This document shows, piece by piece, positions 1 to 64,000 of a stretch of 64,000 nucleotides of DNA. The stretch is taken from positions 62,001 through 126,000 of the forward strand of contig NW_027506876.1 in the NCBI RefSeq assembly GCF_052324685.1. The letters run 5' to 3'. Below the pieces are notes generated by a model, which was given only the letters and a program-made list of their open reading frames with translations, ran no database searches and was not told the origin of the DNA. The stretch is from Brachyhypopomus gauderio. Its lineage: Eukaryota > Chordata > Actinopteri > Gymnotiformes > Hypopomidae. The first letter of the stretch is position 1, and the number at the start of each line of letters is the position of its first letter. The translations under genes and the position numbers were made by a program.

Positions 1-116
1 ATCAAAATGAAACTCAGTGGAAACTTACCTAGTGCTTTGTCATGTTGTCTCCCAACATAGAAAACTCATGCTACTCGGTTGATTTGTAGACGTTTGTGTT
101 ATAAAGGTATCGAATG

Positions 117-193
117 ATGTCAACATTTGGTGTTTGGATGTGAATGTTTTGTCTTAAAGCAGAGTAGACCTACTGCTTAGCCATTGTTGACAT
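117..193 (+). repeat. Nested inverted repeat upstream of each tRNA (representative)
   Basis: Perfect 9-bp arms ATGTCAACA (117-125) and TGTTGACAT (185-193) enclose a second near-palindrome at 157-178, AAGC-AG-AGTAG-AC-CTACT-GCTT. Together they could form a cruciform or a two-tier hairpin in RNA, ending about 68 bp before the tRNA. The structure recurs in nearly all units. Units of the CAC-C39 subtype with GATATCAACA weaken both arms. No known family is recognised. Confidence 0.6.
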
Positions 194-260
194 GATGACT
201 TCCATGCTCTGATTGTATGAGGAAACGCCCACGAGAGATGTGCCCATTCAGACATGCAAG

Positions 261-333
261 GTTTCTGTAGTGTAGTGGTCATCACGTTCGCCTCACACGT
301 GAAAGGTCCCTAGTTCGATACCAGGCAGAAACA
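261..333 (+). tRNA. tRNA-Val-CAC: tRNA-Val(CAC), class CAC-GU/A52
   Basis: Acceptor GTTTCTG/CAGAAAC pairs fully and A73 is present. The D loop has GG, and the anticodon loop CTCACAC gives CAC at 294-296. The anticodon stem has a G30:U40 wobble and the T stem an A52.C62 mismatch. The two weak spots may lower stability. First unit of HOR-A cycle 1. Confidence 0.85.
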
Positions 334-358
334 TGCTTCTTGATAGAATGACATACAC

Positions 359-377
359 ACCACTGCTGTTTAGTGGT
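359..377 (+). repeat. Short hairpin 3' of each tRNA (representative)
   Basis: ACCACT-GCTGTTT-AGTGGT forms a 6-bp stem with a 7-nt loop starting about 26 nt after the tRNA 3' end. Copies with AGTGAT lose one pair; those reading AGCACT with AGTGAT also have a mismatch. It might affect 3' trailer folding or polymerase pausing, but there is no T run after it. Confidence 0.5.
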
Positions 378-658
378 TTGTTGCCAGTGTAAAGGCTATC
401 GGCGAACTCTTCCCTTTAGATCCTCAAAGTGAGCTGTCAGTCTCATGTGATCGATACAGGAATGTTCTAAATCGCCATGTACCTTGATAGCAGTACTAAT
501 GCAGCCAGTTCAATCAAAATGAAACTCAGTGGAAACTTACCTAGTGCTTTGTCATGTTGTCTCCCAACATAGAAAACTCATGCTACTCGGTTGATTTGTA
601 GACGTTTGTGTTATAAAGGGATCGAATGATGTCAACATTTGGTGTTTGGATGTGAATG

Positions 659-662
659 TTTT
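659..662 (+). terminator. First T4 run downstream of tRNA 1 (weak candidate)
   Basis: Reading from the tRNA at 261-333, the first TTTT is here, 326 nt past the tRNA end and 111 nt before the next tRNA. The same GAATGTTTTGTC site occurs in each unit. Canonical Pol III terminators normally lie within a few tens of bases, so this would give a ~400-nt precursor if it is used. Only an interrupted TTCTT lies close to the tRNA (3 nt downstream). Confidence 0.3.
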
Positions 663-772
663 GTCTTAAAGCAGAGTAGACCTACTGCTTAGCCATTGTT
701 GACATGATGACTTCCATGCTCTGATTGTATGAGGAAACGCCTACGAGAGATGTGCCCATTCAGACATGCAAG

Positions 773-845
773 GTTTCTGTAGTGTAGTGGTCATCACGTT
801 CGCCACACACGCGAAAGGTTCCTGGTTCGATACCAGGCAGAAACA
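773..845 (+). tRNA. tRNA-Val-CAC: tRNA-Val(CAC), class CAC-A33, possibly non-functional
   Basis: Stems are intact (TTCGC/GCGAA, CCTGG/CCAGG), but the loop reads CACACAC, so U33, needed for the U-turn, is A. C48 is T, weakening the usual 15:48 pair. Anticodon remains CAC. Decoding ability is doubtful. Confidence 0.75.
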
Positions 846-1282
846 TGCTTCTTGATAGAATGACAAACACCACTGCTGTTTAGTGGTTTGTTGCCAGTGT
901 AAAGGCTATCGGGGAGCTCTTCCCTTTAGATCCTCAAAGTGAGCTGTCAGTCTCATGTGATCGATACAGCAATGTTCTAATTCGCCATGTACCTTGATAG
1001 CAGTACTAATGCAGCCAGTTCAATCAAAATGAAACTCAGTGGAAACTTACCTAGTGCTTTGTCATGTTGTCTCCCAACGTAGAAAACTCATGCTACTTGG
1101 TTGATTTGTAGACGTTTGTGTTATAAAGGGATCGAATGATGTCAACATTTGGTGTTTGGATGTGAATGTTTTGTCTTAAAGCAGAGTAGACCTACTGCTT
1201 AGCCATTGTTGACATGATGACTTCCATGCTCTGATTGTATGAGGAAACGCCCACGAGAGATGTGCCCATTCAGACATGCAAG

Positions 1283-1355
1283 GTTTCTGTAGTGTAGTGG
1301 TCATCACGTTCGCCTCACACGTGAAAGGTCCCTAGTTCGATACCAGGCAGAAACA
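1283..1355 (+). tRNA. tRNA-Val-CAC: tRNA-Val(CAC), class CAC-GU/A52
   Basis: Same tRNA sequence as the copy at 261: G30:U40 and A52.C62. Third unit of HOR-A cycle 1; its spacer has CTACTTGG in place of CTACTCGG. Confidence 0.85.
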
Positions 1356-1794
1356 TGCTTCTTGATAGAATGACATACACACCACTGCTGTTTAGTGGTT
1401 TGTTGCCAGTGTAAAGGCTATCGGCGAACTCTTCCCTTTAGATCCTCAAAGTGAGCTGTCAGTCTCATGTGATCGATACAGGAATGTTCTAAATCGCCAT
1501 GTACCTTGATAGCAGTACTAATGCAGCCAGTTCAATCAAAATGAAACTCAGTGGAAACTTACCTAGTGCTTTGTCATGTTGTCTCCCAACATAGAAAACT
1601 CATGCTACTCGGTTGATTTGTAGACGTTTGTGTTATAAAGGGATCGAATGATGTCAACATTTGGTGTTTGGATGTGAATGTTTTGTCTTAAAGCAGAGTA
1701 GACCTACTGCTTAGCCATTGTTGACATGATGACTTCCATGCTCTGATTGTATGAGGAAACGCCTACGAGAGATGTGCCCATTCAGACATGCAAG

Positions 1795-1867
1795 GTTTCT
1801 GTAGTGTAGTGGTCATCATGTTCGCCACACACGCGAAAGGTTCCTGGTTCGATACCAGGCAGAAACA
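1795..1867 (+). tRNA. tRNA-Val-CAC: tRNA-Val(CAC), class CAC-A33 with C25T
   Basis: Loop CACACAC (A33) and T48 as at 773, plus C25 to T, which turns the 10:25 pair of the D stem into G:U. Weaker candidate for function than its sisters. Confidence 0.7.
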
Positions 1868-2304
1868 TGCTTCTTGATAGAATGACAAACACCACTGCTG
1901 TTTAGTGGTTTGTTGCCAGTGTAAAGGCTACCGGGGAGCTCTTCCCTTTAGATCCTCAAAGTGAGCTGTCAGTCTCATGTGATCGATACAGCAATGTTCT
2001 AATTCGCCATGTACCTTGATAGCAGTACTAATGCAGCCAGTTCAATCAAAATGAAACTCAGTGGAAACTTACCTAGTGCTTTGTCATGTTGTCTCCCAAC
2101 GTAGAAAACTCATGCTACTCGGTTGATTTGTAGACGTTTGTGTTATAAAGGGATCGAATGATGTCAACATTTGGTGTTTGGATGTGAATGTTTTGTCTTA
2201 AAGCAGAGTAGACCTACTGCTTAGCCATTGTTGACATGATGACTTCCATGCTCTGATAGAATGAGGAAACGCCCACGAGAGATGTGCCCGTTCAGACAAG
2301 CAAG

Positions 2305-2377
2305 GTTTCTGTAGTGTAGTGGTCATCACGTTCGCCTCACACGCAAAAGGTCCCTGGTTCGATACCAGGCAGAAACA
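2305..2377 (+). tRNA. tRNA-Val-CAC: tRNA-Val(CAC), class CAC-A41
   Basis: Loop CTCACAC with U33 and CAC. The anticodon stem is TTCGC/GCAAA, with a C29.A41 mismatch in its middle. T arm CCTGG/CCAGG is intact. First of 25 copies in this class. Confidence 0.87.
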
Positions 2378-2814
2378 TGCTTCTTGATAGAATGACAAAC
2401 AGCACTGCTGTTTAGTGATTTGTTGCCAGTGTAAAGGCTATCGGGGAGCGCTTGCCTTTAGATCCTCAAAGTGAGCTGTCAGTCTCATGTGATCGATACA
2501 GGAATGTTCTAAATCGCCATGTACCTTGATAGCAGTACTAATGCAGCCGGTTCAATCAAAATTACACTCCGTGGAAACTTACCTAGTGCTTTGTCATGTT
2601 GTCTCCCAACGTAGAAAACTCATGCTACTCGGTTGATTTGTAGACGTTTGTGTTATAAAGGGATCGAATGATGTCAACATTTGGTGTTTGGATGTGAATG
2701 TTTTGTCTTAAATCAGAGTAGACCTACTGCTTAGCCATTGTTGACATGATGACTTCCATGCTCTGATTGTATGAGGAAACGCCCACGAGAGATGTGCCCA
2801 TTCAGACTGGCAAG

Positions 2815-2887
2815 GTTTCTGTAGTGTAGTGGTCATCACGTTCGCCTAACACGCGAAAGGTCCCTGGTTCAATACCAGGCAGAAACA
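2815..2887 (+). tRNA. tRNA-Val-AAC: tRNA-Val(AAC), class AAC-A57
   Basis: Loop CTAACAC puts AAC at 34-36, expected to become IAC and read GUU, GUC and GUA. All stems pair as in animal tRNA-Val. The T loop is TTCAATA (A57, still a purine). Structurally among the soundest copies. Its spacer has AAATCAGAG. Confidence 0.95.
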
Positions 2888-3326
2888 TGCTTCTTGATAG
2901 AATTACAAACACACCACTGCTGTTTAGTGGTTTGTTGCCAGTGTAAAGGCTATCGGGGAGCTCTTCCCTTTAGATCCTCAAAGTGAGCTCTCAGTCTCAT
3001 GTGATCGATACAGGAATGTTCTAAATCGCCATGTACCTTGATAGCAGTACAAATGCAATCGGTTCAATCAAAATTACACTCCGTGGAAACTTACCTAGTG
3101 CTTTGTCATGTTGTCTCCCAACATAGAAAACTCATGCTACTCGGTTGATTTGTAGACGTTTGTGTTATAAAGGTATCGAATGATGTCAACATTTGGTGTT
3201 TGGATGTGAATGTTTTGTCTTAAAGCAGAGTAGACCTACTGCTTAGCCATTGTTGACATGATGACTTCCATGCTTTTATTGTATGAGGAAATGCCCACGA
3301 GAGATGTGCCCATTCAGACAAGCAAG

Positions 3327-3399
3327 GTTTCTGTAGTGTAGTGGTCATCACGTTTGCCTCACACCCGAAAGGTCCCTGGTTCGATACCAGGCAGAAACA
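3327..3399 (+). tRNA. tRNA-Val-CAC: tRNA-Val(CAC), class CAC-C39
   Basis: Anticodon stem TTTGC/CCGAA has U29:G41 and a C31.C39 mismatch next to the loop CTCACAC. T arm is intact. The leader contains CTTTTATTG. The following spacer lacks 5 bp (AATGGGTTC). Confidence 0.85.
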
Positions 3400-3831
3400 T
3401 GCTTCTTGATAGAATGACAAACACCACTGCTGTTTAGTGGTTTGTTGCCAGTGTAAAGGCTATCGGGAAGCTATTCCCTTTAGATCCTCAAAGTGAGCTG
3501 TCAGTCTCATGTGATCGATACAGGAATGTTCTAAATCGCCATGTACCTTGATAGCAGTACTAATGGGTTCAATCAAAATTATACTCAGTGGAAACTTACC
3601 TAGTGCTTTGTCATGTTGTCTCCCAACATAGAAAACTCATGCTACTTGGTTGATTTGTAGACGTTTGTGTTATAAAGGGATCGAATGATGTCAACATTTG
3701 GGGTTTGGATGTGAATGTTTTGTCTTAAAGCAGAGTAGACCTACTGCTTAGCCATTGTTGACATGATGACTTCCATGCTCTGATTGTATGAGGAAACGCC
3801 CACGAGAGATGTGCCCATTCAGACATGCAAG

Positions 3832-3904
3832 GTTTCTGTAGTGTAGTGGTCATCACGTTCGCCTCACACGTGAAAGGTCCCTAGTTCGATACCAGGCAGA
3901 AACA
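3832..3904 (+). tRNA. tRNA-Val-CAC: tRNA-Val(CAC), class CAC-GU/A52
   Basis: G30:U40 and A52.C62 as at 261. First unit of HOR-A cycle 2, preceded by the ATTATACTC junction and TTGGGGTTTGG. Confidence 0.85.
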
Positions 3905-4343
3905 TGCTTCTTGATAGAATGACATACACACCACTGCTGTTTAGTGGTTTGTTGCCAGTGTAAAGGCTATCGGCGAACTCTTCCCTTTAGATCCTCAAAG
4001 TGAGCTGTCAGTCTCATGTGATCGATACAGGAATGTTCTAAATCGCCATGTACCTTGATAGCAGTACTAATGCAGCCAGTTCAATCAAAATGAAACTCAG
4101 TGGAAACTTACCTAGTGCTTTGTCATGTTGTCTCCCAACATAGAAAACTCATGCTACTCGGTTGATTTGTAGACGTTTGTGTTATAAAGGGATCGAATGA
4201 TGTCAACATTTGGTGTTTGGATGTGAATGTTTTGTCTTAAAGCAGAGTAGACCTACTGCTTAGCCATTGTTGACATGATGACTTCCATGCTCTGATTGTA
4301 TGAGGAAACGCCTACGAGAGATGTGCCCATTCAGACATGCAAG

Positions 4344-4416
4344 GTTTCTGTAGTGTAGTGGTCATCACGTTCGCCACACACGCGAAAGGTTCCTGGTTCG
4401 ATACCAGGCAGAAACA
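4344..4416 (+). tRNA. tRNA-Val-CAC: tRNA-Val(CAC), class CAC-A33
   Basis: Loop CACACAC with A33, and T48. The flank just after the tRNA is TTCTTCTTG in place of TGCTTCTTG, a mark shared with the copy at 7915. Confidence 0.75.
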
Positions 4417-4853
4417 TTCTTCTTGATAGAATGACAAACACCACTGCTGTTTAGTGGTTTGTTGCCAGTGTAAAGGCTATCGGGGAGCTCTTCCCTTTAG
4501 ATCCTCAAAGTGAGCTGTCAGTCTCATGTGATCGATACAGCAATGTTCTAATTCGCCATGTACCTTGATAGCAGTACTAATGCAGCCAGTTCAATCAAAA
4601 TGAAACTCAGTGGAAACTTACCTAGTGCTTTGTCATGTTGTCTCCCAACGTAGAAAACTCATGCTACTTGGTTGATTTGTAGACGTTTGTGTTATAAAGG
4701 GATCGAATGATGTCAACATTTGGTGTTTGGATGTGAATGTTTTGTCTTAAAGCAGAGTAGACCTACTGCTTAGCCATTGTTGACATGATGACTTCCATGC
4801 TCTGATTGTATGAGGAAACGCCCACGAGAGATGTGCCCATTCAGACATGCAAG

Positions 4854-4926
4854 GTTTCTGTAGTGTAGTGGTCATCACGTTCGCCTCACACGTGAAAGGT
4901 CCCTAGTTCGATACCAGGCAGAAACA
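4854..4926 (+). tRNA. tRNA-Val-CAC: tRNA-Val(CAC), class CAC-GU/A52
   Basis: Identical in the tRNA to 1283, its HOR-A partner 3571 bp upstream: G30:U40, A52.C62. Confidence 0.85.
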
Positions 4927-5365
4927 TGCTTCTTGATAGAATGACATACACACCACTGCTGTTTAGTGGTTTGTTGCCAGTGTAAAGGCTATCGGCGAAC
5001 TCTTCCCTTTAGATCCTCAAAGTGAGCTGTCAGTCTCATGTGATCGATACAGGAATGTTCTAAATCGCCATGTACCTTGATAGCAGTACTAATGCAGCCA
5101 GTTCAATCAAAATGAAACTCAGTGGAAACTTACCTAGTGCTTTGTCATGTTGTCTCCCAACATAGAAAACTCATGCTACTCGGTTGATTTGTAGACGTTT
5201 GTGTTATAAAGGGATCGAATGATGTCAACATTTGGTGTTTGGATGTGAATGTTTTGTCTTAAAGCAGAGTAGACCTACTGCTTAGCCATTGTTGACATGA
5301 TGACTTCCATGCTCTGATTGTATGAGGAAACGCCTACGAGAGATGTGCCCATTCAGACATGCAAG

Positions 5366-5438
5366 GTTTCTGTAGTGTAGTGGTCATCATGTTCGCCACA
5401 CACGCGAAAGGTTCCTGGTTCGATACCAGGCAGAAACA
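5366..5438 (+). tRNA. tRNA-Val-CAC: tRNA-Val(CAC), class CAC-A33 with C25T
   Basis: Shares A33, T48 and C25T with its partner at 1795. The third cycle's partner at 8937 lacks C25T. Confidence 0.7.
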
Positions 5439-5875
5439 TGCTTCTTGATAGAATGACAAACACCACTGCTGTTTAGTGGTTTGTTGCCAGTGTAAAGGCT
5501 ATCGGGGAGCTCTTCCCTTTAGATCCTCAAAGTGAGCTGTCAGTCTCATGTGATCGATACAGCAATGTTCTAATTCGCCATGTACCTTGATAGCAGTACT
5601 AATGCAGCCAGTTCAATCAAAATGAAACTCAGTGGAAACTTACCTAGTGCTTTGTCATGTTGTCTCCCAACGTAGAAAACTCATGCTACTCGGTTGATTT
5701 GTAGACGTTTGTGTTATAAAGGGATCGAATGATGTCAACATTTGGTGTTTGGATGTGAATGTTTTGTCTTAAAGCAGAGTAGACCTACTGCTTAGCCATT
5801 GTTGACATGATGACTTCCATGCTCTGATAGAATGAGGAAACGCCCACGAGAGATGTGCCCGTTCAGACAAGCAAG

Positions 5876-5948
5876 GTTTCTGTAGTGTAGTGGTCATCAC
5901 GTTCGCCTCACACGCAAAAGGTCCCTGGTTCGATACCAGGCAGAAACA
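5876..5948 (+). tRNA. tRNA-Val-CAC: tRNA-Val(CAC), class CAC-A41
   Basis: C29.A41 mismatch, otherwise paired. HOR-A cycle 2, unit 5. Confidence 0.87.
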
Positions 5949-6385
5949 TGCTTCTTGATAGAATGACAAACAGCACTGCTGTTTAGTGATTTGTTGCCAG
6001 TGTAAAGGCTATCGGGGAGCGCTTGCCTTTAGATCCTCAAAGTGAGCTGTCAGTCTCATGTGATCGATACAGGAATGTTCTAAATCGCCATGTACCTTGA
6101 TAGCAGTACTAATGCAGCCGGTTCAATCAAAATTACACTCCGTGGAAACTTACCTAGTGCTTTGTCATGTTGTCTCCCAACGTAGAAAACTCATGCTACT
6201 CGGTTGATTTGTAGACGTTTGTGTTATAAAGGGATCGAATGATGTCAACATTTGGTGTTTGGATGTGAATGTTTTGTCTTAAATCAGAGTAGACCTACTG
6301 CTTAGCCATTGTTGACATGATGACTTCCATGCTCTGATTGTATGAGGAAACGCCCACGAGAGATGTGCCCATTCAGACTGGCAAG

Positions 6386-6458
6386 GTTTCTGTAGTGTAG
6401 TGGTCATCACGTTCGCCTAACACGCGAAAGGTCCCTGGTTCAATACCAGGCAGAAACA
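6386..6458 (+). tRNA. tRNA-Val-AAC: tRNA-Val(AAC), class AAC-A57
   Basis: Loop CTAACAC, fully paired stems, T loop TTCAATA. HOR-A cycle 2, unit 6. Confidence 0.95.
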
Positions 6459-6897
6459 TGCTTCTTGATAGAATTACAAACACACCACTGCTGTTTAGTG
6501 GTTTGTTGCCAGTGTAAAGGCTATCGGGGAGCTCTTCCCTTTAGATCCTCAAAGTGAGCTCTCAGTCTCATGTGATCGATACAGGAATGTTCTAAATCGC
6601 CATGTACCTTGATAGCAGTACAAATGCAATCGGTTCAATCAAAATTACACTCCGTGGAAACTTACCTAGTGCTTTGTCATGTTGTCTCCCAACATAGAAA
6701 ACTCATGCTACTCGGTTGATTTGTAGACGTTTGTGTTATAAAGGTATCGAATGATGTCAACATTTGGTGTTTGGATGTGAATGTTTTGTCTTAAAGCAGA
6801 GTAGACCTACTGCTTAGCCATTGTTGACATGATGACTTCCATGCTTTTATTGTATGAGGAAATGCCCACGAGAGATGTGCCCATTCAGACAAGCAAG

Positions 6898-6970
6898 GTT
6901 TCTGTAGTGTAGTGGTCATCACGTTTGCCTCACACCCGAAAGGTCCCTGGTTCGATACCAGGCAGAAACA
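6898..6970 (+). tRNA. tRNA-Val-CAC: tRNA-Val(CAC), class CAC-C39
   Basis: U29:G41 and C31.C39. Followed by the same 5-bp spacer deletion as the copy at 3327. Confidence 0.85.
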
Positions 6971-7402
6971 TGCTTCTTGATAGAATGACAAACACCACTG
7001 CTGTTTAGTGGTTTGTTGCCAGTGTAAAGGCTATCGGGAAGCTATTCCCTTTAGATCCTCAAAGTGAGCTGTCAGTCTCATGTGATCGATACAGGAATGT
7101 TCTAAATCGCCATGTACCTTGATAGCAGTACTAATGGGTTCAATCAAAATTATACTCAGTGGAAACTTACCTAGTGCTTTGTCATGTTGTCTCCCAACAT
7201 AGAAAACTCATGCTACTTGGTTGATTTGTAGACGTTTGTGTTATAAAGGGATCGAATGATGTCAACATTTGGGGTTTGGATGTGAATGTTTTGTCTTAAA
7301 GCAGAGTAGACCTACTGCTTAGCCATTGTTGACATGATGACTTCCATGCTCTGATTGTATGAGGAAACGCCCACGAGAGATGTGCCCATTCAGACATGCA
7401 AG

Positions 7403-7475
7403 GTTTCTGTAGTGTAGTGGTCATCACGTTCGCCTCACACGTGAAAGGTCCCTAGTTCGATACCAGGCAGAAACA
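7403..7475 (+). tRNA. tRNA-Val-CAC: tRNA-Val(CAC), class CAC-GU/A52
   Basis: G30:U40 and A52.C62. First unit of HOR-A cycle 3. Confidence 0.85.
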
Positions 7476-7914
7476 TGCTTCTTGATAGAATGACATACAC
7501 ACCACTGCTGTTTAGTGGTTTGTTGCCAGTGTAAAGGCTATCGGCGAACTCTTCCCTTTAGATCCTCAAAGTGAGCTGTCAGTCTCATGTGATCGATACA
7601 GGAATGTTCTAAATCGCCATGTACCTTGATAGCAGTACTAATGCAGCCAGTTCAATCAAAATGAAACTCAGTGGAAACTTACCTAGTGCTTTGTCATGTT
7701 GTCTCCCAACATAGAAAACTCATGCTACTCGGTTGATTTGTAGACGTTTGTGTTATAAAGGGATCGAATGATGTCAACATTTGGTGTTTGGATGTGAATG
7801 TTTTGTCTTAAAGCAGAGTAGACCTACTGCTTAGCCATTGTTGACATGATGACTTCCATGCTCTGATTGTATGAGGAAACGCCTACGAGAGATGTGCCCA
7901 TTCAGACATGCAAG

Positions 7915-7987
7915 GTTTCTGTAGTGTAGTGGTCATCACGTTCGCCACACACGCGAAAGGTTCCTGGTTCGATACCAGGCAGAAACA
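7915..7987 (+). tRNA. tRNA-Val-CAC: tRNA-Val(CAC), class CAC-A33
   Basis: A33 and T48; 3' flank ATTCTTCTTG ties it to the copy at 4344. Confidence 0.75.
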
Positions 7988-8424
7988 TTCTTCTTGATAG
8001 AATGACAAACACCACTGCTGTTTAGTGGTTTGTTGCCAGTGTAAAGGCTATCGGGGAGCTCTTCCCTTTAGATCCTCAAAGTGAGCTGTCAGTCTCATGT
8101 GATCGATACAGCAATGTTCTAATTCGCCATGTACCTTGATAGCAGTACTAATGCAGCCAGTTCAATCAAAATGAAACTCAGTGGAAACTTACCTAGTGCT
8201 TTGTCATGTTGTCTCCCAACGTAGAAAACTCATGCTACTTGGTTGATTTGTAGACGTTTGTGTTATAAAGGGATCGAATGATGTCAACATTTGGTGTTTG
8301 GATGTGAATGTTTTGTCTTAAAGCAGAGTAGACCTACTGCTTAGCCATTGTTGACATGATGACTTCCATGCTCTGATTGTATGAGGAAACGCCCACGAGA
8401 GATGTGCCCATTCAGACATGCAAG

Positions 8425-8497
8425 GTTTCTGTAGTGTAGTGGTCATCACGTTCGCCTCACACGTGAAAGGTCCCTAGTTCGATACCAGGCAGAAACA
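8425..8497 (+). tRNA. tRNA-Val-CAC: tRNA-Val(CAC), class CAC-GU/A52
   Basis: G30:U40 and A52.C62; leader flavour CTCTGATTG. Confidence 0.85.
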
Positions 8498-8936
8498 TGC
8501 TTCTTGATAGAATGACATACACACCACTGCTGTTTAGTGGTTTGTTGCCAGTGTAAAGGCTATCGGCGAACTCTTCCCTTTAGATCCTCAAAGTGAGCTG
8601 TCAGTCTCATGTGATCGATACAGGAATGTTCTAAATCGCCATGTACCTTGATAGCAGTACTAATGCAGCCAGTTCAATCAAAATGAAACTCAGTGGAAAC
8701 TTACCTAGTGCTTTGTCATGTTGTCTCCCAACATAGAAAACTCATGCTACTCGGTTGATTTGTAGACGTTTGTGTTATAAAGGGATCGAATGATGTCAAC
8801 ATTTGGTGTTTGGATGTGAATGTTTTGTCTTAAAGCAGAGTAGACCTACTGCTTAGCCATTGTTGACATGATGACTTCCATGCTCTGATTGTATGAGGAA
8901 ACGCCTACGAGAGATGTGCCCATTCAGACATGCAAG

Positions 8937-9009
8937 GTTTCTGTAGTGTAGTGGTCATCACGTTCGCCACACACGCGAAAGGTTCCTGGTTCGATACCAG
9001 GCAGAAACA
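8937..9009 (+). tRNA. tRNA-Val-CAC: tRNA-Val(CAC), class CAC-A33
   Basis: A33 and T48, with C25 retained, unlike its HOR-A partners at 1795 and 5366. Confidence 0.75.
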
Positions 9010-9446
9010 TGCTTCTTGATAGAATGACAAACACCACTGCTGTTTAGTGGTTTGTTGCCAGTGTAAAGGCTATCGGGGAGCTCTTCCCTTTAGATCCTCA
9101 AAGTGAGCTGTCAGTCTCATGTGATCGATACAGCAATGTTCTAATTCGCCATGTACCTTGATAGCAGTACTAATGCAGCCAGTTCAATCAAAATGAAACT
9201 CAGTGGAAACTTACCTAGTGCTTTGTCATGTTGTCTCCCAACGTAGAAAACTCATGCTACTCGGTTGATTTGTAGACGTTTGTGTTATAAAGGGATCGAA
9301 TGATGTCAACATTTGGTGTTTGGATGTGAATGTTTTGTCTTAAAGCAGAGTAGACCTACTGCTTAGCCATTGTTGACATGATGACTTCCATGCTCTGATA
9401 GAATGAGGAAACGCCCACGAGAGATGTGCCCGTTCAAACAAGCAAG

Positions 9447-9519
9447 GTTTCTGTAGTGTAGTGGTCATCACGTTCGCCTCACACGCAAAAGGTCCCTGGT
9501 TCGATACCAGGCAGAAACA
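9447..9519 (+). tRNA. tRNA-Val-CAC: tRNA-Val(CAC), class CAC-A41
   Basis: C29.A41. Leader has CGTTCAAACAAG, a private G-to-A change outside the tRNA. Confidence 0.87.
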
Positions 9520-9956
9520 TGCTTCTTGATAGAATGACAAACAGCACTGCTGTTTAGTGATTTGTTGCCAGTGTAAAGGCTATCGGGGAGCGCTTGCCTT
9601 TAGATCCTCAAAGTGAGCTGTCAGTCTCATGTGATCGATACAGGAATGTTCTAAATCGCCATGTACCTTGATAGCAGTACTAATGCAGCCGGTTCAATCA
9701 AAATTACACTCCGTGGAAACTTACCTAGTGCTTTGTCATGTTGTCTCCCAACGTAGAAAACTCATGCTACTCGGTTGATTTGTAGACGTTTGTGTTATAA
9801 AGGGATCGAATGATGTCAACATTTGGTGTTTGGATGTGAATGTTTTGTCTTAAATCAGAGTAGACCTACTGCTTAGCCATTGTTGACATGATGACTTCCA
9901 TGCTCTGATTGTATGAGGAAACGCCCACGAGAGATGTGCCCATTCAGACTGGCAAG

Positions 9957-10029
9957 GTTTCTGTAGTGTAGTGGTCATCACGTTCGCCTAACACGCGAAA
10001 AGTCCCTGGTTCAATACCAGGCAGAAACA
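9957..10029 (+). tRNA. tRNA-Val-AAC: tRNA-Val(AAC), class AAC-A57 with G45A
   Basis: Loop CTAACAC, stems paired, T loop TTCAATA. The variable loop has A45 in place of G. The spacer after it switches flavour, marking the end of HOR-A cycle 3. Confidence 0.93.
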
Positions 10030-10468
10030 TGCTTCTTGATAGAATTACAAACACACCACTGCTGTTTAGTGGTTTGTTGCCAGTGTAAAGGCTATCGGGG
10101 AGCTCTTCCCTTTAGATCCTCAAAGTGAGCTGTCAGTCTCATGTGATCGATACAGGAATGTTCTAAATCGCCATGTACCTTGATAGCAGTACTAATGTAG
10201 CCAGTTCAATCAAAATGAAACTCAGTGGAAACTTACCTAGTGCTTTGTCATGTTGTCTCCCAACATAGAAAACTCATGCTACTCGGTTGATTTGTAGACG
10301 TTTGTGTTATAAAGGGATCGAATGATGTCAACATTTGGTGTTTGGATGTGAATGTTTTGTCTTAAAGCAGAGTAGACCTACTGCTTAGCCATTGTTGACA
10401 TGATGACTTCCATGCTCTGATTGTATGAGGAAACGCCTACGAGAGATGTGCCCATTCAGACATGCAAG

Positions 10469-10541
10469 GTTTCTGTAGTGTAGTGGTCATCACGTTCGCC
10501 ACACACGCGAAAGGTTCCTGGTTCGATACCAGGCAGAAACA
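10469..10541 (+). tRNA. tRNA-Val-CAC: tRNA-Val(CAC), class CAC-A33
   Basis: A33 and T48. Opens the partial HOR-A cycle; partner of the copy at 4344 at 6125 bp. Confidence 0.75.
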
Positions 10542-10978
10542 TGCTTCTTGATAGAATGACAAACACCACTGCTGTTTAGTGGTTTGTTGCCAGTGTAAAG
10601 GCTATCGGGGAGCTCTTCCCTTTAGATCCTCAAAGTGAGCTGTCAGTCTCATGTGATCGATACAGCAATGTTCTAATTCGCCATGTACCTTGATAGCAGT
10701 ACTAATGCAGCCAGTTCAATCAAAATGAAACTCAGTGGAAACTTACCTAGTGCTTTGTCATGTTGTCTCCCAACGTAGAAAACTCATGCTACTTGGTTGA
10801 TTTGTAGACGTTTGTGTTATAAAGGGATTGAATGATGTCAACATTTGGTGTTTGGATGTGAATGTTTTGTCTTAAAGCAGAGTAGACCTACTGCTTAGCC
10901 ATTGTTGACATGATGACTTCCATGCTCTGATTGTATGAGGAAACGCCCACGAGAGATGTGCCCATTCAGACATGCAAG

Positions 10979-11051
10979 GTTTCTGTAGTGTAGTGGTCAT
11001 CACGTTCGCCTCACACGTGAAAGGTCCCTAGTTCGATACCAGGCAGAAACA
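10979..11051 (+). tRNA. tRNA-Val-CAC: tRNA-Val(CAC), class CAC-GU/A52
   Basis: G30:U40 and A52.C62. Upstream spacer has GGATTGAATG, a CG-to-TG difference. Confidence 0.85.
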
Positions 11052-11490
11052 TGCTTCTTGATAGAATGACATACACACCACTGCTGTTTAGTGGTTTGTT
11101 GCCAGTGTAAAGGCTATCGGCGAACTCTTCCCTTTAGATCCTCAAAGTGAGCTGTCAGTCTCATGTGATCGATACAGGAATGTTCTAAATCGCCATGTAC
11201 CTTGATAGCAGTACTAATGCAGCCAGTTCAATCAAAATGAAACTCAGTGGAAACTTACCTAGTGCTTTGTCATGTTGTCTCCCAACATAGAAAACTCATG
11301 CTGCTCGGTTGATTTGTAGACGTTTGTGTTATAAAGGGATCGAATGATGTCAACATTTGGTGTTTGGATGTGAATGTTTTGTCTTAAAGCAGAGTAGACC
11401 TACTGCTTAGCCATTGTTGACATGATGACTTCCATGCTCTGATTGTATGAGGAAACGCCTACGAGAGATGTGCCCATTCAGACATGCAAG

Positions 11491-11563
11491 GTTTCTGTAG
11501 TGTAGTGGTCATCACGTTCGCCACACACGCGAAAGGTTCCTGGTTCGATACCAGGCAGAAACA
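11491..11563 (+). tRNA. tRNA-Val-CAC: tRNA-Val(CAC), class CAC-A33
   Basis: A33 and T48; spacer has CATGCTGCTCGG in place of CATGCTACTCGG. Confidence 0.75.
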
Positions 11564-12000
11564 TGCTTCTTGATAGAATGACAAACACCACTGCTGTTTA
11601 GTGGTTTGTTGCCAGTGTAAAGGCTATCGGGGAGCTCTTCCCTTTAGATCCTCAAAGTGAGCTGTCAGTCTCATGTGATCGATACAGCAATGTTCTAATT
11701 CGCCATGTACCTTGATAGCAGTACTAATGCAGCCAGTTCAATCAAAATGAAACTCAGTGGAAACTTACCTAGTGCTTTGTCATGTTGTCTCCCAACGTAG
11801 AAAACTCATGCTACTCGGTTGATTTGTAGACGTTTGTGTTATAAAGGGATCGAATGATGTCAACATTTGGTGTTTGGATGTGAATGTTTTGTCTTAAAGC
11901 AGAGTAGACCTACTGCTTAGCCATTGTTGACATGATGACTTCCATGCTCTGATAGAATGAGGAAACGCCCACGAGAGATGTGCCCGTTCAGACAAGCAAG

Positions 12001-12073
12001 GTTTCTGTAGTGTAGTGGTCATCACGTTCGCCTCACACGCAAAAGGTCCCTGGTTCGATACCAGGCAGAAACA
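12001..12073 (+). tRNA. tRNA-Val-CAC: tRNA-Val(CAC), class CAC-A41
   Basis: C29.A41; otherwise as the copy at 2305. Confidence 0.87.
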
Positions 12074-12510
12074 TGCTTCTTGATAGAATGACAAACAGCA
12101 CTGCTGTTTAGTGATTTGTTGCCAGTGTAAAGGCTATCGGGGAGCGCTTGCCTTTAGATCCTCAAAGTGAGCTGTCAGTCTCATGTGATCGATACAGGAA
12201 TGTTCTAAATCGCCATGTACCTTGATAGCAGTACTAATGCAGCCGGTTCAATCAAAATTACACTCCGTGGAAACTTACCTAGTGCTTTGTCATGTTGTCT
12301 CCCAACGTAGAAAACTCATGCTACTCGGTTGATTTGTAGACGTTTGTGTTATAAAGGGATCGAATGATGTCAACATTTGGTGTTTGGATGTGAATGTTTT
12401 GTCTTAAATCAGAGTAGACCTACTGCTTAGCCATTGTTGACATGATGACTTCCATGCTCTGATTGTATGAGGAAACGCCCACGAGAGATGTGCCCATTCA
12501 GACTGGCAAG

Positions 12511-12583
12511 GTTTCTGTAGTGTAGTGGTCATCACGTTCGCCTAACACGCGAAAGGTCCCTGGTTCAATACCAGGCAGAAACA
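12511..12583 (+). tRNA. tRNA-Val-AAC: tRNA-Val(AAC), class AAC-A57
   Basis: CTAACAC loop, paired stems, TTCAATA T loop. Spacer carries AAATCAGAG as in HOR-A. Confidence 0.95.
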
Positions 12584-13022
12584 TGCTTCTTGATAGAATT
12601 ACAAACACACCACTGCTGTTTAGTGGTTTGTTGCCAGTGTAAAGGCTATCGGGGAGCTCTTCCCTTTAGATCCTCAAAGTGAGCTCTCAGTCTCATGTGA
12701 TCGATACAGGAATGTTCTAAATCGCCATGTACCTTGATAGCAGTACAAATGCAATCGGTTCAATCAAAATTACACTCCGTGGAAACTTACCTAGTGCTTT
12801 GTCATGTTGTCTCCCAACATAGAAAACTCATGCTACTCGGTTGATTTGTAGACGTTTGTGTTATAAAGGTATCGAATGATGTCAACATTTGGTGTTTGGA
12901 TGTGAATGTTTTGTCTTAAAGCAGAGTAGACCTACTGCTTAGCCATTGTTGACATGATGACTTCCATGCTTTTATTGTATGAGGAAATGCCCACGAGAGA
13001 TGTGCCCATTCAGACAAGCAAG

Positions 13023-13095
13023 GTTTCTGTAGTGTAGTGGTCATCACGTTTGCCTCACACCCGAAAGGTCCCTGGTTCGATACCAGGCAGAAACA
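13023..13095 (+). tRNA. tRNA-Val-CAC: tRNA-Val(CAC), class CAC-C39
   Basis: U29:G41 and C31.C39. Unlike 3327 and 6898, the following spacer keeps GCAGCC. Confidence 0.85.
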
Positions 13096-13532
13096 TGCTT
13101 CTTGATAGAATGACAAACACCACTGCTGTTTAGTGGTTTGTTGCCAGTGTAAAGGCTATCGGGGAGCTCTTCCCTTTAGATCCTCAAAGTGAGCTGTCAG
13201 TCTCATGTGATCGATACAGGAATGTTCTAAATCGCCATGTACCTTGATAGCAGTACTAATGCAGCCGGTTCAATCAAAATTATACTCAGTGGAAACTTAC
13301 CTAGTGCTTTGTCATGTTGTCTCCCAACATAGAAAACTCATGCTACTTGGTTGATTTGTAGACGTTTGTGTTATAAAGGGATCGAATGATGTCAACATTT
13401 GGGGTTTGGATGTGAATGTTTTGTCTTAAAGCAGAGTAGACCTACTGCTTAGCCATTGTTGACATGATGACTTCCATGCTCTGATTGTATGAGGAAACGC
13501 CCACGAGAGATGTGCCCATTCAGACTGGCAAG

Positions 13533-13605
13533 GTTTCTGTAGTGTAGTGGTCATCACGTTCGCCTAACACGCGAAAGGTCCCTGGTTCAATACCAGGCAG
13601 AAACA
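13533..13605 (+). tRNA. tRNA-Val-AAC: tRNA-Val(AAC), class AAC-A57
   Basis: CTAACAC loop with sound stems. First unit of HOR-B; its upstream spacer (ATTATACTC, CTACTTGG, TTGGGGTTTGG) is like the one before 3832, so this is a hybrid unit. Confidence 0.95.
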
Positions 13606-14044
13606 TGCTTCTTGATAGAATTACAAACACACCACTGCTGTTTAGTGGTTTGTTGCCAGTGTAAAGGCTATCGGGGAGCTCTTCCCTTTAGATCCTCAAA
13701 GTGAGCTCTCAGTCTCATGTGATCGATACAGGAATGTTCTAAATCGCCATGTACCTTGATAGCAGTACAAATGCAATCGGTTCAATCAAAATTACACTCC
13801 GTGGAAACTTACCTAGTGCTTTGTCATGTTGTCTCCCAACATAGAAAACTCATGCTACTCGGTTGATTTGTAGACGTTTGTGTTATAAAGGTATCGAATG
13901 ATGTCAACATTTGGTGTTTGGATGTGAATGTTTTGTCTTAAAGCAGAGTAGACCTACTGCTTAGCCATTGTTGACATGATGACTTCCATGCTTTTATTGT
14001 ATGAGGAAATGCCCACGAGAGATGTGCCCATTCAGACAAGCAAG

Positions 14045-14117
14045 GTTTCTGTAGTGTAGTGGTCATCACGTTTGCCTCACACCCGAAAGGTCCCTGGTTC
14101 GATACCAGGCAGAAACA
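14045..14117 (+). tRNA. tRNA-Val-CAC: tRNA-Val(CAC), class CAC-C39
   Basis: U29:G41 and C31.C39; CTTTTATTG leader. HOR-B cycle 1. Confidence 0.85.
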
Positions 14118-14554
14118 TGCTTCTTGATAGAATGACAAACACCACTGCTGTTTAGTGGTTTGTTGCCAGTGTAAAGGCTATCGGGGAGCTCTTCCCTTTA
14201 GATCCTCAAAGTGAGCTGTCAGTCTCATGTGATCGATACAGGAATGTTCTAAATCGCCATGTACCTTGATAGCAGTACTAATGCAGCCGGTTCAATCAAA
14301 ATTACACTCAGTGGAAACTTACCTAGTGCTTTGTCATGTTGTCTCCCAACATAGAAAACTCATGCTACTCGGTTGATTTGTAGACGTTTGTGTTATAAAG
14401 GTATCGAATGATATCAACATTTGGTGTTTGGATGTGAATGTTTTGTCTTAAAGCAGAGTAGACTTACTGCTTAGCCATTGTTGACATGATGACTTCCATG
14501 CTCTGATAGAATGAGGAAACGCCCACGAGAGATGTGACCGTTCAGACAAGCAAG

Positions 14555-14627
14555 GTTTCTGTAGTGTAGTGGTCATCACGTTTGCCTCACACCCGAAAGG
14601 TCCCTGGTTCGATACCAGGCAGAAACA
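14555..14627 (+). tRNA. tRNA-Val-CAC: tRNA-Val(CAC), class CAC-C39, GATAGAATG leader
   Basis: Same tRNA as 14045, but the spacer has GATATCAACA, GACTTACTG and GTGACCGTTC, defining a second unit subtype with a weakened inverted repeat. Confidence 0.85.
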
Positions 14628-15064
14628 TGCTTCTTGATAGAATGACAAACACCACTGCTGTTTAGTGGTTTGTTGCCAGTGTAAAGGCTATCGGGGAGCG
14701 CTTGCCTTTAGATCCTCAAAGTGAGCTGTCAGTCTCATGTGATCGATACAGGAATGTTCTAAATCGCCATGTACCTTGATAGCAGTACTAATGCAGCCAG
14801 TTCAATCAAAATGAAACTCAGTGGAAACTTACCTAGTGCTTTGTCATGTTGTCTCCCAACATAGAAAACTCATGCTACTCGGTTGATTTGTAGACGTTTG
14901 TGTTATAAAGGGATCGAATGATGTCAACATTTGGTGTTTGGATGTGAATGTTTTGTCTTAAAGCAGAGTAGACCTACTGCTTAGCCATTGTTGACATGAT
15001 GACTTCCATGCTATGATAGAATGAGGAAACGCCCACGAGAGATGTGCCCGTTCAGACAAGCAAG

Positions 15065-15137
15065 GTTTCTGTAGTGTAGTGGTCATCACGTTCGCCTCAC
15101 ACGCAAAAGGTCCCTGGTTCGATACCAGGCAGAAACA
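15065..15137 (+). tRNA. tRNA-Val-CAC: tRNA-Val(CAC), class CAC-A41, CTATGATAG leader
   Basis: C29.A41. Leader CTATGATAG distinguishes this subtype from the HOR-A copies. Confidence 0.87.
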
Positions 15138-15574
15138 TGCTTCTTGATAGAATGACAAACACCACTGCTGTTTAGTGATTTGTTGCCAGTGTAAAGGCTA
15201 TCGGGGAGCGCTTGCCTTTAGATCCTCAAAGTGAGCTGTCAGTCTCATGTGATCGATACAGGAATGTTCTAAATCGCCATGTACCTTGATAGCAGTACTA
15301 ATGCAGCCGGTTCAATCAAAATTACACTCCGTGGAAACTTACCTAGTGCTTTGTCATGTTGTCTCCCAACGTAGAAAACTCATGCTACTCGGTTGATTTG
15401 TAGACGTTTGTGTTATAAAGGGATCGAATGATGTCAACATTTGGGGTTTGGATGTGAATGTTTTGTCTTAAAGCAGAGTAGACCTACTGCTTAGCCATTG
15501 TTGACATGATGACTTCCATGCTCTGATTGTATGAGGAAACGCCCACGAGAGATGTGCCCATTCAGACTGGCAAG

Positions 15575-15647
15575 GTTTCTGTAGTGTAGTGGTCATCACG
15601 TTCGCCTAACACGCGAAAGGTCCCTGGTTCAATACCAGGCAGAAACA
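15575..15647 (+). tRNA. tRNA-Val-AAC: tRNA-Val(AAC), class AAC-A57
   Basis: CTAACAC loop, all stems paired. HOR-B cycle 2; TTGGGGTTTGG upstream. Confidence 0.95.
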
Positions 15648-16086
15648 TGCTTCTTGATAGAATTACAAACACACCACTGCTGTTTAGTGGTTTGTTGCCA
15701 GTGTAAAGGCTATCGGGGAGCTCTTCCCTTTAGATCCTCAAAGTGAGCTCTCAGTCTCATGTGATCGATACAGGAATGTTCTAAATCGCCATGTACCTTG
15801 ATAGCAGTACAAATGCAATCGGTTCAATCAAAATTACACTCCGTGGAAACTTACCTAGTGCTTTGTCATGTTGTCTCCCAACATAGAAAACTCATGCTAC
15901 TCGGTTGATTTGTAGACGTTTGTGTTATAAAGGTATCGAATGATGTCAACATTTGGTGTTTGGATGTGAATGTTTTGTCTTAAAGCAGAGTAGACCTACT
16001 GCTTAGCCATTGTTGACATGATGACTTCCATGCTTTTATTGTATGAGGAAATGCCCACGAGAGATGTGCCCATTCAGACAAGCAAG

Positions 16087-16159
16087 GTTTCTGTAGTGTA
16101 GTGGTCATCACGTTTGCCTCACACCCGAAAGGTCCCTGGTTCGATACCAGGCAGAAACA
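16087..16159 (+). tRNA. tRNA-Val-CAC: tRNA-Val(CAC), class CAC-C39
   Basis: U29:G41 and C31.C39; CTTTTATTG leader. Confidence 0.85.
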
Positions 16160-16596
16160 TGCTTCTTGATAGAATGACAAACACCACTGCTGTTTAGTGG
16201 TTTGTTGCCAGTGTAAAGGCTATCGGGGAGCTCTTCCCTTTAGATCCTCAAAGTGAGCTGTCAGTCTCATGTGATCGATACAGGAATGTTCTAAATCGCC
16301 ATGTACCTTGATAGCAGTACTAATGCAGCCGGTTCAATCAAAATTACACTCAGTGGAAACTTACCTAGTGCTTTGTCATGTTGTCTCCCAACATAGAAAA
16401 CTCATGCTACTCGGTTGATTTGTAGACGTTTGTGTTATAAAGGTATCGAATGATATCAACATTTGGTGTTTGGATGTGAATGTTTTGTCTTAAAGCAGAG
16501 TAGACTTACTGCTTAGCCATTGTTGACATGATGACTTCCATGCTCTGATAGAATGAGGAAACGCCCACGAGAGATGTGACCGTTCAGACAAGCAAG

Positions 16597-16669
16597 GTTT
16601 CTGTAGTGTAGTGGTCATCACGTTTGCCTCACACCCGAAAGGTCCCTGGTTCGATACCAGGCAGAAACA
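16597..16669 (+). tRNA. tRNA-Val-CAC: tRNA-Val(CAC), class CAC-C39, GATAGAATG leader
   Basis: U29:G41 and C31.C39; spacer marks as at 14555. Confidence 0.85.
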
Positions 16670-17106
16670 TGCTTCTTGATAGAATGACAAACACCACTGC
16701 TGTTTAGTGGTTTGTTGCCAGTGTAAAGGCTATCGGGGAGCGCTTGCCTTTAGATCCTCAAAGTGAGCTGTCAGTCTCATGTGATCGATACAGGAATGTT
16801 CTAAATCGCCATGTACCTTGATAGCAGTACTAATGCAGCCAGTTCAATCAAAATGAAACTCAGTGGAAACTTACCTAGTGCTTTGTCATGTTGTCTCCCA
16901 ACATAGAAAACTCATGCTACTCGGTTGATTTGTAGACGTTTGTGTTATAAAGGGATCGAATGATGTCAACATTTGGTGTTTGGATGTGAATGTTTTGTCT
17001 TAAAGCAGAGTAGACCTACTGCTTAGCCATTGTTGACATGATGACTTCCATGCTATGATAGAATGAGGAAACGCCCACGAGAGATGTGCCCGTTCAGACA
17101 AGCAAG

Positions 17107-17179
17107 GTTTCTGTAGTGTAGTGGTCATCACGTTCGCCTCACACGCAAAAGGTCCCTGGTTCGATACCAGGCAGAAACA
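17107..17179 (+). tRNA. tRNA-Val-CAC: tRNA-Val(CAC), class CAC-A41, CTATGATAG leader
   Basis: C29.A41; HOR-B cycle 2, unit 4. Confidence 0.87.
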
Positions 17180-17616
17180 TGCTTCTTGATAGAATGACAA
17201 ACACCACTGCTGTTTAGTGATTTGTTGCCAGTGTAAAGGCTATCGGGGAGCGCTTGCCTTTAGATCCTCAAAGTGAGCTGTCAGTCTCATGTGATCGATA
17301 CAGGAATGTTCTAAATCGCCATGTACCTTGATAGCAGTACTAATGCAGCCGGTTCAATCAAAATTACACTCCGTGGAAACTTACCTAGTGCTTTGTCATG
17401 TTGTCTCCCAACGTAGAAAACTCATGCTACTCGGTTGATTTGTAGACGTTTGTGTTATAAAGGGATCGAATGATGTCAACATTTGGGGTTTGGATGTGAA
17501 TGTTTTGTCTTAAAGCAGAGTAGACCTACTGCTTAGCCATTGTTGACATGATGACTTCCATGCTCTGATTGTATGAGGAAACGCCCACGAGAGATGTGCC
17601 CATTCAGACTGGCAAG

Positions 17617-17689
17617 GTTTCTGTAGTGTAGTGGTCATCACGTTCGCCTAACACGCGAAAGGTCCCTGGTTCAATACCAGGCAGAAACA
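17617..17689 (+). tRNA. tRNA-Val-AAC: tRNA-Val(AAC), class AAC-A57
   Basis: CTAACAC loop, paired stems; HOR-B cycle 3, unit 1. Confidence 0.95.
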
Positions 17690-18128
17690 TGCTTCTTGAT
17701 AGAATTACAAACACACCACTGCTGTTTAGTGGTTTGTTGCCAGTGTAAAGGCTATCGGGGAGCTCTTCCCTTTAGATCCTCAAAGTGAGCTCTCAGTCTC
17801 ATGTGATCGATACAGGAATGTTCTAAATCGCCATGTACCTTGATAGCAGTACAAATGCAATCGGTTCAATCAAAATTACACTCCGTGGAAACTTACCTAG
17901 TGCTTTGTCATGTTGTCTCCCAACATAGAAAACTCATGCTACTCGGTTGATTTGTAGACGTTTGTGTTATAAAGGTATCGAATGATGTCAACATTTGGTG
18001 TTTGGATGTGAATGTTTTGTCTTAAAGCAGAGTAGACCTACTGCTTAGCCATTGTTGACATGATGACTTCCATGCTTTTATTGTATGAGGAAATGCCCAC
18101 GAGAGATGTGCCCATTCAGACAAGCAAG

Positions 18129-18201
18129 GTTTCTGTAGTGTAGTGGTCATCACGTTTGCCTCACACCCGAAAGGTCCCTGGTTCGATACCAGGCAGAAAC
18201 A
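18129..18201 (+). tRNA. tRNA-Val-CAC: tRNA-Val(CAC), class CAC-C39
   Basis: U29:G41 and C31.C39; CTTTTATTG leader, HOR-B cycle 3. Confidence 0.85.
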
Positions 18202-18638
18202 TGCTTCTTGATAGAATGACAAACACCACTGCTGTTTAGTGGTTTGTTGCCAGTGTAAAGGCTATCGGGGAGCTCTTCCCTTTAGATCCTCAAAGTGAGC
18301 TGTCAGTCTCATGTGATCGATACAGGAATGTTCTAAATCGCCATGTACCTTGATAGCAGTACTAATGCAGCCGGTTCAATCAAAATTACACTCAGTGGAA
18401 ACTTACCTAGTGCTTTGTCATGTTGTCTCCCAACATAGAAAACTCATGCTACTCGGTTGATTTGTAGACGTTTGTGTTATAAAGGTATCGAATGATATCA
18501 ACATTTGGTGTTTGGATGTGAATGTTTTGTCTTAAAGCAGAGTAGACTTACTGCTTAGCCATTGTTGACATGATGACTTCCATGCTCTGATAGAATGAGG
18601 AAACGCCCACGAGAGATGTGACCGTTCAGACAAGCAAG

Positions 18639-18710
18639 GTTTCTGTAGTGTAGTGGTCATCACGTTTGCCTCACACCCGAAAGGTCCTGGTTCGATACCA
18701 GGCAGAAACA
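18639..18710 (+). tRNA. tRNA-Val-CAC: tRNA-Val(CAC), class CAC-C39, one base short (72 nt)
   Basis: AAGGTCCTGG replaces AAGGTCCCTGG, so one C is missing where the variable loop meets the T stem. The T stem can still form with a 4-nt variable loop, but position 48 is lost. It also has the class mismatch C31.C39. The loss accounts for the 2041-bp HOR-B spacing. Confidence 0.8.
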
Positions 18711-19147
18711 TGCTTCTTGATAGAATGACAAACACCACTGCTGTTTAGTGGTTTGTTGCCAGTGTAAAGGCTATCGGGGAGCGCTTGCCTTTAGATCCTC
18801 AAAGTGAGCTGTCAGTCTCATGTGATCGATACAGGAATGTTCTAAATCGCCATGTACCTTGATAGCAGTACTAATGCAGCCAGTTCAATCAAAATGAAAC
18901 TCAGTGGAAACTTACCTAGTGCTTTGTCATGTTGTCTCCCAACATAGAAAACTCATGCTACTCGGTTGATTTGTAGACGTTTGTGTTATAAAGGGATCGA
19001 ATGATGTCAACATTTGGTGTTTGGATGTGAATGTTTTGTCTTAAAGCAGAGTAGACCTACTGCTTAGCCATTGTTGACATGATGACTTCCATGCTATGAT
19101 AGAATGAGGAAACGCCCACGAGAGATGTGCCCGTTCAGACAAGCAAG

Positions 19148-19220
19148 GTTTCTGTAGTGTAGTGGTCATCACGTTCGCCTCACACGCAAAAGGTCCCTGG
19201 TTCGATACCAGGCAGAAACA
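19148..19220 (+). tRNA. tRNA-Val-CAC: tRNA-Val(CAC), class CAC-A41, CTATGATAG leader
   Basis: C29.A41; HOR-B cycle 3, unit 4. Confidence 0.87.
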
Positions 19221-19657
19221 TGCTTCTTGATAGAATGACAAACACCACTGCTGTTTAGTGATTTGTTGCCAGTGTAAAGGCTATCGGGGAGCGCTTGCCT
19301 TTAGATCCTCAAAGTGAGCTGTCAGTCTCATGTGATCGATACAGGAATGTTCTAAATCGCCATGTACCTTGATAGCAGTACTAATGCAGCCGGTTCAATC
19401 AAAATTACACTCCGTGGAAACTTACCTAGTGCTTTGTCATGTTGTCTCCCAACGTAGAAAACTCATGCTACTCGGTTGATTTGTAGACGTTTGTGTTATA
19501 AAGGGATCGAATGATGTCAACATTTGGGGTTTGGATGTGAATGTTTTGTCTTAAAGCAGAGTAGACCTACTGCTTAGCCATTGTTGACATGATGACTTCC
19601 ATGCTCTGATTGTATGAGGAAACGCCCACGAGAGATGTGCCCATTCAGACTGGCAAG

Positions 19658-19730
19658 GTTTCTGTAGTGTAGTGGTCATCACGTTCGCCTAACACGCGAA
19701 AGGTCCCTGGTTCAATACCAGGCAGAAACA
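19658..19730 (+). tRNA. tRNA-Val-AAC: tRNA-Val(AAC), class AAC-A57
   Basis: CTAACAC loop, paired stems; HOR-B cycle 4. The next spacer has ACTTCGTGG, a private change. Confidence 0.95.
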
Positions 19731-20169
19731 TGCTTCTTGATAGAATTACAAACACACCACTGCTGTTTAGTGGTTTGTTGCCAGTGTAAAGGCTATCGGG
19801 GAGCTCTTCCCTTTAGATCCTCAAAGTGAGCTCTCAGTCTCATGTGATCGATACAGGAATGTTCTAAATCGCCATGTACCTTGATAGCAGTACAAATGCA
19901 ATCGGTTCAATCAAAATTACACTTCGTGGAAACTTACCTAGTGCTTTGTCATGTTGTCTCCCAACATAGAAAACTCATGCTACTCGGTTGATTTGTAGAC
20001 GTTTGTGTTATAAAGGTATCGAATGATGTCAACATTTGGTGTTTGGATGTGAATGTTTTGTCTTAAAGCAGAGTAGACCTACTGCTTAGCCATTGTTGAC
20101 ATGATGACTTCCATGCTTTTATTGTATGAGGAAATGCCCACGAGAGATGTGCCCATTCAGACAAGCAAG

Positions 20170-20242
20170 GTTTCTGTAGTGTAGTGGTCATCACGTTTGC
20201 CTCACACCCGAAAGGTCCCTGGTTCGATACCAGGCAGAAACA
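20170..20242 (+). tRNA. tRNA-Val-CAC: tRNA-Val(CAC), class CAC-C39
   Basis: U29:G41 and C31.C39; HOR-B cycle 4, unit 2. Confidence 0.85.
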
Positions 20243-20679
20243 TGCTTCTTGATAGAATGACAAACACCACTGCTGTTTAGTGGTTTGTTGCCAGTGTAAA
20301 GGCTATCGGGGAGCTCTTCCCTTTAGATCCTCAAAGTGAGCTGTCAGTCTCATGTGATCGATACAGGAATGTTCTAAATCGCCATGTACCTTGATAGCAG
20401 TACTAATGCAGCCGGTTCAATCAAAATTACACTCAGTGGAAACTTACCTAGTGCTTTGTCATGTTGTCTCCCAACATAGAAAACTCATGCTACTCGGTTG
20501 ATTTGTAGACGTTTGTGTTATAAAGGTATCGAATGATATCAACATTTGGTGTTTGGATGTGAATGTTTTGTCTTAAAGCAGAGTAGACTTACTGCTTAGC
20601 CATTGTTGACATGATGACTTCCATGCTCTGATAGAATGAGGAAACGCCCACGAGAGATGTGACCGTTCAGACAAGCAAG

Positions 20680-20752
20680 GTTTCTGTAGTGTAGTGGTCA
20701 TCACGTTTGCCTCACACCCGAAAGGTCCCTGGTTCGATACCAGGCAGAAACA
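20680..20752 (+). tRNA. tRNA-Val-CAC: tRNA-Val(CAC), class CAC-C39, GATAGAATG leader
   Basis: U29:G41 and C31.C39; following spacer has CAGGAGTG in place of CAGGAATG. Confidence 0.85.
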
Positions 20753-21189
20753 TGCTTCTTGATAGAATGACAAACACCACTGCTGTTTAGTGGTTTGTTG
20801 CCAGTGTAAAGGCTATCGGGGAGCGCTTGCCTTTAGATCCTCAAAGTGAGCTGTCAGTCTCATGTGATCGATACAGGAGTGTTCTAAATCGCCATGTACC
20901 TTGATAGCAGTACTAATGCAGCCAGTTCAATCAAAATGAAACTCAGTGGAAACTTACCTAGTGCTTTGTCATGTTGTCTCCCAACATAGAAAACTCATGC
21001 TACTCGGTTGATTTGTAGACGTTTGTGTTATAAAGGGATCGAATGATGTCAACATTTGGTGTTTGGATGTGAATGTTTTGTCTTAAAGCAGAGTAGACCT
21101 ACTGCTTAGCCATTGTTGACATGATGACTTCCATGCTATGATAGAATGAGGAAACGCCCACGAGAGATGTGCCCGTTCAGACAAGCAAG

Positions 21190-21262
21190 GTTTCTGTAGT
21201 GTAGTGGTCATCACGTTCGCCTCACACGCAAAAGGTCCCTGGTTCGATACCAGGCAGAAACA
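21190..21262 (+). tRNA. tRNA-Val-CAC: tRNA-Val(CAC), class CAC-A41, CTATGATAG leader
   Basis: C29.A41; HOR-B cycle 4, unit 4. Confidence 0.87.
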
Positions 21263-21699
21263 TGCTTCTTGATAGAATGACAAACACCACTGCTGTTTAG
21301 TGATTTGTTGCCAGTGTAAAGGCTATCGGGGAGCGCTTGCCTTTAGATCCTCAAAGTGAGCTGTCAGTCTCATGTGATCGATACAGGAATGTTCTAAATC
21401 GCCATGTACCTTGATAGCAGTACTAATGCAGCCGGTTCAATCAAAATTACACTCCGTGGAAACTTACCTAGTGCTTTGTCATGTTGTCTCCCAACGTAGA
21501 AAACTCATGCTACTCGGTTGATTTGTAGACGTTTGTGTTATAAAGGGATCGAATGATGTCAACATTTGGGGTTTGGATGTGAATGTTTTGTCTTAAAGCA
21601 GAGTAGACCTACTGCTTAGCCATTGTTGACATGATGACTTCCATGCTCTGATTGTATGAGGAAACGCCCACGAGAGATGTGCCCATTCAGACTGGCAAG

Positions 21700-21772
21700 G
21701 TTTCTGTAGTGTAGTGGTCATCACGTTCGCCTAACACGCGAAAGGTCCCTGGTTCAATACCAGGCAGAAACA
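21700..21772 (+). tRNA. tRNA-Val-AAC: tRNA-Val(AAC), class AAC-A57
   Basis: CTAACAC loop, paired stems; HOR-B cycle 5. The next spacer has CATGTCGTCTC (private). Confidence 0.95.
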
Positions 21773-22211
21773 TGCTTCTTGATAGAATTACAAACACACC
21801 ACTGCTGTTTAGTGGTTTGTTGCCAGTGTAAAGGCTATCGGGGAGCTCTTCCCTTTAGATCCTCAAAGTGAGCTCTCAGTCTCATGTGATCGATACAGGA
21901 ATGTTCTAAATCGCCATGTACCTTGATAGCAGTACAAATGCAATCGGTTCAATCAAAATTACACTCCGTGGAAACTTACCTAGTGCTTTGTCATGTCGTC
22001 TCCCAACATAGAAAACTCATGCTACTCGGTTGATTTGTAGACGTTTGTGTTATAAAGGTATCGAATGATGTCAACATTTGGTGTTTGGATGTGAATGTTT
22101 TGTCTTAAAGCAGAGTAGACCTACTGCTTAGCCATTGTTGACATGATGACTTCCATGCTTTTATTGTATGAGGAAATGCCCACGAGAGATGTGCCCATTC
22201 AGACAAGCAAG

Positions 22212-22284
22212 GTTTCTGTAGTGTAGTGGTCATCACGTTTGCCTCACACCCGAAAGGTCCCTGGTTCGATACCAGGCAGAAACA
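22212..22284 (+). tRNA. tRNA-Val-CAC: tRNA-Val(CAC), class CAC-C39
   Basis: U29:G41 and C31.C39; HOR-B cycle 5, unit 2. Confidence 0.85.
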
Positions 22285-22721
22285 TGCTTCTTGATAGAAT
22301 GACAAACACCACTGCTGTTTAGTGGTTTGTTGCCAGTGTAAAGGCTATCGGGGAGCTCTTCCCTTTAGATCCTCAAAGTGAGCTGTCAGTCTCATGTGAT
22401 CGATACAGGAATGTTCTAAATCGCCATGTACCTTGATAGCAGTACTAATGCAGCCGGTTCAATCAAAATTACACTCAGTGGAAACTTACCTAGTGCTTTG
22501 TCATGTTGTCTCCCAACATAGAAAACTCATGCTACTCGGTTGATTTGTAGACGTTTGTGTTATAAAGGTATCGAATGATATCAACATTTGGTGTTTGGAT
22601 GTGAATGTTTTGTCTTAAAGCAGAGTAGACTTACTGCTTAGCCATTGTTGACATGATGACTTCCATGCTCTGATAGAATGAGGAAACGCCCACGAGAGAT
22701 GTGACCGTTCAGACAAGCAAG

Positions 22722-22794
22722 GTTTCTGTAGTGTAGTGGTCATCACGTTTGCCTCACACCCGAAAGGTCCCTGGTTCGATACCAGGCAGAAACA
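22722..22794 (+). tRNA. tRNA-Val-CAC: tRNA-Val(CAC), class CAC-C39, GATAGAATG leader
   Basis: U29:G41 and C31.C39; HOR-B cycle 5, unit 3. Confidence 0.85.
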
Positions 22795-23231
22795 TGCTTC
22801 TTGATAGAATGACAAACACCACTGCTGTTTAGTGGTTTGTTGCCAGTGTAAAGGCTATCGGGGAGCGCTTGCCTTTAGATCCTCAAAGTGAGCTGTCAGT
22901 CTCATGTGATCGATACAGGAATGTTCTAAATCGCCATGTACCTTGATAGCAGTACTAATGCAGCCAGTTCAATCAAAATGAAACTCAGTGGAAACTTACC
23001 TAGTGCTTTGTCATGTTGTCTCCCAACATAGAAAACTCATGCTACTCGGTTGATTTGTAGACGTTTGTGTTATAAAGGGATCGAATGATGTCAACATTTG
23101 GTGTTTGGATGTGAATGTTTTGTCTTAAAGCAGAGTAGACCTACTGCTTAGCCATTGTTGACATGATGACTTCCATGCTATGATAGAATGAGGAAACGCC
23201 CACGAGAGATGTGCCCGTTCAGACAAGCAAG

Positions 23232-23304
23232 GTTTCTGTAGTGTAGTGGTCATCACGTTCGCCTCACACGCAAAAGGTCCCTGGTTCGATACCAGGCAGA
23301 AACA
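23232..23304 (+). tRNA. tRNA-Val-CAC: tRNA-Val(CAC), class CAC-A41, CTATGATAG leader
   Basis: C29.A41; HOR-B cycle 5, unit 4. Confidence 0.87.
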
Positions 23305-23741
23305 TGCTTCTTGATAGAATGACAAACACCACTGCTGTTTAGTGATTTGTTGCCAGTGTAAAGGCTATCGGGGAGCGCTTGCCTTTAGATCCTCAAAGTG
23401 AGCTGTCAGTCTCATGTGATCGATACAGGAATGTTCTAAATCGCCATGTACCTTGATAGCAGTACTAATGCAGCCGGTTCAATCAAAATTACACTCCGTG
23501 GAAACTTACCTAGTGCTTTGTCATGTTGTCTCCCAACGTAGAAAACTCATGCTACTCGGTTGATTTGTAGACGTTTGTGTTATAAAGGGATCGAATGATG
23601 TCAACATTTGGGGTTTGGATGTGAATGTTTTGTCTTAAAGCAGAGTAGACCTACTGCTTAGCCATTGTTGACATGATGACTTCCATGCTCTGATTGTATG
23701 AGGAAACGCCCACGAGAGATGTGCCCATTCAGACTGGCAAG

Positions 23742-23814
23742 GTTTCTGTAGTGTAGTGGTCATCACGTTCGCCTAACACGCGAAAGGTCCCTGGTTCAAT
23801 ACCAGGCAGAAACA
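23742..23814 (+). tRNA. tRNA-Val-AAC: tRNA-Val(AAC), class AAC-A57
   Basis: CTAACAC loop, paired stems; first unit of the last, incomplete HOR-B cycle. Confidence 0.95.
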
Positions 23815-24253
23815 TGCTTCTTGATAGAATTACAAACACACCACTGCTGTTTAGTGGTTTGTTGCCAGTGTAAAGGCTATCGGGGAGCTCTTCCCTTTAG
23901 ATCCTCAAAGTGAGCTCTCAGTCTCATGTGATCGATACAGGAATGTTCTAAATCGCCATGTACCTTGATAGCAGTACAAATGCAATCGGTTCAATCAAAA
24001 TTACACTCCGTGGAAACTTACCTAGTGCTTTGTCATGTTGTCTCCCAACATAGAAAACTCATGCTACTCGGTTGATTTGTAGACGTTTGTGTTATAAAGG
24101 TATCGAATGATGTCAACATTTGGTGTTTGGATGTGAATGTTTTGTCTTAAAGCAGAGTAGACCTACTGCTTAGCCATTGTTGACATGATGACTTCCATGC
24201 TTTTATTGTATGAGGAAATGCCCACGAGAGATGTGCCCATTCAGACAAGCAAG

Positions 24254-24326
24254 GTTTCTGTAGTGTAGTGGTCATCACGTTTGCCTCACACCCGAAAGGT
24301 CCCTGGTTCGATACCAGGCAGAAACA
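24254..24326 (+). tRNA. tRNA-Val-CAC: tRNA-Val(CAC), class CAC-C39
   Basis: U29:G41 and C31.C39; downstream spacer has AATCGTCATG (private). Confidence 0.85.
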
Positions 24327-24763
24327 TGCTTCTTGATAGAATGACAAACACCACTGCTGTTTAGTGGTTTGTTGCCAGTGTAAAGGCTATCGGGGAGCTC
24401 TTCCCTTTAGATCCTCAAAGTGAGCTGTCAGTCTCATGTGATCGATACAGGAATGTTCTAAATCGTCATGTACCTTGATAGCAGTACTAATGCAGCCGGT
24501 TCAATCAAAATTACACTCAGTGGAAACTTACCTAGTGCTTTGTCATGTTGTCTCCCAACATAGAAAACTCATGCTACTCGGTTGATTTGTAGACGTTTGT
24601 GTTATAAAGGTATCGAATGATATCAACATTTGGTGTTTGGATGTGAATGTTTTGTCTTAAAGCAGAGTAGACTTACTGCTTAGCCATTGTTGACATGATG
24701 ACTTCCATGCTCTGATAGAATGAGGAAACGCCCACGAGAGATGTGACCGTTCAGACAAGCAAG

Positions 24764-24836
24764 GTTTCTGTAGTGTAGTGGTCATCACGTTTGCCTCACA
24801 CCCGAAAGGTCCCTGGTTCGATACCAGGCAGAAACA
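24764..24836 (+). tRNA. tRNA-Val-CAC: tRNA-Val(CAC), class CAC-C39, HOR-B exit unit
   Basis: U29:G41 and C31.C39. Its 3' flank switches to GACATACACACC and AGTGGTTGTTG, the spacer type of CAC-wt units, so a breakpoint lies at or just after this tRNA. Confidence 0.85.
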
Positions 24837-25274
24837 TGCTTCTTGATAGAATGACATACACACCACTGCTGTTTAGTGGTTGTTGCCAGTGTAAAGGCTA
24901 TCGGCGAGCTCTTCCCTTTAGATCCTCAAAGTGAGCTGTCAGTCTCATGTGATCGATACAGGAATGTTCTAAATCGCCATGTACCTTGATAGCAGTACTA
25001 ATGCAGCCAGTTCAATCAAAATGAAACTCAGTGGAAACTTACCTAGTGCTTTGTCATGTTGTCTCCCAACATAGAAAACTCATGCTACTCGGTTGATTTG
25101 TAGACGTTTGTGTTATAAAGGTATCGAATGATGTCAACATTTGGTGTTTGGATGTGAATGTTTTGTCTTAAAGCAGAGTAGACCTACTGCTTAGCCATTG
25201 TTGACATGATGACTTCCATGCTCTGATTGTATGAGGAAACGCCCACGAGAGATGTGCCCATTCAGACATGCAAG

Positions 25275-25347
25275 GTTTCTGTAGTGTAGTGGTCATCACG
25301 TTCGCCTCACACGCGAAAGGTCCCTAGTTCGATACCAGGCAGAAACA
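25275..25347 (+). tRNA. tRNA-Val-CAC: tRNA-Val(CAC), class CAC-A52
   Basis: Anticodon arm TTCGC-CTCACAC-GCGAA is intact; the T stem has only the A52.C62 mismatch. Close to CAC-GU/A52 but with C40 retained. Confidence 0.88.
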
Positions 25348-25793
25348 TGCTTCTTGATAGAATGACATACACACCACTGCTGTTTAGTGGTTTGTTGCCA
25401 GTGTAAAGGCTATCGGCGAACTCTTCCCTTTAGATCCTCAAAGTGAGCTGTCAGTCTCATGTGATTGATACAGGAATGTTCTAAATCGCCATGTACCTTG
25501 ATAGCAGTACTAATGCAGCCAGTTCAATCAAAATGAAACTCAGTGGAAACTTACCTAGTGCTTTGTCATGTTGTCTCCCAACATAGAAAACTCATGCTAC
25601 TCGGTTGATTTGTAGACGTTTGTCTTATAAAGGTATCGAATGATGTCAACATTTGGTGTTTGGATGTGAATGTTTTGTCTTAAAGCAGAGTAGACCTACT
25701 GCTTAGCCATTGTTGACATGATGACTTCCATGCTCTGATAGAATGAGGAAACGCCCACGAGAGATGTGCCCATTCAGACAAGCAAGGTTTCTG

Positions 25794-25804
25794 TAGTGTA
25801 GTGG
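25794..25804 (+). promoter_or_regulatory. Pol III A box (representative, CAC-wt copy)
   Basis: TAGTGTAGTGG at tRNA positions 8-19 fits the type-2 A-box consensus TRGYNNANNNG. It is the same in almost every copy; exceptions are A9G at 26810, G12A at 29446, and G15A at 30976 and 34040. It is the expected TFIIIC contact that positions TFIIIB upstream. Confidence 0.85.
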
Positions 25805-25837
25805 TCATCACGTTCGCCTCACACGCGAAAGGTCCCT

Positions 25838-25848
25838 GGTTCGATACC
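25838..25848 (+). promoter_or_regulatory. Pol III B box (representative, CAC-wt copy)
   Basis: GGTTCGATACC at tRNA positions 52-62 matches the B-box core GWTCRANNC. AAC-A57 copies read GGTTCAATACC, which also fits. The A52 classes read AGTTCGATACC, keeping the core but losing the first G. Copy 26810 has C at position 53 and is the clearest B-box break. About 125 B boxes at 510-bp pitch would make this a dense TFIIIC target if the DNA is accessible. Confidence 0.85.
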
Positions 25849-26297
25849 AGGCAGAAACATGCTTCTTGATAGAATGACATACACACCACTGCTGTTTAGT
25901 GGTTGTTGCCAGTGTAAAGGCTATCGGCGAGCTCTTCCCTTTAGATCCTCAAAGTGAGCTGTCAGTCTCATGTGATCGATACAGGAATGTTCTAAATCGC
26001 CATGTACCTTGATAGCAGTACTAATGCAGCCAGTTCAATCAAAATGAAACTCAGTGGAAACTTACCTAGTGCTTTGTCATGTTGTCTCCCAACATAGAAA
26101 ACTCATGCTACTCGGTTGATTTGTAGACGTTTGTGTTATAAAGGTATCGAATGATGTCAACATTTGGTGTTTGGATGTGAATGTTTTGTCTTAAAGCAGA
26201 GTAGACCTACTGCTTAGCCATTGTTGACATGATGACTTCCATGCTCTGATTGTATGAGGAAACGCCCACGAGAGATGTGCCCATTCAGACATGCAAG

Positions 26298-26370
26298 GTT
26301 TCTGTAGTGTAGTGGTCATCACGTTCGCCTCACACGCGAAAGGTCCCTAGTTCGATACCAGGCAGAAACA
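26298..26370 (+). tRNA. tRNA-Val-CAC: tRNA-Val(CAC), class CAC-A52
   Basis: Only A52.C62 is off; near-duplicate of the unit at 25275, including TGTGATTGATAC in the spacer. Confidence 0.88.
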
Positions 26371-26809
26371 TGCTTCTTGATAGAATGACATACACACCAC
26401 TGCTGTTTAGTGGTTTGTTGCCAGTGTAAAGGCTATCGGCGAACTCTTCCCTTTAGATCCTCAAAGTGAGCTGTCAGTCTCATGTGATTGATACAGGAAT
26501 GTTCTAAATCGCCATGTACCTTGATAGCAGTACTAATGCAGCCAGTTCAATCAAAATGAAACTCAGTGGAAACTTACCTAGTGCTTTGTCATGTTGTCTC
26601 CCAACATAGAAAACTCATGCTACTCGGTTGATTTGTAGACGTTTGTGTTATAAAGGGATCGAATGATGTCAACATTTGGTGTTTGAATGTGAATGTTTTG
26701 TCTTAAAGCAGAGTAGACCTACTGCTTAGCCATTGTTGACATGATGACTTCCATGCTATGATAGAATGAGGAAACGCCCACGAGAGATGTGCCCGTTCAG
26801 ACAAGCAAG

Positions 26810-26882
26810 GTTTCTGTGGTGTAGTGGTCATCATGTTTGCCTCACACCCGAAAGATCCCTGCTTCGATCCCAGGCAGAAACA
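26810..26882 (+). tRNA. tRNA-Val-CAC: tRNA-Val(CAC), most diverged copy, likely pseudogene
   Basis: Carries the CAC-C39 changes plus A9G, C25T, G46A, G53C and A60C. The 53:61 pair is C.C, so both the T stem and the B-box start are damaged. Anticodon is still CAC. It has more changes than any other copy here; it may be an older unit that escaped homogenisation. Confidence 0.7.
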
Positions 26883-27321
26883 TGCTTCTTGATAGAATGA
26901 CATACACACCACTGCTGTTTAGTGGTTTGTTGCCAGTGTAAAGGCTATCGGCGAGCTCTTCCCTTTAGATCCTCAAAGTGAGCTGTCAGTCTCATGTGAT
27001 CGATACAGGAATGTTCTAAATCGCCATGTACCTTGATAGCAGTACTAATGCAGCCAGTTCAATCAAAATGAAACTCAGTGGAAACTTACCTAGTGCTTTG
27101 TCATGTTGTCTCCCAACATAGAAAACTCATGCTACTCGGTTGATTTGTAGACGTTTGTGTTATAAAGGTATCGAATGATGTCAACATTTGGTGTTTGGAT
27201 GTGAATGTTTTGTCTTAAAGCAGAGTAGACCTACTGCTTAGCCATTGTTGACATGATGACTTCCATGCTCTGATTGTATGAGGAAACGCCCACGAGAGAT
27301 GTGCCCATTCAGACATGCAAG

Positions 27322-27394
27322 GTTTCTGTAGTGTAGTGGTCATCACGTTCGCCTCACACGTGAAAGGTCCCTAGTTCGATACCAGGCAGAAACA
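27322..27394 (+). tRNA. tRNA-Val-CAC: tRNA-Val(CAC), class CAC-GU/A52
   Basis: G30:U40 and A52.C62; the last copy of this class in the window. Confidence 0.85.
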
Positions 27395-27780
27395 TGCTTC
27401 TTGATAGAATGACATACACACCACTGCTGTTTAGTGGTTTGTTGCCAGTGTAAAGGCTATCGGCGAACTCTTCCCTTTAGATCCTCAAAGTGAGCTGTCA
27501 GTCTCATGTGATCGATACAGGAATGTTCTAAATCGCCATGTACCTTGATAGCAGTACTAATGCAGCCAGTTCAATCAAAATGAAACTCAGTGGAAACTTA
27601 CCTAGTGCTTTGTCATGTTGTCTCCCAACATAGAAAACTCATGCTACTCGGTTGATTTGTAGACGTTTGTGTTATAAAGGGATCGAATGATGTCAACATT
27701 TGGTGTTTGGATGTGAATGTTTTGTCTTAAAGCAGAGTAGACCTACTGCTTAGCCATTGTTGACATGATGACTTCCATGC

Positions 27781-27940
27781 TCTGATTGTATGAGGAAACG
27801 CCTACGAGAGATGTGCCCATTCAGACATGCAAGGTTTCTGTAGTGTAGTGGTCATCACGTTCTGATTGTATGAGGAAACGCCTACGAGAGATGTGCCCAT
27901 TCAGACATGCAAGGTTTCTGTAGTGTAGTGGTCATCACGT
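27781..27940 (+). repeat. 80-bp direct tandem duplication
   Basis: Bases 27781-27860 are repeated immediately at 27861-27940 with no difference that I can see. The duplicated piece runs from the CTCTGATTG leader into the anticodon stem of the tRNA and leaves one half tRNA followed by a full one. It occurs once in the window and lengthens this unit to about 592 bp. Confidence 0.93.
27834..27861 (+). pseudogene. 5' half of a tRNA-Val gene
   Basis: The acceptor 5' strand, D arm and first bases of the anticodon stem are present, then the sequence jumps back to the leader because of the 80-bp duplication. It keeps an A box but has no anticodon, T arm or B box of its own. It cannot make a tRNA; transcription from it is not expected without the B box of the next copy 80 bp away. 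Confidence 0.93.
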
Positions 27941-27986
27941 TTGCCACACACGCGAAAGGTTCCTGGTTCGATACCAGGCAGAAACA
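27914..27986 (+). tRNA. tRNA-Val-CAC: tRNA-Val(CAC), class CAC-A33 with C29T
   Basis: Complete copy after the 80-bp duplication. A33 and T48, plus U29:G41 wobble (CACGTTTGCCACAC). Confidence 0.72.
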
Positions 27987-28423
27987 TGCTTCTTGATAGA
28001 ATGACAAACACCACTGCTGTTTAGTGGTTTGTTGCCAGTGTAAAGGCTATCGGGGAGCTCTTCCCTTTAGATCCTCAAAGTGAGCTGTCAGTCTCATGTG
28101 ATCGATACAGCAATGTTCTAATTCGCCATGTACCTTGATAGCAGTACTAATGCAGCCAGTTCAATCAAAATGAAACTCAGTGGAAACTTACCTAGTGCTT
28201 TGTCATGTTGTCTCCCAACGTAGAAAACTCATGCTACTCGGTTGATTTGTAGACGTTTGTGTTATAAAGGGATCGAATGATGTCAACATTTGGTGTTTGG
28301 ATGTGAATGTTTTGTCTTAAAGCAGAGTAGACCTACTGCTTAGCCATTGTTGACATGATGACTTCCATGCTCTGATAGAATGAGGAAACGCCCACGAGAG
28401 ATGTGCCCGTTCAGACAAGCAAG

Positions 28424-28496
28424 GTTTCTGTAGTGTAGTGGTCATCACGTTCGCCTCACACGCAAAAGGTCCCTGGTTCGATACCAGGCAGAAACA
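28424..28496 (+). tRNA. tRNA-Val-CAC: tRNA-Val(CAC), class CAC-A41
   Basis: C29.A41; HOR-A-like flanks (GACAAACAGCACTG). Confidence 0.87.
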
Positions 28497-28933
28497 TGCT
28501 TCTTGATAGAATGACAAACAGCACTGCTGTTTAGTGATTTGTTGCCAGTGTAAAGGCTATCGGGGAGCGCTTGCCTTTAGATCCTCAAAGTGAGCTGTCA
28601 GTCTCATGTGATCGATACAGGAATGTTCTAAATCGCCATGTACCTTGATAGCAGTACTAATGCAGCCGGTTCAATCAAAATTACACTCCGTGGAAACTTA
28701 CCTAGTGCTTTGTCATGTTGTCTCCCAACGTAGAAAACTCATGCTACTCGGTTGATTTGTAGACGTTTGTGTTATAAAGGGATCGAATGATGTCAACATT
28801 TGGTGTTTGGATGTGAATGTTTTGTCTTAAATCAGAGTAGACCTACTGCTTAGCCATTGTTGACATGATGACTTCCATGCTCTGATTGTATGAGGAAACG
28901 CCCACGAGAGATGTGCCCATTCAGACTGGCAAG

Positions 28934-29006
28934 GTTTCTGTAGTGTAGTGGTCATCACGTTCGCCTAACACGCGAAAGGTCCCTGGTTCAATACCAGGCA
29001 GAAACA
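28934..29006 (+). tRNA. tRNA-Val-AAC: tRNA-Val(AAC), class AAC-A57
   Basis: CTAACAC loop, paired stems; spacer with AAATCAGAG. Confidence 0.95.
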
Positions 29007-29445
29007 TGCTTCTTGATAGAATTACAAACACACCACTGCTGTTTAGTGGTTTGTTGCCAGTGTAAAGGCTATCGGGGAGCTCTTCCCTTTAGATCCTCAA
29101 AGTGAGCTCTCAGTCTCATGTGATCGATACAGGAATGTTCTAAATCGCCATGTACCTTGATAGCAGTACAAATGCAATCGGTTCAATCAAAATTACACTC
29201 CGTGGAAACTTACCTAGTGCTTTGTCATGTTGTCTCCCAACATAGAAAACTCATGCTACTCGGTTGATTTGTAGACGTTTGTGTTATAAAGGTATCGAAT
29301 GATGTCAACATTTGGTGTTTGGATGTGAATGTTTTGTCTTAAAGCAGAGTAGACCTACTGCTTAGCCATTGTTGACATGATGACTTCCATGCTTTTATTG
29401 TATGAGGAAATGCCCACGAGAGATGTGCCCATTCAGACAAGCAAG

Positions 29446-29518
29446 GTTTCTGTAGTATAGTGGTCATCACGTTTGCCTCACACCCGAAAGGTCCCTGGTT
29501 CGATACCAGGCAGAAACA
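29446..29518 (+). tRNA. tRNA-Val-CAC: tRNA-Val(CAC), class CAC-C39 with G12A
   Basis: C31.C39 plus G12A, which breaks the 12:23 pair of the D stem and alters the A box (TAGTATAGTGG, which still fits the loose consensus). Confidence 0.78.
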
Positions 29519-29955
29519 TGCTTCTTGATAGAATGACAAACACCACTGCTGTTTAGTGGTTTGTTGCCAGTGTAAAGGCTATCGGGGAGCTCTTCCCTTT
29601 AGATCCTCAAAGTGAGCTGTCAGTCTCATGTGATCGATACAGGAATGTTCTAAATCGCCATGTACCTTGATAGCAGTACTAATGCAGCCGGTTCAATCAA
29701 AATTATACTCAGTGGAAACTTACCTAGTGCTTTGTCATGTTGTCTCCCAACATAGAAAACTCATGCTACTCGGTTGATTTGTAGACGTTTGTGTTATAAA
29801 GGGATCGAATGATGTCAACATTTGGTGTTTGGATGTGAATGTTTTGTCTTAAAGCAGAGTAGACCTACTGCTTAGCCATTGTTGACATGATGACTTCCAT
29901 GCTCTGATTGTATGAGGAAACGCCTACGAGAGATGTGCCCATTCAGACATGCAAG

Positions 29956-30028
29956 GTTTCTGTAGTGTAGTGGTCATCACGTTCGCCACACACGCGAAAG
30001 GTTCCTGGTTCGATACCAGGCAGAAACA
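29956..30028 (+). tRNA. tRNA-Val-CAC: tRNA-Val(CAC), class CAC-A33
   Basis: A33 and T48. The downstream spacer has CAGGAATG and AAATCGCC in place of the CAGCAATG and AATTCGCC usual after this class, so this is a hybrid unit. Confidence 0.75.
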
Positions 30029-30465
30029 TGCTTCTTGATAGAATGACAAACACCACTGCTGTTTAGTGGTTTGTTGCCAGTGTAAAGGCTATCGGGGAGC
30101 TCTTCCCTTTAGATCCTCAAAGTGAGCTGTCAGTCTCATGTGATCGATACAGGAATGTTCTAAATCGCCATGTACCTTGATAGCAGTACTAATGCAGCCG
30201 GTTCAATCAAAATTACACTCCGTGGAAACTTACCTAGTGCTTTGTCATGTTGTCTCCCAACGTAGAAAACTCATGCTACTCGGTTGATTTGTAGACGTTT
30301 GTGTTATAAAGGGATCGAATGATGTCAACATTTGGTGTTTGGATGTGAATGTTTTGTCTTAAAGCAGAGTAGACCTACTGCTTAGCCATTGTTGACATGA
30401 TGACTTCCATGCTCTGATAGAATGAGGAAACGCCCACGAGAGATGTGCCCGTTCAGACAAGCAAG

Positions 30466-30538
30466 GTTTCTGTAGTGTAGTGGTCATCACGTTCGCCTCA
30501 CACGCAAAAGGTCCCTGGTTCGATACCAGGCAGAAACA
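30466..30538 (+). tRNA. tRNA-Val-CAC: tRNA-Val(CAC), class CAC-A41
   Basis: C29.A41; upstream junction is ATTACACTCCG. Confidence 0.87.
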
Positions 30539-30975
30539 TGCTTCTTGATAGAATGACAAACAGCACTGCTGTTTAGTGATTTGTTGCCAGTGTAAAGGCT
30601 ATCGGGGAGCGCTTGCCTTTAGATCCTCAAAGTGAGCTGTCAGTCTCATGTGATCGATACAGGAATGTTCTAAATCGCCATGTACCTTGATAGCAGTACT
30701 AATGCAGCCGGTTCAATCAAAATTACACTCCGTGGAAACTTACCTAGTGCTTTGTCATGTTGTCTCCCAACGTAGAAAACTCATGCTACTCGGTTGATTT
30801 GTAGACGTTTGTGTTATAAAGGGATCGAATGATGTCAACATTTGGTGTTTGGATGTGAATGTTTTGTCTTAAATCAGAGTAGACCTACTGCTTAGCCATT
30901 GTTGACATGATGACTTCCATGCTCTGATTGTATGAGGAAACGCCCACGAGAGATGTGCCCATTCAGACTGGCAAG

Positions 30976-31048
30976 GTTTCTGTAGTGTAATGGTCATCAC
31001 GTTCGCCTAACACGCGAAAGGTCCCTGGTTCAATACCAGGCAGAAACA
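30976..31048 (+). tRNA. tRNA-Val-AAC: tRNA-Val(AAC), class AAC-A57 with G15A
   Basis: CTAACAC loop and paired stems. G15A (GTGTAATGG) changes the 15:48 tertiary pair to A:C. Shared with the copy at 34040. Confidence 0.9.
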
Positions 31049-31487
31049 TGCTTCTTGATAGAATTACAAACACACCACTGCTGTTTAGTGGTTTGTTGCC
31101 AGTGTAAAGGCTATTGGGGAGCTCTTCCCTTTAGATCCTCAAAGTGAGCTCTCAGTCTCATGTGATCGATACAGGAATGTTCTAAATCGCCATGTACCTT
31201 GATAGCAGTACAAATGCAATCGGTTCAATCAAAATTACACTCCGTGGAAACTTACCTAGTGCTTTGTCATGTTGTCTCCCAACATAGAAAACTCATGCTA
31301 CTCGGTTGATTTGTAGACGTTTGTGTTATAAAGGTATCGAATGATGTCAACATTTGGTGTTTGGATGTGAATGTTTTGTCTTAAAGCAGAGTAGACTTAC
31401 TGCTTAGCCATTGTTGACATGATGACTTCCATGCTCTGATAGAATGAGGAAACGCCCACGAGAGATGTGACCGTTCAGACAAGCAAG

Positions 31488-31560
31488 GTTTCTGTAGTGT
31501 AGTGGTCATCACGTTTGCCTCACACCCGAAAGGTCCCTGGTTCGATACCAGGCAGAAACA
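31488..31560 (+). tRNA. tRNA-Val-CAC: tRNA-Val(CAC), class CAC-C39, GATAGAATG leader
   Basis: U29:G41 and C31.C39; the spacer keeps GATGTCAACA but has GACTTACTG, a hybrid of the two CAC-C39 unit subtypes. Confidence 0.85.
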
Positions 31561-31997
31561 TGCTTCTTGATAGAATGACAAACACCACTGCTGTTTAGTG
31601 GTTTGTTGCCAGTGTAAAGGCTATCGGGGAGCGCTTGCCTTTAGATCCTCAAAGTGAGCTGTCAGTCTCATGTGATCGATACAGGAATGTTCTAAATCGC
31701 CATGTACCTTGATAGCAGTACTAATGCAGCCGGTTCAATCAAAATTACACTCCGTGGAAACTTACCTAGTGCTTTGTCATGTTGTCTCCCAACATAGAAA
31801 ACTCATGCTACTCGGTTGATTTGTAGACGTTTGTCTTATAAAGGTATCGAATGATGTCAACATTTGGTGTTTCGATGTGAATGTTTTGTCTTAAAGCAGA
31901 GTAGACCTACTGCTTAGCCATTGTTGACATGATGACTTCCATGCTCTGATAGAATGAGGAAACGCCCACGAGAGATGTGCCCGTTCAGACAAGCAAG

Positions 31998-32070
31998 GTT
32001 TCTGTAGTGTAGTGGTCATCACGTTCGCCTCACACGCAAAAGGTCCCTGGTTCGATACCAGGCAGAAACA
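31998..32070 (+). tRNA. tRNA-Val-CAC: tRNA-Val(CAC), class CAC-A41
   Basis: C29.A41; upstream TTTGTCTTATAA and GTGTTTCGATG define a further subtype that recurs after 35063. Confidence 0.87.
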
Positions 32071-32507
32071 TGCTTCTTGATAGAATGACAAACACCACTG
32101 CTGTTTAGTGATTTGTTGCCAGTGTAAAGGCTATCGGGGAGCGCTTGCCTTTAGATCCTCAAAGTGAGCTGTCAGTCTCATGTGATCGATACAGGAATGT
32201 TCTAAATCGCCATGTACCTTGATAACAGTACTAATGCAGCCGGTTCAATCAAAATTACACTCCGTGGAAACTTACCTAGTGCTTTGTCATGTTGTCTCCC
32301 AACATAGAAAACTCATGCTACTCGGTTGATTTGTAGACGTTTGTGTTATAAAGGTATCGAATGATGTCAACATTTGGTGTTTGGATGTGAATGTTTTGTC
32401 TTAAAGCAGAGTAGACCTACTGCTTAGCCATTGTTGACATGATGACTTCCATGCTCTGATAGAATGAGGAAACGCCCACGAGAGATGTGCCCATTCAGAC
32501 AAGCAAG

Positions 32508-32580
32508 GTTTCTGTAGTGTAGTGGTCATCACGTTCGCCTAACACGCGAAAGGTCCCTGGTTCGATACCAGGCAGAAACA
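32508..32580 (+). tRNA. tRNA-Val-AAC: tRNA-Val(AAC), class AAC-G57
   Basis: CTAACAC loop with all stems paired and TTCGATA T loop. The leader is the GATAGAATG type of CAC-wt units, while the 3' flank (GAATTACAAACACACC) is AAC type, so the unit is a patchwork. Confidence 0.95.
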
Positions 32581-33019
32581 TGCTTCTTGATAGAATTACA
32601 AACACACCACTGCTGTTTAGTGGTTTGTTGCCAGTGTAAAGGCTATCGGGGAGCTCTTCCCTTTAGATCCTCAAAGTGAGCTCTCAGTCTCATGTGATCG
32701 ATACAGGAATGTTCTAAATCGCCATGTACCTTGATAGCAGTACAAATGCAATCGGTTCAATCAAAATTACACTCCGTGGAAACTTACCTAGTGCTTTGTC
32801 ATGTTGTCTCCCAACATAGAAAACTCATGCTACTCGGTTGATTTGTAGACGTTTGTGTTATAAAGGTATCGAATGATGTCAACATTTGATGTTTGGATGT
32901 GAATGTTTTGTCTTAAAGCAGAGTAGACCTACTGCTTAGCCATTGTTGACATGATGACTTCCATGCTCTGATTGTATGAGGAAACGCCTACGAGAGATGT
33001 GCCCATTCAGACATGCAAG

Positions 33020-33092
33020 GTTTCTGTAGTGTAGTGGTCATCACGTTCGCCACACACGCGAAAGGTTCCTGGTTCGATACCAGGCAGAAACA
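33020..33092 (+). tRNA. tRNA-Val-CAC: tRNA-Val(CAC), class CAC-A33
   Basis: A33 and T48; upstream ACATTTGATGTTT is private. Confidence 0.75.
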
Positions 33093-33529
33093 TGCTTCTT
33101 GATAGAATGACAAACACCACTGCTGTTTAGTGGTTTGTTGCCAGTGTAAAGGCTATCGGGGAGCTCTTCCCTTTAGATCCTCAAAGTGAGCTGTCAGTCT
33201 CATGTGATCGATACAGCAATGTTCTAATTCGCCATGTACCTTGATAGCAGTACTAATGCAGCCAGTTCAATCAAAATGAAACTCAGTGGAAACTTACCTA
33301 GTGCTTTGTCATGTTGTCTCCCAACGTAGAAAACTCATGCTACTCGGTTGATTTGTAGACGTTTTTGTTATAAAGGGATCGAATGATGTCAACATTTGGT
33401 GTTTGGATGTGAATGTTTTGTCTTAAAGCAGAGTAGACCTACTGCTTAGCCATTGTTGACATGATGACTTCCATGCTCTGATAGAATGAGGAAACGCCCA
33501 CGAGAGATGTGCCCGTTCAGACAAGCAAG

Positions 33530-33602
33530 GTTTCTGTAGTGTAGTGGTCATCACGTTCGCCTCACACGCAAAAGGTCCCTGGTTCGATACCAGGCAGAAA
33601 CA
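33530..33602 (+). tRNA. tRNA-Val-CAC: tRNA-Val(CAC), class CAC-A41
   Basis: C29.A41. The upstream spacer has a T5 run (CGTTTTTGTTATA), unique in the window. Confidence 0.87.
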
Positions 33603-34039
33603 TGCTTCTTGATAGAATGACAAACAGCACTGCTGTTTAGTGATTTGTTGCCAGTGTAAAGGCTATCGGGGAGCGCTTGCCTTTAGATCCTCAAAGTGAG
33701 CTGTCAGTCTCATGTGATCGATACAGGAATGTTCTAAATCGCCATGTACCTTGATAGCAGTACTAATGCAGCCGGTTCAATCAAAATTACACTCCGTGGA
33801 AACTTACCTAGTGCTTTGTCATGTTGTCTCCCAACTTAGAAAACTCATGCTACTCGGTTGATTTGTAGACGTTTGTGTTATAAAGGGATCGAATGATGTC
33901 AACATTTGGTGTTTGGATGTGAATGTTTTGTCTTAAATCAGAGTAGACCTACTGCTTAGCCATTGTTGACATGATGACTTCCATGCTCTGATTGTATGAG
34001 GAAACGCCCACGAGAGATTTGCCCATTCAGACTGGCAAG

Positions 34040-34112
34040 GTTTCTGTAGTGTAATGGTCATCACGTTCGCCTAACACGCGAAAGGTCCCTGGTTCAATAC
34101 CAGGCAGAAACA
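34040..34112 (+). tRNA. tRNA-Val-AAC: tRNA-Val(AAC), class AAC-A57 with G15A
   Basis: CTAACAC loop, paired stems; G15A and the CTATTGGGG spacer mark are shared with the unit at 30976. Confidence 0.9.
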
Positions 34113-34551
34113 TGCTTCTTGATAGAATTACAAACACACCACTGCTGTTTAGTGGTTTGTTGCCAGTGTAAAGGCTATTGGGGAGCTCTTCCCTTTAGAT
34201 CCTCAAAGTGAGCTCTCAGTCTCATGTGATCGATACAGGAATGTTCTAAATCGCCATGTACCTTGATAGCAGTACAAATGCAATCGGTTCAATCAAAATT
34301 ACACTCCGTGGAAACTTACCTAGTGCTTTGTCATGTTGTCTCCCAACATAGAAAACTCATGCTACTCGGTTGATTTGTAGACGTTTGTGTTATAAAGGTA
34401 TCGAATGATGTCAACATTTGGTGTTTGGATGTGAATGTTTTGTCTTAAAGCAGAGTAGACCTACTGCTTAGCCATTGTTGACATGATGACTTCCATGCTT
34501 TTATTGTATGAGGAAATGCCCACGAGAGATGTGCCCATTCAGATAAGCAAG

Positions 34552-34624
34552 GTTTCTGTAGTGTAGTGGTCATCACGTTTGCCTCACACCCGAAAGGTCC
34601 CTGGTTCGATACCAGGCAGAAACA
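34552..34624 (+). tRNA. tRNA-Val-CAC: tRNA-Val(CAC), class CAC-C39
   Basis: U29:G41 and C31.C39; downstream GCTATAGTGGGGGC is private. Confidence 0.85.
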
Positions 34625-35062
34625 TGCTTCTTGATAGAATGACAAACACCACTGCTGTTTAGTGGTTTGTTGCCAGTGTAAAGGCTATAGTGGGGGCTCT
34701 TCCCTTTAGATCCTCAAAGTGAGCTGTCAGTCTCATGTGATCGATACAGGAATGTTCTAAATCGCCATGTACCTTGATAGCAGTACTAATGCAGCCGGTT
34801 CAATCAAAATTACACTCCGTGGAAACTTACCTAGTGCTTTGTCATGTTGTCTCCCAACATAGAAAACTCATGCTACTCGGTTGATTTGTAGACGTTTGTC
34901 TTATAAAGGTATCGAATGATGTCAACATTTGGTGTTTCGATGTGAATGTTTTGTCTTAAAGCAGAGTAGACCTACTGCTTAGCCATTGTTGACATGATGA
35001 CTTCCATGCTCTGATAGAATGAGGAAACGCCCACGAGAGATGTGCCCGTTCAGACAAGCAAG

Positions 35063-35135
35063 GTTTCTGTAGTGTAGTGGTCATCACGTTCGCCTCACAC
35101 GCAAAAAGTCCCTGGTTCGATACCAGGCAGAAACA
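35063..35135 (+). tRNA. tRNA-Val-CAC: tRNA-Val(CAC), class CAC-A41 with G45A
   Basis: C29.A41 and A45 in the variable loop (GCAAAAAGTCC). Confidence 0.84.
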
Positions 35136-35572
35136 TGCTTCTTGATAGAATGACAAACACCACTGCTGTTTAGTGATTTGTTGCCAGTGTAAAGGCTATC
35201 GGGGAGCCCTTGCCTTTAGATCCTCAAAGTGAGCTGTCAGTCTCATGTGATCGATACAGGAATGTTCTAAATCGCCATGTACCTTGATAACAGTACTAAT
35301 GCAGCCGGTTCAATCAAAATTACACTCCGTGGAAACTTACCTAGTGCTTTGTCATGTTGTCTCCCAACATAGAAAACTCATGCTACTCGGTTGATTTGTA
35401 GACGTTTGTGTTATAAAGGTATCGAATGATGTCAACATTTGGTGTTTGGATGTGAATGTTTTGTCTTAAAGCAGAGTAGACCTACTGCTTAGCCATTGTT
35501 GACATGATGACTTCCATGCTCTGATAGAATGAGGAAACGCCCACGAGAGATGTGCCCATTCAGACAAGCAAG

Positions 35573-35645
35573 GTTTCTGTAGTGTAGTGGTCATCACGTT
35601 CGCCTCACACGCGAAAGGTCCCTGGTTCGATACCAGGCAGAAACA
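35573..35645 (+). tRNA. tRNA-Val-CAC: tRNA-Val(CAC), class CAC-wt
   Basis: Same sequence as the reference copy at 25787; all stems sound. Confidence 0.96.
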
Positions 35646-36083
35646 TGCTTCTTGATAGAATGACATACACACCACTGCTGTTTAGTGGTTGTTGCCAGTG
35701 TAAAGGCTATCGGCGAGCTCTTCCCTTTAGATCCTCAAAGTGAGCTGTCAGTCTCATGTGATCGATACAGGAATGTTCTAAATCGCCATGTACCTTGATA
35801 GCAGTACTAATGCAGCCAGTTCAATCAAAATGAAACTCAGTGGAAACTTACCTAGTGCTTTGTCATGTTGTCTCCCAACATAGAAAACTCATGCTACTCG
35901 GTTGATTTGTAGACGTTTGTGTTATAAAGGTATCGAATGATGTCAACATTTGGTGTTTGGATGTGAATGTTTTGTCTTAAAGCAGAGTAGACCTACTGCT
36001 TAGCCATTGTTGACATGATGACTTCCATGCTCTGATTGTATGAGGAAACGCCTACGAGAGATGTGCCCATTCAGACATGCAAG

Positions 36084-36156
36084 GTTTCTGTAGTGTAGTG
36101 GTCATCACGTTCGCCACACACGCGAAAGGTTCCTGGTTCGATACCAGGCAGAAACA
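36084..36156 (+). tRNA. tRNA-Val-CAC: tRNA-Val(CAC), class CAC-A33
   Basis: A33 and T48. Last copy of this class; none occurs in 36157-64000. Confidence 0.75.
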
Positions 36157-36593
36157 TGCTTCTTGATAGAATGACAAACACCACTGCTGTTTAGTGGTTT
36201 GTTGCCAGTGTAAAGGCTATCGGGGAGCTCTTCCCTTTAGATCCTCAAAGTGAGCTGTCAGTCTCATGTGATCGATACAGCAATGTTCTAATTCGCCATG
36301 TACCTTGATAGCAGTACTAATGCAGCCAGTTCAATCAAAATGAAACTCAGTGGAAACTTACCTAGTGCTTTGTCATGTTGTCTCCCAACGTAGAAAACTC
36401 ATGCTACTCGGTTGATTTGTAGACGTTTGTGTTATAAAGGGATCGAATGATGTCAACATTTGGTGTTTGGATGTGAATGTTTTGTCTTAAAGCAGAGTAG
36501 ACCTACTGCTTAGCCATTGTTGACATGATGACTTCCATGCTCTGATAGAATGAGGAAACGCCCACGAGAGATGTGCCCGTTCAGACAAGCAAG

Positions 36594-36666
36594 GTTTCTG
36601 TAGTGTAGTGGTCATCACGTTCGCCTCACACGCAAAAGGTCCCTGGTTCGATACCAGGCAGAAACA
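36594..36666 (+). tRNA. tRNA-Val-CAC: tRNA-Val(CAC), class CAC-A41
   Basis: C29.A41. Its 3' spacer carries CTCAATGTGAG, also found after the copy at 41698, marking the start of HOR-C. Confidence 0.87.
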
Positions 36667-37103
36667 TGCTTCTTGATAGAATGACAAACAGCACTGCTGT
36701 TTAGTGATTTGTTGCCAGTGTAAAGGCTATCGGGGAGCGCTTGCCTTTAGATCCTCAATGTGAGCTGTCAGTCTCATGTGATCGATACAGGAATGTTCTA
36801 AATCGCCATGTACCTTGATAGCAGTACTAATGCAGCCGGTTCAATCAAAATTACACTCCGTGGAAACTTACCTAGTGCTTTGTCATGTTGTCTCCCAACG
36901 TAGAAAACTCATGCTACTCGGTTGATTTGTAGACGTTTGTGTTATAAAGGTATCGAATGATGTCAACATTTGGTGTTTGGATGTGAATGTTTTGTCTTAA
37001 AGCAGAGTAGACCTACTGCTTAGCCATTGTTGACATGATGACTTCCATGCTCTGATAGAATGAGGAAACGCCCACGAGAGATGTGCCCATTCAGACAAGC
37101 AAG

Positions 37104-37176
37104 GTTTCTGTAGTGTAGTGGTCATCACGTTCGCCTCACACGCGAAAGGTCCCTGGTTCGATACCAGGCAGAAACA
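37104..37176 (+). tRNA. tRNA-Val-CAC: tRNA-Val(CAC), class CAC-wt
   Basis: All stems sound; HOR-C cycle 1, unit 1. Confidence 0.96.
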
Positions 37177-37614
37177 TGCTTCTTGATAGAATGACATACA
37201 CACCACTGCTGTTTAGTGGTTGTTGCCAGTGTAAAGGCTATCGGCGAGCTCTTCCCTTTAGATCCTCAAAGTGAGCTGTCAGTCTCATGTGATCGATACA
37301 GGAATGTTCTAAATCGCCATGTACCTTGATAGCAGTACTAATGCAGCCAGTTCAATCAAAATGAAACTCAGTGGAAACTTACCTAGTGCTTTGTCATGTT
37401 GTCTCCCAACATAGAAATCTCATGCTACTCGGTTGATTTGTAGACGTTTGTGTTATAAAGGTATCGAATGATGTCAACATTTGGTGTTTGGATGTGAATG
37501 TTTTGTCTTAAAGCAGAGTAGACCTACTGCTTAGCCATTGTTGACATGATGACTTCCATGCTCTGATTGTATGAGGAAACGCCCACGAGAGATGTGCCCA
37601 TTCAGACAAGCAAG

Positions 37615-37687
37615 GTTTCTGTAGTGTAGTGGTCATCACGTTCGCCTCACACGCGAAAGGTCCCTAGTTCGATACCAGGCAGAAACA
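37615..37687 (+). tRNA. tRNA-Val-CAC: tRNA-Val(CAC), class CAC-A52
   Basis: A52.C62 only; 3' flank TGCTCCTTG replaces TGCTTCTTG, removing the TTCTT motif. Confidence 0.88.
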
Positions 37688-38124
37688 TGCTCCTTGATAG
37701 AATGACAAACACCACTGCTGTTTAGTGATTTGTTGCCAGTGTAAAGGCTATCGGGGAGCTCTTCCCTTTAGATCCTCAAAGTGAGCTCTCAGTCTCATGT
37801 GATCGATACAGGAATGTTCTAAATCGCCATGTACCTTGATAGCAGTACAAATGCAATCGGTTCAATCAAAATTACACTCCGTGGAAACTTACCTAGTGCT
37901 TTGTCATGTTGTCTCCCAACATAGAAAACTCATGCTACTCGGTTGATTTGTAGACGTTTGTGTTATAAAGGTATCGAATGATGTCAACATTTGGTGTTTG
38001 GATGTGAATGTTTTGTCTTAAAGCAGAGTAGACCTACTGCTTAGCCATTGTTGACATGATGACTTCCATGCTTTTATTGTATGAGGAAATGCCCACGAGA
38101 GATGTGCCCATTCAGACAAGCAAG

Positions 38125-38197
38125 GTTTCTGTAGTGTAGTGGTCATCACGTTTGCCTCACACCCGAAAGGTCCCTGGTTCGATACCAGGCAGAAACA
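38125..38197 (+). tRNA. tRNA-Val-CAC: tRNA-Val(CAC), class CAC-C39
   Basis: U29:G41 and C31.C39; CTTTTATTG leader. Confidence 0.85.
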
Positions 38198-38634
38198 TGC
38201 TTCTTGATAGAATGACAAACACCACTGCTGTTTAGTGGTTTGTTGCCAGTGTAAAGGCTATCGGGGAGCTCTTCCCTTTAGATCCTCAAAGTGAGCTGTC
38301 AGTCTCATGTGATCGATACAGGAATGTTCTAAATCGCCATGTACCTTGATAGCAGTACTAATGCAGCCGGTTCAATCAAAATTACACTCAGTGGAAACTT
38401 ACCTAGTGCTTTGTCATGTTGTCTCCCAACATAGAAAACTCATGCTACTCGGTTGATTTGTAGACGTTTGTGTTATAAAGGTATCGAATGATATCAACAT
38501 TTGGTGTTTGGATGTGAATGTTTTGTCTTAAAGCAGAGTAGACTTACTGCTTAGCCATTGTTGACATGATGACTTCCATGCTCTGATAGAATGAGGAAAC
38601 GCCCACGAGAGATGTGACCGTTCAGACAAGCAAG

Positions 38635-38707
38635 GTTTCTGTAGTGTAGTGGTCATCACGTTTGCCTCACACCCGAAAGGTCCCTGGTTCGATACCAGGC
38701 AGAAACA
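38635..38707 (+). tRNA. tRNA-Val-CAC: tRNA-Val(CAC), class CAC-C39, GATAGAATG leader
   Basis: U29:G41 and C31.C39; downstream GGGAGTGCTTG shared with 43739. Confidence 0.85.
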
Positions 38708-39144
38708 TGCTTCTTGATAGAATGACAAACACCACTGCTGTTTAGTGGTTTGTTGCCAGTGTAAAGGCTATCGGGGAGTGCTTGCCTTTAGATCCTCAAA
38801 GTGAGCTGTCAGTCTCATGTGATCGATACAGGAATGTTCTAAATCGCCATGTACCTTGATAGCAGTACTAATGCAGCCGGTTCAATCAAAATTACACTCC
38901 GTGGAAACTTACCTAGTGCTTTGTCATGTTGTCTCCCAACATAGAAAACTCATGCTACTCGGTTGATTTGTAGACGTTTGTCTTATAAAGGTATCGAATG
39001 ATGTCAACATTTGGTGTTTCGATGTGAATGTTTTGTCTTAAAGCAGAGTAGACCTACTGCTTAGCCATTGTTGACATGATGACTTCCATGCTCTGATAGA
39101 ATGAGGAAACGCCCACGAGAGATGTGCCCATTCAGACAAGCAAG

Positions 39145-39217
39145 GTTTCTGTAGTGTAGTGGTCATCACGTTCGCCTCACACGCGAAAGGTCCCTGGTTC
39201 GATACCAGGCAGAAACA
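39145..39217 (+). tRNA. tRNA-Val-CAC: tRNA-Val(CAC), class CAC-wt
   Basis: All stems sound; upstream GTGTTTCGATG ties the unit's 5' half to the subtype seen before 31998. Confidence 0.96.
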
Positions 39218-39655
39218 TGCTTCTTGATAGAATGACATACACACCACTGCTGTTTAGTGGTTGTTGCCAGTGTAAAGGCTATCGGCGAGCTCTTCCCTTT
39301 AGATCCTCAAAGTGAGCTGTCAGTCTCATGTGATCGATACAGGAATGTTCTAAATCGCCATGTACCTTGATAGCAGTACTAATGCAGCCAGTTCAATCAA
39401 AATGAAACTCAGTGGAAACTTACCTAGTGCTTTGTCATGTTGTCTCCCAACATAGAAAACTCATGCTACTCGGTTGATTTGTAGACGTTTGTGTTATAAA
39501 GGTATCGAATGATGTCAACATTTGGTGTTTGGATGTGAATGTTTTGTCTTAAAGCAGAGTAGACCTACTGCTTAGCCATTGTTGACATGATGACTTCCAT
39601 GCTCTGATTGTATGAGGAAACGCCCACGAGAGATGTGCCCATTCAGACACGCAAG

Positions 39656-39728
39656 GTTTCTGTAGTGTAGTGGTCATCACGTTCGCCTCACACACGAAAG
39701 GTCCCTAGTTCGATACCAGGCAGAAACA
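39656..39728 (+). tRNA. tRNA-Val-CAC: tRNA-Val(CAC), class CAC-A52 with G39A
   Basis: Loop-closing pair is C31.A39 (CTCACACACGAA) and the T stem has A52.C62. 3' flank is TGCTCCTTG. Confidence 0.82.
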
Positions 39729-40165
39729 TGCTCCTTGATAGAATGACAAACACCACTGCTGTTTAGTGATTTGTTGCCAGTGTAAAGGCTATCGGGGAGC
39801 GCTTGCCTTTAGATCCTCAAAGTGAGCTGTCAGTCTCATGTGATCGATACAGGAATGTTCTAAATCGCCATGTACCTTGATAGCAGTACTAATGCAGCCG
39901 GTTCAATCAAAATTACACTCCGTGGAAACTTACCTAGTGCTTTGTCATGTTGTCTCCCAACGTAGAAAACTCATGCTACTCGGTTGATTTGTAGACGTTT
40001 GTGTTATAAAGGGATCGAATGATGTCAACATTTGGGGTTTGGATGTGAATGTTTTGTCTTAAAGCAGAGTAGACCTACTGCTTAGCCATTGTTGACATGA
40101 TGACTTCCATGCTCTGATTGTATGAGGAAACGCCCACGAGAGATGTGCCCATTCAGACTGGCAAG

Positions 40166-40238
40166 GTTTCTGTAGTGTAGTGGTCATCACGTTCGCCTAA
40201 CACGCGAAAGGTCCCTGGTTCAATACCAGGCAGAAACA
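40166..40238 (+). tRNA. tRNA-Val-AAC: tRNA-Val(AAC), class AAC-A57
   Basis: CTAACAC loop, paired stems; HOR-C cycle 1, unit 7. Confidence 0.95.
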
Positions 40239-40677
40239 TGCTTCTTGATAGAATTACAAACACACCACTGCTGTTTAGTGGTTTGTTGCCAGTGTAAAGG
40301 CTATCGGGGAGCTCTTCCCTTTAGATCCTCAAAGTGAGCTCTCAGTCTCATGTGATCGATACAGGAATGTTCTAAATCGCCATGTACCTTGATAGCAGTA
40401 CAAATGCAATCGGTTCAATCAAAATTACACTCCGTGGAAACTTACCTAGTGCTTTGTCATGTTGTCTCCCAACATAGAAAACTCATGCTACTCGGTTGAT
40501 TTGTAGACGTTTGTGTTATAAAGGTATCGAATGATGTCAACATTTGGTGTTTGGATGTGAATGTTTTGTCTTAAAGCAGAGTAGACCTACTGCTTAGCCA
40601 TTGTTGACATGATGACTTCCATGCTTTTATTGTATGAGGAAATGCCCACGAGAGATGTGCCCATTCAGACAAGCAAG

Positions 40678-40750
40678 GTTTCTGTAGTGTAGTGGTCATC
40701 ACGTTTGCCTCACACCCGAAAGGTCCCTGGTTCGATACCAGGCAGAAACA
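40678..40750 (+). tRNA. tRNA-Val-CAC: tRNA-Val(CAC), class CAC-C39
   Basis: U29:G41 and C31.C39; HOR-C cycle 1, unit 8. Confidence 0.85.
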
Positions 40751-41187
40751 TGCTTCTTGATAGAATGACAAACACCACTGCTGTTTAGTGGTTTGTTGCC
40801 AGTGTAAAGGCTATCGGGGAGCTCTTCCCTTTAGATCCTCAAAGTGAGCTGTCAGTCTCATGTGATCGATACAGGAATGTTCTAAATCGCCATGTACCTT
40901 GATAGCAGTACTAATGCAGCCGGTTCAATCAAAATTACACTCAGTGGAAACTTACCTAGTGCTTTGTCATGTTGTCTCCCAACATAGAAAACTCATGCTA
41001 CTCGGTTGATTTGTAGACGTTTGTGTTATAAAGGTATCGAATGATATCAACATTTGGTGTTTGGATGTGAATGTTTTGTCTTAAAGCAGAGTAGACTTAC
41101 TGCTTAGCCATTGTTGACATGATGACTTCCATGCTCTGATTGTATGAGGAAACGCCCACGAGAGATGTGCCCATTCAGACTGGCAAG

Positions 41188-41260
41188 GTTTCTGTAGTGT
41201 AGTGGTCATCACGTTCGCCTAACACGCGAAAGGTCCCTGGTTCAATACCAGGCAGAAACA
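41188..41260 (+). tRNA. tRNA-Val-AAC: tRNA-Val(AAC), class AAC-A57 in a hybrid unit
   Basis: CTAACAC loop and sound stems. Upstream spacer has GATATCAACA and GACTTACTG of the CAC-C39 subtype, switching to AAC-type leader before CTCTGATTG. Confidence 0.95.
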
Positions 41261-41697
41261 TGCTTCTTGATAGAATTACAAACACCACTGCTGTTTAGTG
41301 GTTTGTTGCCAGTGTAAAGGCTATCGGGGAGCTCTTCCCTTTAGATCCTCAAAGTGAGCTCTCAGTCTCATGTGATCGATACAGGAATGTTCTAAATCGC
41401 CATGTACCTTGATAGCAGTACAAATGCAATCGGTTCAATCAAAATTACACTCCGTGGAAACTTACCTAGTGCTTTGTCATGTTGTCTCCCAACATAGAAA
41501 ACTCATGCTACTCGGTTGATTTGTAGACGTTTGTGTTATAAAGGTATCGAATGATGTCAACATTTGGTGTTTGGATGTGAATGTTTTGTCTTAAAGCAGA
41601 GTAGACCTACTGCTTAGCCATTGTTGACATGATGACTTCCATGCTTTTATTGTATGAGGAAATGCCCACGAGAGATGTGCCCATTCAGACAAGCAAG

Positions 41698-41770
41698 GTT
41701 TCTGTAGTGTAGTGGTCATCACGTTTGCCTCACACCCGAAAGGTCCCTGGTTCGATACCAGGCAGAAACA
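41698..41770 (+). tRNA. tRNA-Val-CAC: tRNA-Val(CAC), class CAC-C39 in a hybrid unit
   Basis: U29:G41 and C31.C39, followed by a CAC-A41-type spacer (CAGCACTG, CTCAATGTG). The switch lies at the HOR-C cycle boundary. Confidence 0.85.
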
Positions 41771-42207
41771 TGCTTCTTGATAGAATGACAAACAGCACTG
41801 CTGTTTAGTGATTTGTTGCCAGTGTAAAGGCTATCGGGGAGCGCTTGCCTTTAGATCCTCAATGTGAGCTGTCAGTCTCATGTGATCGATACAGGAATGT
41901 TCTAAATCGCCATGTACCTTGATAGCAGTACTAATGCAGCCGGTTCAATCAAAATTACACTCCGTGGAAACTTACCTAGTGCTTTGTCATGTTGTCTCCC
42001 AACGTAGAAAACTCATGCTACTCGGTTGATTTGTAGACGTTTGTGTTATAAAGGTATCGAATGATGTCAACATTTGGTGTTTGGATGTGAATGTTTTGTC
42101 TTAAAGCAGAGTAGACCTACTGCTTAGCCATTGTTGACATGATGACTTCCATGCTCTGATAGAATGAGGAAACGCCCACGAGAGATGTGCCCATTCAGAC
42201 AAGCAAG

Positions 42208-42280
42208 GTTTCTGTAGTGTAGTGGTCATCACGTTCGCCTCACACGCGAAAGGTCCCTGGTTCGATACCAGGCAGAAACA
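42208..42280 (+). tRNA. tRNA-Val-CAC: tRNA-Val(CAC), class CAC-wt
   Basis: All stems sound; HOR-C cycle 2, unit 1. Confidence 0.96.
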
Positions 42281-42718
42281 TGCTTCTTGATAGAATGACA
42301 TACACACCACTGCTGTTTAGTGGTTGTTGCCAGTGTAAAGGCTATCGGCGAGCTCTTCCCTTTAGATCCTCAAAGTGAGCTGTCAGTCTCATGTGATCGA
42401 TACAGGAATGTTCTAAATCGCCATGTACCTTGATAGCAGTACTAATGCAGCCAGTTCAATCAAAATGAAACTCAGTGGAAACTTACCTAGTGCTTTGTCA
42501 TGTTGTCTCCCAACATAGAAATCTCATGCTACTCGGTTGATTTGTAGACGTTTGTGTTATAAAGGTATCGAATGATGTCAACATTTGGTGTTTGGATGTG
42601 AATGTTTTGTCTTAAAGCAGAGTAGACCTACTGCTTAGCCATTGTTGACATGATGACTTCCATGCTCTGATTGTATGAGGAAACGCCCACGAGAGATGTG
42701 CCCATTCAGACAAGCAAG

Positions 42719-42791
42719 GTTTCTGTAGTGTAGTGGTCATCACGTTCGCCTCACACGCGAAAGGTCCCTAGTTCGATACCAGGCAGAAACA
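42719..42791 (+). tRNA. tRNA-Val-CAC: tRNA-Val(CAC), class CAC-A52
   Basis: A52.C62; 3' flank TGCTCCTTG. Partner of 37615. Confidence 0.88.
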
Positions 42792-43228
42792 TGCTCCTTG
42801 ATAGAATGACAAACACCACTGCTGTTTAGTGATTTGTTGCCAGTGTAAAGGCTATCGGGGAGCTCTTCCCTTTAGATCCTCAAAGTGAGCTCTCAGTCTC
42901 ATGTGATCGATACAGGAATGTTCTAAATCGCCATGTACCTTGATAGCAGTACAAATGCAATCGGTTCAATCAAAATTACACTCCGTGGAAACTTACCTAG
43001 TGCTTTGTCATGTTGTCTCCCAACATAGAAAACTCATGCTACTCGGTTGATTTGTAGACGTTTGTGTTATAAAGGTATCGAATGATGTCAACATTTGGTG
43101 TTTGGATGTGAATGTTTTGTCTTAAAGCAGAGTAGACCTACTGCTTAGCCATTGTTGACATGATGACTTCCATGCTTTTATTGTATGAGGAAATGCCCAC
43201 GAGAGATGTGCCCATTCAGACAAGCAAG

Positions 43229-43301
43229 GTTTCTGTAGTGTAGTGGTCATCACGTTTGCCTCACACCCGAAAGGTCCCTGGTTCGATACCAGGCAGAAAC
43301 A
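43229..43301 (+). tRNA. tRNA-Val-CAC: tRNA-Val(CAC), class CAC-C39
   Basis: U29:G41 and C31.C39; partner of 38125. Confidence 0.85.
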
Positions 43302-43738
43302 TGCTTCTTGATAGAATGACAAACACCACTGCTGTTTAGTGGTTTGTTGCCAGTGTAAAGGCTATCGGGGAGCTCTTCCCTTTAGATCCTCAAAGTGAGC
43401 TGTCAGTCTCATGTGATCGATACAGGAATGTTCTAAATCGCCATGTACCTTGATAGCAGTACTAATGCAGCCGGTTCAATCAAAATTACACTCAGTGGAA
43501 ACTTACCTAGTGCTTTGTCATGTTGTCTCCCAACATAGAAAACTCATGCTACTCGGTTGATTTGTAGACGTTTGTGTTATAAAGGTATCGAATGATATCA
43601 ACATTTGGTGTTTGGATGTGAATGTTTTGTCTTAAAGCAGAGTAGACTTACTGCTTAGCCATTGTTGACATGATGACTTCCATGCTCTGATAGAATGAGG
43701 AAACGCCCACGAGAGATGTGACCGTTCAGACAAGCAAG

Positions 43739-43811
43739 GTTTCTGTAGTGTAGTGGTCATCACGTTTGCCTCACACCCGAAAGGTCCCTGGTTCGATACC
43801 AGGCAGAAACA
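43739..43811 (+). tRNA. tRNA-Val-CAC: tRNA-Val(CAC), class CAC-C39, GATAGAATG leader
   Basis: U29:G41 and C31.C39; partner of 38635. Confidence 0.85.
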
Positions 43812-44248
43812 TGCTTCTTGATAGAATGACAAACACCACTGCTGTTTAGTGGTTTGTTGCCAGTGTAAAGGCTATCGGGGAGTGCTTGCCTTTAGATCCT
43901 CAAAGTGAGCTGTCAGTCTCATGTGATCGATACAGGAATGTTCTAAATCGCCATGTACCTTGATAGCAGTACTAATGCAGCCGGTTCAATCAAAATTACA
44001 CTCCGTGGAAACTTACCTAGTGCTTTGTCATGTTGTCTCCCAACATAGAAAACTCATGCTACTCGGTTGATTTGTAGACGTTTGTCTTATAAAGGTATCG
44101 AATGATGTCAACATTTGGTGTTTCGATGTGAATGTTTTGTCTTAAAGCAGAGTAGACCTACTGCTTAGCCATTGTTGACATGATGACTTCCATGCTCTGA
44201 TAGAATGAGGAAACGCCCACGAGAGATGTGCCCATTCAGACAAGCAAG

Positions 44249-44321
44249 GTTTCTGTAGTGTAGTGGTCATCACGTTCGCCTCACACGCGAAAGGTCCCTG
44301 GTTCGATACCAGGCAGAAACA
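44249..44321 (+). tRNA. tRNA-Val-CAC: tRNA-Val(CAC), class CAC-wt
   Basis: All stems sound; the last of six CAC-wt copies. Confidence 0.96.
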
Positions 44322-44759
44322 TGCTTCTTGATAGAATGACATACACACCACTGCTGTTTAGTGGTTGTTGCCAGTGTAAAGGCTATCGGCGAGCTCTTCC
44401 CTTTAGATCCTCAAAGTGAGCTGTCAGTCTCATGTGATCGATACAGGAATGTTCTAAATCGCCATGTACCTTGATAGCAGTACTAATGCAGCCAGTTCAA
44501 TCAAAATGAAACTCAGTGGAAACTTACCTAGTGCTTTGTCATGTTGTCTCCCAACATAGAAAACTCATGCTACTCGGTTGATTTGTAGACGTTTGTGTTA
44601 TAAAGGTATCGAATGATGTCAACATTTGGTGTTTGGATGTGAATGTTTTGTCTTAAAGCAGAGTAGACCTACTGCTTAGCCATTGTTGACATGATGACTT
44701 CCATGCTCTGATTGTATGAGGAAACGCCCACGAGAGATGTGCCCATTCAGACACGCAAG

Positions 44760-44832
44760 GTTTCTGTAGTGTAGTGGTCATCACGTTCGCCTCACACACG
44801 AAAGGTCCCTAGTTCGATACCAGGCAGAAACA
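44760..44832 (+). tRNA. tRNA-Val-CAC: tRNA-Val(CAC), class CAC-A52 with G39A
   Basis: C31.A39 and A52.C62; partner of 39656. Confidence 0.82.
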
Positions 44833-45269
44833 TGCTCCTTGATAGAATGACAAACACCACTGCTGTTTAGTGATTTGTTGCCAGTGTAAAGGCTATCGGG
44901 GAGCGCTTGCCTTTAGATCCTCAAAGTGAGCTGTCAGTCTCATGTGATCGATACAGGAATGTTCTAAATCGCCATGTACCTTGATAGCAGTACTAATGCA
45001 GCCGGTTCAATCAAAATTACACTCCGTGGAAACTTACCTAGTGCTTTGTCATGTTGTCTCCCAACGTAGAAAACTCATGCTACTCGGTTGATTTGTAGAC
45101 GTTTGTGTTATAAAGGGATCGAATGATGTCAACATTTGGGGTTTGGATGTGAATGTTTTGTCTTAAAGCAGAGTAGACCTACTGCTTAGCCATTGTTGAC
45201 ATGATGACTTCCATGCTCTGATTGTATGAGGAAACGCCCACGAGAGATGTGCCCATTCAGACTGGCAAG

Positions 45270-45342
45270 GTTTCTGTAGTGTAGTGGTCATCACGTTCGC
45301 CTAACACGCGAAAGGTCCCTGGTTCAATACCAGGCAGAAACA
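45270..45342 (+). tRNA. tRNA-Val-AAC: tRNA-Val(AAC), class AAC-A57
   Basis: CTAACAC loop, paired stems; the earliest tRNA with a same-class partner 12253 bp downstream (57523). Confidence 0.95.
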
Positions 45343-45781
45343 TGCTTCTTGATAGAATTACAAACACACCACTGCTGTTTAGTGGTTTGTTGCCAGTGTA
45401 AAGGCTATCGGGGAGCTCTTCCCTTTAGATCCTCAAAGTGAGCTCTCAGTCTCATGTGATCGATACAGGAATGTTCTAAATCGCCATGTACCTTGATAGC
45501 AGTACAAATGCAATCGGTTCAATCAAAATTACACTCCGTGGAAACTTACCTAGTGCTTTGTCATGTTGTCTCCCAACATAGAAAACTCATGCTACTCGGT
45601 TGATTTGTAGACGTTTGTGTTATAAAGGTATCGAATGATGTCAACATTTGGTGTTTGGATGTGAATGTTTTGTCTTAAAGCAGAGTAGACCTACTGCTTA
45701 GCCATTGTTGACATGATGACTTCCATGCTTTTATTGTATGAGGAAATGCCCACGAGAGATGTGCCCATTCAGACAAGCAAG

Positions 45782-45854
45782 GTTTCTGTAGTGTAGTGGT
45801 CATCACGTTTGCCTCACACCCGAAAGGTCCCTGGTTCGATACCAGGCAGAAACA
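45782..45854 (+). tRNA. tRNA-Val-CAC: tRNA-Val(CAC), class CAC-C39
   Basis: U29:G41 and C31.C39; belongs to both the 5104-bp and 12253-bp repeats. Confidence 0.85.
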
Positions 45855-46291
45855 TGCTTCTTGATAGAATGACAAACACCACTGCTGTTTAGTGGTTTGT
45901 TGCCAGTGTAAAGGCTATCGGGGAGCTCTTCCCTTTAGATCCTCAAAGTGAGCTGTCAGTCTCATGTGATCGATACAGGAATGTTCTAAATCGCCATGTA
46001 CCTTGATAGCAGTACTAATGCAGCCGGTTCAATCAAAATTACACTCAGTGGAAACTTACCTAGTGCTTTGTCATGTTGTCTCCCAACATAGAAAACTCAT
46101 GCTACTCGGTTGATTTGTAGACGTTTGTGTTATAAAGGTATCGAATGATATCAACATTTGGTGTTTGGATGTGAATGTTTTGTCTTAAAGCAGAGTAGAC
46201 TTACTGCTTAGCCATTGTTGACATGATGACTTCCATGCTCTGATTGTATGAGGAAACGCCCACGAGAGATGTGCCCATTCAGACTGGCAAG

Positions 46292-46364
46292 GTTTCTGTA
46301 GTGTAGTGGTCATCACGTTCGCCTAACACGCGAAAGGTCCCTGGTTCAATACCAGGCAGAAACA
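46292..46364 (+). tRNA. tRNA-Val-AAC: tRNA-Val(AAC), class AAC-A57 in a hybrid unit
   Basis: CTAACAC loop, sound stems; same hybrid spacer as 41188. Confidence 0.95.
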
Positions 46365-46801
46365 TGCTTCTTGATAGAATTACAAACACCACTGCTGTTT
46401 AGTGGTTTGTTGCCAGTGTAAAGGCTATCGGGGAGCTCTTCCCTTTAGATCCTCAAAGTGAGCTCTCAGTCTCATGTGATCGATACAGGAATGTTCTAAA
46501 TCGCCATGTACCTTGATAGCAGTACAAATGCAATCGGTTCAATCAAAATTACACTCCGTGGAAACTTACCTAGTGCTTTGTCATGTTGTCTCCCAACATA
46601 GAAAACTCATGCTACTCGGTTGATTTGTAGACGTTTGTGTTATAAAGGTATCGAATGATGTCAACATTTGGTGTTTGGATGTGAATGTTTTGTCTTAAAG
46701 CAGAGTAGACCTACTGCTTAGCCATTGTTGACATGATGACTTCCATGCTTTTATTGTATGAGGAAATGCCCACGAGAGATGTGCCCATTCAGACAAGCAA
46801 G

Positions 46802-46874
46802 GTTTCTGTAGTGTAGTGGTCATCACGTTTGCCTCACACCCGAAAGGTCCCTGGTTCGATACCAGGCAGAAACA
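46802..46874 (+). tRNA. tRNA-Val-CAC: tRNA-Val(CAC), class CAC-C39
   Basis: U29:G41 and C31.C39; last tRNA of HOR-C, with a normal CAC-C39 3' spacer, unlike its partner 41698. Confidence 0.85.
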
Positions 46875-47311
46875 TGCTTCTTGATAGAATGACAAACACC
46901 ACTGCTGTTTAGTGGTTTGTTGCCAGTGTAAAGGCTATCGGGGAGCTCTTCCCTTTAGATCCTCAAAGTGAGCTGTCAGTCTCATGTGATCGATACAGGA
47001 ATGTTCTAAATCGCCATGTACCTTGATAGCAGTACTAATGCAGCCGGTTCAATCAAAATTACACTCAGTGGAAACTTACCTAGTGCTTTGTCATGTTGTC
47101 TCCCAACATAGAAAACTCATGCTACTCGGTTGATTTGTAGACGTTTGTGTTATAAAGGTATCGAATGATATCAACATTTGGTGTTTGGATGTGAATGTTT
47201 TGTCTTAAAGCAGAGTAGACTTACTGCTTAGCCATTGTTGACATGATGACTTCCATGCTCTGATAGAATGAGGAAACGCCCACGAGAGATGTGACCGTTC
47301 AGACAAGCAAG

Positions 47312-47384
47312 GTTTCTGTAGTGTAGTGGTCATCACGTTTGCCTCACACCCGAAAGGTCCCTGGTTCGATACCAGGCAGAAACA
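47312..47384 (+). tRNA. tRNA-Val-CAC: tRNA-Val(CAC), class CAC-C39, GATAGAATG leader
   Basis: U29:G41 and C31.C39; GATATCAACA upstream. Confidence 0.85.
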
Positions 47385-47821
47385 TGCTTCTTGATAGAAT
47401 GACAAACACCACTGCTGTTTAGTGGTTTGTTGCCAGTGTAAAGGCTATCGGGGAGCGCTTGCCTTTAGATCCTCAAAGTGAGCTGTCAGTCTCATGTGAT
47501 CGATACAGGAATGTTCTAAATCGCCATGTACCTTGATAGCAGTACTAATGCAGCCGGTTCAATCAAAATTACACTCCGTGGAAACTTACCTAGTGCTTTG
47601 TCATGTTGTCTCCCAACATAGAAAACTCATGCTACTCGGTTGATTTGTAGACGTTTGTCTTATAAAGGTATCGAATGATGTCAACATTTGGTGTTTCGAT
47701 GTGAATGTTTTGTCTTAAAGCAGAGTAGACCTACTGCTTAACCATTGTTGACATGATGACTTCCATGCTCTGATAGAATGAGGAAACGCCCACGAGAGAT
47801 GTGCCCGTTCAGACAAGCAAG

Positions 47822-47894
47822 GTTTCTGTAGTGTAGTGGTCATCACGTTCGCCTCACACGCAAAAGGTCCCTGGTTCGATACCAGGCAGAAACA
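47822..47894 (+). tRNA. tRNA-Val-CAC: tRNA-Val(CAC), class CAC-A41
   Basis: C29.A41; CTTAACCATTG upstream and GACAAAAACC downstream mark a young subtype repeated at 50885, 51905, 55480, 60075 and 63138. Confidence 0.87.
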
Positions 47895-48331
47895 TGCTTC
47901 TTGATAGAATGACAAAAACCACTGCTGTTTAGTGATTTGTTGCCAGTGTAAAGGCTATCGGGGAGCGCTTGCCTTTAGATCCTCAAAGTGAGCTGTCAGT
48001 CTCATGTGATCGATACAGGAATGTTCTAAATCGCCATGTACCTTGATAACAGTACTAATGCAGCCGGTTCAATCAAAATTACACTCCGTGGAAACTTACC
48101 TAGTGCTTTGTCATGTTGTCTCCCAACATAGAAAACTCATGCTACTCGGTTGATTTGTAGACGTTTGTGTTATAAAGGTATCGAATGATGTCAACATTTG
48201 GTGTTTGGATGTGAATGTTTTGTCTTAAAGCAGAGTAGACCTACTGCTTAGCCATTGTTGACATGATGACTTCCATGCTCTGATAGAATGAGGAAACGCC
48301 CACGAGAGATGTGACCGTTCAGACAAGCAAG

Positions 48332-48404
48332 GTTTCTGTAGTGTAGTGGTCATCACGTTTGCCTCACACCCGAAAGGTCCCTGGTTCGATACCAGGCAGA
48401 AACA
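48332..48404 (+). tRNA. tRNA-Val-CAC: tRNA-Val(CAC), class CAC-C39, GATAGAATG leader
   Basis: U29:G41 and C31.C39; GTGACCGTTC leader but GATGTCAACA and GACCTACTG upstream, so the inverted repeat is intact in this hybrid unit. Confidence 0.85.
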
Positions 48405-48841
48405 TGCTTCTTGATAGAATGACAAACACCACTGCTGTTTAGTGGTTTGTTGCCAGTGTAAAGGCTATCGGGGAGCGCTTGCCTTTAGATCCTCAAAGTG
48501 AGCTGTCAGTCTCATGTGATCGATACAGGAATGTTCTAAATCGCCATGTACCTTGATAGCAGTACTAATGCAGCCGGTTCAATCAAAATTACACTCCGTG
48601 GAAACTTACCTAGTGCTTTGTCATGTTGTCTCCCAACATAGAAAACTCATGCTACTCGGTTGATTTGTAGACGTTTGTGTTATAAAGGTATCGAATGATG
48701 TCAACATTTGGTGTTTGGATGTGAATGTTTTGTCTTAAAGCAGAGTAGACCTACTGCTTAGCCATTGTTGACATGATGACTTCCATGCTCTGATAGAATG
48801 AGGAAACGCCCACGAGAGATGTGCCCATTCAGACAAGCAAG

Positions 48842-48914
48842 GTTTCTGTAGTGTAGTGGTCATCACGTTCGCCTAACACGCGAAAGGTCCCTGGTTCGAT
48901 ACCAGGCAGAAACA
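48842..48914 (+). tRNA. tRNA-Val-AAC: tRNA-Val(AAC), class AAC-G57
   Basis: CTAACAC loop, all stems paired, TTCGATA T loop. Both flanks are CAC-wt type (GATAGAATG leader, GACATACACACC 3'), so only the anticodon region looks AAC-derived. Confidence 0.95.
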
Positions 48915-49352
48915 TGCTTCTTGATAGAATGACATACACACCACTGCTGTTTAGTGGTTGTTGCCAGTGTAAAGGCTATCAGCGAGCTCTTCCCTTTAGA
49001 TCCTCAAAGTGAGCTGTCAGTCTCATGTGATCGATACAGGAATGTTCTAAATCGACATGTACCTTGATAGCAGTACTAATGCAGCCAGTTCAATCAAAAT
49101 GAAACTCAGTGGAAACTTACCTAGTGCTTTGTCATGTTGTCTCCCAACATAGAAAACTCATGCTACTCGGTTGATTTGTAGACGTTTGTGTTATAAAGGT
49201 ATCGAATGATGTCAACATTTGGTGTTTGGATGTGAATGTTTTGTCTTAAAGCAGAGTAGACCTACTGCTTAGCCATTGTTGACATGATGACTTCCATGCT
49301 CTGATTGTATGAGGAAACGCCCACGAGAGATGTGCCCATTCAGACATGCAAG

Positions 49353-49425
49353 GTTTCTGTAGTGTAGTGGTCATCACGTTCGCCTCACACGCGAAAGGTC
49401 CCTAGTTCGATACCAGGCAGAAACA
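49353..49425 (+). tRNA. tRNA-Val-CAC: tRNA-Val(CAC), class CAC-A52
   Basis: A52.C62; downstream CGGCAAACTC is a CG-to-CA difference. Confidence 0.88.
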
Positions 49426-49864
49426 TGCTTCTTGATAGAATGACATACACACCACTGCTGTTTAGTGGTTTGTTGCCAGTGTAAAGGCTATCGGCAAACT
49501 CTTCCCTTTAGATCCTCAAAGTGAGCTGTCAGTCTCATGTGATTGATACAGGAATGTTCTAAATCGCCATGTACCTTGATAGCAGTACTAATGCAGCCAG
49601 TTCAATCAAAATGAAACTCAGTGGAAACTTACCTAGTGCTTTGTCATGTTGTCTCCCAACATAGAAAACTCATGCTACTCGGTTGATTTGTAGACGTTTG
49701 TGTTATAAAGGGATCGAATGATGTCAACATTTGGTGTTTGGATGTGAATGTTTTGTCTTAAAGCAAAGTAGACCTACTGCTTAGCCATTGTTGACATGAT
49801 GACTTCCATGCTATGATAGAATGAGGAAACGCCCACGAGAGATGTGCCCGTTCAGACAAGCAAG

Positions 49865-49937
49865 GTTTCTGTAGTGTAGTGGTCATCACGTTCGCCTCAC
49901 ACGCAAAAGGTCCCTGGTTCGATACCAGGCAGAAACA
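49865..49937 (+). tRNA. tRNA-Val-CAC: tRNA-Val(CAC), class CAC-A41, CTATGATAG leader
   Basis: C29.A41; GCAAAGTAGACC upstream alters the inner palindrome. Confidence 0.87.
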
Positions 49938-50374
49938 TGCTTCTTGATAGAATGACAAACACCACTGCTGTTTAGTGATTTGTTGCCAGTGTAAAGGCTA
50001 TCGGGGAGCGCTTGCCTTTAGATCCTCAAAGTGAGCTGTCAGTCTCATGTGATCGATACAGGAATGTTCTAAATCGCCATGTACCTTGATAGCAGTACTA
50101 ATGCAGCCGGTTCAATCAAAATTACACTCCGTGGAAACTTACCTAGTGCTTTGTCATGTTGTCTCCCAACGTAGAAAACTCATGCTACTCGGTTGATTTG
50201 TAGACGTTTGTGTTATAAAGGTATCGAATGATATCAACATTTGGTGTTTGGATGTGAATGTTTTGTCTTAAAGCAGAGTAGACTTACTGCTTAGCCATTG
50301 TTGACATGATGACTTCCATGCTCTGATAGAATGAGGAAACGCCCACGAGAGATGTGACCGTTCAGACAAGCAAG

Positions 50375-50447
50375 GTTTCTGTAGTGTAGTGGTCATCACG
50401 TTTGCCTCACACCCGAAAGGTCCCTGGTTCGATACCAGGCAGAAACA
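50375..50447 (+). tRNA. tRNA-Val-CAC: tRNA-Val(CAC), class CAC-C39, GATAGAATG leader
   Basis: U29:G41 and C31.C39; upstream CCCAACGTAG joined to GATATCAACA indicates a hybrid spacer. Confidence 0.85.
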
Positions 50448-50884
50448 TGCTTCTTGATAGAATGACAAACACCACTGCTGTTTAGTGGTTTGTTGCCAGT
50501 GTAAAGGCTATCGGGGAGCGCTTGCCTTTAGATCCTCAAAGTGAGCTGTCAGTCTCATGTGATCGATACAGGAATGTTCTAAATCGCCATGTACCTTGAT
50601 AGCAGTACTAATGCAGCCGGTTCAATCAAAATTACACTCCGTGGAAACTTACCTAGTGCTTTGTCATGTTGTCTCCCAACATAGAAAACTCATGCTACTC
50701 GGTTGATTTGTAGACGTTTGTCTTATAAAGGTATCGAATGATGTCAACATTTGGTGTTTCGATGTGAATGTTTTGTCTTAAAGCAGAGTAGACCTACTGC
50801 TTAACCATTGTTGACATGATGACTTCCATGCTCTGATAGAATGAGGAAACGCCCACGAGAGATGTGCCCGTTCAGACAAGCAAG

Positions 50885-50957
50885 GTTTCTGTAGTGTAGT
50901 GGTCATCACGTTCGCCTCACACGCAAAAGGTCCCTGGTTCGATACCAGGCAGAAACA
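50885..50957 (+). tRNA. tRNA-Val-CAC: tRNA-Val(CAC), class CAC-A41
   Basis: C29.A41; GTGTTTCGATG and CTTAACC upstream. Confidence 0.87.
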
Positions 50958-51394
50958 TGCTTCTTGATAGAATGACAAAAACCACTGCTGTTTAGTGATT
51001 TGTTGCCAGTGTAAAGGCTATCGGGGAGCGCTTGCCTTTAGATCCTCAAAGTGAGCTGTCAGTCTCATGTGATCGATACAGGAATGTTCTAAATCGCCAT
51101 GTACCTTGATAACAGTACTAATGCAGCCGGTTCAATCAAAATTACACTCCGTGGAAACTTACCTAGTGCTTTGTCATGTTGTCTCCCAACATAGAAAACT
51201 CGTGCTACTCGGTTGATTTGTAGACGTTTGTGTTATAAAGGTATCGAATGATGTCAACATTTGGTGTTTGGATGTGAATGTTTTGTCTTAAAGCAGAGTA
51301 GACCTACTGCTTAGCCATTGTTGACATGATGACTTCCATGCTCTGATAGAATGAGGAAACGCCCACGAGAGATGTGACCGTTCAGACAAGCAAG

Positions 51395-51467
51395 GTTTCT
51401 GTAGTGTAGTGGTCATCACGTTTGCCTCACACCCGAAAGGTCCCTGGTTCGATACCAGGCAGAAACA
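51395..51467 (+). tRNA. tRNA-Val-CAC: tRNA-Val(CAC), class CAC-C39, GATAGAATG leader
   Basis: U29:G41 and C31.C39; upstream ACTCGTGC is private against its partner at 63648. Confidence 0.85.
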
Positions 51468-51904
51468 TGCTTCTTGATAGAATGACAAACACCACTGCTG
51501 TTTAGTGGTTTGTTGCCAGTGTAAAGGCTATCGGGGAGCGCTTGCCTTTAGATCCTCAAAGTGAGCTGTCAGTCTCATGTGATCGATACAGGAATGTTCT
51601 AAATCGCCATGTACCTTGATAGCAGTACTAATGCAGCCGGTTCAATCAAAATTACACTCCGTGGAAACTTACCTAGTGCTTTGTCATGTTGTCTCCCAAC
51701 ATAGAAAACTCATGCTACTCGGTTGATTTGTAGACGTTTGTCTTATAAAGGTATCGAATGATGTCAACATTTGGTGTTTGGATGTGAATGTTTTGTCTTA
51801 AAGCAGAGTAGACCTACTGCTTAACCATTGTTGACATGATGACTTCCATGCTCTGATAGAATGAGGAAACGCCCACGAGAGATGTGCCCGTTCAGACAAG
51901 CAAG

Positions 51905-51977
51905 GTTTCTGTAGTGTAGTGGTCATCACGTTCGCCTCACACGCAAAAGGTCCCTGGTTCGATACCAGGCAGAAACA
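51905..51977 (+). tRNA. tRNA-Val-CAC: tRNA-Val(CAC), class CAC-A41
   Basis: C29.A41; GTGTTTGGATG with CTTAACC, a combination shared only with 55480. First tRNA of HOR-E. Confidence 0.87.
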
Positions 51978-52414
51978 TGCTTCTTGATAGAATGACAAAA
52001 ACCACTGCTGTTTAGTGATTTGTTGCCAGTGTAAAGGCTATCGGGGAGCGCTTGCCTTTAGATCCTCAAAGTGAGCTGTCAGTCTCATGTGATCGATACA
52101 GGAATGTTCTAAATCGCCATGTACCTTGATAACAGTACTAATGCAGCCGGTTCAATCAAAATTACACTCCATGGAAACTTACCTAGTGCTTTGTCATGTT
52201 GTCTCCCAACATAGAAAACTCATGCTACTCGGTTGATTTGTAGACGTTTGTGTTATAAAGGTATCGAATGATGTCAACATTTGGTGTTTGGATGTGAATG
52301 TTTTGTCTTAAAGCAGAGTAGACCTACTGCTTAGCCATTGTTGACATGATGACTTCCATGCTCTGATAGAATGAGGAAACGCCCACGAGAGATGTGCCCA
52401 TTCAGACAAGCAAG

Positions 52415-52487
52415 GTTTCTGTAGTGTAGTGGTCATCACGTTCGCCTAACACGCGAAAGGTCCCTGGTTCGATACCAGGCAGAAACA
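52415..52487 (+). tRNA. tRNA-Val-AAC: tRNA-Val(AAC), class AAC-G57
   Basis: CTAACAC loop, paired stems, TTCGATA; upstream ACTCCATGG shared with the unit at 55990. Confidence 0.95.
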
Positions 52488-52925
52488 TGCTTCTTGATAG
52501 AATGACATACACACCACTGCTGTTTAGTGGTTGTTGCCAGTGTAAAGGCTATCAGCGAGCTCTTCCCTTTAGATCCTCAAAGTGAGCTGTCAGTCTCATG
52601 TGATCGATACAGGAATGTTCTAAATCGCCATGTACCTTGATAGCAGTACTAATGCAGCCAGTTCAATCAAAATGAAACTCAGTGGAAACTTACCTAGTGC
52701 TTTGTCATGTTGTCTCCCAACATAGAAAACTCATGCTACTCGGTTGATTTGTAGACGTTTGTGTTATAAAGGTATCGAATGATGTCAACATTTGGTGTTT
52801 GGATGTGAATGTTTTGTCTTAAAGCAGAGTAGACCTACTGCTTAGCCATTGTTGACATGATGACTTCCATGCTCTGATTGTATGAGGAAACGCCCACGAG
52901 AGATGTGCCCATTCAGACATGCAAG

Positions 52926-52998
52926 GTTTCTGTAGTGTAGTGGTCATCACGTTTGCCTCACACGCGAAAGGTCCCTAGTTCGATACCAGGCAGAAACA
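52926..52998 (+). tRNA. tRNA-Val-CAC: tRNA-Val(CAC), class CAC-A52 with C29T
   Basis: TTTGC/GCGAA stem has U29:G41 wobble, and A52.C62 remains in the T stem. Confidence 0.85.
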
Positions 52999-53437
52999 TG
53001 CTTCTTGATAGAATGACATACACACCACTGCTGTTTAGTGGTTTGTTGCCAGTGTAAAGGCTATCGGCAAACTCTTCCCTTTAGATCCTCAAAGTGAGCT
53101 GTCAGTCTCATGTGATTGATACAGGAATGTTCTAAATCGCCATGTACCTTGATAGCAGTACTAATGCAGCCAGTTCAATCAAAATGAAACTCAGTGGAAA
53201 CTTACCTAGTGCTTTGTCATGTTGTCTCCCAACATAGAAAACTCATGCTACTCGGTTGATTTGTAGACGTTTGTGTTATAAAGGGATCGAATGATGTCAA
53301 CATTTGGTGTTTGGATGTGAATGTTTTGTCTTAAAGCAAAGTAGACCTACTGCTTAGCCATTGTTGACATGATGACTTCCATGCTATGATAGAATGAGGA
53401 AACGCCCACGAGAGATGTGCCCGTTCAGACAAGCAAG

Positions 53438-53510
53438 GTTTCTGTAGTGTAGTGGTCATCACGTTCGCCTCACACGCAAAAGGTCCCTGGTTCGATACCA
53501 GGCAGAAACA
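53438..53510 (+). tRNA. tRNA-Val-CAC: tRNA-Val(CAC), class CAC-A41, CTATGATAG leader
   Basis: C29.A41; GCAAAGTAGACC upstream. Confidence 0.87.
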
Positions 53511-53947
53511 TGCTTCTTGATAGAATGACAAACACCACTGCTGTTTAGTGATTTGTTGCCAGTGTAAAGGCTATCGGGGAGCGCTTGCCTTTAGATCCTC
53601 AAAGTGAGCTGTCAGTCTCATGTGATCGATACAGGAATGTTCTAAATCGCCATGTACCTTGATAGCAGTACTAATGCAGCCGGTTCAATCAAAATTACAC
53701 TCCGTGGAAACTTACCTAGTGCTTTGTCATGTTGTCTCCCAACGTAGAAAACTCATGCTACTCGGTTGATTTGTAGACGTTTGTGTTATAAAGGGATCGA
53801 ATGATGTCAACATTTGGTGTTTGGATGTGAATGTTTTGTCTTAAAGCAGAGTAGACCTACTGCTTAGCCATTGTTGACATGATGACTTCCATGCTCTGAT
53901 TGTATGAGGAAACGCCCACGAGAGATGTGCCCATTCAGACTGGCAAG

Positions 53948-54020
53948 GTTTCTGTAGTGTAGTGGTCATCACGTTCGCCTAACACGCGAAAGGTCCCTGG
54001 TTCAATACCAGGCAGAAACA
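53948..54020 (+). tRNA. tRNA-Val-AAC: tRNA-Val(AAC), class AAC-A57
   Basis: CTAACAC loop, paired stems; HOR-E cycle 1, unit 5. Confidence 0.95.
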
Positions 54021-54459
54021 TGCTTCTTGATAGAATTACAAACACACCACTGCTGTTTAGTGGTTTGTTGCCAGTGTAAAGGCTATCGGGGAGCTCTTCC
54101 CTTTAGATCCTCAAAGTGAGCTCTCAGTCTCATGTGATCGATACAGGAATGTTCTAAATCGCCATGTACCTTGATAGCAGTACAAATGCAATCGGTTCAA
54201 TCAAAATTACACTCCGTGGAAACTTACCTAGTGCTTTGTCATGTTGTCTCCCAACATAGAAAACTCATGCTACTCGGTTGATTTGTAGACGTTTGTGTTA
54301 TAAAGGTATCGAATGATGTCAACATTTGGTGTTTGGATGTGAATGTTTTGTCTTAAAGCAGAGTAGACCTACTGCTTAGCCATTGTTGACATGATGACTT
54401 CCATGCTTTTATTGTATGAGGAAATGCCCACGAGAGATGTGCCCATTCAGACAAGCAAG

Positions 54460-54532
54460 GTTTCTGTAGTGTAGTGGTCATCACGTTTGCCTCACACCCG
54501 AAAGGTCCCTGGTTCGATACCAGGCAGAAACA
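54460..54532 (+). tRNA. tRNA-Val-CAC: tRNA-Val(CAC), class CAC-C39
   Basis: U29:G41 and C31.C39; CTTTTATTG leader. Confidence 0.85.
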
Positions 54533-54969
54533 TGCTTCTTGATAGAATGACAAACACCACTGCTGTTTAGTGGTTTGTTGCCAGTGTAAAGGCTATCGGG
54601 GAGCTCTTCCCTTTAGATCCTCAAAGTGAGCTGTCAGTCTCATGTGATCGATACAGGAATGTTCTAAATCGCCATGTACCTTGATAGCAGTACTAATGCA
54701 GCCGGTTCAATCAAAATTACACTCAGTGGAAACTTACCTAGTGCTTTGTCATGTTGTCTCCCAACATAGAAAACTCATGCTACTCGGTTGATTTGTAGAC
54801 GTTTGTGTTATAAAGGTATCGAATGATATCAACATTTGGTGTTTGGATGTGAATGTTTTGTCTTAAAGCAGAGTAGACTTACTGCTTAGCCATTGTTGAC
54901 ATGATGACTTCCATGCTCTGATTGTATGAGGAAACGCCCACGAGAGATGTGCCCATTCAGACTGGCAAG

Positions 54970-55042
54970 GTTTCTGTAGTGTAGTGGTCATCACGTTCGC
55001 CTAACACGCGAAAGGTCCCTGGTTCAATACCAGGCAGAAACA
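54970..55042 (+). tRNA. tRNA-Val-AAC: tRNA-Val(AAC), class AAC-A57 in a hybrid unit
   Basis: CTAACAC loop, sound stems; CAC-C39-type upstream spacer, then ACTAATGCAGCC downstream in place of the usual ACAAATGCAATC. Confidence 0.95.
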
Positions 55043-55479
55043 TGCTTCTTGATAGAATTACAAACACCACTGCTGTTTAGTGGTTTGTTGCCAGTGTAAA
55101 GGCTATCGGGGAGCTCTTCCCTTTAGATCCTCAAAGTGAGCTCTCAGTCTCATGTGATCGATACAGGAATGTTCTAAATCGCCATGTACCTTGATAGCAG
55201 TACTAATGCAGCCGGTTCAATCAAAATTACACTCCGTGGAAACTTACCTAGTGCTTTGTCATGTTGTCTCCCAACATAGAAAACTCATGCTACTCGGTTG
55301 ATTTGTAGACGTTTGTCTTATAAAGGTATCGAATGATGTCAACATTTGGTGTTTGGATGTGAATGTTTTGTCTTAAAGCAGAGTAGACCTACTGCTTAAC
55401 CATTGTTGACATGATGACTTCCATGCTCTGATAGAATGAGGAAACGCCCACGAGAGATGTGCCCGTTCAGACAAGCAAG

Positions 55480-55552
55480 GTTTCTGTAGTGTAGTGGTCA
55501 TCACGTTCGCCTCACACGCAAAAGGTCCCTGGTTCGATACCAGGCAGAAACA
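55480..55552 (+). tRNA. tRNA-Val-CAC: tRNA-Val(CAC), class CAC-A41
   Basis: C29.A41; opens HOR-E cycle 2, partner of 51905. Confidence 0.87.
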
Positions 55553-55989
55553 TGCTTCTTGATAGAATGACAAAAACCACTGCTGTTTAGTGATTTGTTG
55601 CCAGTGTAAAGGCTATCGGGGAGCGCTTGCCTTTAGATCCTCAAAGTGAGCTGTCAGTCTCATGTGATCGATACAGGAATGTTCTAAATCGCCATGTACC
55701 TTGATAACAGTACTAATGCAGCCGGTTCAATCAAAATTACACTCCATGGAAACTTACCTAGTGCTTTGTCATGTTGTCTCCCAACATAGAAAACTCATGC
55801 TACTCGGTTGATTTGTAGACGTTTGTGTTATAAAGGTATCGAATGATGTCAACATTTGGTGTTTGGATGTGAATGTTTTGTCTTAAAGCAGAGTAGACCT
55901 ACTGCTTAGCCATTGTTGACATGATGACTTCCATGCTCTGATAGAATGAGGAAACGCCCACGAGAGATGTGCCCATTCAGACAAGCAAG

Positions 55990-56062
55990 GTTTCTGTAGT
56001 GTAGTGGTCATCACGTTCGCCTAACACGCGAAAGGTCCCTGGTTCGATACCAGGCAGAAACA
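55990..56062 (+). tRNA. tRNA-Val-AAC: tRNA-Val(AAC), class AAC-G57
   Basis: CTAACAC loop, paired stems, TTCGATA; partner of 52415. Confidence 0.95.
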
Positions 56063-56500
56063 TGCTTCTTGATAGAATGACATACACACCACTGCTGTTT
56101 AGTGGTTGTTGCCAGTGTAAAGGCTATCAGCGAGCTCTTCCCTTTAGATCCTCAAAGTGAGCTGTCAGTCTCATGTGATCGATACAGGAATGTTCTAAAT
56201 CGCCATGTACCTTGATAGCAGTACTAATGCAGCCAGTTCAATCAAAATGAAACTCAGTGGAAACTTACCTAGTGCTTTGTCATGTTGTCTCCCAACATAG
56301 AAAACTCATGCTACTCGGTTGATTTGTAGACGTTTGTGTTATAAAGGTATCGAATGATGTCAACATTTGGTGTTTGGATGTGAATGTTTTGTCTTAAAGC
56401 AGAGTAGACCTACTGCTTAGCCATTGTTGACATGATGACTTCCATGCTCTGATTGTATGAGGAAACGCCCACGAGAGATGTGCCCATTCAGACATGCAAG

Positions 56501-56573
56501 GTTTCTGTAGTGTAGTGGTCATCACGTTTGCCTCACACGCGAAAGGTCCCTAGTTCGATACCAGGCAGAAACA
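56501..56573 (+). tRNA. tRNA-Val-CAC: tRNA-Val(CAC), class CAC-A52 with C29T
   Basis: U29:G41 and A52.C62; partner of 52926. Confidence 0.85.
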
Positions 56574-57012
56574 TGCTTCTTGATAGAATGACATACACAC
56601 CACTGCTGTTTAGTGGTTTGTTGCCAGTGTAAAGGCTATCGGCAAACTCTTCCCTTTAGATCCTCAAAGTGAGCTGTCAGTCTCATGTGATTGATACAGG
56701 AATGTTCTAAATCGCCATGTACCTTGATAGCAGTACTAATGCAGCCAGTTCAATCAAAATGAAACTCAGTGGAAACTTACCTAGTGCTTTGTCATGTTGT
56801 CTCCCAACATAGAAAACTCATGCTACTCGGTTGATTTGTAGACGTTTGTGTTATAAAGGGATCGAATGATGTCAACATTTGGTGTTTGGATGTGAATGTT
56901 TTGTCTTAAAGCAAAGTAGACCTACTGCTTAGCCATTGTTGACATGATGACTTCCATGCTATGATAGAATGAGGAAACGCCCACGAGAGATGTGCCCGTT
57001 CAGACAAGCAAG

Positions 57013-57085
57013 GTTTCTGTAGTGTAGTGGTCATCACGTTCGCCTCACACGCAAAAGGTCCCTGGTTCGATACCAGGCAGAAACA
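57013..57085 (+). tRNA. tRNA-Val-CAC: tRNA-Val(CAC), class CAC-A41, CTATGATAG leader
   Basis: C29.A41; partner of 53438. Confidence 0.87.
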
Positions 57086-57522
57086 TGCTTCTTGATAGAA
57101 TGACAAACACCACTGCTGTTTAGTGATTTGTTGCCAGTGTAAAGGCTATCGGGGAGCGCTTGCCTTTAGATCCTCAAAGTGAGCTGTCAGTCTCATGTGA
57201 TCGATACAGGAATGTTCTAAATCGCCATGTACCTTGATAGCAGTACTAATGCAGCCGGTTCAATCAAAATTACACTCCGTGGAAACTTACCTAGTGCTTT
57301 GTCATGTTGTCTCCCAACGTAGAAAACTCATGCTACTCGGTTGATTTGTAGACGTTTGTGTTATAAAGGGATCGAATGATGTCAACATTTGGTGTTTGGA
57401 TGTGAATGTTTTGTCTTAAAGCAGAGTAGACCTACTGCTTAGCCATTGTTGACATGATGACTTCCATGCTCTGATTGTATGAGGAAACGCCCACGAGAGA
57501 TGTGCCCATTCAGACTGGCAAG

Positions 57523-57595
57523 GTTTCTGTAGTGTAGTGGTCATCACGTTCGCCTAACACGCGAAAGGTCCCTGGTTCAATACCAGGCAGAAACA
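57523..57595 (+). tRNA. tRNA-Val-AAC: tRNA-Val(AAC), class AAC-A57
   Basis: CTAACAC loop, paired stems; downstream AAAGTGTGCTC is private. Confidence 0.95.
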
Positions 57596-58034
57596 TGCTT
57601 CTTGATAGAATTACAAACACACCACTGCTGTTTAGTGGTTTGTTGCCAGTGTAAAGGCTATCGGGGAGCTCTTCCCTTTAGATCCTCAAAGTGTGCTCTC
57701 AGTCTCATGTGATCGATACAGGAATGTTCTAAATCGCCATGTACCTTGATAGCAGTACAAATGCAATCGGTTCAATCAAAATTACACTCCGTGGAAACTT
57801 ACCTAGTGCTTTGTCATGTTGTCTCCCAACATAGAAAACTCATGCTACTCGGTTGATTTGTAGACGTTTGTGTTATAAAGGTATCGAATGATGTCAACAT
57901 TTGGTGTTTGGATGTGAATGTTTTGTCTTAAAGCAGAGTAGACCTACTGCTTAGCCATTGTTGACATGATGACTTCCATGCTTTTATTGTATGAGGAAAT
58001 GCCCACGAGAGATGTGCCCATTCAGACAAGCAAG

Positions 58035-58107
58035 GTTTCTGTAGTGTAGTGGTCATCACGTTTGCCTCACACCCGAAAGGTCCCTGGTTCGATACCAGGC
58101 AGAAACA
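58035..58107 (+). tRNA. tRNA-Val-CAC: tRNA-Val(CAC), class CAC-C39
   Basis: U29:G41 and C31.C39; CTTTTATTG leader. Confidence 0.85.
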
Positions 58108-58544
58108 TGCTTCTTGATAGAATGACAAACACCACTGCTGTTTAGTGGTTTGTTGCCAGTGTAAAGGCTATCGGGGAGCTCTTCCCTTTAGATCCTCAAA
58201 GTGAGCTGTCAGTCTCATGTGATCGATACAGGAATGTTCTAAATCGCCATGTACCTTGATAGCAGTACTAATGCAGCCGGTTCAATCAAAATTACACTCA
58301 GTGGAAACTTACCTAGTGCTTTGTCATGTTGTCTCCCAACATAGAAAACTCATGCTACTCGGTTGATTTGTAGACGTTTGTGTTATAAAGGTATCGAATG
58401 ATATCAACATTTGGTGTTTGGATGTGAATGTTTTGTCTTAAAGCAGAGTAGACTTACTGCTTAGCCATTGTTGACATGATGACTTCCATGCTCTGATTGT
58501 ATGAGGAAACGCCCACGAGAGATGTGCCCATTCAGACTGGCAAG

Positions 58545-58617
58545 GTTTCTGTAGTGTAGTGGTCATCACGTTCGCCTAACACGCGAAAGGTCCCTGGTTC
58601 AATACCAGGCAGAAACA
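58545..58617 (+). tRNA. tRNA-Val-AAC: tRNA-Val(AAC), class AAC-A57 in a hybrid unit
   Basis: CTAACAC loop, sound stems; partner of both 54970 (3575 bp) and 46292 (12253 bp). Its ACAAATGCAATC 3' spacer follows 46292. Confidence 0.95.
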
Positions 58618-59054
58618 TGCTTCTTGATAGAATTACAAACACCACTGCTGTTTAGTGGTTTGTTGCCAGTGTAAAGGCTATCGGGGAGCTCTTCCCTTTA
58701 GATCCTCAAAGTGAGCTCTCAGTCTCATGTGATCGATACAGGAATGTTCTAAATCGCCATGTACCTTGATAGCAGTACAAATGCAATCGGTTCAATCAAA
58801 ATTACACTCCGTGGAAACTTACCTAGTGCTTTGTCATGTTGTCTCCCAACATAGAAAACTCATGCTACTCGGTTGATTTGTAGACGTTTGTGTTATAAAG
58901 GTATCGAATGATGTCAACATTTGGTGTTTGGATGTGAATGTTTTGTCTTAAAGCAGAGTAGACCTACTGCTTAGCCATTGTTGACATGATGACTTCCATG
59001 CTTTTATTGTATGAGGAAATGCCCACGAGAGATGTGCCCATTCAGACAAGCAAG

Positions 59055-59127
59055 GTTTCTGTAGTGTAGTGGTCATCACGTTTGCCTCACACCCGAAAGG
59101 TCCCTGGTTCGATACCAGGCAGAAACA
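59055..59127 (+). tRNA. tRNA-Val-CAC: tRNA-Val(CAC), class CAC-C39
   Basis: U29:G41 and C31.C39; partner of 46802. Confidence 0.85.
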
Positions 59128-59564
59128 TGCTTCTTGATAGAATGACAAACACCACTGCTGTTTAGTGGTTTGTTGCCAGTGTAAAGGCTATCGGGGAGCT
59201 CTTCCCTTTAGATCCTCAAAGTGAGCTGTCAGTCTCATGTGATCGATACAGGAATGTTCTAAATCGCCATGTACCTTGATAGCAGTACTAATGCAGCCGG
59301 TTCAATCAAAATTACACTCAGTGGAAACTTACCTAGTGCTTTGTCATGTTGTCTCCCAACATAGAAAACTCATGCTACTCGGTTGATTTGTAGACGTTTG
59401 TGTTATAAAGGTATCGAATGATATCAACATTTGGTGTTTGGATGTGAATGTTTTGTCTTAAAGCAGAGTAGACTTACTGCTTAGCCATTGTTGACATGAT
59501 GACTTCCATGCTCTGATAGAATGAGGAAACGCCCACGAGAGATGTGACCGTTCAGACAAGCAAG

Positions 59565-59637
59565 GTTTCTGTAGTGTAGTGGTCATCACGTTTGCCTCAC
59601 ACCCGAAAGGTCCCTGGTTCGATACCAGGCAGAAACA
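59565..59637 (+). tRNA. tRNA-Val-CAC: tRNA-Val(CAC), class CAC-C39, GATAGAATG leader
   Basis: U29:G41 and C31.C39; partner of 47312. Confidence 0.85.
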
Positions 59638-60074
59638 TGCTTCTTGATAGAATGACAAACACCACTGCTGTTTAGTGGTTTGTTGCCAGTGTAAAGGCTA
59701 TCGGGGAGCGCTTGCCTTTAGATCCTCAAAGTGAGCTGTCAGTCTCATGTGATCGATACAGGAATGTTCTAAATCGCCATGTACCTTGATAGCAGTACTA
59801 ATGCAGCCGGTTCAATCAAAATTACACTCCGTGGAAACTTACCTAGTGCTTTGTCATGTTGTCTCCCAACATAGAAAACTCATGCTACTCGGTTGATTTG
59901 TAGACGTTTGTCTTATAAAGGTATCGAATGATGTCAACATTTGGTGTTTCGATGTGAATGTTTTGTCTTAAAGCAGAGTAGACCTACTGCTTAACCATTG
60001 TTGACATGATGACTTCCATGCTCTGATAGAATGAGGAAACGCCCACGAGAGATGTGCCCGTTCAGACAAGCAAG

Positions 60075-60147
60075 GTTTCTGTAGTGTAGTGGTCATCACG
60101 TTCGCCTCACACGCAAAAGGTCCCTGGTTCGATACCAGGCAGAAACA
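60075..60147 (+). tRNA. tRNA-Val-CAC: tRNA-Val(CAC), class CAC-A41
   Basis: C29.A41; CTTAACC upstream, partner of 47822. Confidence 0.87.
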
Positions 60148-60584
60148 TGCTTCTTGATAGAATGACAAAAACCACTGCTGTTTAGTGATTTGTTGCCAGT
60201 GTAAAGGCTATCGGGGAGCGCTTGCCTTTAGATCCTCAAAGTGAGCTGTCAGTCTCATGTGATCGATACAGGAATGTTCTAAATCGCCATGTACCTTGAT
60301 AACAGTACTAATGCAGCCGGTTCAATCAAAATTACACTCCGTGGAAACTTACCTAGTGCTTTGTCATGTTGTCTCCCAACATAGAAAACTCATGCTACTC
60401 GGTTGATTTGTAGACGTTTGTGTTATAAAGGTATCGAATGATGTCAACATTTGGTGTTTGGATGTGAATGTTTTGTCTTAAAGCAGAGTAGACCTACTGC
60501 TTAGCCATTGTTGACATGATGACTTCCATGCTCTGATAGAATGAGGAAACGCCCACGAGAGATGTGACCGTTCAGACAAGCAAG

Positions 60585-60657
60585 GTTTCTGTAGTGTAGT
60601 GGTCATCACGTTTGCCTCACACCCGAAAGGTCCCTGGTTCGATGCCAGGCAGAAACA
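60585..60657 (+). tRNA. tRNA-Val-CAC: tRNA-Val(CAC), class CAC-C39 with A60G
   Basis: U29:G41 and C31.C39, plus T loop TTCGATG, absent from its partner at 48332 and so later than the 12253-bp duplication. Confidence 0.84.
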
Positions 60658-61094
60658 TGCTTCTTGATAGAATGACAAACACCACTGCTGTTTAGTGGTT
60701 TGTTGCCAGTGTAAAGGCTATCGGGGAGCGCTTGCCTTTAGATCCTCAAAGTGAGCTGTCAGTCTCATGTGATCGATACAGGAATGTTCTAAATCGCCAT
60801 GTACCTTGATAGCAGTACTAATGCAGCCGGTTCAATCAAAATTACACTCCGTGGAAACTTACCTAGTGCTTTGTCATGTTGTCTCCCAACATAGAAAACT
60901 CATGCTACTCGGTTGATTTGTAGACGTTTGTGTTATAAAGGTATCGAATGATGTCAACATTTGGTGTTTGGATGTGAATGTTTTGTCTTAAAGCAGAGTA
61001 GACCTACTGCTTAGCCATTGTTGACATGATGACTTCCATGCTCTGATAGAATGAGGAAACGCCCACGAGAGATGTGCCCATTCAGACAAGCAAG

Positions 61095-61167
61095 GTTTCT
61101 GTAGTGTAGTGGTCATCACGTTCGCCTAACACGCGAAAGGTCCCTGGTTCGATACCAGGCAGAAACA
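61095..61167 (+). tRNA. tRNA-Val-AAC: tRNA-Val(AAC), class AAC-G57
   Basis: CTAACAC loop, paired stems, TTCGATA; partner of 48842, sharing the ATCGACATG spacer mark. Confidence 0.95.
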
Positions 61168-61605
61168 TGCTTCTTGATAGAATGACATACACACCACTGC
61201 TGTTTAGTGGTTGTTGCCAGTGTAAAGGCTATCAGCGAGCTCTTCCCTTTAGATCCTCAAAGTGAGCTGTCAGTCTCATGTGATCGATACAGGAATGTTC
61301 TAAATCGACATGTACCTTGATAGCAGTACTAATGCAGCCAGTTCAATCAAAATGAAACTCAGTGGAAACTTACCTAGTGCTTTGTCATGTTGTCTCCCAA
61401 CATAGAAAACTCATGCTACTCGGTTGATTTGTAGACGTTTGTGTTATAAAGGTATCGAATGATGTCAACATTTGGTGTTTGGATGTGAATGTTTTGTCTT
61501 AAAGCAGAGTAGACCTACTGCTTAGCCATTGTTGACATGATGACTTCCATGCTCTGATTGTATGAGGAAACGCCCACGAGAGATGTGCCCATTCAGACAT
61601 GCAAG

Positions 61606-61678
61606 GTTTCTGTAGTGTAGTGGTCATCACGTTCGCCTCACACGCGAAAGGTCCCTAGTTCGATACCAGGCAGAAACA
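61606..61678 (+). tRNA. tRNA-Val-CAC: tRNA-Val(CAC), class CAC-A52
   Basis: A52.C62 only; partner of 49353. Confidence 0.88.
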
Positions 61679-62117
61679 TGCTTCTTGATAGAATGACATA
61701 CACACCACTGCTGTTTAGTGGTTTGTTGCCAGTGTAAAGGCTATCGGCAAACTCTTCCCTTTAGATCCTCAAAGTGAGCTGTCAGTCTCATGTGATTGAT
61801 ACAGGAATGTTCTAAATCGCCATGTACCTTGATAGCAGTACTAATGCAGCCAGTTCAATCAAAATGAAACTCAGTGGAAACTTACCTAGTGCTTTGTCAT
61901 GTTGTCTCCCAACATAGAAAACTCATGCTACTCGGTTGATTTGTAGACGTTTGTGTTATAAAGGGATCGAATGATGTCAACATTTGGTGTTTGGATGTGA
62001 ATGTTTTGTCTTAAAGCAAAGTAGACCTACTGCTTAGCCATTGTTGACATGATGACTTCCATGCTATGATAGAATGAGGAAACGCCCACGAGAGATGTGC
62101 CCGTTCAGACAAGCAAG

Positions 62118-62190
62118 GTTTCTGTAGTGTAGTGGTCATCACGTTCGCCTCACACGCAAAAGGTCCCTGGTTCGATACCAGGCAGAAACA
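62118..62190 (+). tRNA. tRNA-Val-CAC: tRNA-Val(CAC), class CAC-A41, CTATGATAG leader
   Basis: C29.A41; partner of 49865. Confidence 0.87.
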
Positions 62191-62627
62191 TGCTTCTTGA
62201 TAGAATGACAAACACCACTGCTGTTTAGTGATTTGTTGCCAGTGTAAAGGCTATCGGGGAGCGCTTGCCTTTAGATCCTCAAAGTGAGCTGTCAGTCTCA
62301 TGTGATCGATACAGGAATGTTCTAAATCGCCATGTACCTTGATAGCAGTACTAATGCAGCCGGTTCAATCAAAATTACACTCCGTGGAAACTTACCTAGT
62401 GCTTTGTCATGTTGTCTCCCAACGTAGAAAACTCATGCTACTCGGTTGATTTGTAGACGTTTGTGTTATAAAGGTATCGAATGATATCAACATTTGGTGT
62501 TTGGATGTGAATGTTTTGTCTTAAAGCAGAGTAGACTTACTGCTTAGCCATTGTTGACATGATGACTTCCATGCTCTGATAGAATGAGGAAACGCCCACG
62601 AGAGATGTGACCGTTCAGACAAGCAAG

Positions 62628-62700
62628 GTTTCTGTAGTGTAGTGGTCATCACGTTTGCCTCACACCCGAAAGGTCCCTGGTTCGATACCAGGCAGAAACA
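62628..62700 (+). tRNA. tRNA-Val-CAC: tRNA-Val(CAC), class CAC-C39, GATAGAATG leader
   Basis: U29:G41 and C31.C39; partner of 50375 with the same hybrid spacer. Confidence 0.85.
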
Positions 62701-63137
62701 TGCTTCTTGATAGAATGACAAACACCACTGCTGTTTAGTGGTTTGTTGCCAGTGTAAAGGCTATCGGGGAGCGCTTGCCTTTAGATCCTCAAAGTGAGCT
62801 GTCAGTCTCATGTGATCGATACAGGAATGTTCTAAATCGCCATGTACCTTGATAGCAGTACTAATGCAGCCGGTTCAATCAAAATTACACTCCGTGGAAA
62901 CTTACCTAGTGCTTTGTCATGTTGTCTCCCAACATAGAAAACTCATGCTACTCGGTTGATTTGTAGACGTTTGTCTTATAAAGGTATCGAATGATGTCAA
63001 CATTTGGTGTTTCGATGTGAATGTTTTGTCTTAAAGCAGAGTAGACCTACTGCTTAACCATTGTTGACATGATGACTTCCATGCTCTGATAGAATGAGGA
63101 AACGCCCACGAGAGATGTGCCCGTTCAGACAAGCAAG

Positions 63138-63210
63138 GTTTCTGTAGTGTAGTGGTCATCACGTTCGCCTCACACGCAAAAGGTCCCTGGTTCGATACCA
63201 GGCAGAAACA
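63138..63210 (+). tRNA. tRNA-Val-CAC: tRNA-Val(CAC), class CAC-A41
   Basis: C29.A41; partner of 50885. Confidence 0.87.
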
Positions 63211-63647
63211 TGCTTCTTGATAGAATGACAAAAACCACTGCTGTTTAGTGATTTGTTGCCAGTGTAAAGGCTATCGGGGAGCGCTTGCCTTTAGATCCTC
63301 AAAGTGAGCTGTCAGTCTCATGTGATCGATACAGGAATGTTCTAAATCGCCATGTACCTTGATAACAGTACTAATGCAGCCGGTTCAATCAAAATTACAC
63401 TCCGTGGAAACTTACCTAGTGCTTTGTCATGTTGTCTCCCAACATAGAAAACTCATGCTACTCGGTTGATTTGTAGACGTTTGTGTTATAAAGGTATCGA
63501 ATGATGTCAACATTTGGTGTTTGGATGTGAATGTTTTGTCTTAAAGCAGAGTAGACCTACTGCTTAGCCATTGTTGACATGATGACTTCCATGCTCTGAT
63601 AGAATGAGGAAACGCCCACGAGAGATGTGACCGTTCAGACAAGCAAG

Positions 63648-63720
63648 GTTTCTGTAGTGTAGTGGTCATCACGTTTGCCTCACACCCGAAAGGTCCCTGG
63701 TTCGATACCAGGCAGAAACA
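63648..63720 (+). tRNA. tRNA-Val-CAC: tRNA-Val(CAC), class CAC-C39, GATAGAATG leader
   Basis: U29:G41 and C31.C39; last tRNA in the window. The remaining 280 bp are spacer, ending in TTTGTCTTATA, so the next unit probably continues with a CAC-A41 copy. Confidence 0.85.
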
Positions 63721-64000
63721 TGCTTCTTGATAGAATGACAAACACCACTGCTGTTTAGTGGTTTGTTGCCAGTGTAAAGGCTATCGGGGAGCGCTTGCCT
63801 TTAGATCCTCAAAGTGAGCTGTCAGTCTCATGTGATCGATACAGGAATGTTCTAAATCGCCATGTACCTTGATAGCAGTACTAATGCAGCCGGTTCAATC
63901 AAAATTACACTTCGTGGAAACTTACCTAGTGCTTTGTCATGTTGTCTCCCAACATAGAAAACTCATGCTACTCGGTTGATTTGTAGACGTTTGTCTTATA

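Follow-up and report, generated by a model that had tools for sequence, protein, structure and literature searches.

A tRNA-Val macrosatellite in Brachyhypopomus gauderio, possibly a maternal tRNA reserve

Whether a long block of tRNA-Val genes repeated head to tail is a working reserve of tRNA genes or satellite DNA that happens to contain them is the question raised by this locus. The window analysed here, a stretch of 64,000 bases (C32:62001-126000, in a genome totalling 796.5 Mb), contains 125 tRNA genes according to ARAGORN, all of them tRNA-Val and all on the + strand. The initial annotation had described 125 co-oriented tRNA-Val genes at a pitch of about 510 bp, with no other gene and no edge, and this description was borne out: blastn with the unit gave only plus-strand matches in the window, with no gap of at least 15 bp, and no protein gene is visible there, the longest stop-to-stop frame (79 aa) being short enough to rule out a hidden one. 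The unit is 0.51 kb long with 43% GC and carries one tRNA gene on one strand; the CpG observed/expected ratio of pooled C32 samples is 0.56. This ratio, the vertebrate mitochondrial code and the COX1, COX2 and ND2 frames together point to a teleost genome. Over 124 units, the pitch is 510 bp in 76, 512 in 32, 511 in 12, 505 in two, and 509 and 592 in one each. Within positions 1-3000, six genes match the Rfam tRNA family RF00005 at 55 to 64.8 bits (gathering score 29); matches to Pseudomon-groES and sR43 in the same positions fall far below their gathering scores and were taken as chance. A tRNA-derived SINE was also rejected, as the copies stand head to tail and are not dispersed with a 3′ tail and target-site duplications. 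The features of the window are as follows.

1..64000, + strand: tRNA-Val macrosatellite stretch found by blastn of the unit, with 125 tRNA genes and no edge within the window
261..772, + strand: one 512-bp unit, from tRNA start to next tRNA start
261..333, + strand: tRNA-Val(CAC) gene of 73 nt with a 52A:62C mismatch
334..341, + strand: TGCTTCTT, immediately 3′ of the tRNA
261..3831, + strand: first 7-unit higher-order repeat, 3,571 bp
3832..7402, + strand: second copy of the 7-unit higher-order repeat, with five of its seven units matching their counterparts in the first copy exactly
18639..18710, + strand: 72-nt tRNA copy with one base deleted
27781..27941, + strand: 80-bp tandem duplication (5′ flank and first part of the tRNA repeated) that creates the sole 592-bp unit
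37104..42207, + strand: 10-unit higher-order repeat, recognised from unit classes and lag 10, the first nine units of which recur from 42208

The simple 510-bp repetition that was initially described holds for the unit pitch, but it overlooked a higher-order periodicity: the units form higher-order repeats that shift along the array. With head-to-tail units, higher-order repeats and local homogenisation, the block has the structural traits of a satellite or macrosatellite. Across C32:1-256000, unit sequence makes up 96% and includes 443 unit copies with a tRNA start, none on the minus strand; the 10,234 bp left uncovered lie in four inserts, one of which sits within a tRNA, and a 2.5-kb insert at C32:34284 has no Rfam match. 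Beyond the window the array ends or thins out. It begins at the end of contig C32, and contig C96 bears it on the other strand; we estimate that the whole array comprises about 1,600 copies, or about 0.8 Mb. A unit search of the genome found places on C32 only among the best 5 of 227 candidates scored, and an exact 28-mer found no relative in viral_contigs. That a few units were inflated to hundreds in the assembly is scarcely credible; both array contigs do start within the array, but 236 of the 372 full units are distinct, and point variants, indels and the four different inserts mark individual places along it.

The array keeps to one isotype, but the window holds two anticodons (99 CAC and 26 AAC) and 19 different tRNA sequences, and 92 of its 124 copies of 73 nt have a disrupted stem pair or an altered U33, besides a 13:22 mismatch common to all at positions that are unpaired in normal tRNA-Val. 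Predicted tRNA gene counts can therefore be dominated by damaged copies. Among 56 distinct tRNA changes, 27 break a stem pair or an invariant base, against a random expectation of 28.1 (sd 2.8), and the mean multiplicity of distinct units is 1.48 for clean and 1.64 for damaged ones (P 0.11); damaged units have been multiplied as often as intact ones. Non-CpG changes per site in the tRNA amount to 1.40 and 2.11 with base 34 excluded (1.65 and 2.75 with it included), while the half of the spacer left out of tree building has 1.78 and 2.20. The array tRNA is evolving like its own spacer, and single copies are without visible constraint; 141 of the 372 full units in C32:1-256000 have no structural lesion. 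The free drift of the copies and the damage to many of them weaken the plain dosage amplification that had been proposed. An amplification under selection, in which ordinary translation would need so many tRNA-Val genes, would be in keeping with the presence of all three usual valine isoacceptors among the 442 tRNAs of C32:1-256000, but is highly improbable given this lack of constraint, zoning and repeats that resemble drift, and five scattered tRNA-Val genes, four of which have identical bodies in different flanks.

Of the internal promoter, the A box is kept in 345, the B box in 305 and both in 291 of 372 full units. Such retention could reflect an element that recruits TFIIIC or heterochromatin, so that the block would form a boundary or an architectural domain whatever tRNA it yields, and the human 1q23.3 tRNA repeat has been implicated in boundary function (PMC4041453). 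Even so, we regard this role as very unlikely: the T arm, which contains the B box, is under no extra constraint, with 1.93 and 3.00 non-CpG changes per site where the spacer has 1.78 and 2.20, and the lower values of the acceptor (0.73 and 1.33) and A-box (0.94 and 1.00) regions, which comprise few sites, are within or near the ranges seen when the spacer is divided into 73-bp blocks (0.98-3.36 and 1.57-2.42).

The anticodons of the array are zoned into TAC, CAC and AAC stretches, with 197 CAC, 167 AAC and 76 TAC among the tRNAs of C32:1-256000. Along the 372 full units, base 34 forms 122 runs, compared with a mean of 229.6 and a minimum of 202 in 2,000 shuffles. No other site has so high a minor frequency (0.51). 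The two trees disagree on whether base 34 changes unusually often: on one it requires 17 changes and ranks ninth of 18 common variant sites, and on the other it requires 42 and is top of 28 sites (next 29). Base 34 has changed within the array, leaving one tRNA body with CAC, AAC and TAC, and local exchange would be the cause of the zones. The three anticodon types differ in condition. Over 256 kb, 131 of 161 AAC copies are clean and only 22 of 196 CAC copies, and among distinct units the clean fractions are 60/71 for AAC, 20/49 for TAC and 14/115 for CAC. The cleanliness of AAC counts against pure drift and could reflect either young age or selection on AAC. A bolder and rather unlikely possibility is that the array acts as an isoacceptor nursery, in which one macrosatellite tRNA body gained the three usual eukaryotic valine anticodons at base 34, and unequal exchange both sorts the CAC, AAC and TAC units into zones and alters zone size, so setting the anticodon mix of maternal tRNA-Val while scattered genes fix the somatic pool; if so, the maternal mix may vary between individuals.

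Two further properties bear on whether the array yields any tRNA. Every one of the 10 CpG sites in the tRNA shows a CpG transition, as do 15 of 20 in the spacer, whereas the same transition affects 22 of 63 and 81 of 419 non-CpG sites, respectively; this excess suggests germline methylation of the array, and lends only indirect support to a silenced satellite, as envisaged in the initial annotation, that would be methylated. In addition, a T4 run within 60 nt of the tRNA occurs in none of the 125 full units starting in the window and in 26 of 372 in C32:1-256000. TTCTT acts only weakly as a Pol III terminator. Unlike the array, sampled Tyr, Glu and Cys genes and the Thr genes of C7 and C15 have T4 nearby, but the Lys gene of the C71 unit (in which the ‘Leu-TAG’ gene is presumably an intron-bearing Tyr gene) and two genes near C4:23.03 Mb likewise have none for at least 56 nt. 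The main rival explanation, quite possible if short of an even chance, is an inert satellite that arose from a tRNA gene, gives usable tRNA in no tissue and owes its size and content solely to unequal exchange and drift. It would account for the spacer-like evolution, the damaged copies, the missing terminator, the CpG decay and the four tolerated inserts, one of them inside a tRNA. Less easily reconciled with it are the intact A and B boxes of most full units, the structurally clean AAC copies (though young amplification could explain these), the other tRNA arrays of the same genome, in some of which T4 runs lie close to the genes, and the occurrence in zebrafish eggs of repeat-derived isodecoders, as given in the cited part of PMC11417395.

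Comparison with tRNA-Val genes outside the array indicates where it may have come from. A search with two patterns, the scope of which excludes other bodies such as Val-TAC, found five scattered genes, one CAC gene on C4 and four AAC genes, all differing from the array type; in four of the five, a T4 run begins within 5 nt. We take the C4 CAC gene, like single Lys and Thr genes on C15, to equal human genes. The array isodecoder thus differs from those of the scattered tRNA-Val genes, its marks being T6, A67, T51, A63 and T59; C at 20a and U6:A67, singled out in the initial annotation, both differ from the C4 gene and the four AAC genes. The clean array CAC type and the C4 gene differ at six sites, four of which make up two compensated pairs (6:67 and 51:63) and two of which lie in loops. 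Because these stem differences are compensated, and within the array itself none of 20 stem pairs has undergone a compensated change, we infer that the array founder was once functional. An origin by inversion of the tRNA within the unit is weakly indicated: in one of four comparisons, the match of the array 3′ flank to the reverse complement of the C4 gene 5′ flank was equalled or beaten by 6 of 1,000 shuffles. The locus illustrates clearly how, in nature, a functional RNA gene becomes satellite DNA, with its scattered relatives conserved.

To the explanation that we prefer, we give about an even chance: a once functional tRNA-Val gene turned macrosatellite and is now probably a maternal (oocyte) tRNA-Val reserve. 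A 510-bp unit with this gene would have been multiplied by unequal crossing-over to about 0.8 Mb. By analogy with zebrafish and Xenopus, somatic chromatin may keep the array closed, with opening during oocyte growth or in the early embryo, when those of its many copies that are intact could supply bulk tRNA-Val; scattered conserved genes of the other isodecoder probably serve ordinary cells. The retained A and B boxes count for this maternal reading, and the missing T4 runs, the damaged window copies and the few clean CAC copies count against it. The best 47 of 24,554 candidates scored place 5S genes on C14, C28 and C469 and none on C32 or C96, so this listing does not support a co-location with maternal RNA genes like that on zebrafish chromosome 4. 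Since the array marks separate array tRNA from scattered tRNA, it is directly testable whether fish egg tRNAs derive from such decaying repeats.

Tandem tRNA genes are known from several other systems. The oocyte-type tRNA unit of Xenopus holds several isotypes, unlike the unit here, which has one tRNA gene throughout the window, and the Arabidopsis SYY (Ser-Tyr-Tyr) cluster has two isotypes and is smaller than the fish array. The array had been called unusual; it is indeed a large single-isotype tRNA satellite, but the cited parts of the zebrafish reports show that its general kind is already known in fish. Among the literature matches listed, which were mostly open-access, no title or opening of an abstract dealt with a tRNA-Val array like that of B. 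gauderio, which does not show the array to be undescribed. As far as the cited parts of the following reports go, egg-present isodecoders in zebrafish come from highly repetitive regions and those that appear late from scattered genes (PMC11417395), many of the repeat-encoded early or maternal genes being on the long arm of chromosome 4 (PMC11417395, PMC11075544, PMC11574265). The array shares with them tRNA genes in highly repetitive DNA and a scattered second isodecoder of the same isotype; it differs in having one gene per 510-bp unit, one isotype and three anticodons, and its maternal expression is putative. In Xenopus, oocyte-specific tandem tRNA genes are marked by 5fC and Pol III, tying similar tandem units to cytosine modification and to use in oocytes and early embryos (PMC11500080). 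The human 1q23.3 tRNA VNTR is likewise a tRNA macrosatellite of near-identical units, but its 7.3-kb GC-rich unit bears five tRNA genes on both strands, at 9-43 units per allele (PMC4041453), as against the short, 43% GC, single-gene and single-strand unit of the fish. The Arabidopsis SYY cluster, which also combines tandem tRNA genes with variant and pseudogene copies, is methylated and silent in most tissues and expressed in root-cap cells (PMC12308677). Finally, zebrafish maternal 5S RNA, the expression of which is shown, has 2,330 repeat-borne copies compared with 12 somatic-type genes (PMC5513064); the array, though made of tRNA genes, resembles it in setting a repeat-borne type in very many copies against a few scattered genes.

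The initial annotation described this stretch as a satellite of co-oriented tRNA-Val genes in ~510-bp units, and our analysis bears this out: ARAGORN found 125 tRNA-Val genes in the window, all on the + strand, with one per ~510-bp unit. The 124 unit lengths were 510 (76), 512 (32), 511 (12), 505 (2), 509 (1) and 592 bp (1), and 65 of the 124 units were distinct. GC content was flat across the window (0.425-0.435 in 2-kb steps), where the longest stop-to-stop frame was 79 aa. A perfect 80-bp duplication at window 27781-27941 places an extra 5′ tRNA piece ahead of a full gene.

The array proved to be bigger than had been stated, continuing on both sides of the window in C32 (the 2,839,961-bp contig that holds it at bases 62001-126000) and on C96, a 621,222-bp contig of the same 796.5-Mb assembly of 840 contigs. 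The first bases of C32 are already array, and unit sequence, with matches on a single strand, makes up 96% of C32:1-256000. Beyond 256 kb, array tRNA was found in 8 of 22 short samples of C32 (258, 262, 266, 270, 275, 350, 420 and 460 kb) and unit pieces without tRNA in one (500 kb); the array was absent from 13, including those at 280, 285, 290, 295 and 300 kb. The right part of C32 (~180-276 kb and 420-460 kb) contains longer units that run from unit base 1 to 440 and then go back to base 244 and on to 510, with tRNA-to-tRNA spacings of ~710 and ~908 bp. On C96 the array lies on the minus strand in 8 of 11 samples, from 1 to 350 kb, and was absent from the three at 450, 550 and 620 kb. C32 and C96 probably adjoin at their left ends, as parts of one array split by the assembly, because the two complete units of C96:1-1100 are nearest to units at C32:22-47 kb (99.6 and 99.4% identity; 97.6-99.0% for the remaining full C96 units compared with C32 units). 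A 28-base pattern drawn from the 5′ portion of the tRNA and required to match exactly, base 20a aside, hit the genome 685 times forward and 664 times in reverse, with the contig spread known only from the 100 matches listed, all of which fall on C32; the reversed control pattern had 0 genome matches. Within C32:1-256000 the pattern occurs 373 times, versus 443 copies holding the tRNA start; if this share applies elsewhere, the array would total ~1,600 copies and 0.8 Mb.

ARAGORN called 442 tRNAs in C32:1-256000, comprising 197 CAC, 167 AAC, 76 TAC, a single GAC and one copy labelled Phe-AAA (99 CAC and 26 AAC in the window). The commonest anticodon is TAC at 0-50 kb, CAC at 50-160 kb and AAC beyond. 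Along the 372 full units of our alignment (236 distinct; shorter or broken units excluded), base 34, the first anticodon base, forms 122 runs, versus a mean of 229.6 and a minimum of 202 in 2,000 shuffles. The commonest clean AAC, CAC and TAC copies, clean meaning free of structural lesions beyond the 13:22 mismatch common to all copies, differ at base 34 only. Neighbouring full units differ at a mean of 13.6 sites versus 19.7 for all pairs, 209 of the 372 have an identical twin, and the best lag shifts along C32 from 7 units (62-72 kb) to 4 (72-87 kb), 10 (97-110 kb) and 24 (110-126 kb). At the level of sequence, these twins, neighbour similarity and shifting lags are the pattern expected of multi-scale unequal crossing-over. 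Four inserts interrupt the array in C32:1-256000.

Inserts in the array
C32:34284-36765, 2,482 bp, TAGTGTTG ends and an 8-bp target duplication, inserted in an array tRNA (anticodon arm)
C32:155459-157581, 2,123 bp, TTAA site and CCCTTAT ends
C32:194455-197165, 2,711 bp, with a 673-aa open frame
C32:203860-206777, 2,918 bp, no family assigned

From its sequence, we take the first to be a hAT-like element; the 673-aa frame of the third looks like a putative non-LTR reverse transcriptase.

A scattered CAC gene outside the array, on contig C4 (about 29,944,004-29,944,076, minus strand), and the clean CAC array type can be told apart at six positions (6, 20a, 51, 59, 63 and 67). Four of these make up two stem pairs, 6:67 and 51:63, with C-G versus T-A in both cases, and the other two lie in loops. 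If the C4 gene is the near relative of the founder, that founder would have been functional, and selection on tRNA structure would have preceded drift within the array. With T required at 20a, the exact-match 5′ pattern occurs at three places (the C4 gene and two C96 array units); the T-arm pattern, with one mismatch allowed, occurs at five (C4, C1, C16 twice and C19). These counts cover scattered genes whose bodies match either pattern; others would escape them. The C1, C19 and two C16 genes, all tRNA-Val(AAC), share one 73-nt body and differ in their flanks; because that body differs from the array's, the AAC copies of the array are, as judged from sequence, not derived from these four genes as such. 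The array 3′ flank TGCTTCTTGATAGAA (window 334-348) resembles the reverse complement of the C4 gene's 5′ flank, a likeness matched in score by 6 of 1,000 shuffles and one of four comparisons made.

Other RNA genes are also repeated in this genome.

Other RNA-gene repeats
C71, tRNA array with units of ~971 bp: Leu-TAG (as named by ARAGORN), Glu-CTC on the opposite strand, and Lys-TTT
C7:24156421-24286984 and C7:23218898, tRNA-Thr(TGT) repeats, spacing often ~1,219 bp
C14:8569299-8626107, 5S rRNA genes, spacing ~1,087 bp

Since the C71 and C7 arrays exist, the Val array is one of several tRNA arrays. The C71 "Leu-TAG" is presumably a Tyr gene with an intron; genes like those of C71 also lie at C1:52113001-52115000, and the C7 Thr(TGT) body differs from that of a single Thr gene on C15. 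Further 5S matches among those listed are on C28 and C469. The small contigs C777, C790, C811 and C812 each carry mitochondrial COX1 and more broken copies, and are perhaps concatenated mitochondrial reads.

Directly 3′ of the array gene, 326 of the 372 full units carry TGCTTCTT. A T4 lies within 60 nt of the gene in 26 of the 372; the 125 units starting in the window all lack one at that distance, and the consensus array T4 is 324 nt downstream. TTCTT can serve as a weak terminator. Among scattered tRNA-Val genes, T4 starts at most 5 nt from the gene at C4, both C16 loci and C19, and ~19 nt away at C1. Among other genes sampled, T4 was found within 11 nt in the C71-type Tyr and Glu, the C7 and C15 Thr, the C15 Lys and the Cys genes; the first T4 of the C71-type Lys is at 57 nt or absent within 60, and two genes near C4:23.03 Mb are without T4 within 11 nt.

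Using a tree from one spacer half, we counted non-CpG changes on the remaining sequence, obtaining 1.40 and 2.11 changes per site for the tRNA without base 34 and 1.78 and 2.20 for the spacer (0.98 to 3.36 and 1.57 to 2.42 for 73-bp spacer blocks). The acceptor stem (0.73 and 1.33) and D-arm/A-box (0.94 and 1.00) were on the low side, and the anticodon and T arms were not. With base 34 excluded, 27 of 56 distinct tRNA changes break a stem pair or invariant base, versus 28.1 (sd 2.8) expected at random in the same classes, and a compensated double change within the array was seen at 0 of 20 stem pairs. Single copies show no visible policing. Among the 435 73-nt tRNAs of C32:1-256000 (seven of other length excluded), 22 of 196 CAC, 131 of 161 AAC and 30 of 76 TAC copies are clean (32 of 124 in the window); among distinct full units the counts are 14 of 115, 60 of 71 and 20 of 49. 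The excess of clean AAC copies may stem from young amplification, and could also reflect selection on AAC. Mean multiplicity is similar for clean (1.48) and damaged (1.64) units (P 0.11).

CpG transitions were seen at 10 of 10 tRNA and 15 of 20 spacer CpG sites, and transitions at 22 of 63 tRNA and 81 of 419 spacer non-CpG sites; tree-based changes per CpG site were 9.4 and 12.1 in the tRNA and 4.3 and 7.8 in the spacer. This excess suggests that the array, tRNA included, is methylated in the germ line. Beside such decay and CpG loss stands the possibility that the array is an inert satellite, a somewhat less probable reading that comes close behind a maternal tRNA-Val role.

That maternal role we consider an even call. 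Zebrafish tRNA genes are described as mostly clustered on chromosome 4, in a heterochromatic block that also holds maternal 5S and snRNA genes; at writing, the authors were undecided on whether these tRNA genes are maternal (PMC11075544). A further account places 60% of predicted tRNA genes on heterochromatic chromosome 4 and cautions that tRNA level is not predicted by copy number (PMC11574265); zebrafish 5S genes are given as 2,330 maternal versus 12 somatic (PMC5513064). Oocyte-specific tandem tRNA genes of Xenopus are reported to carry 5fC and Pol III (PMC11500080), a methylated plant tRNA array is described as active in root-cap cells and silent in most tissues (PMC12308677), and a human tRNA VNTR is described in PMC4041453. 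In kind, we group the Val array with the fish tRNA genes that are encoded in repeats, to which it adds a single gene per unit, three zoned anticodons on one body, free decay of copies and loss of CpG.
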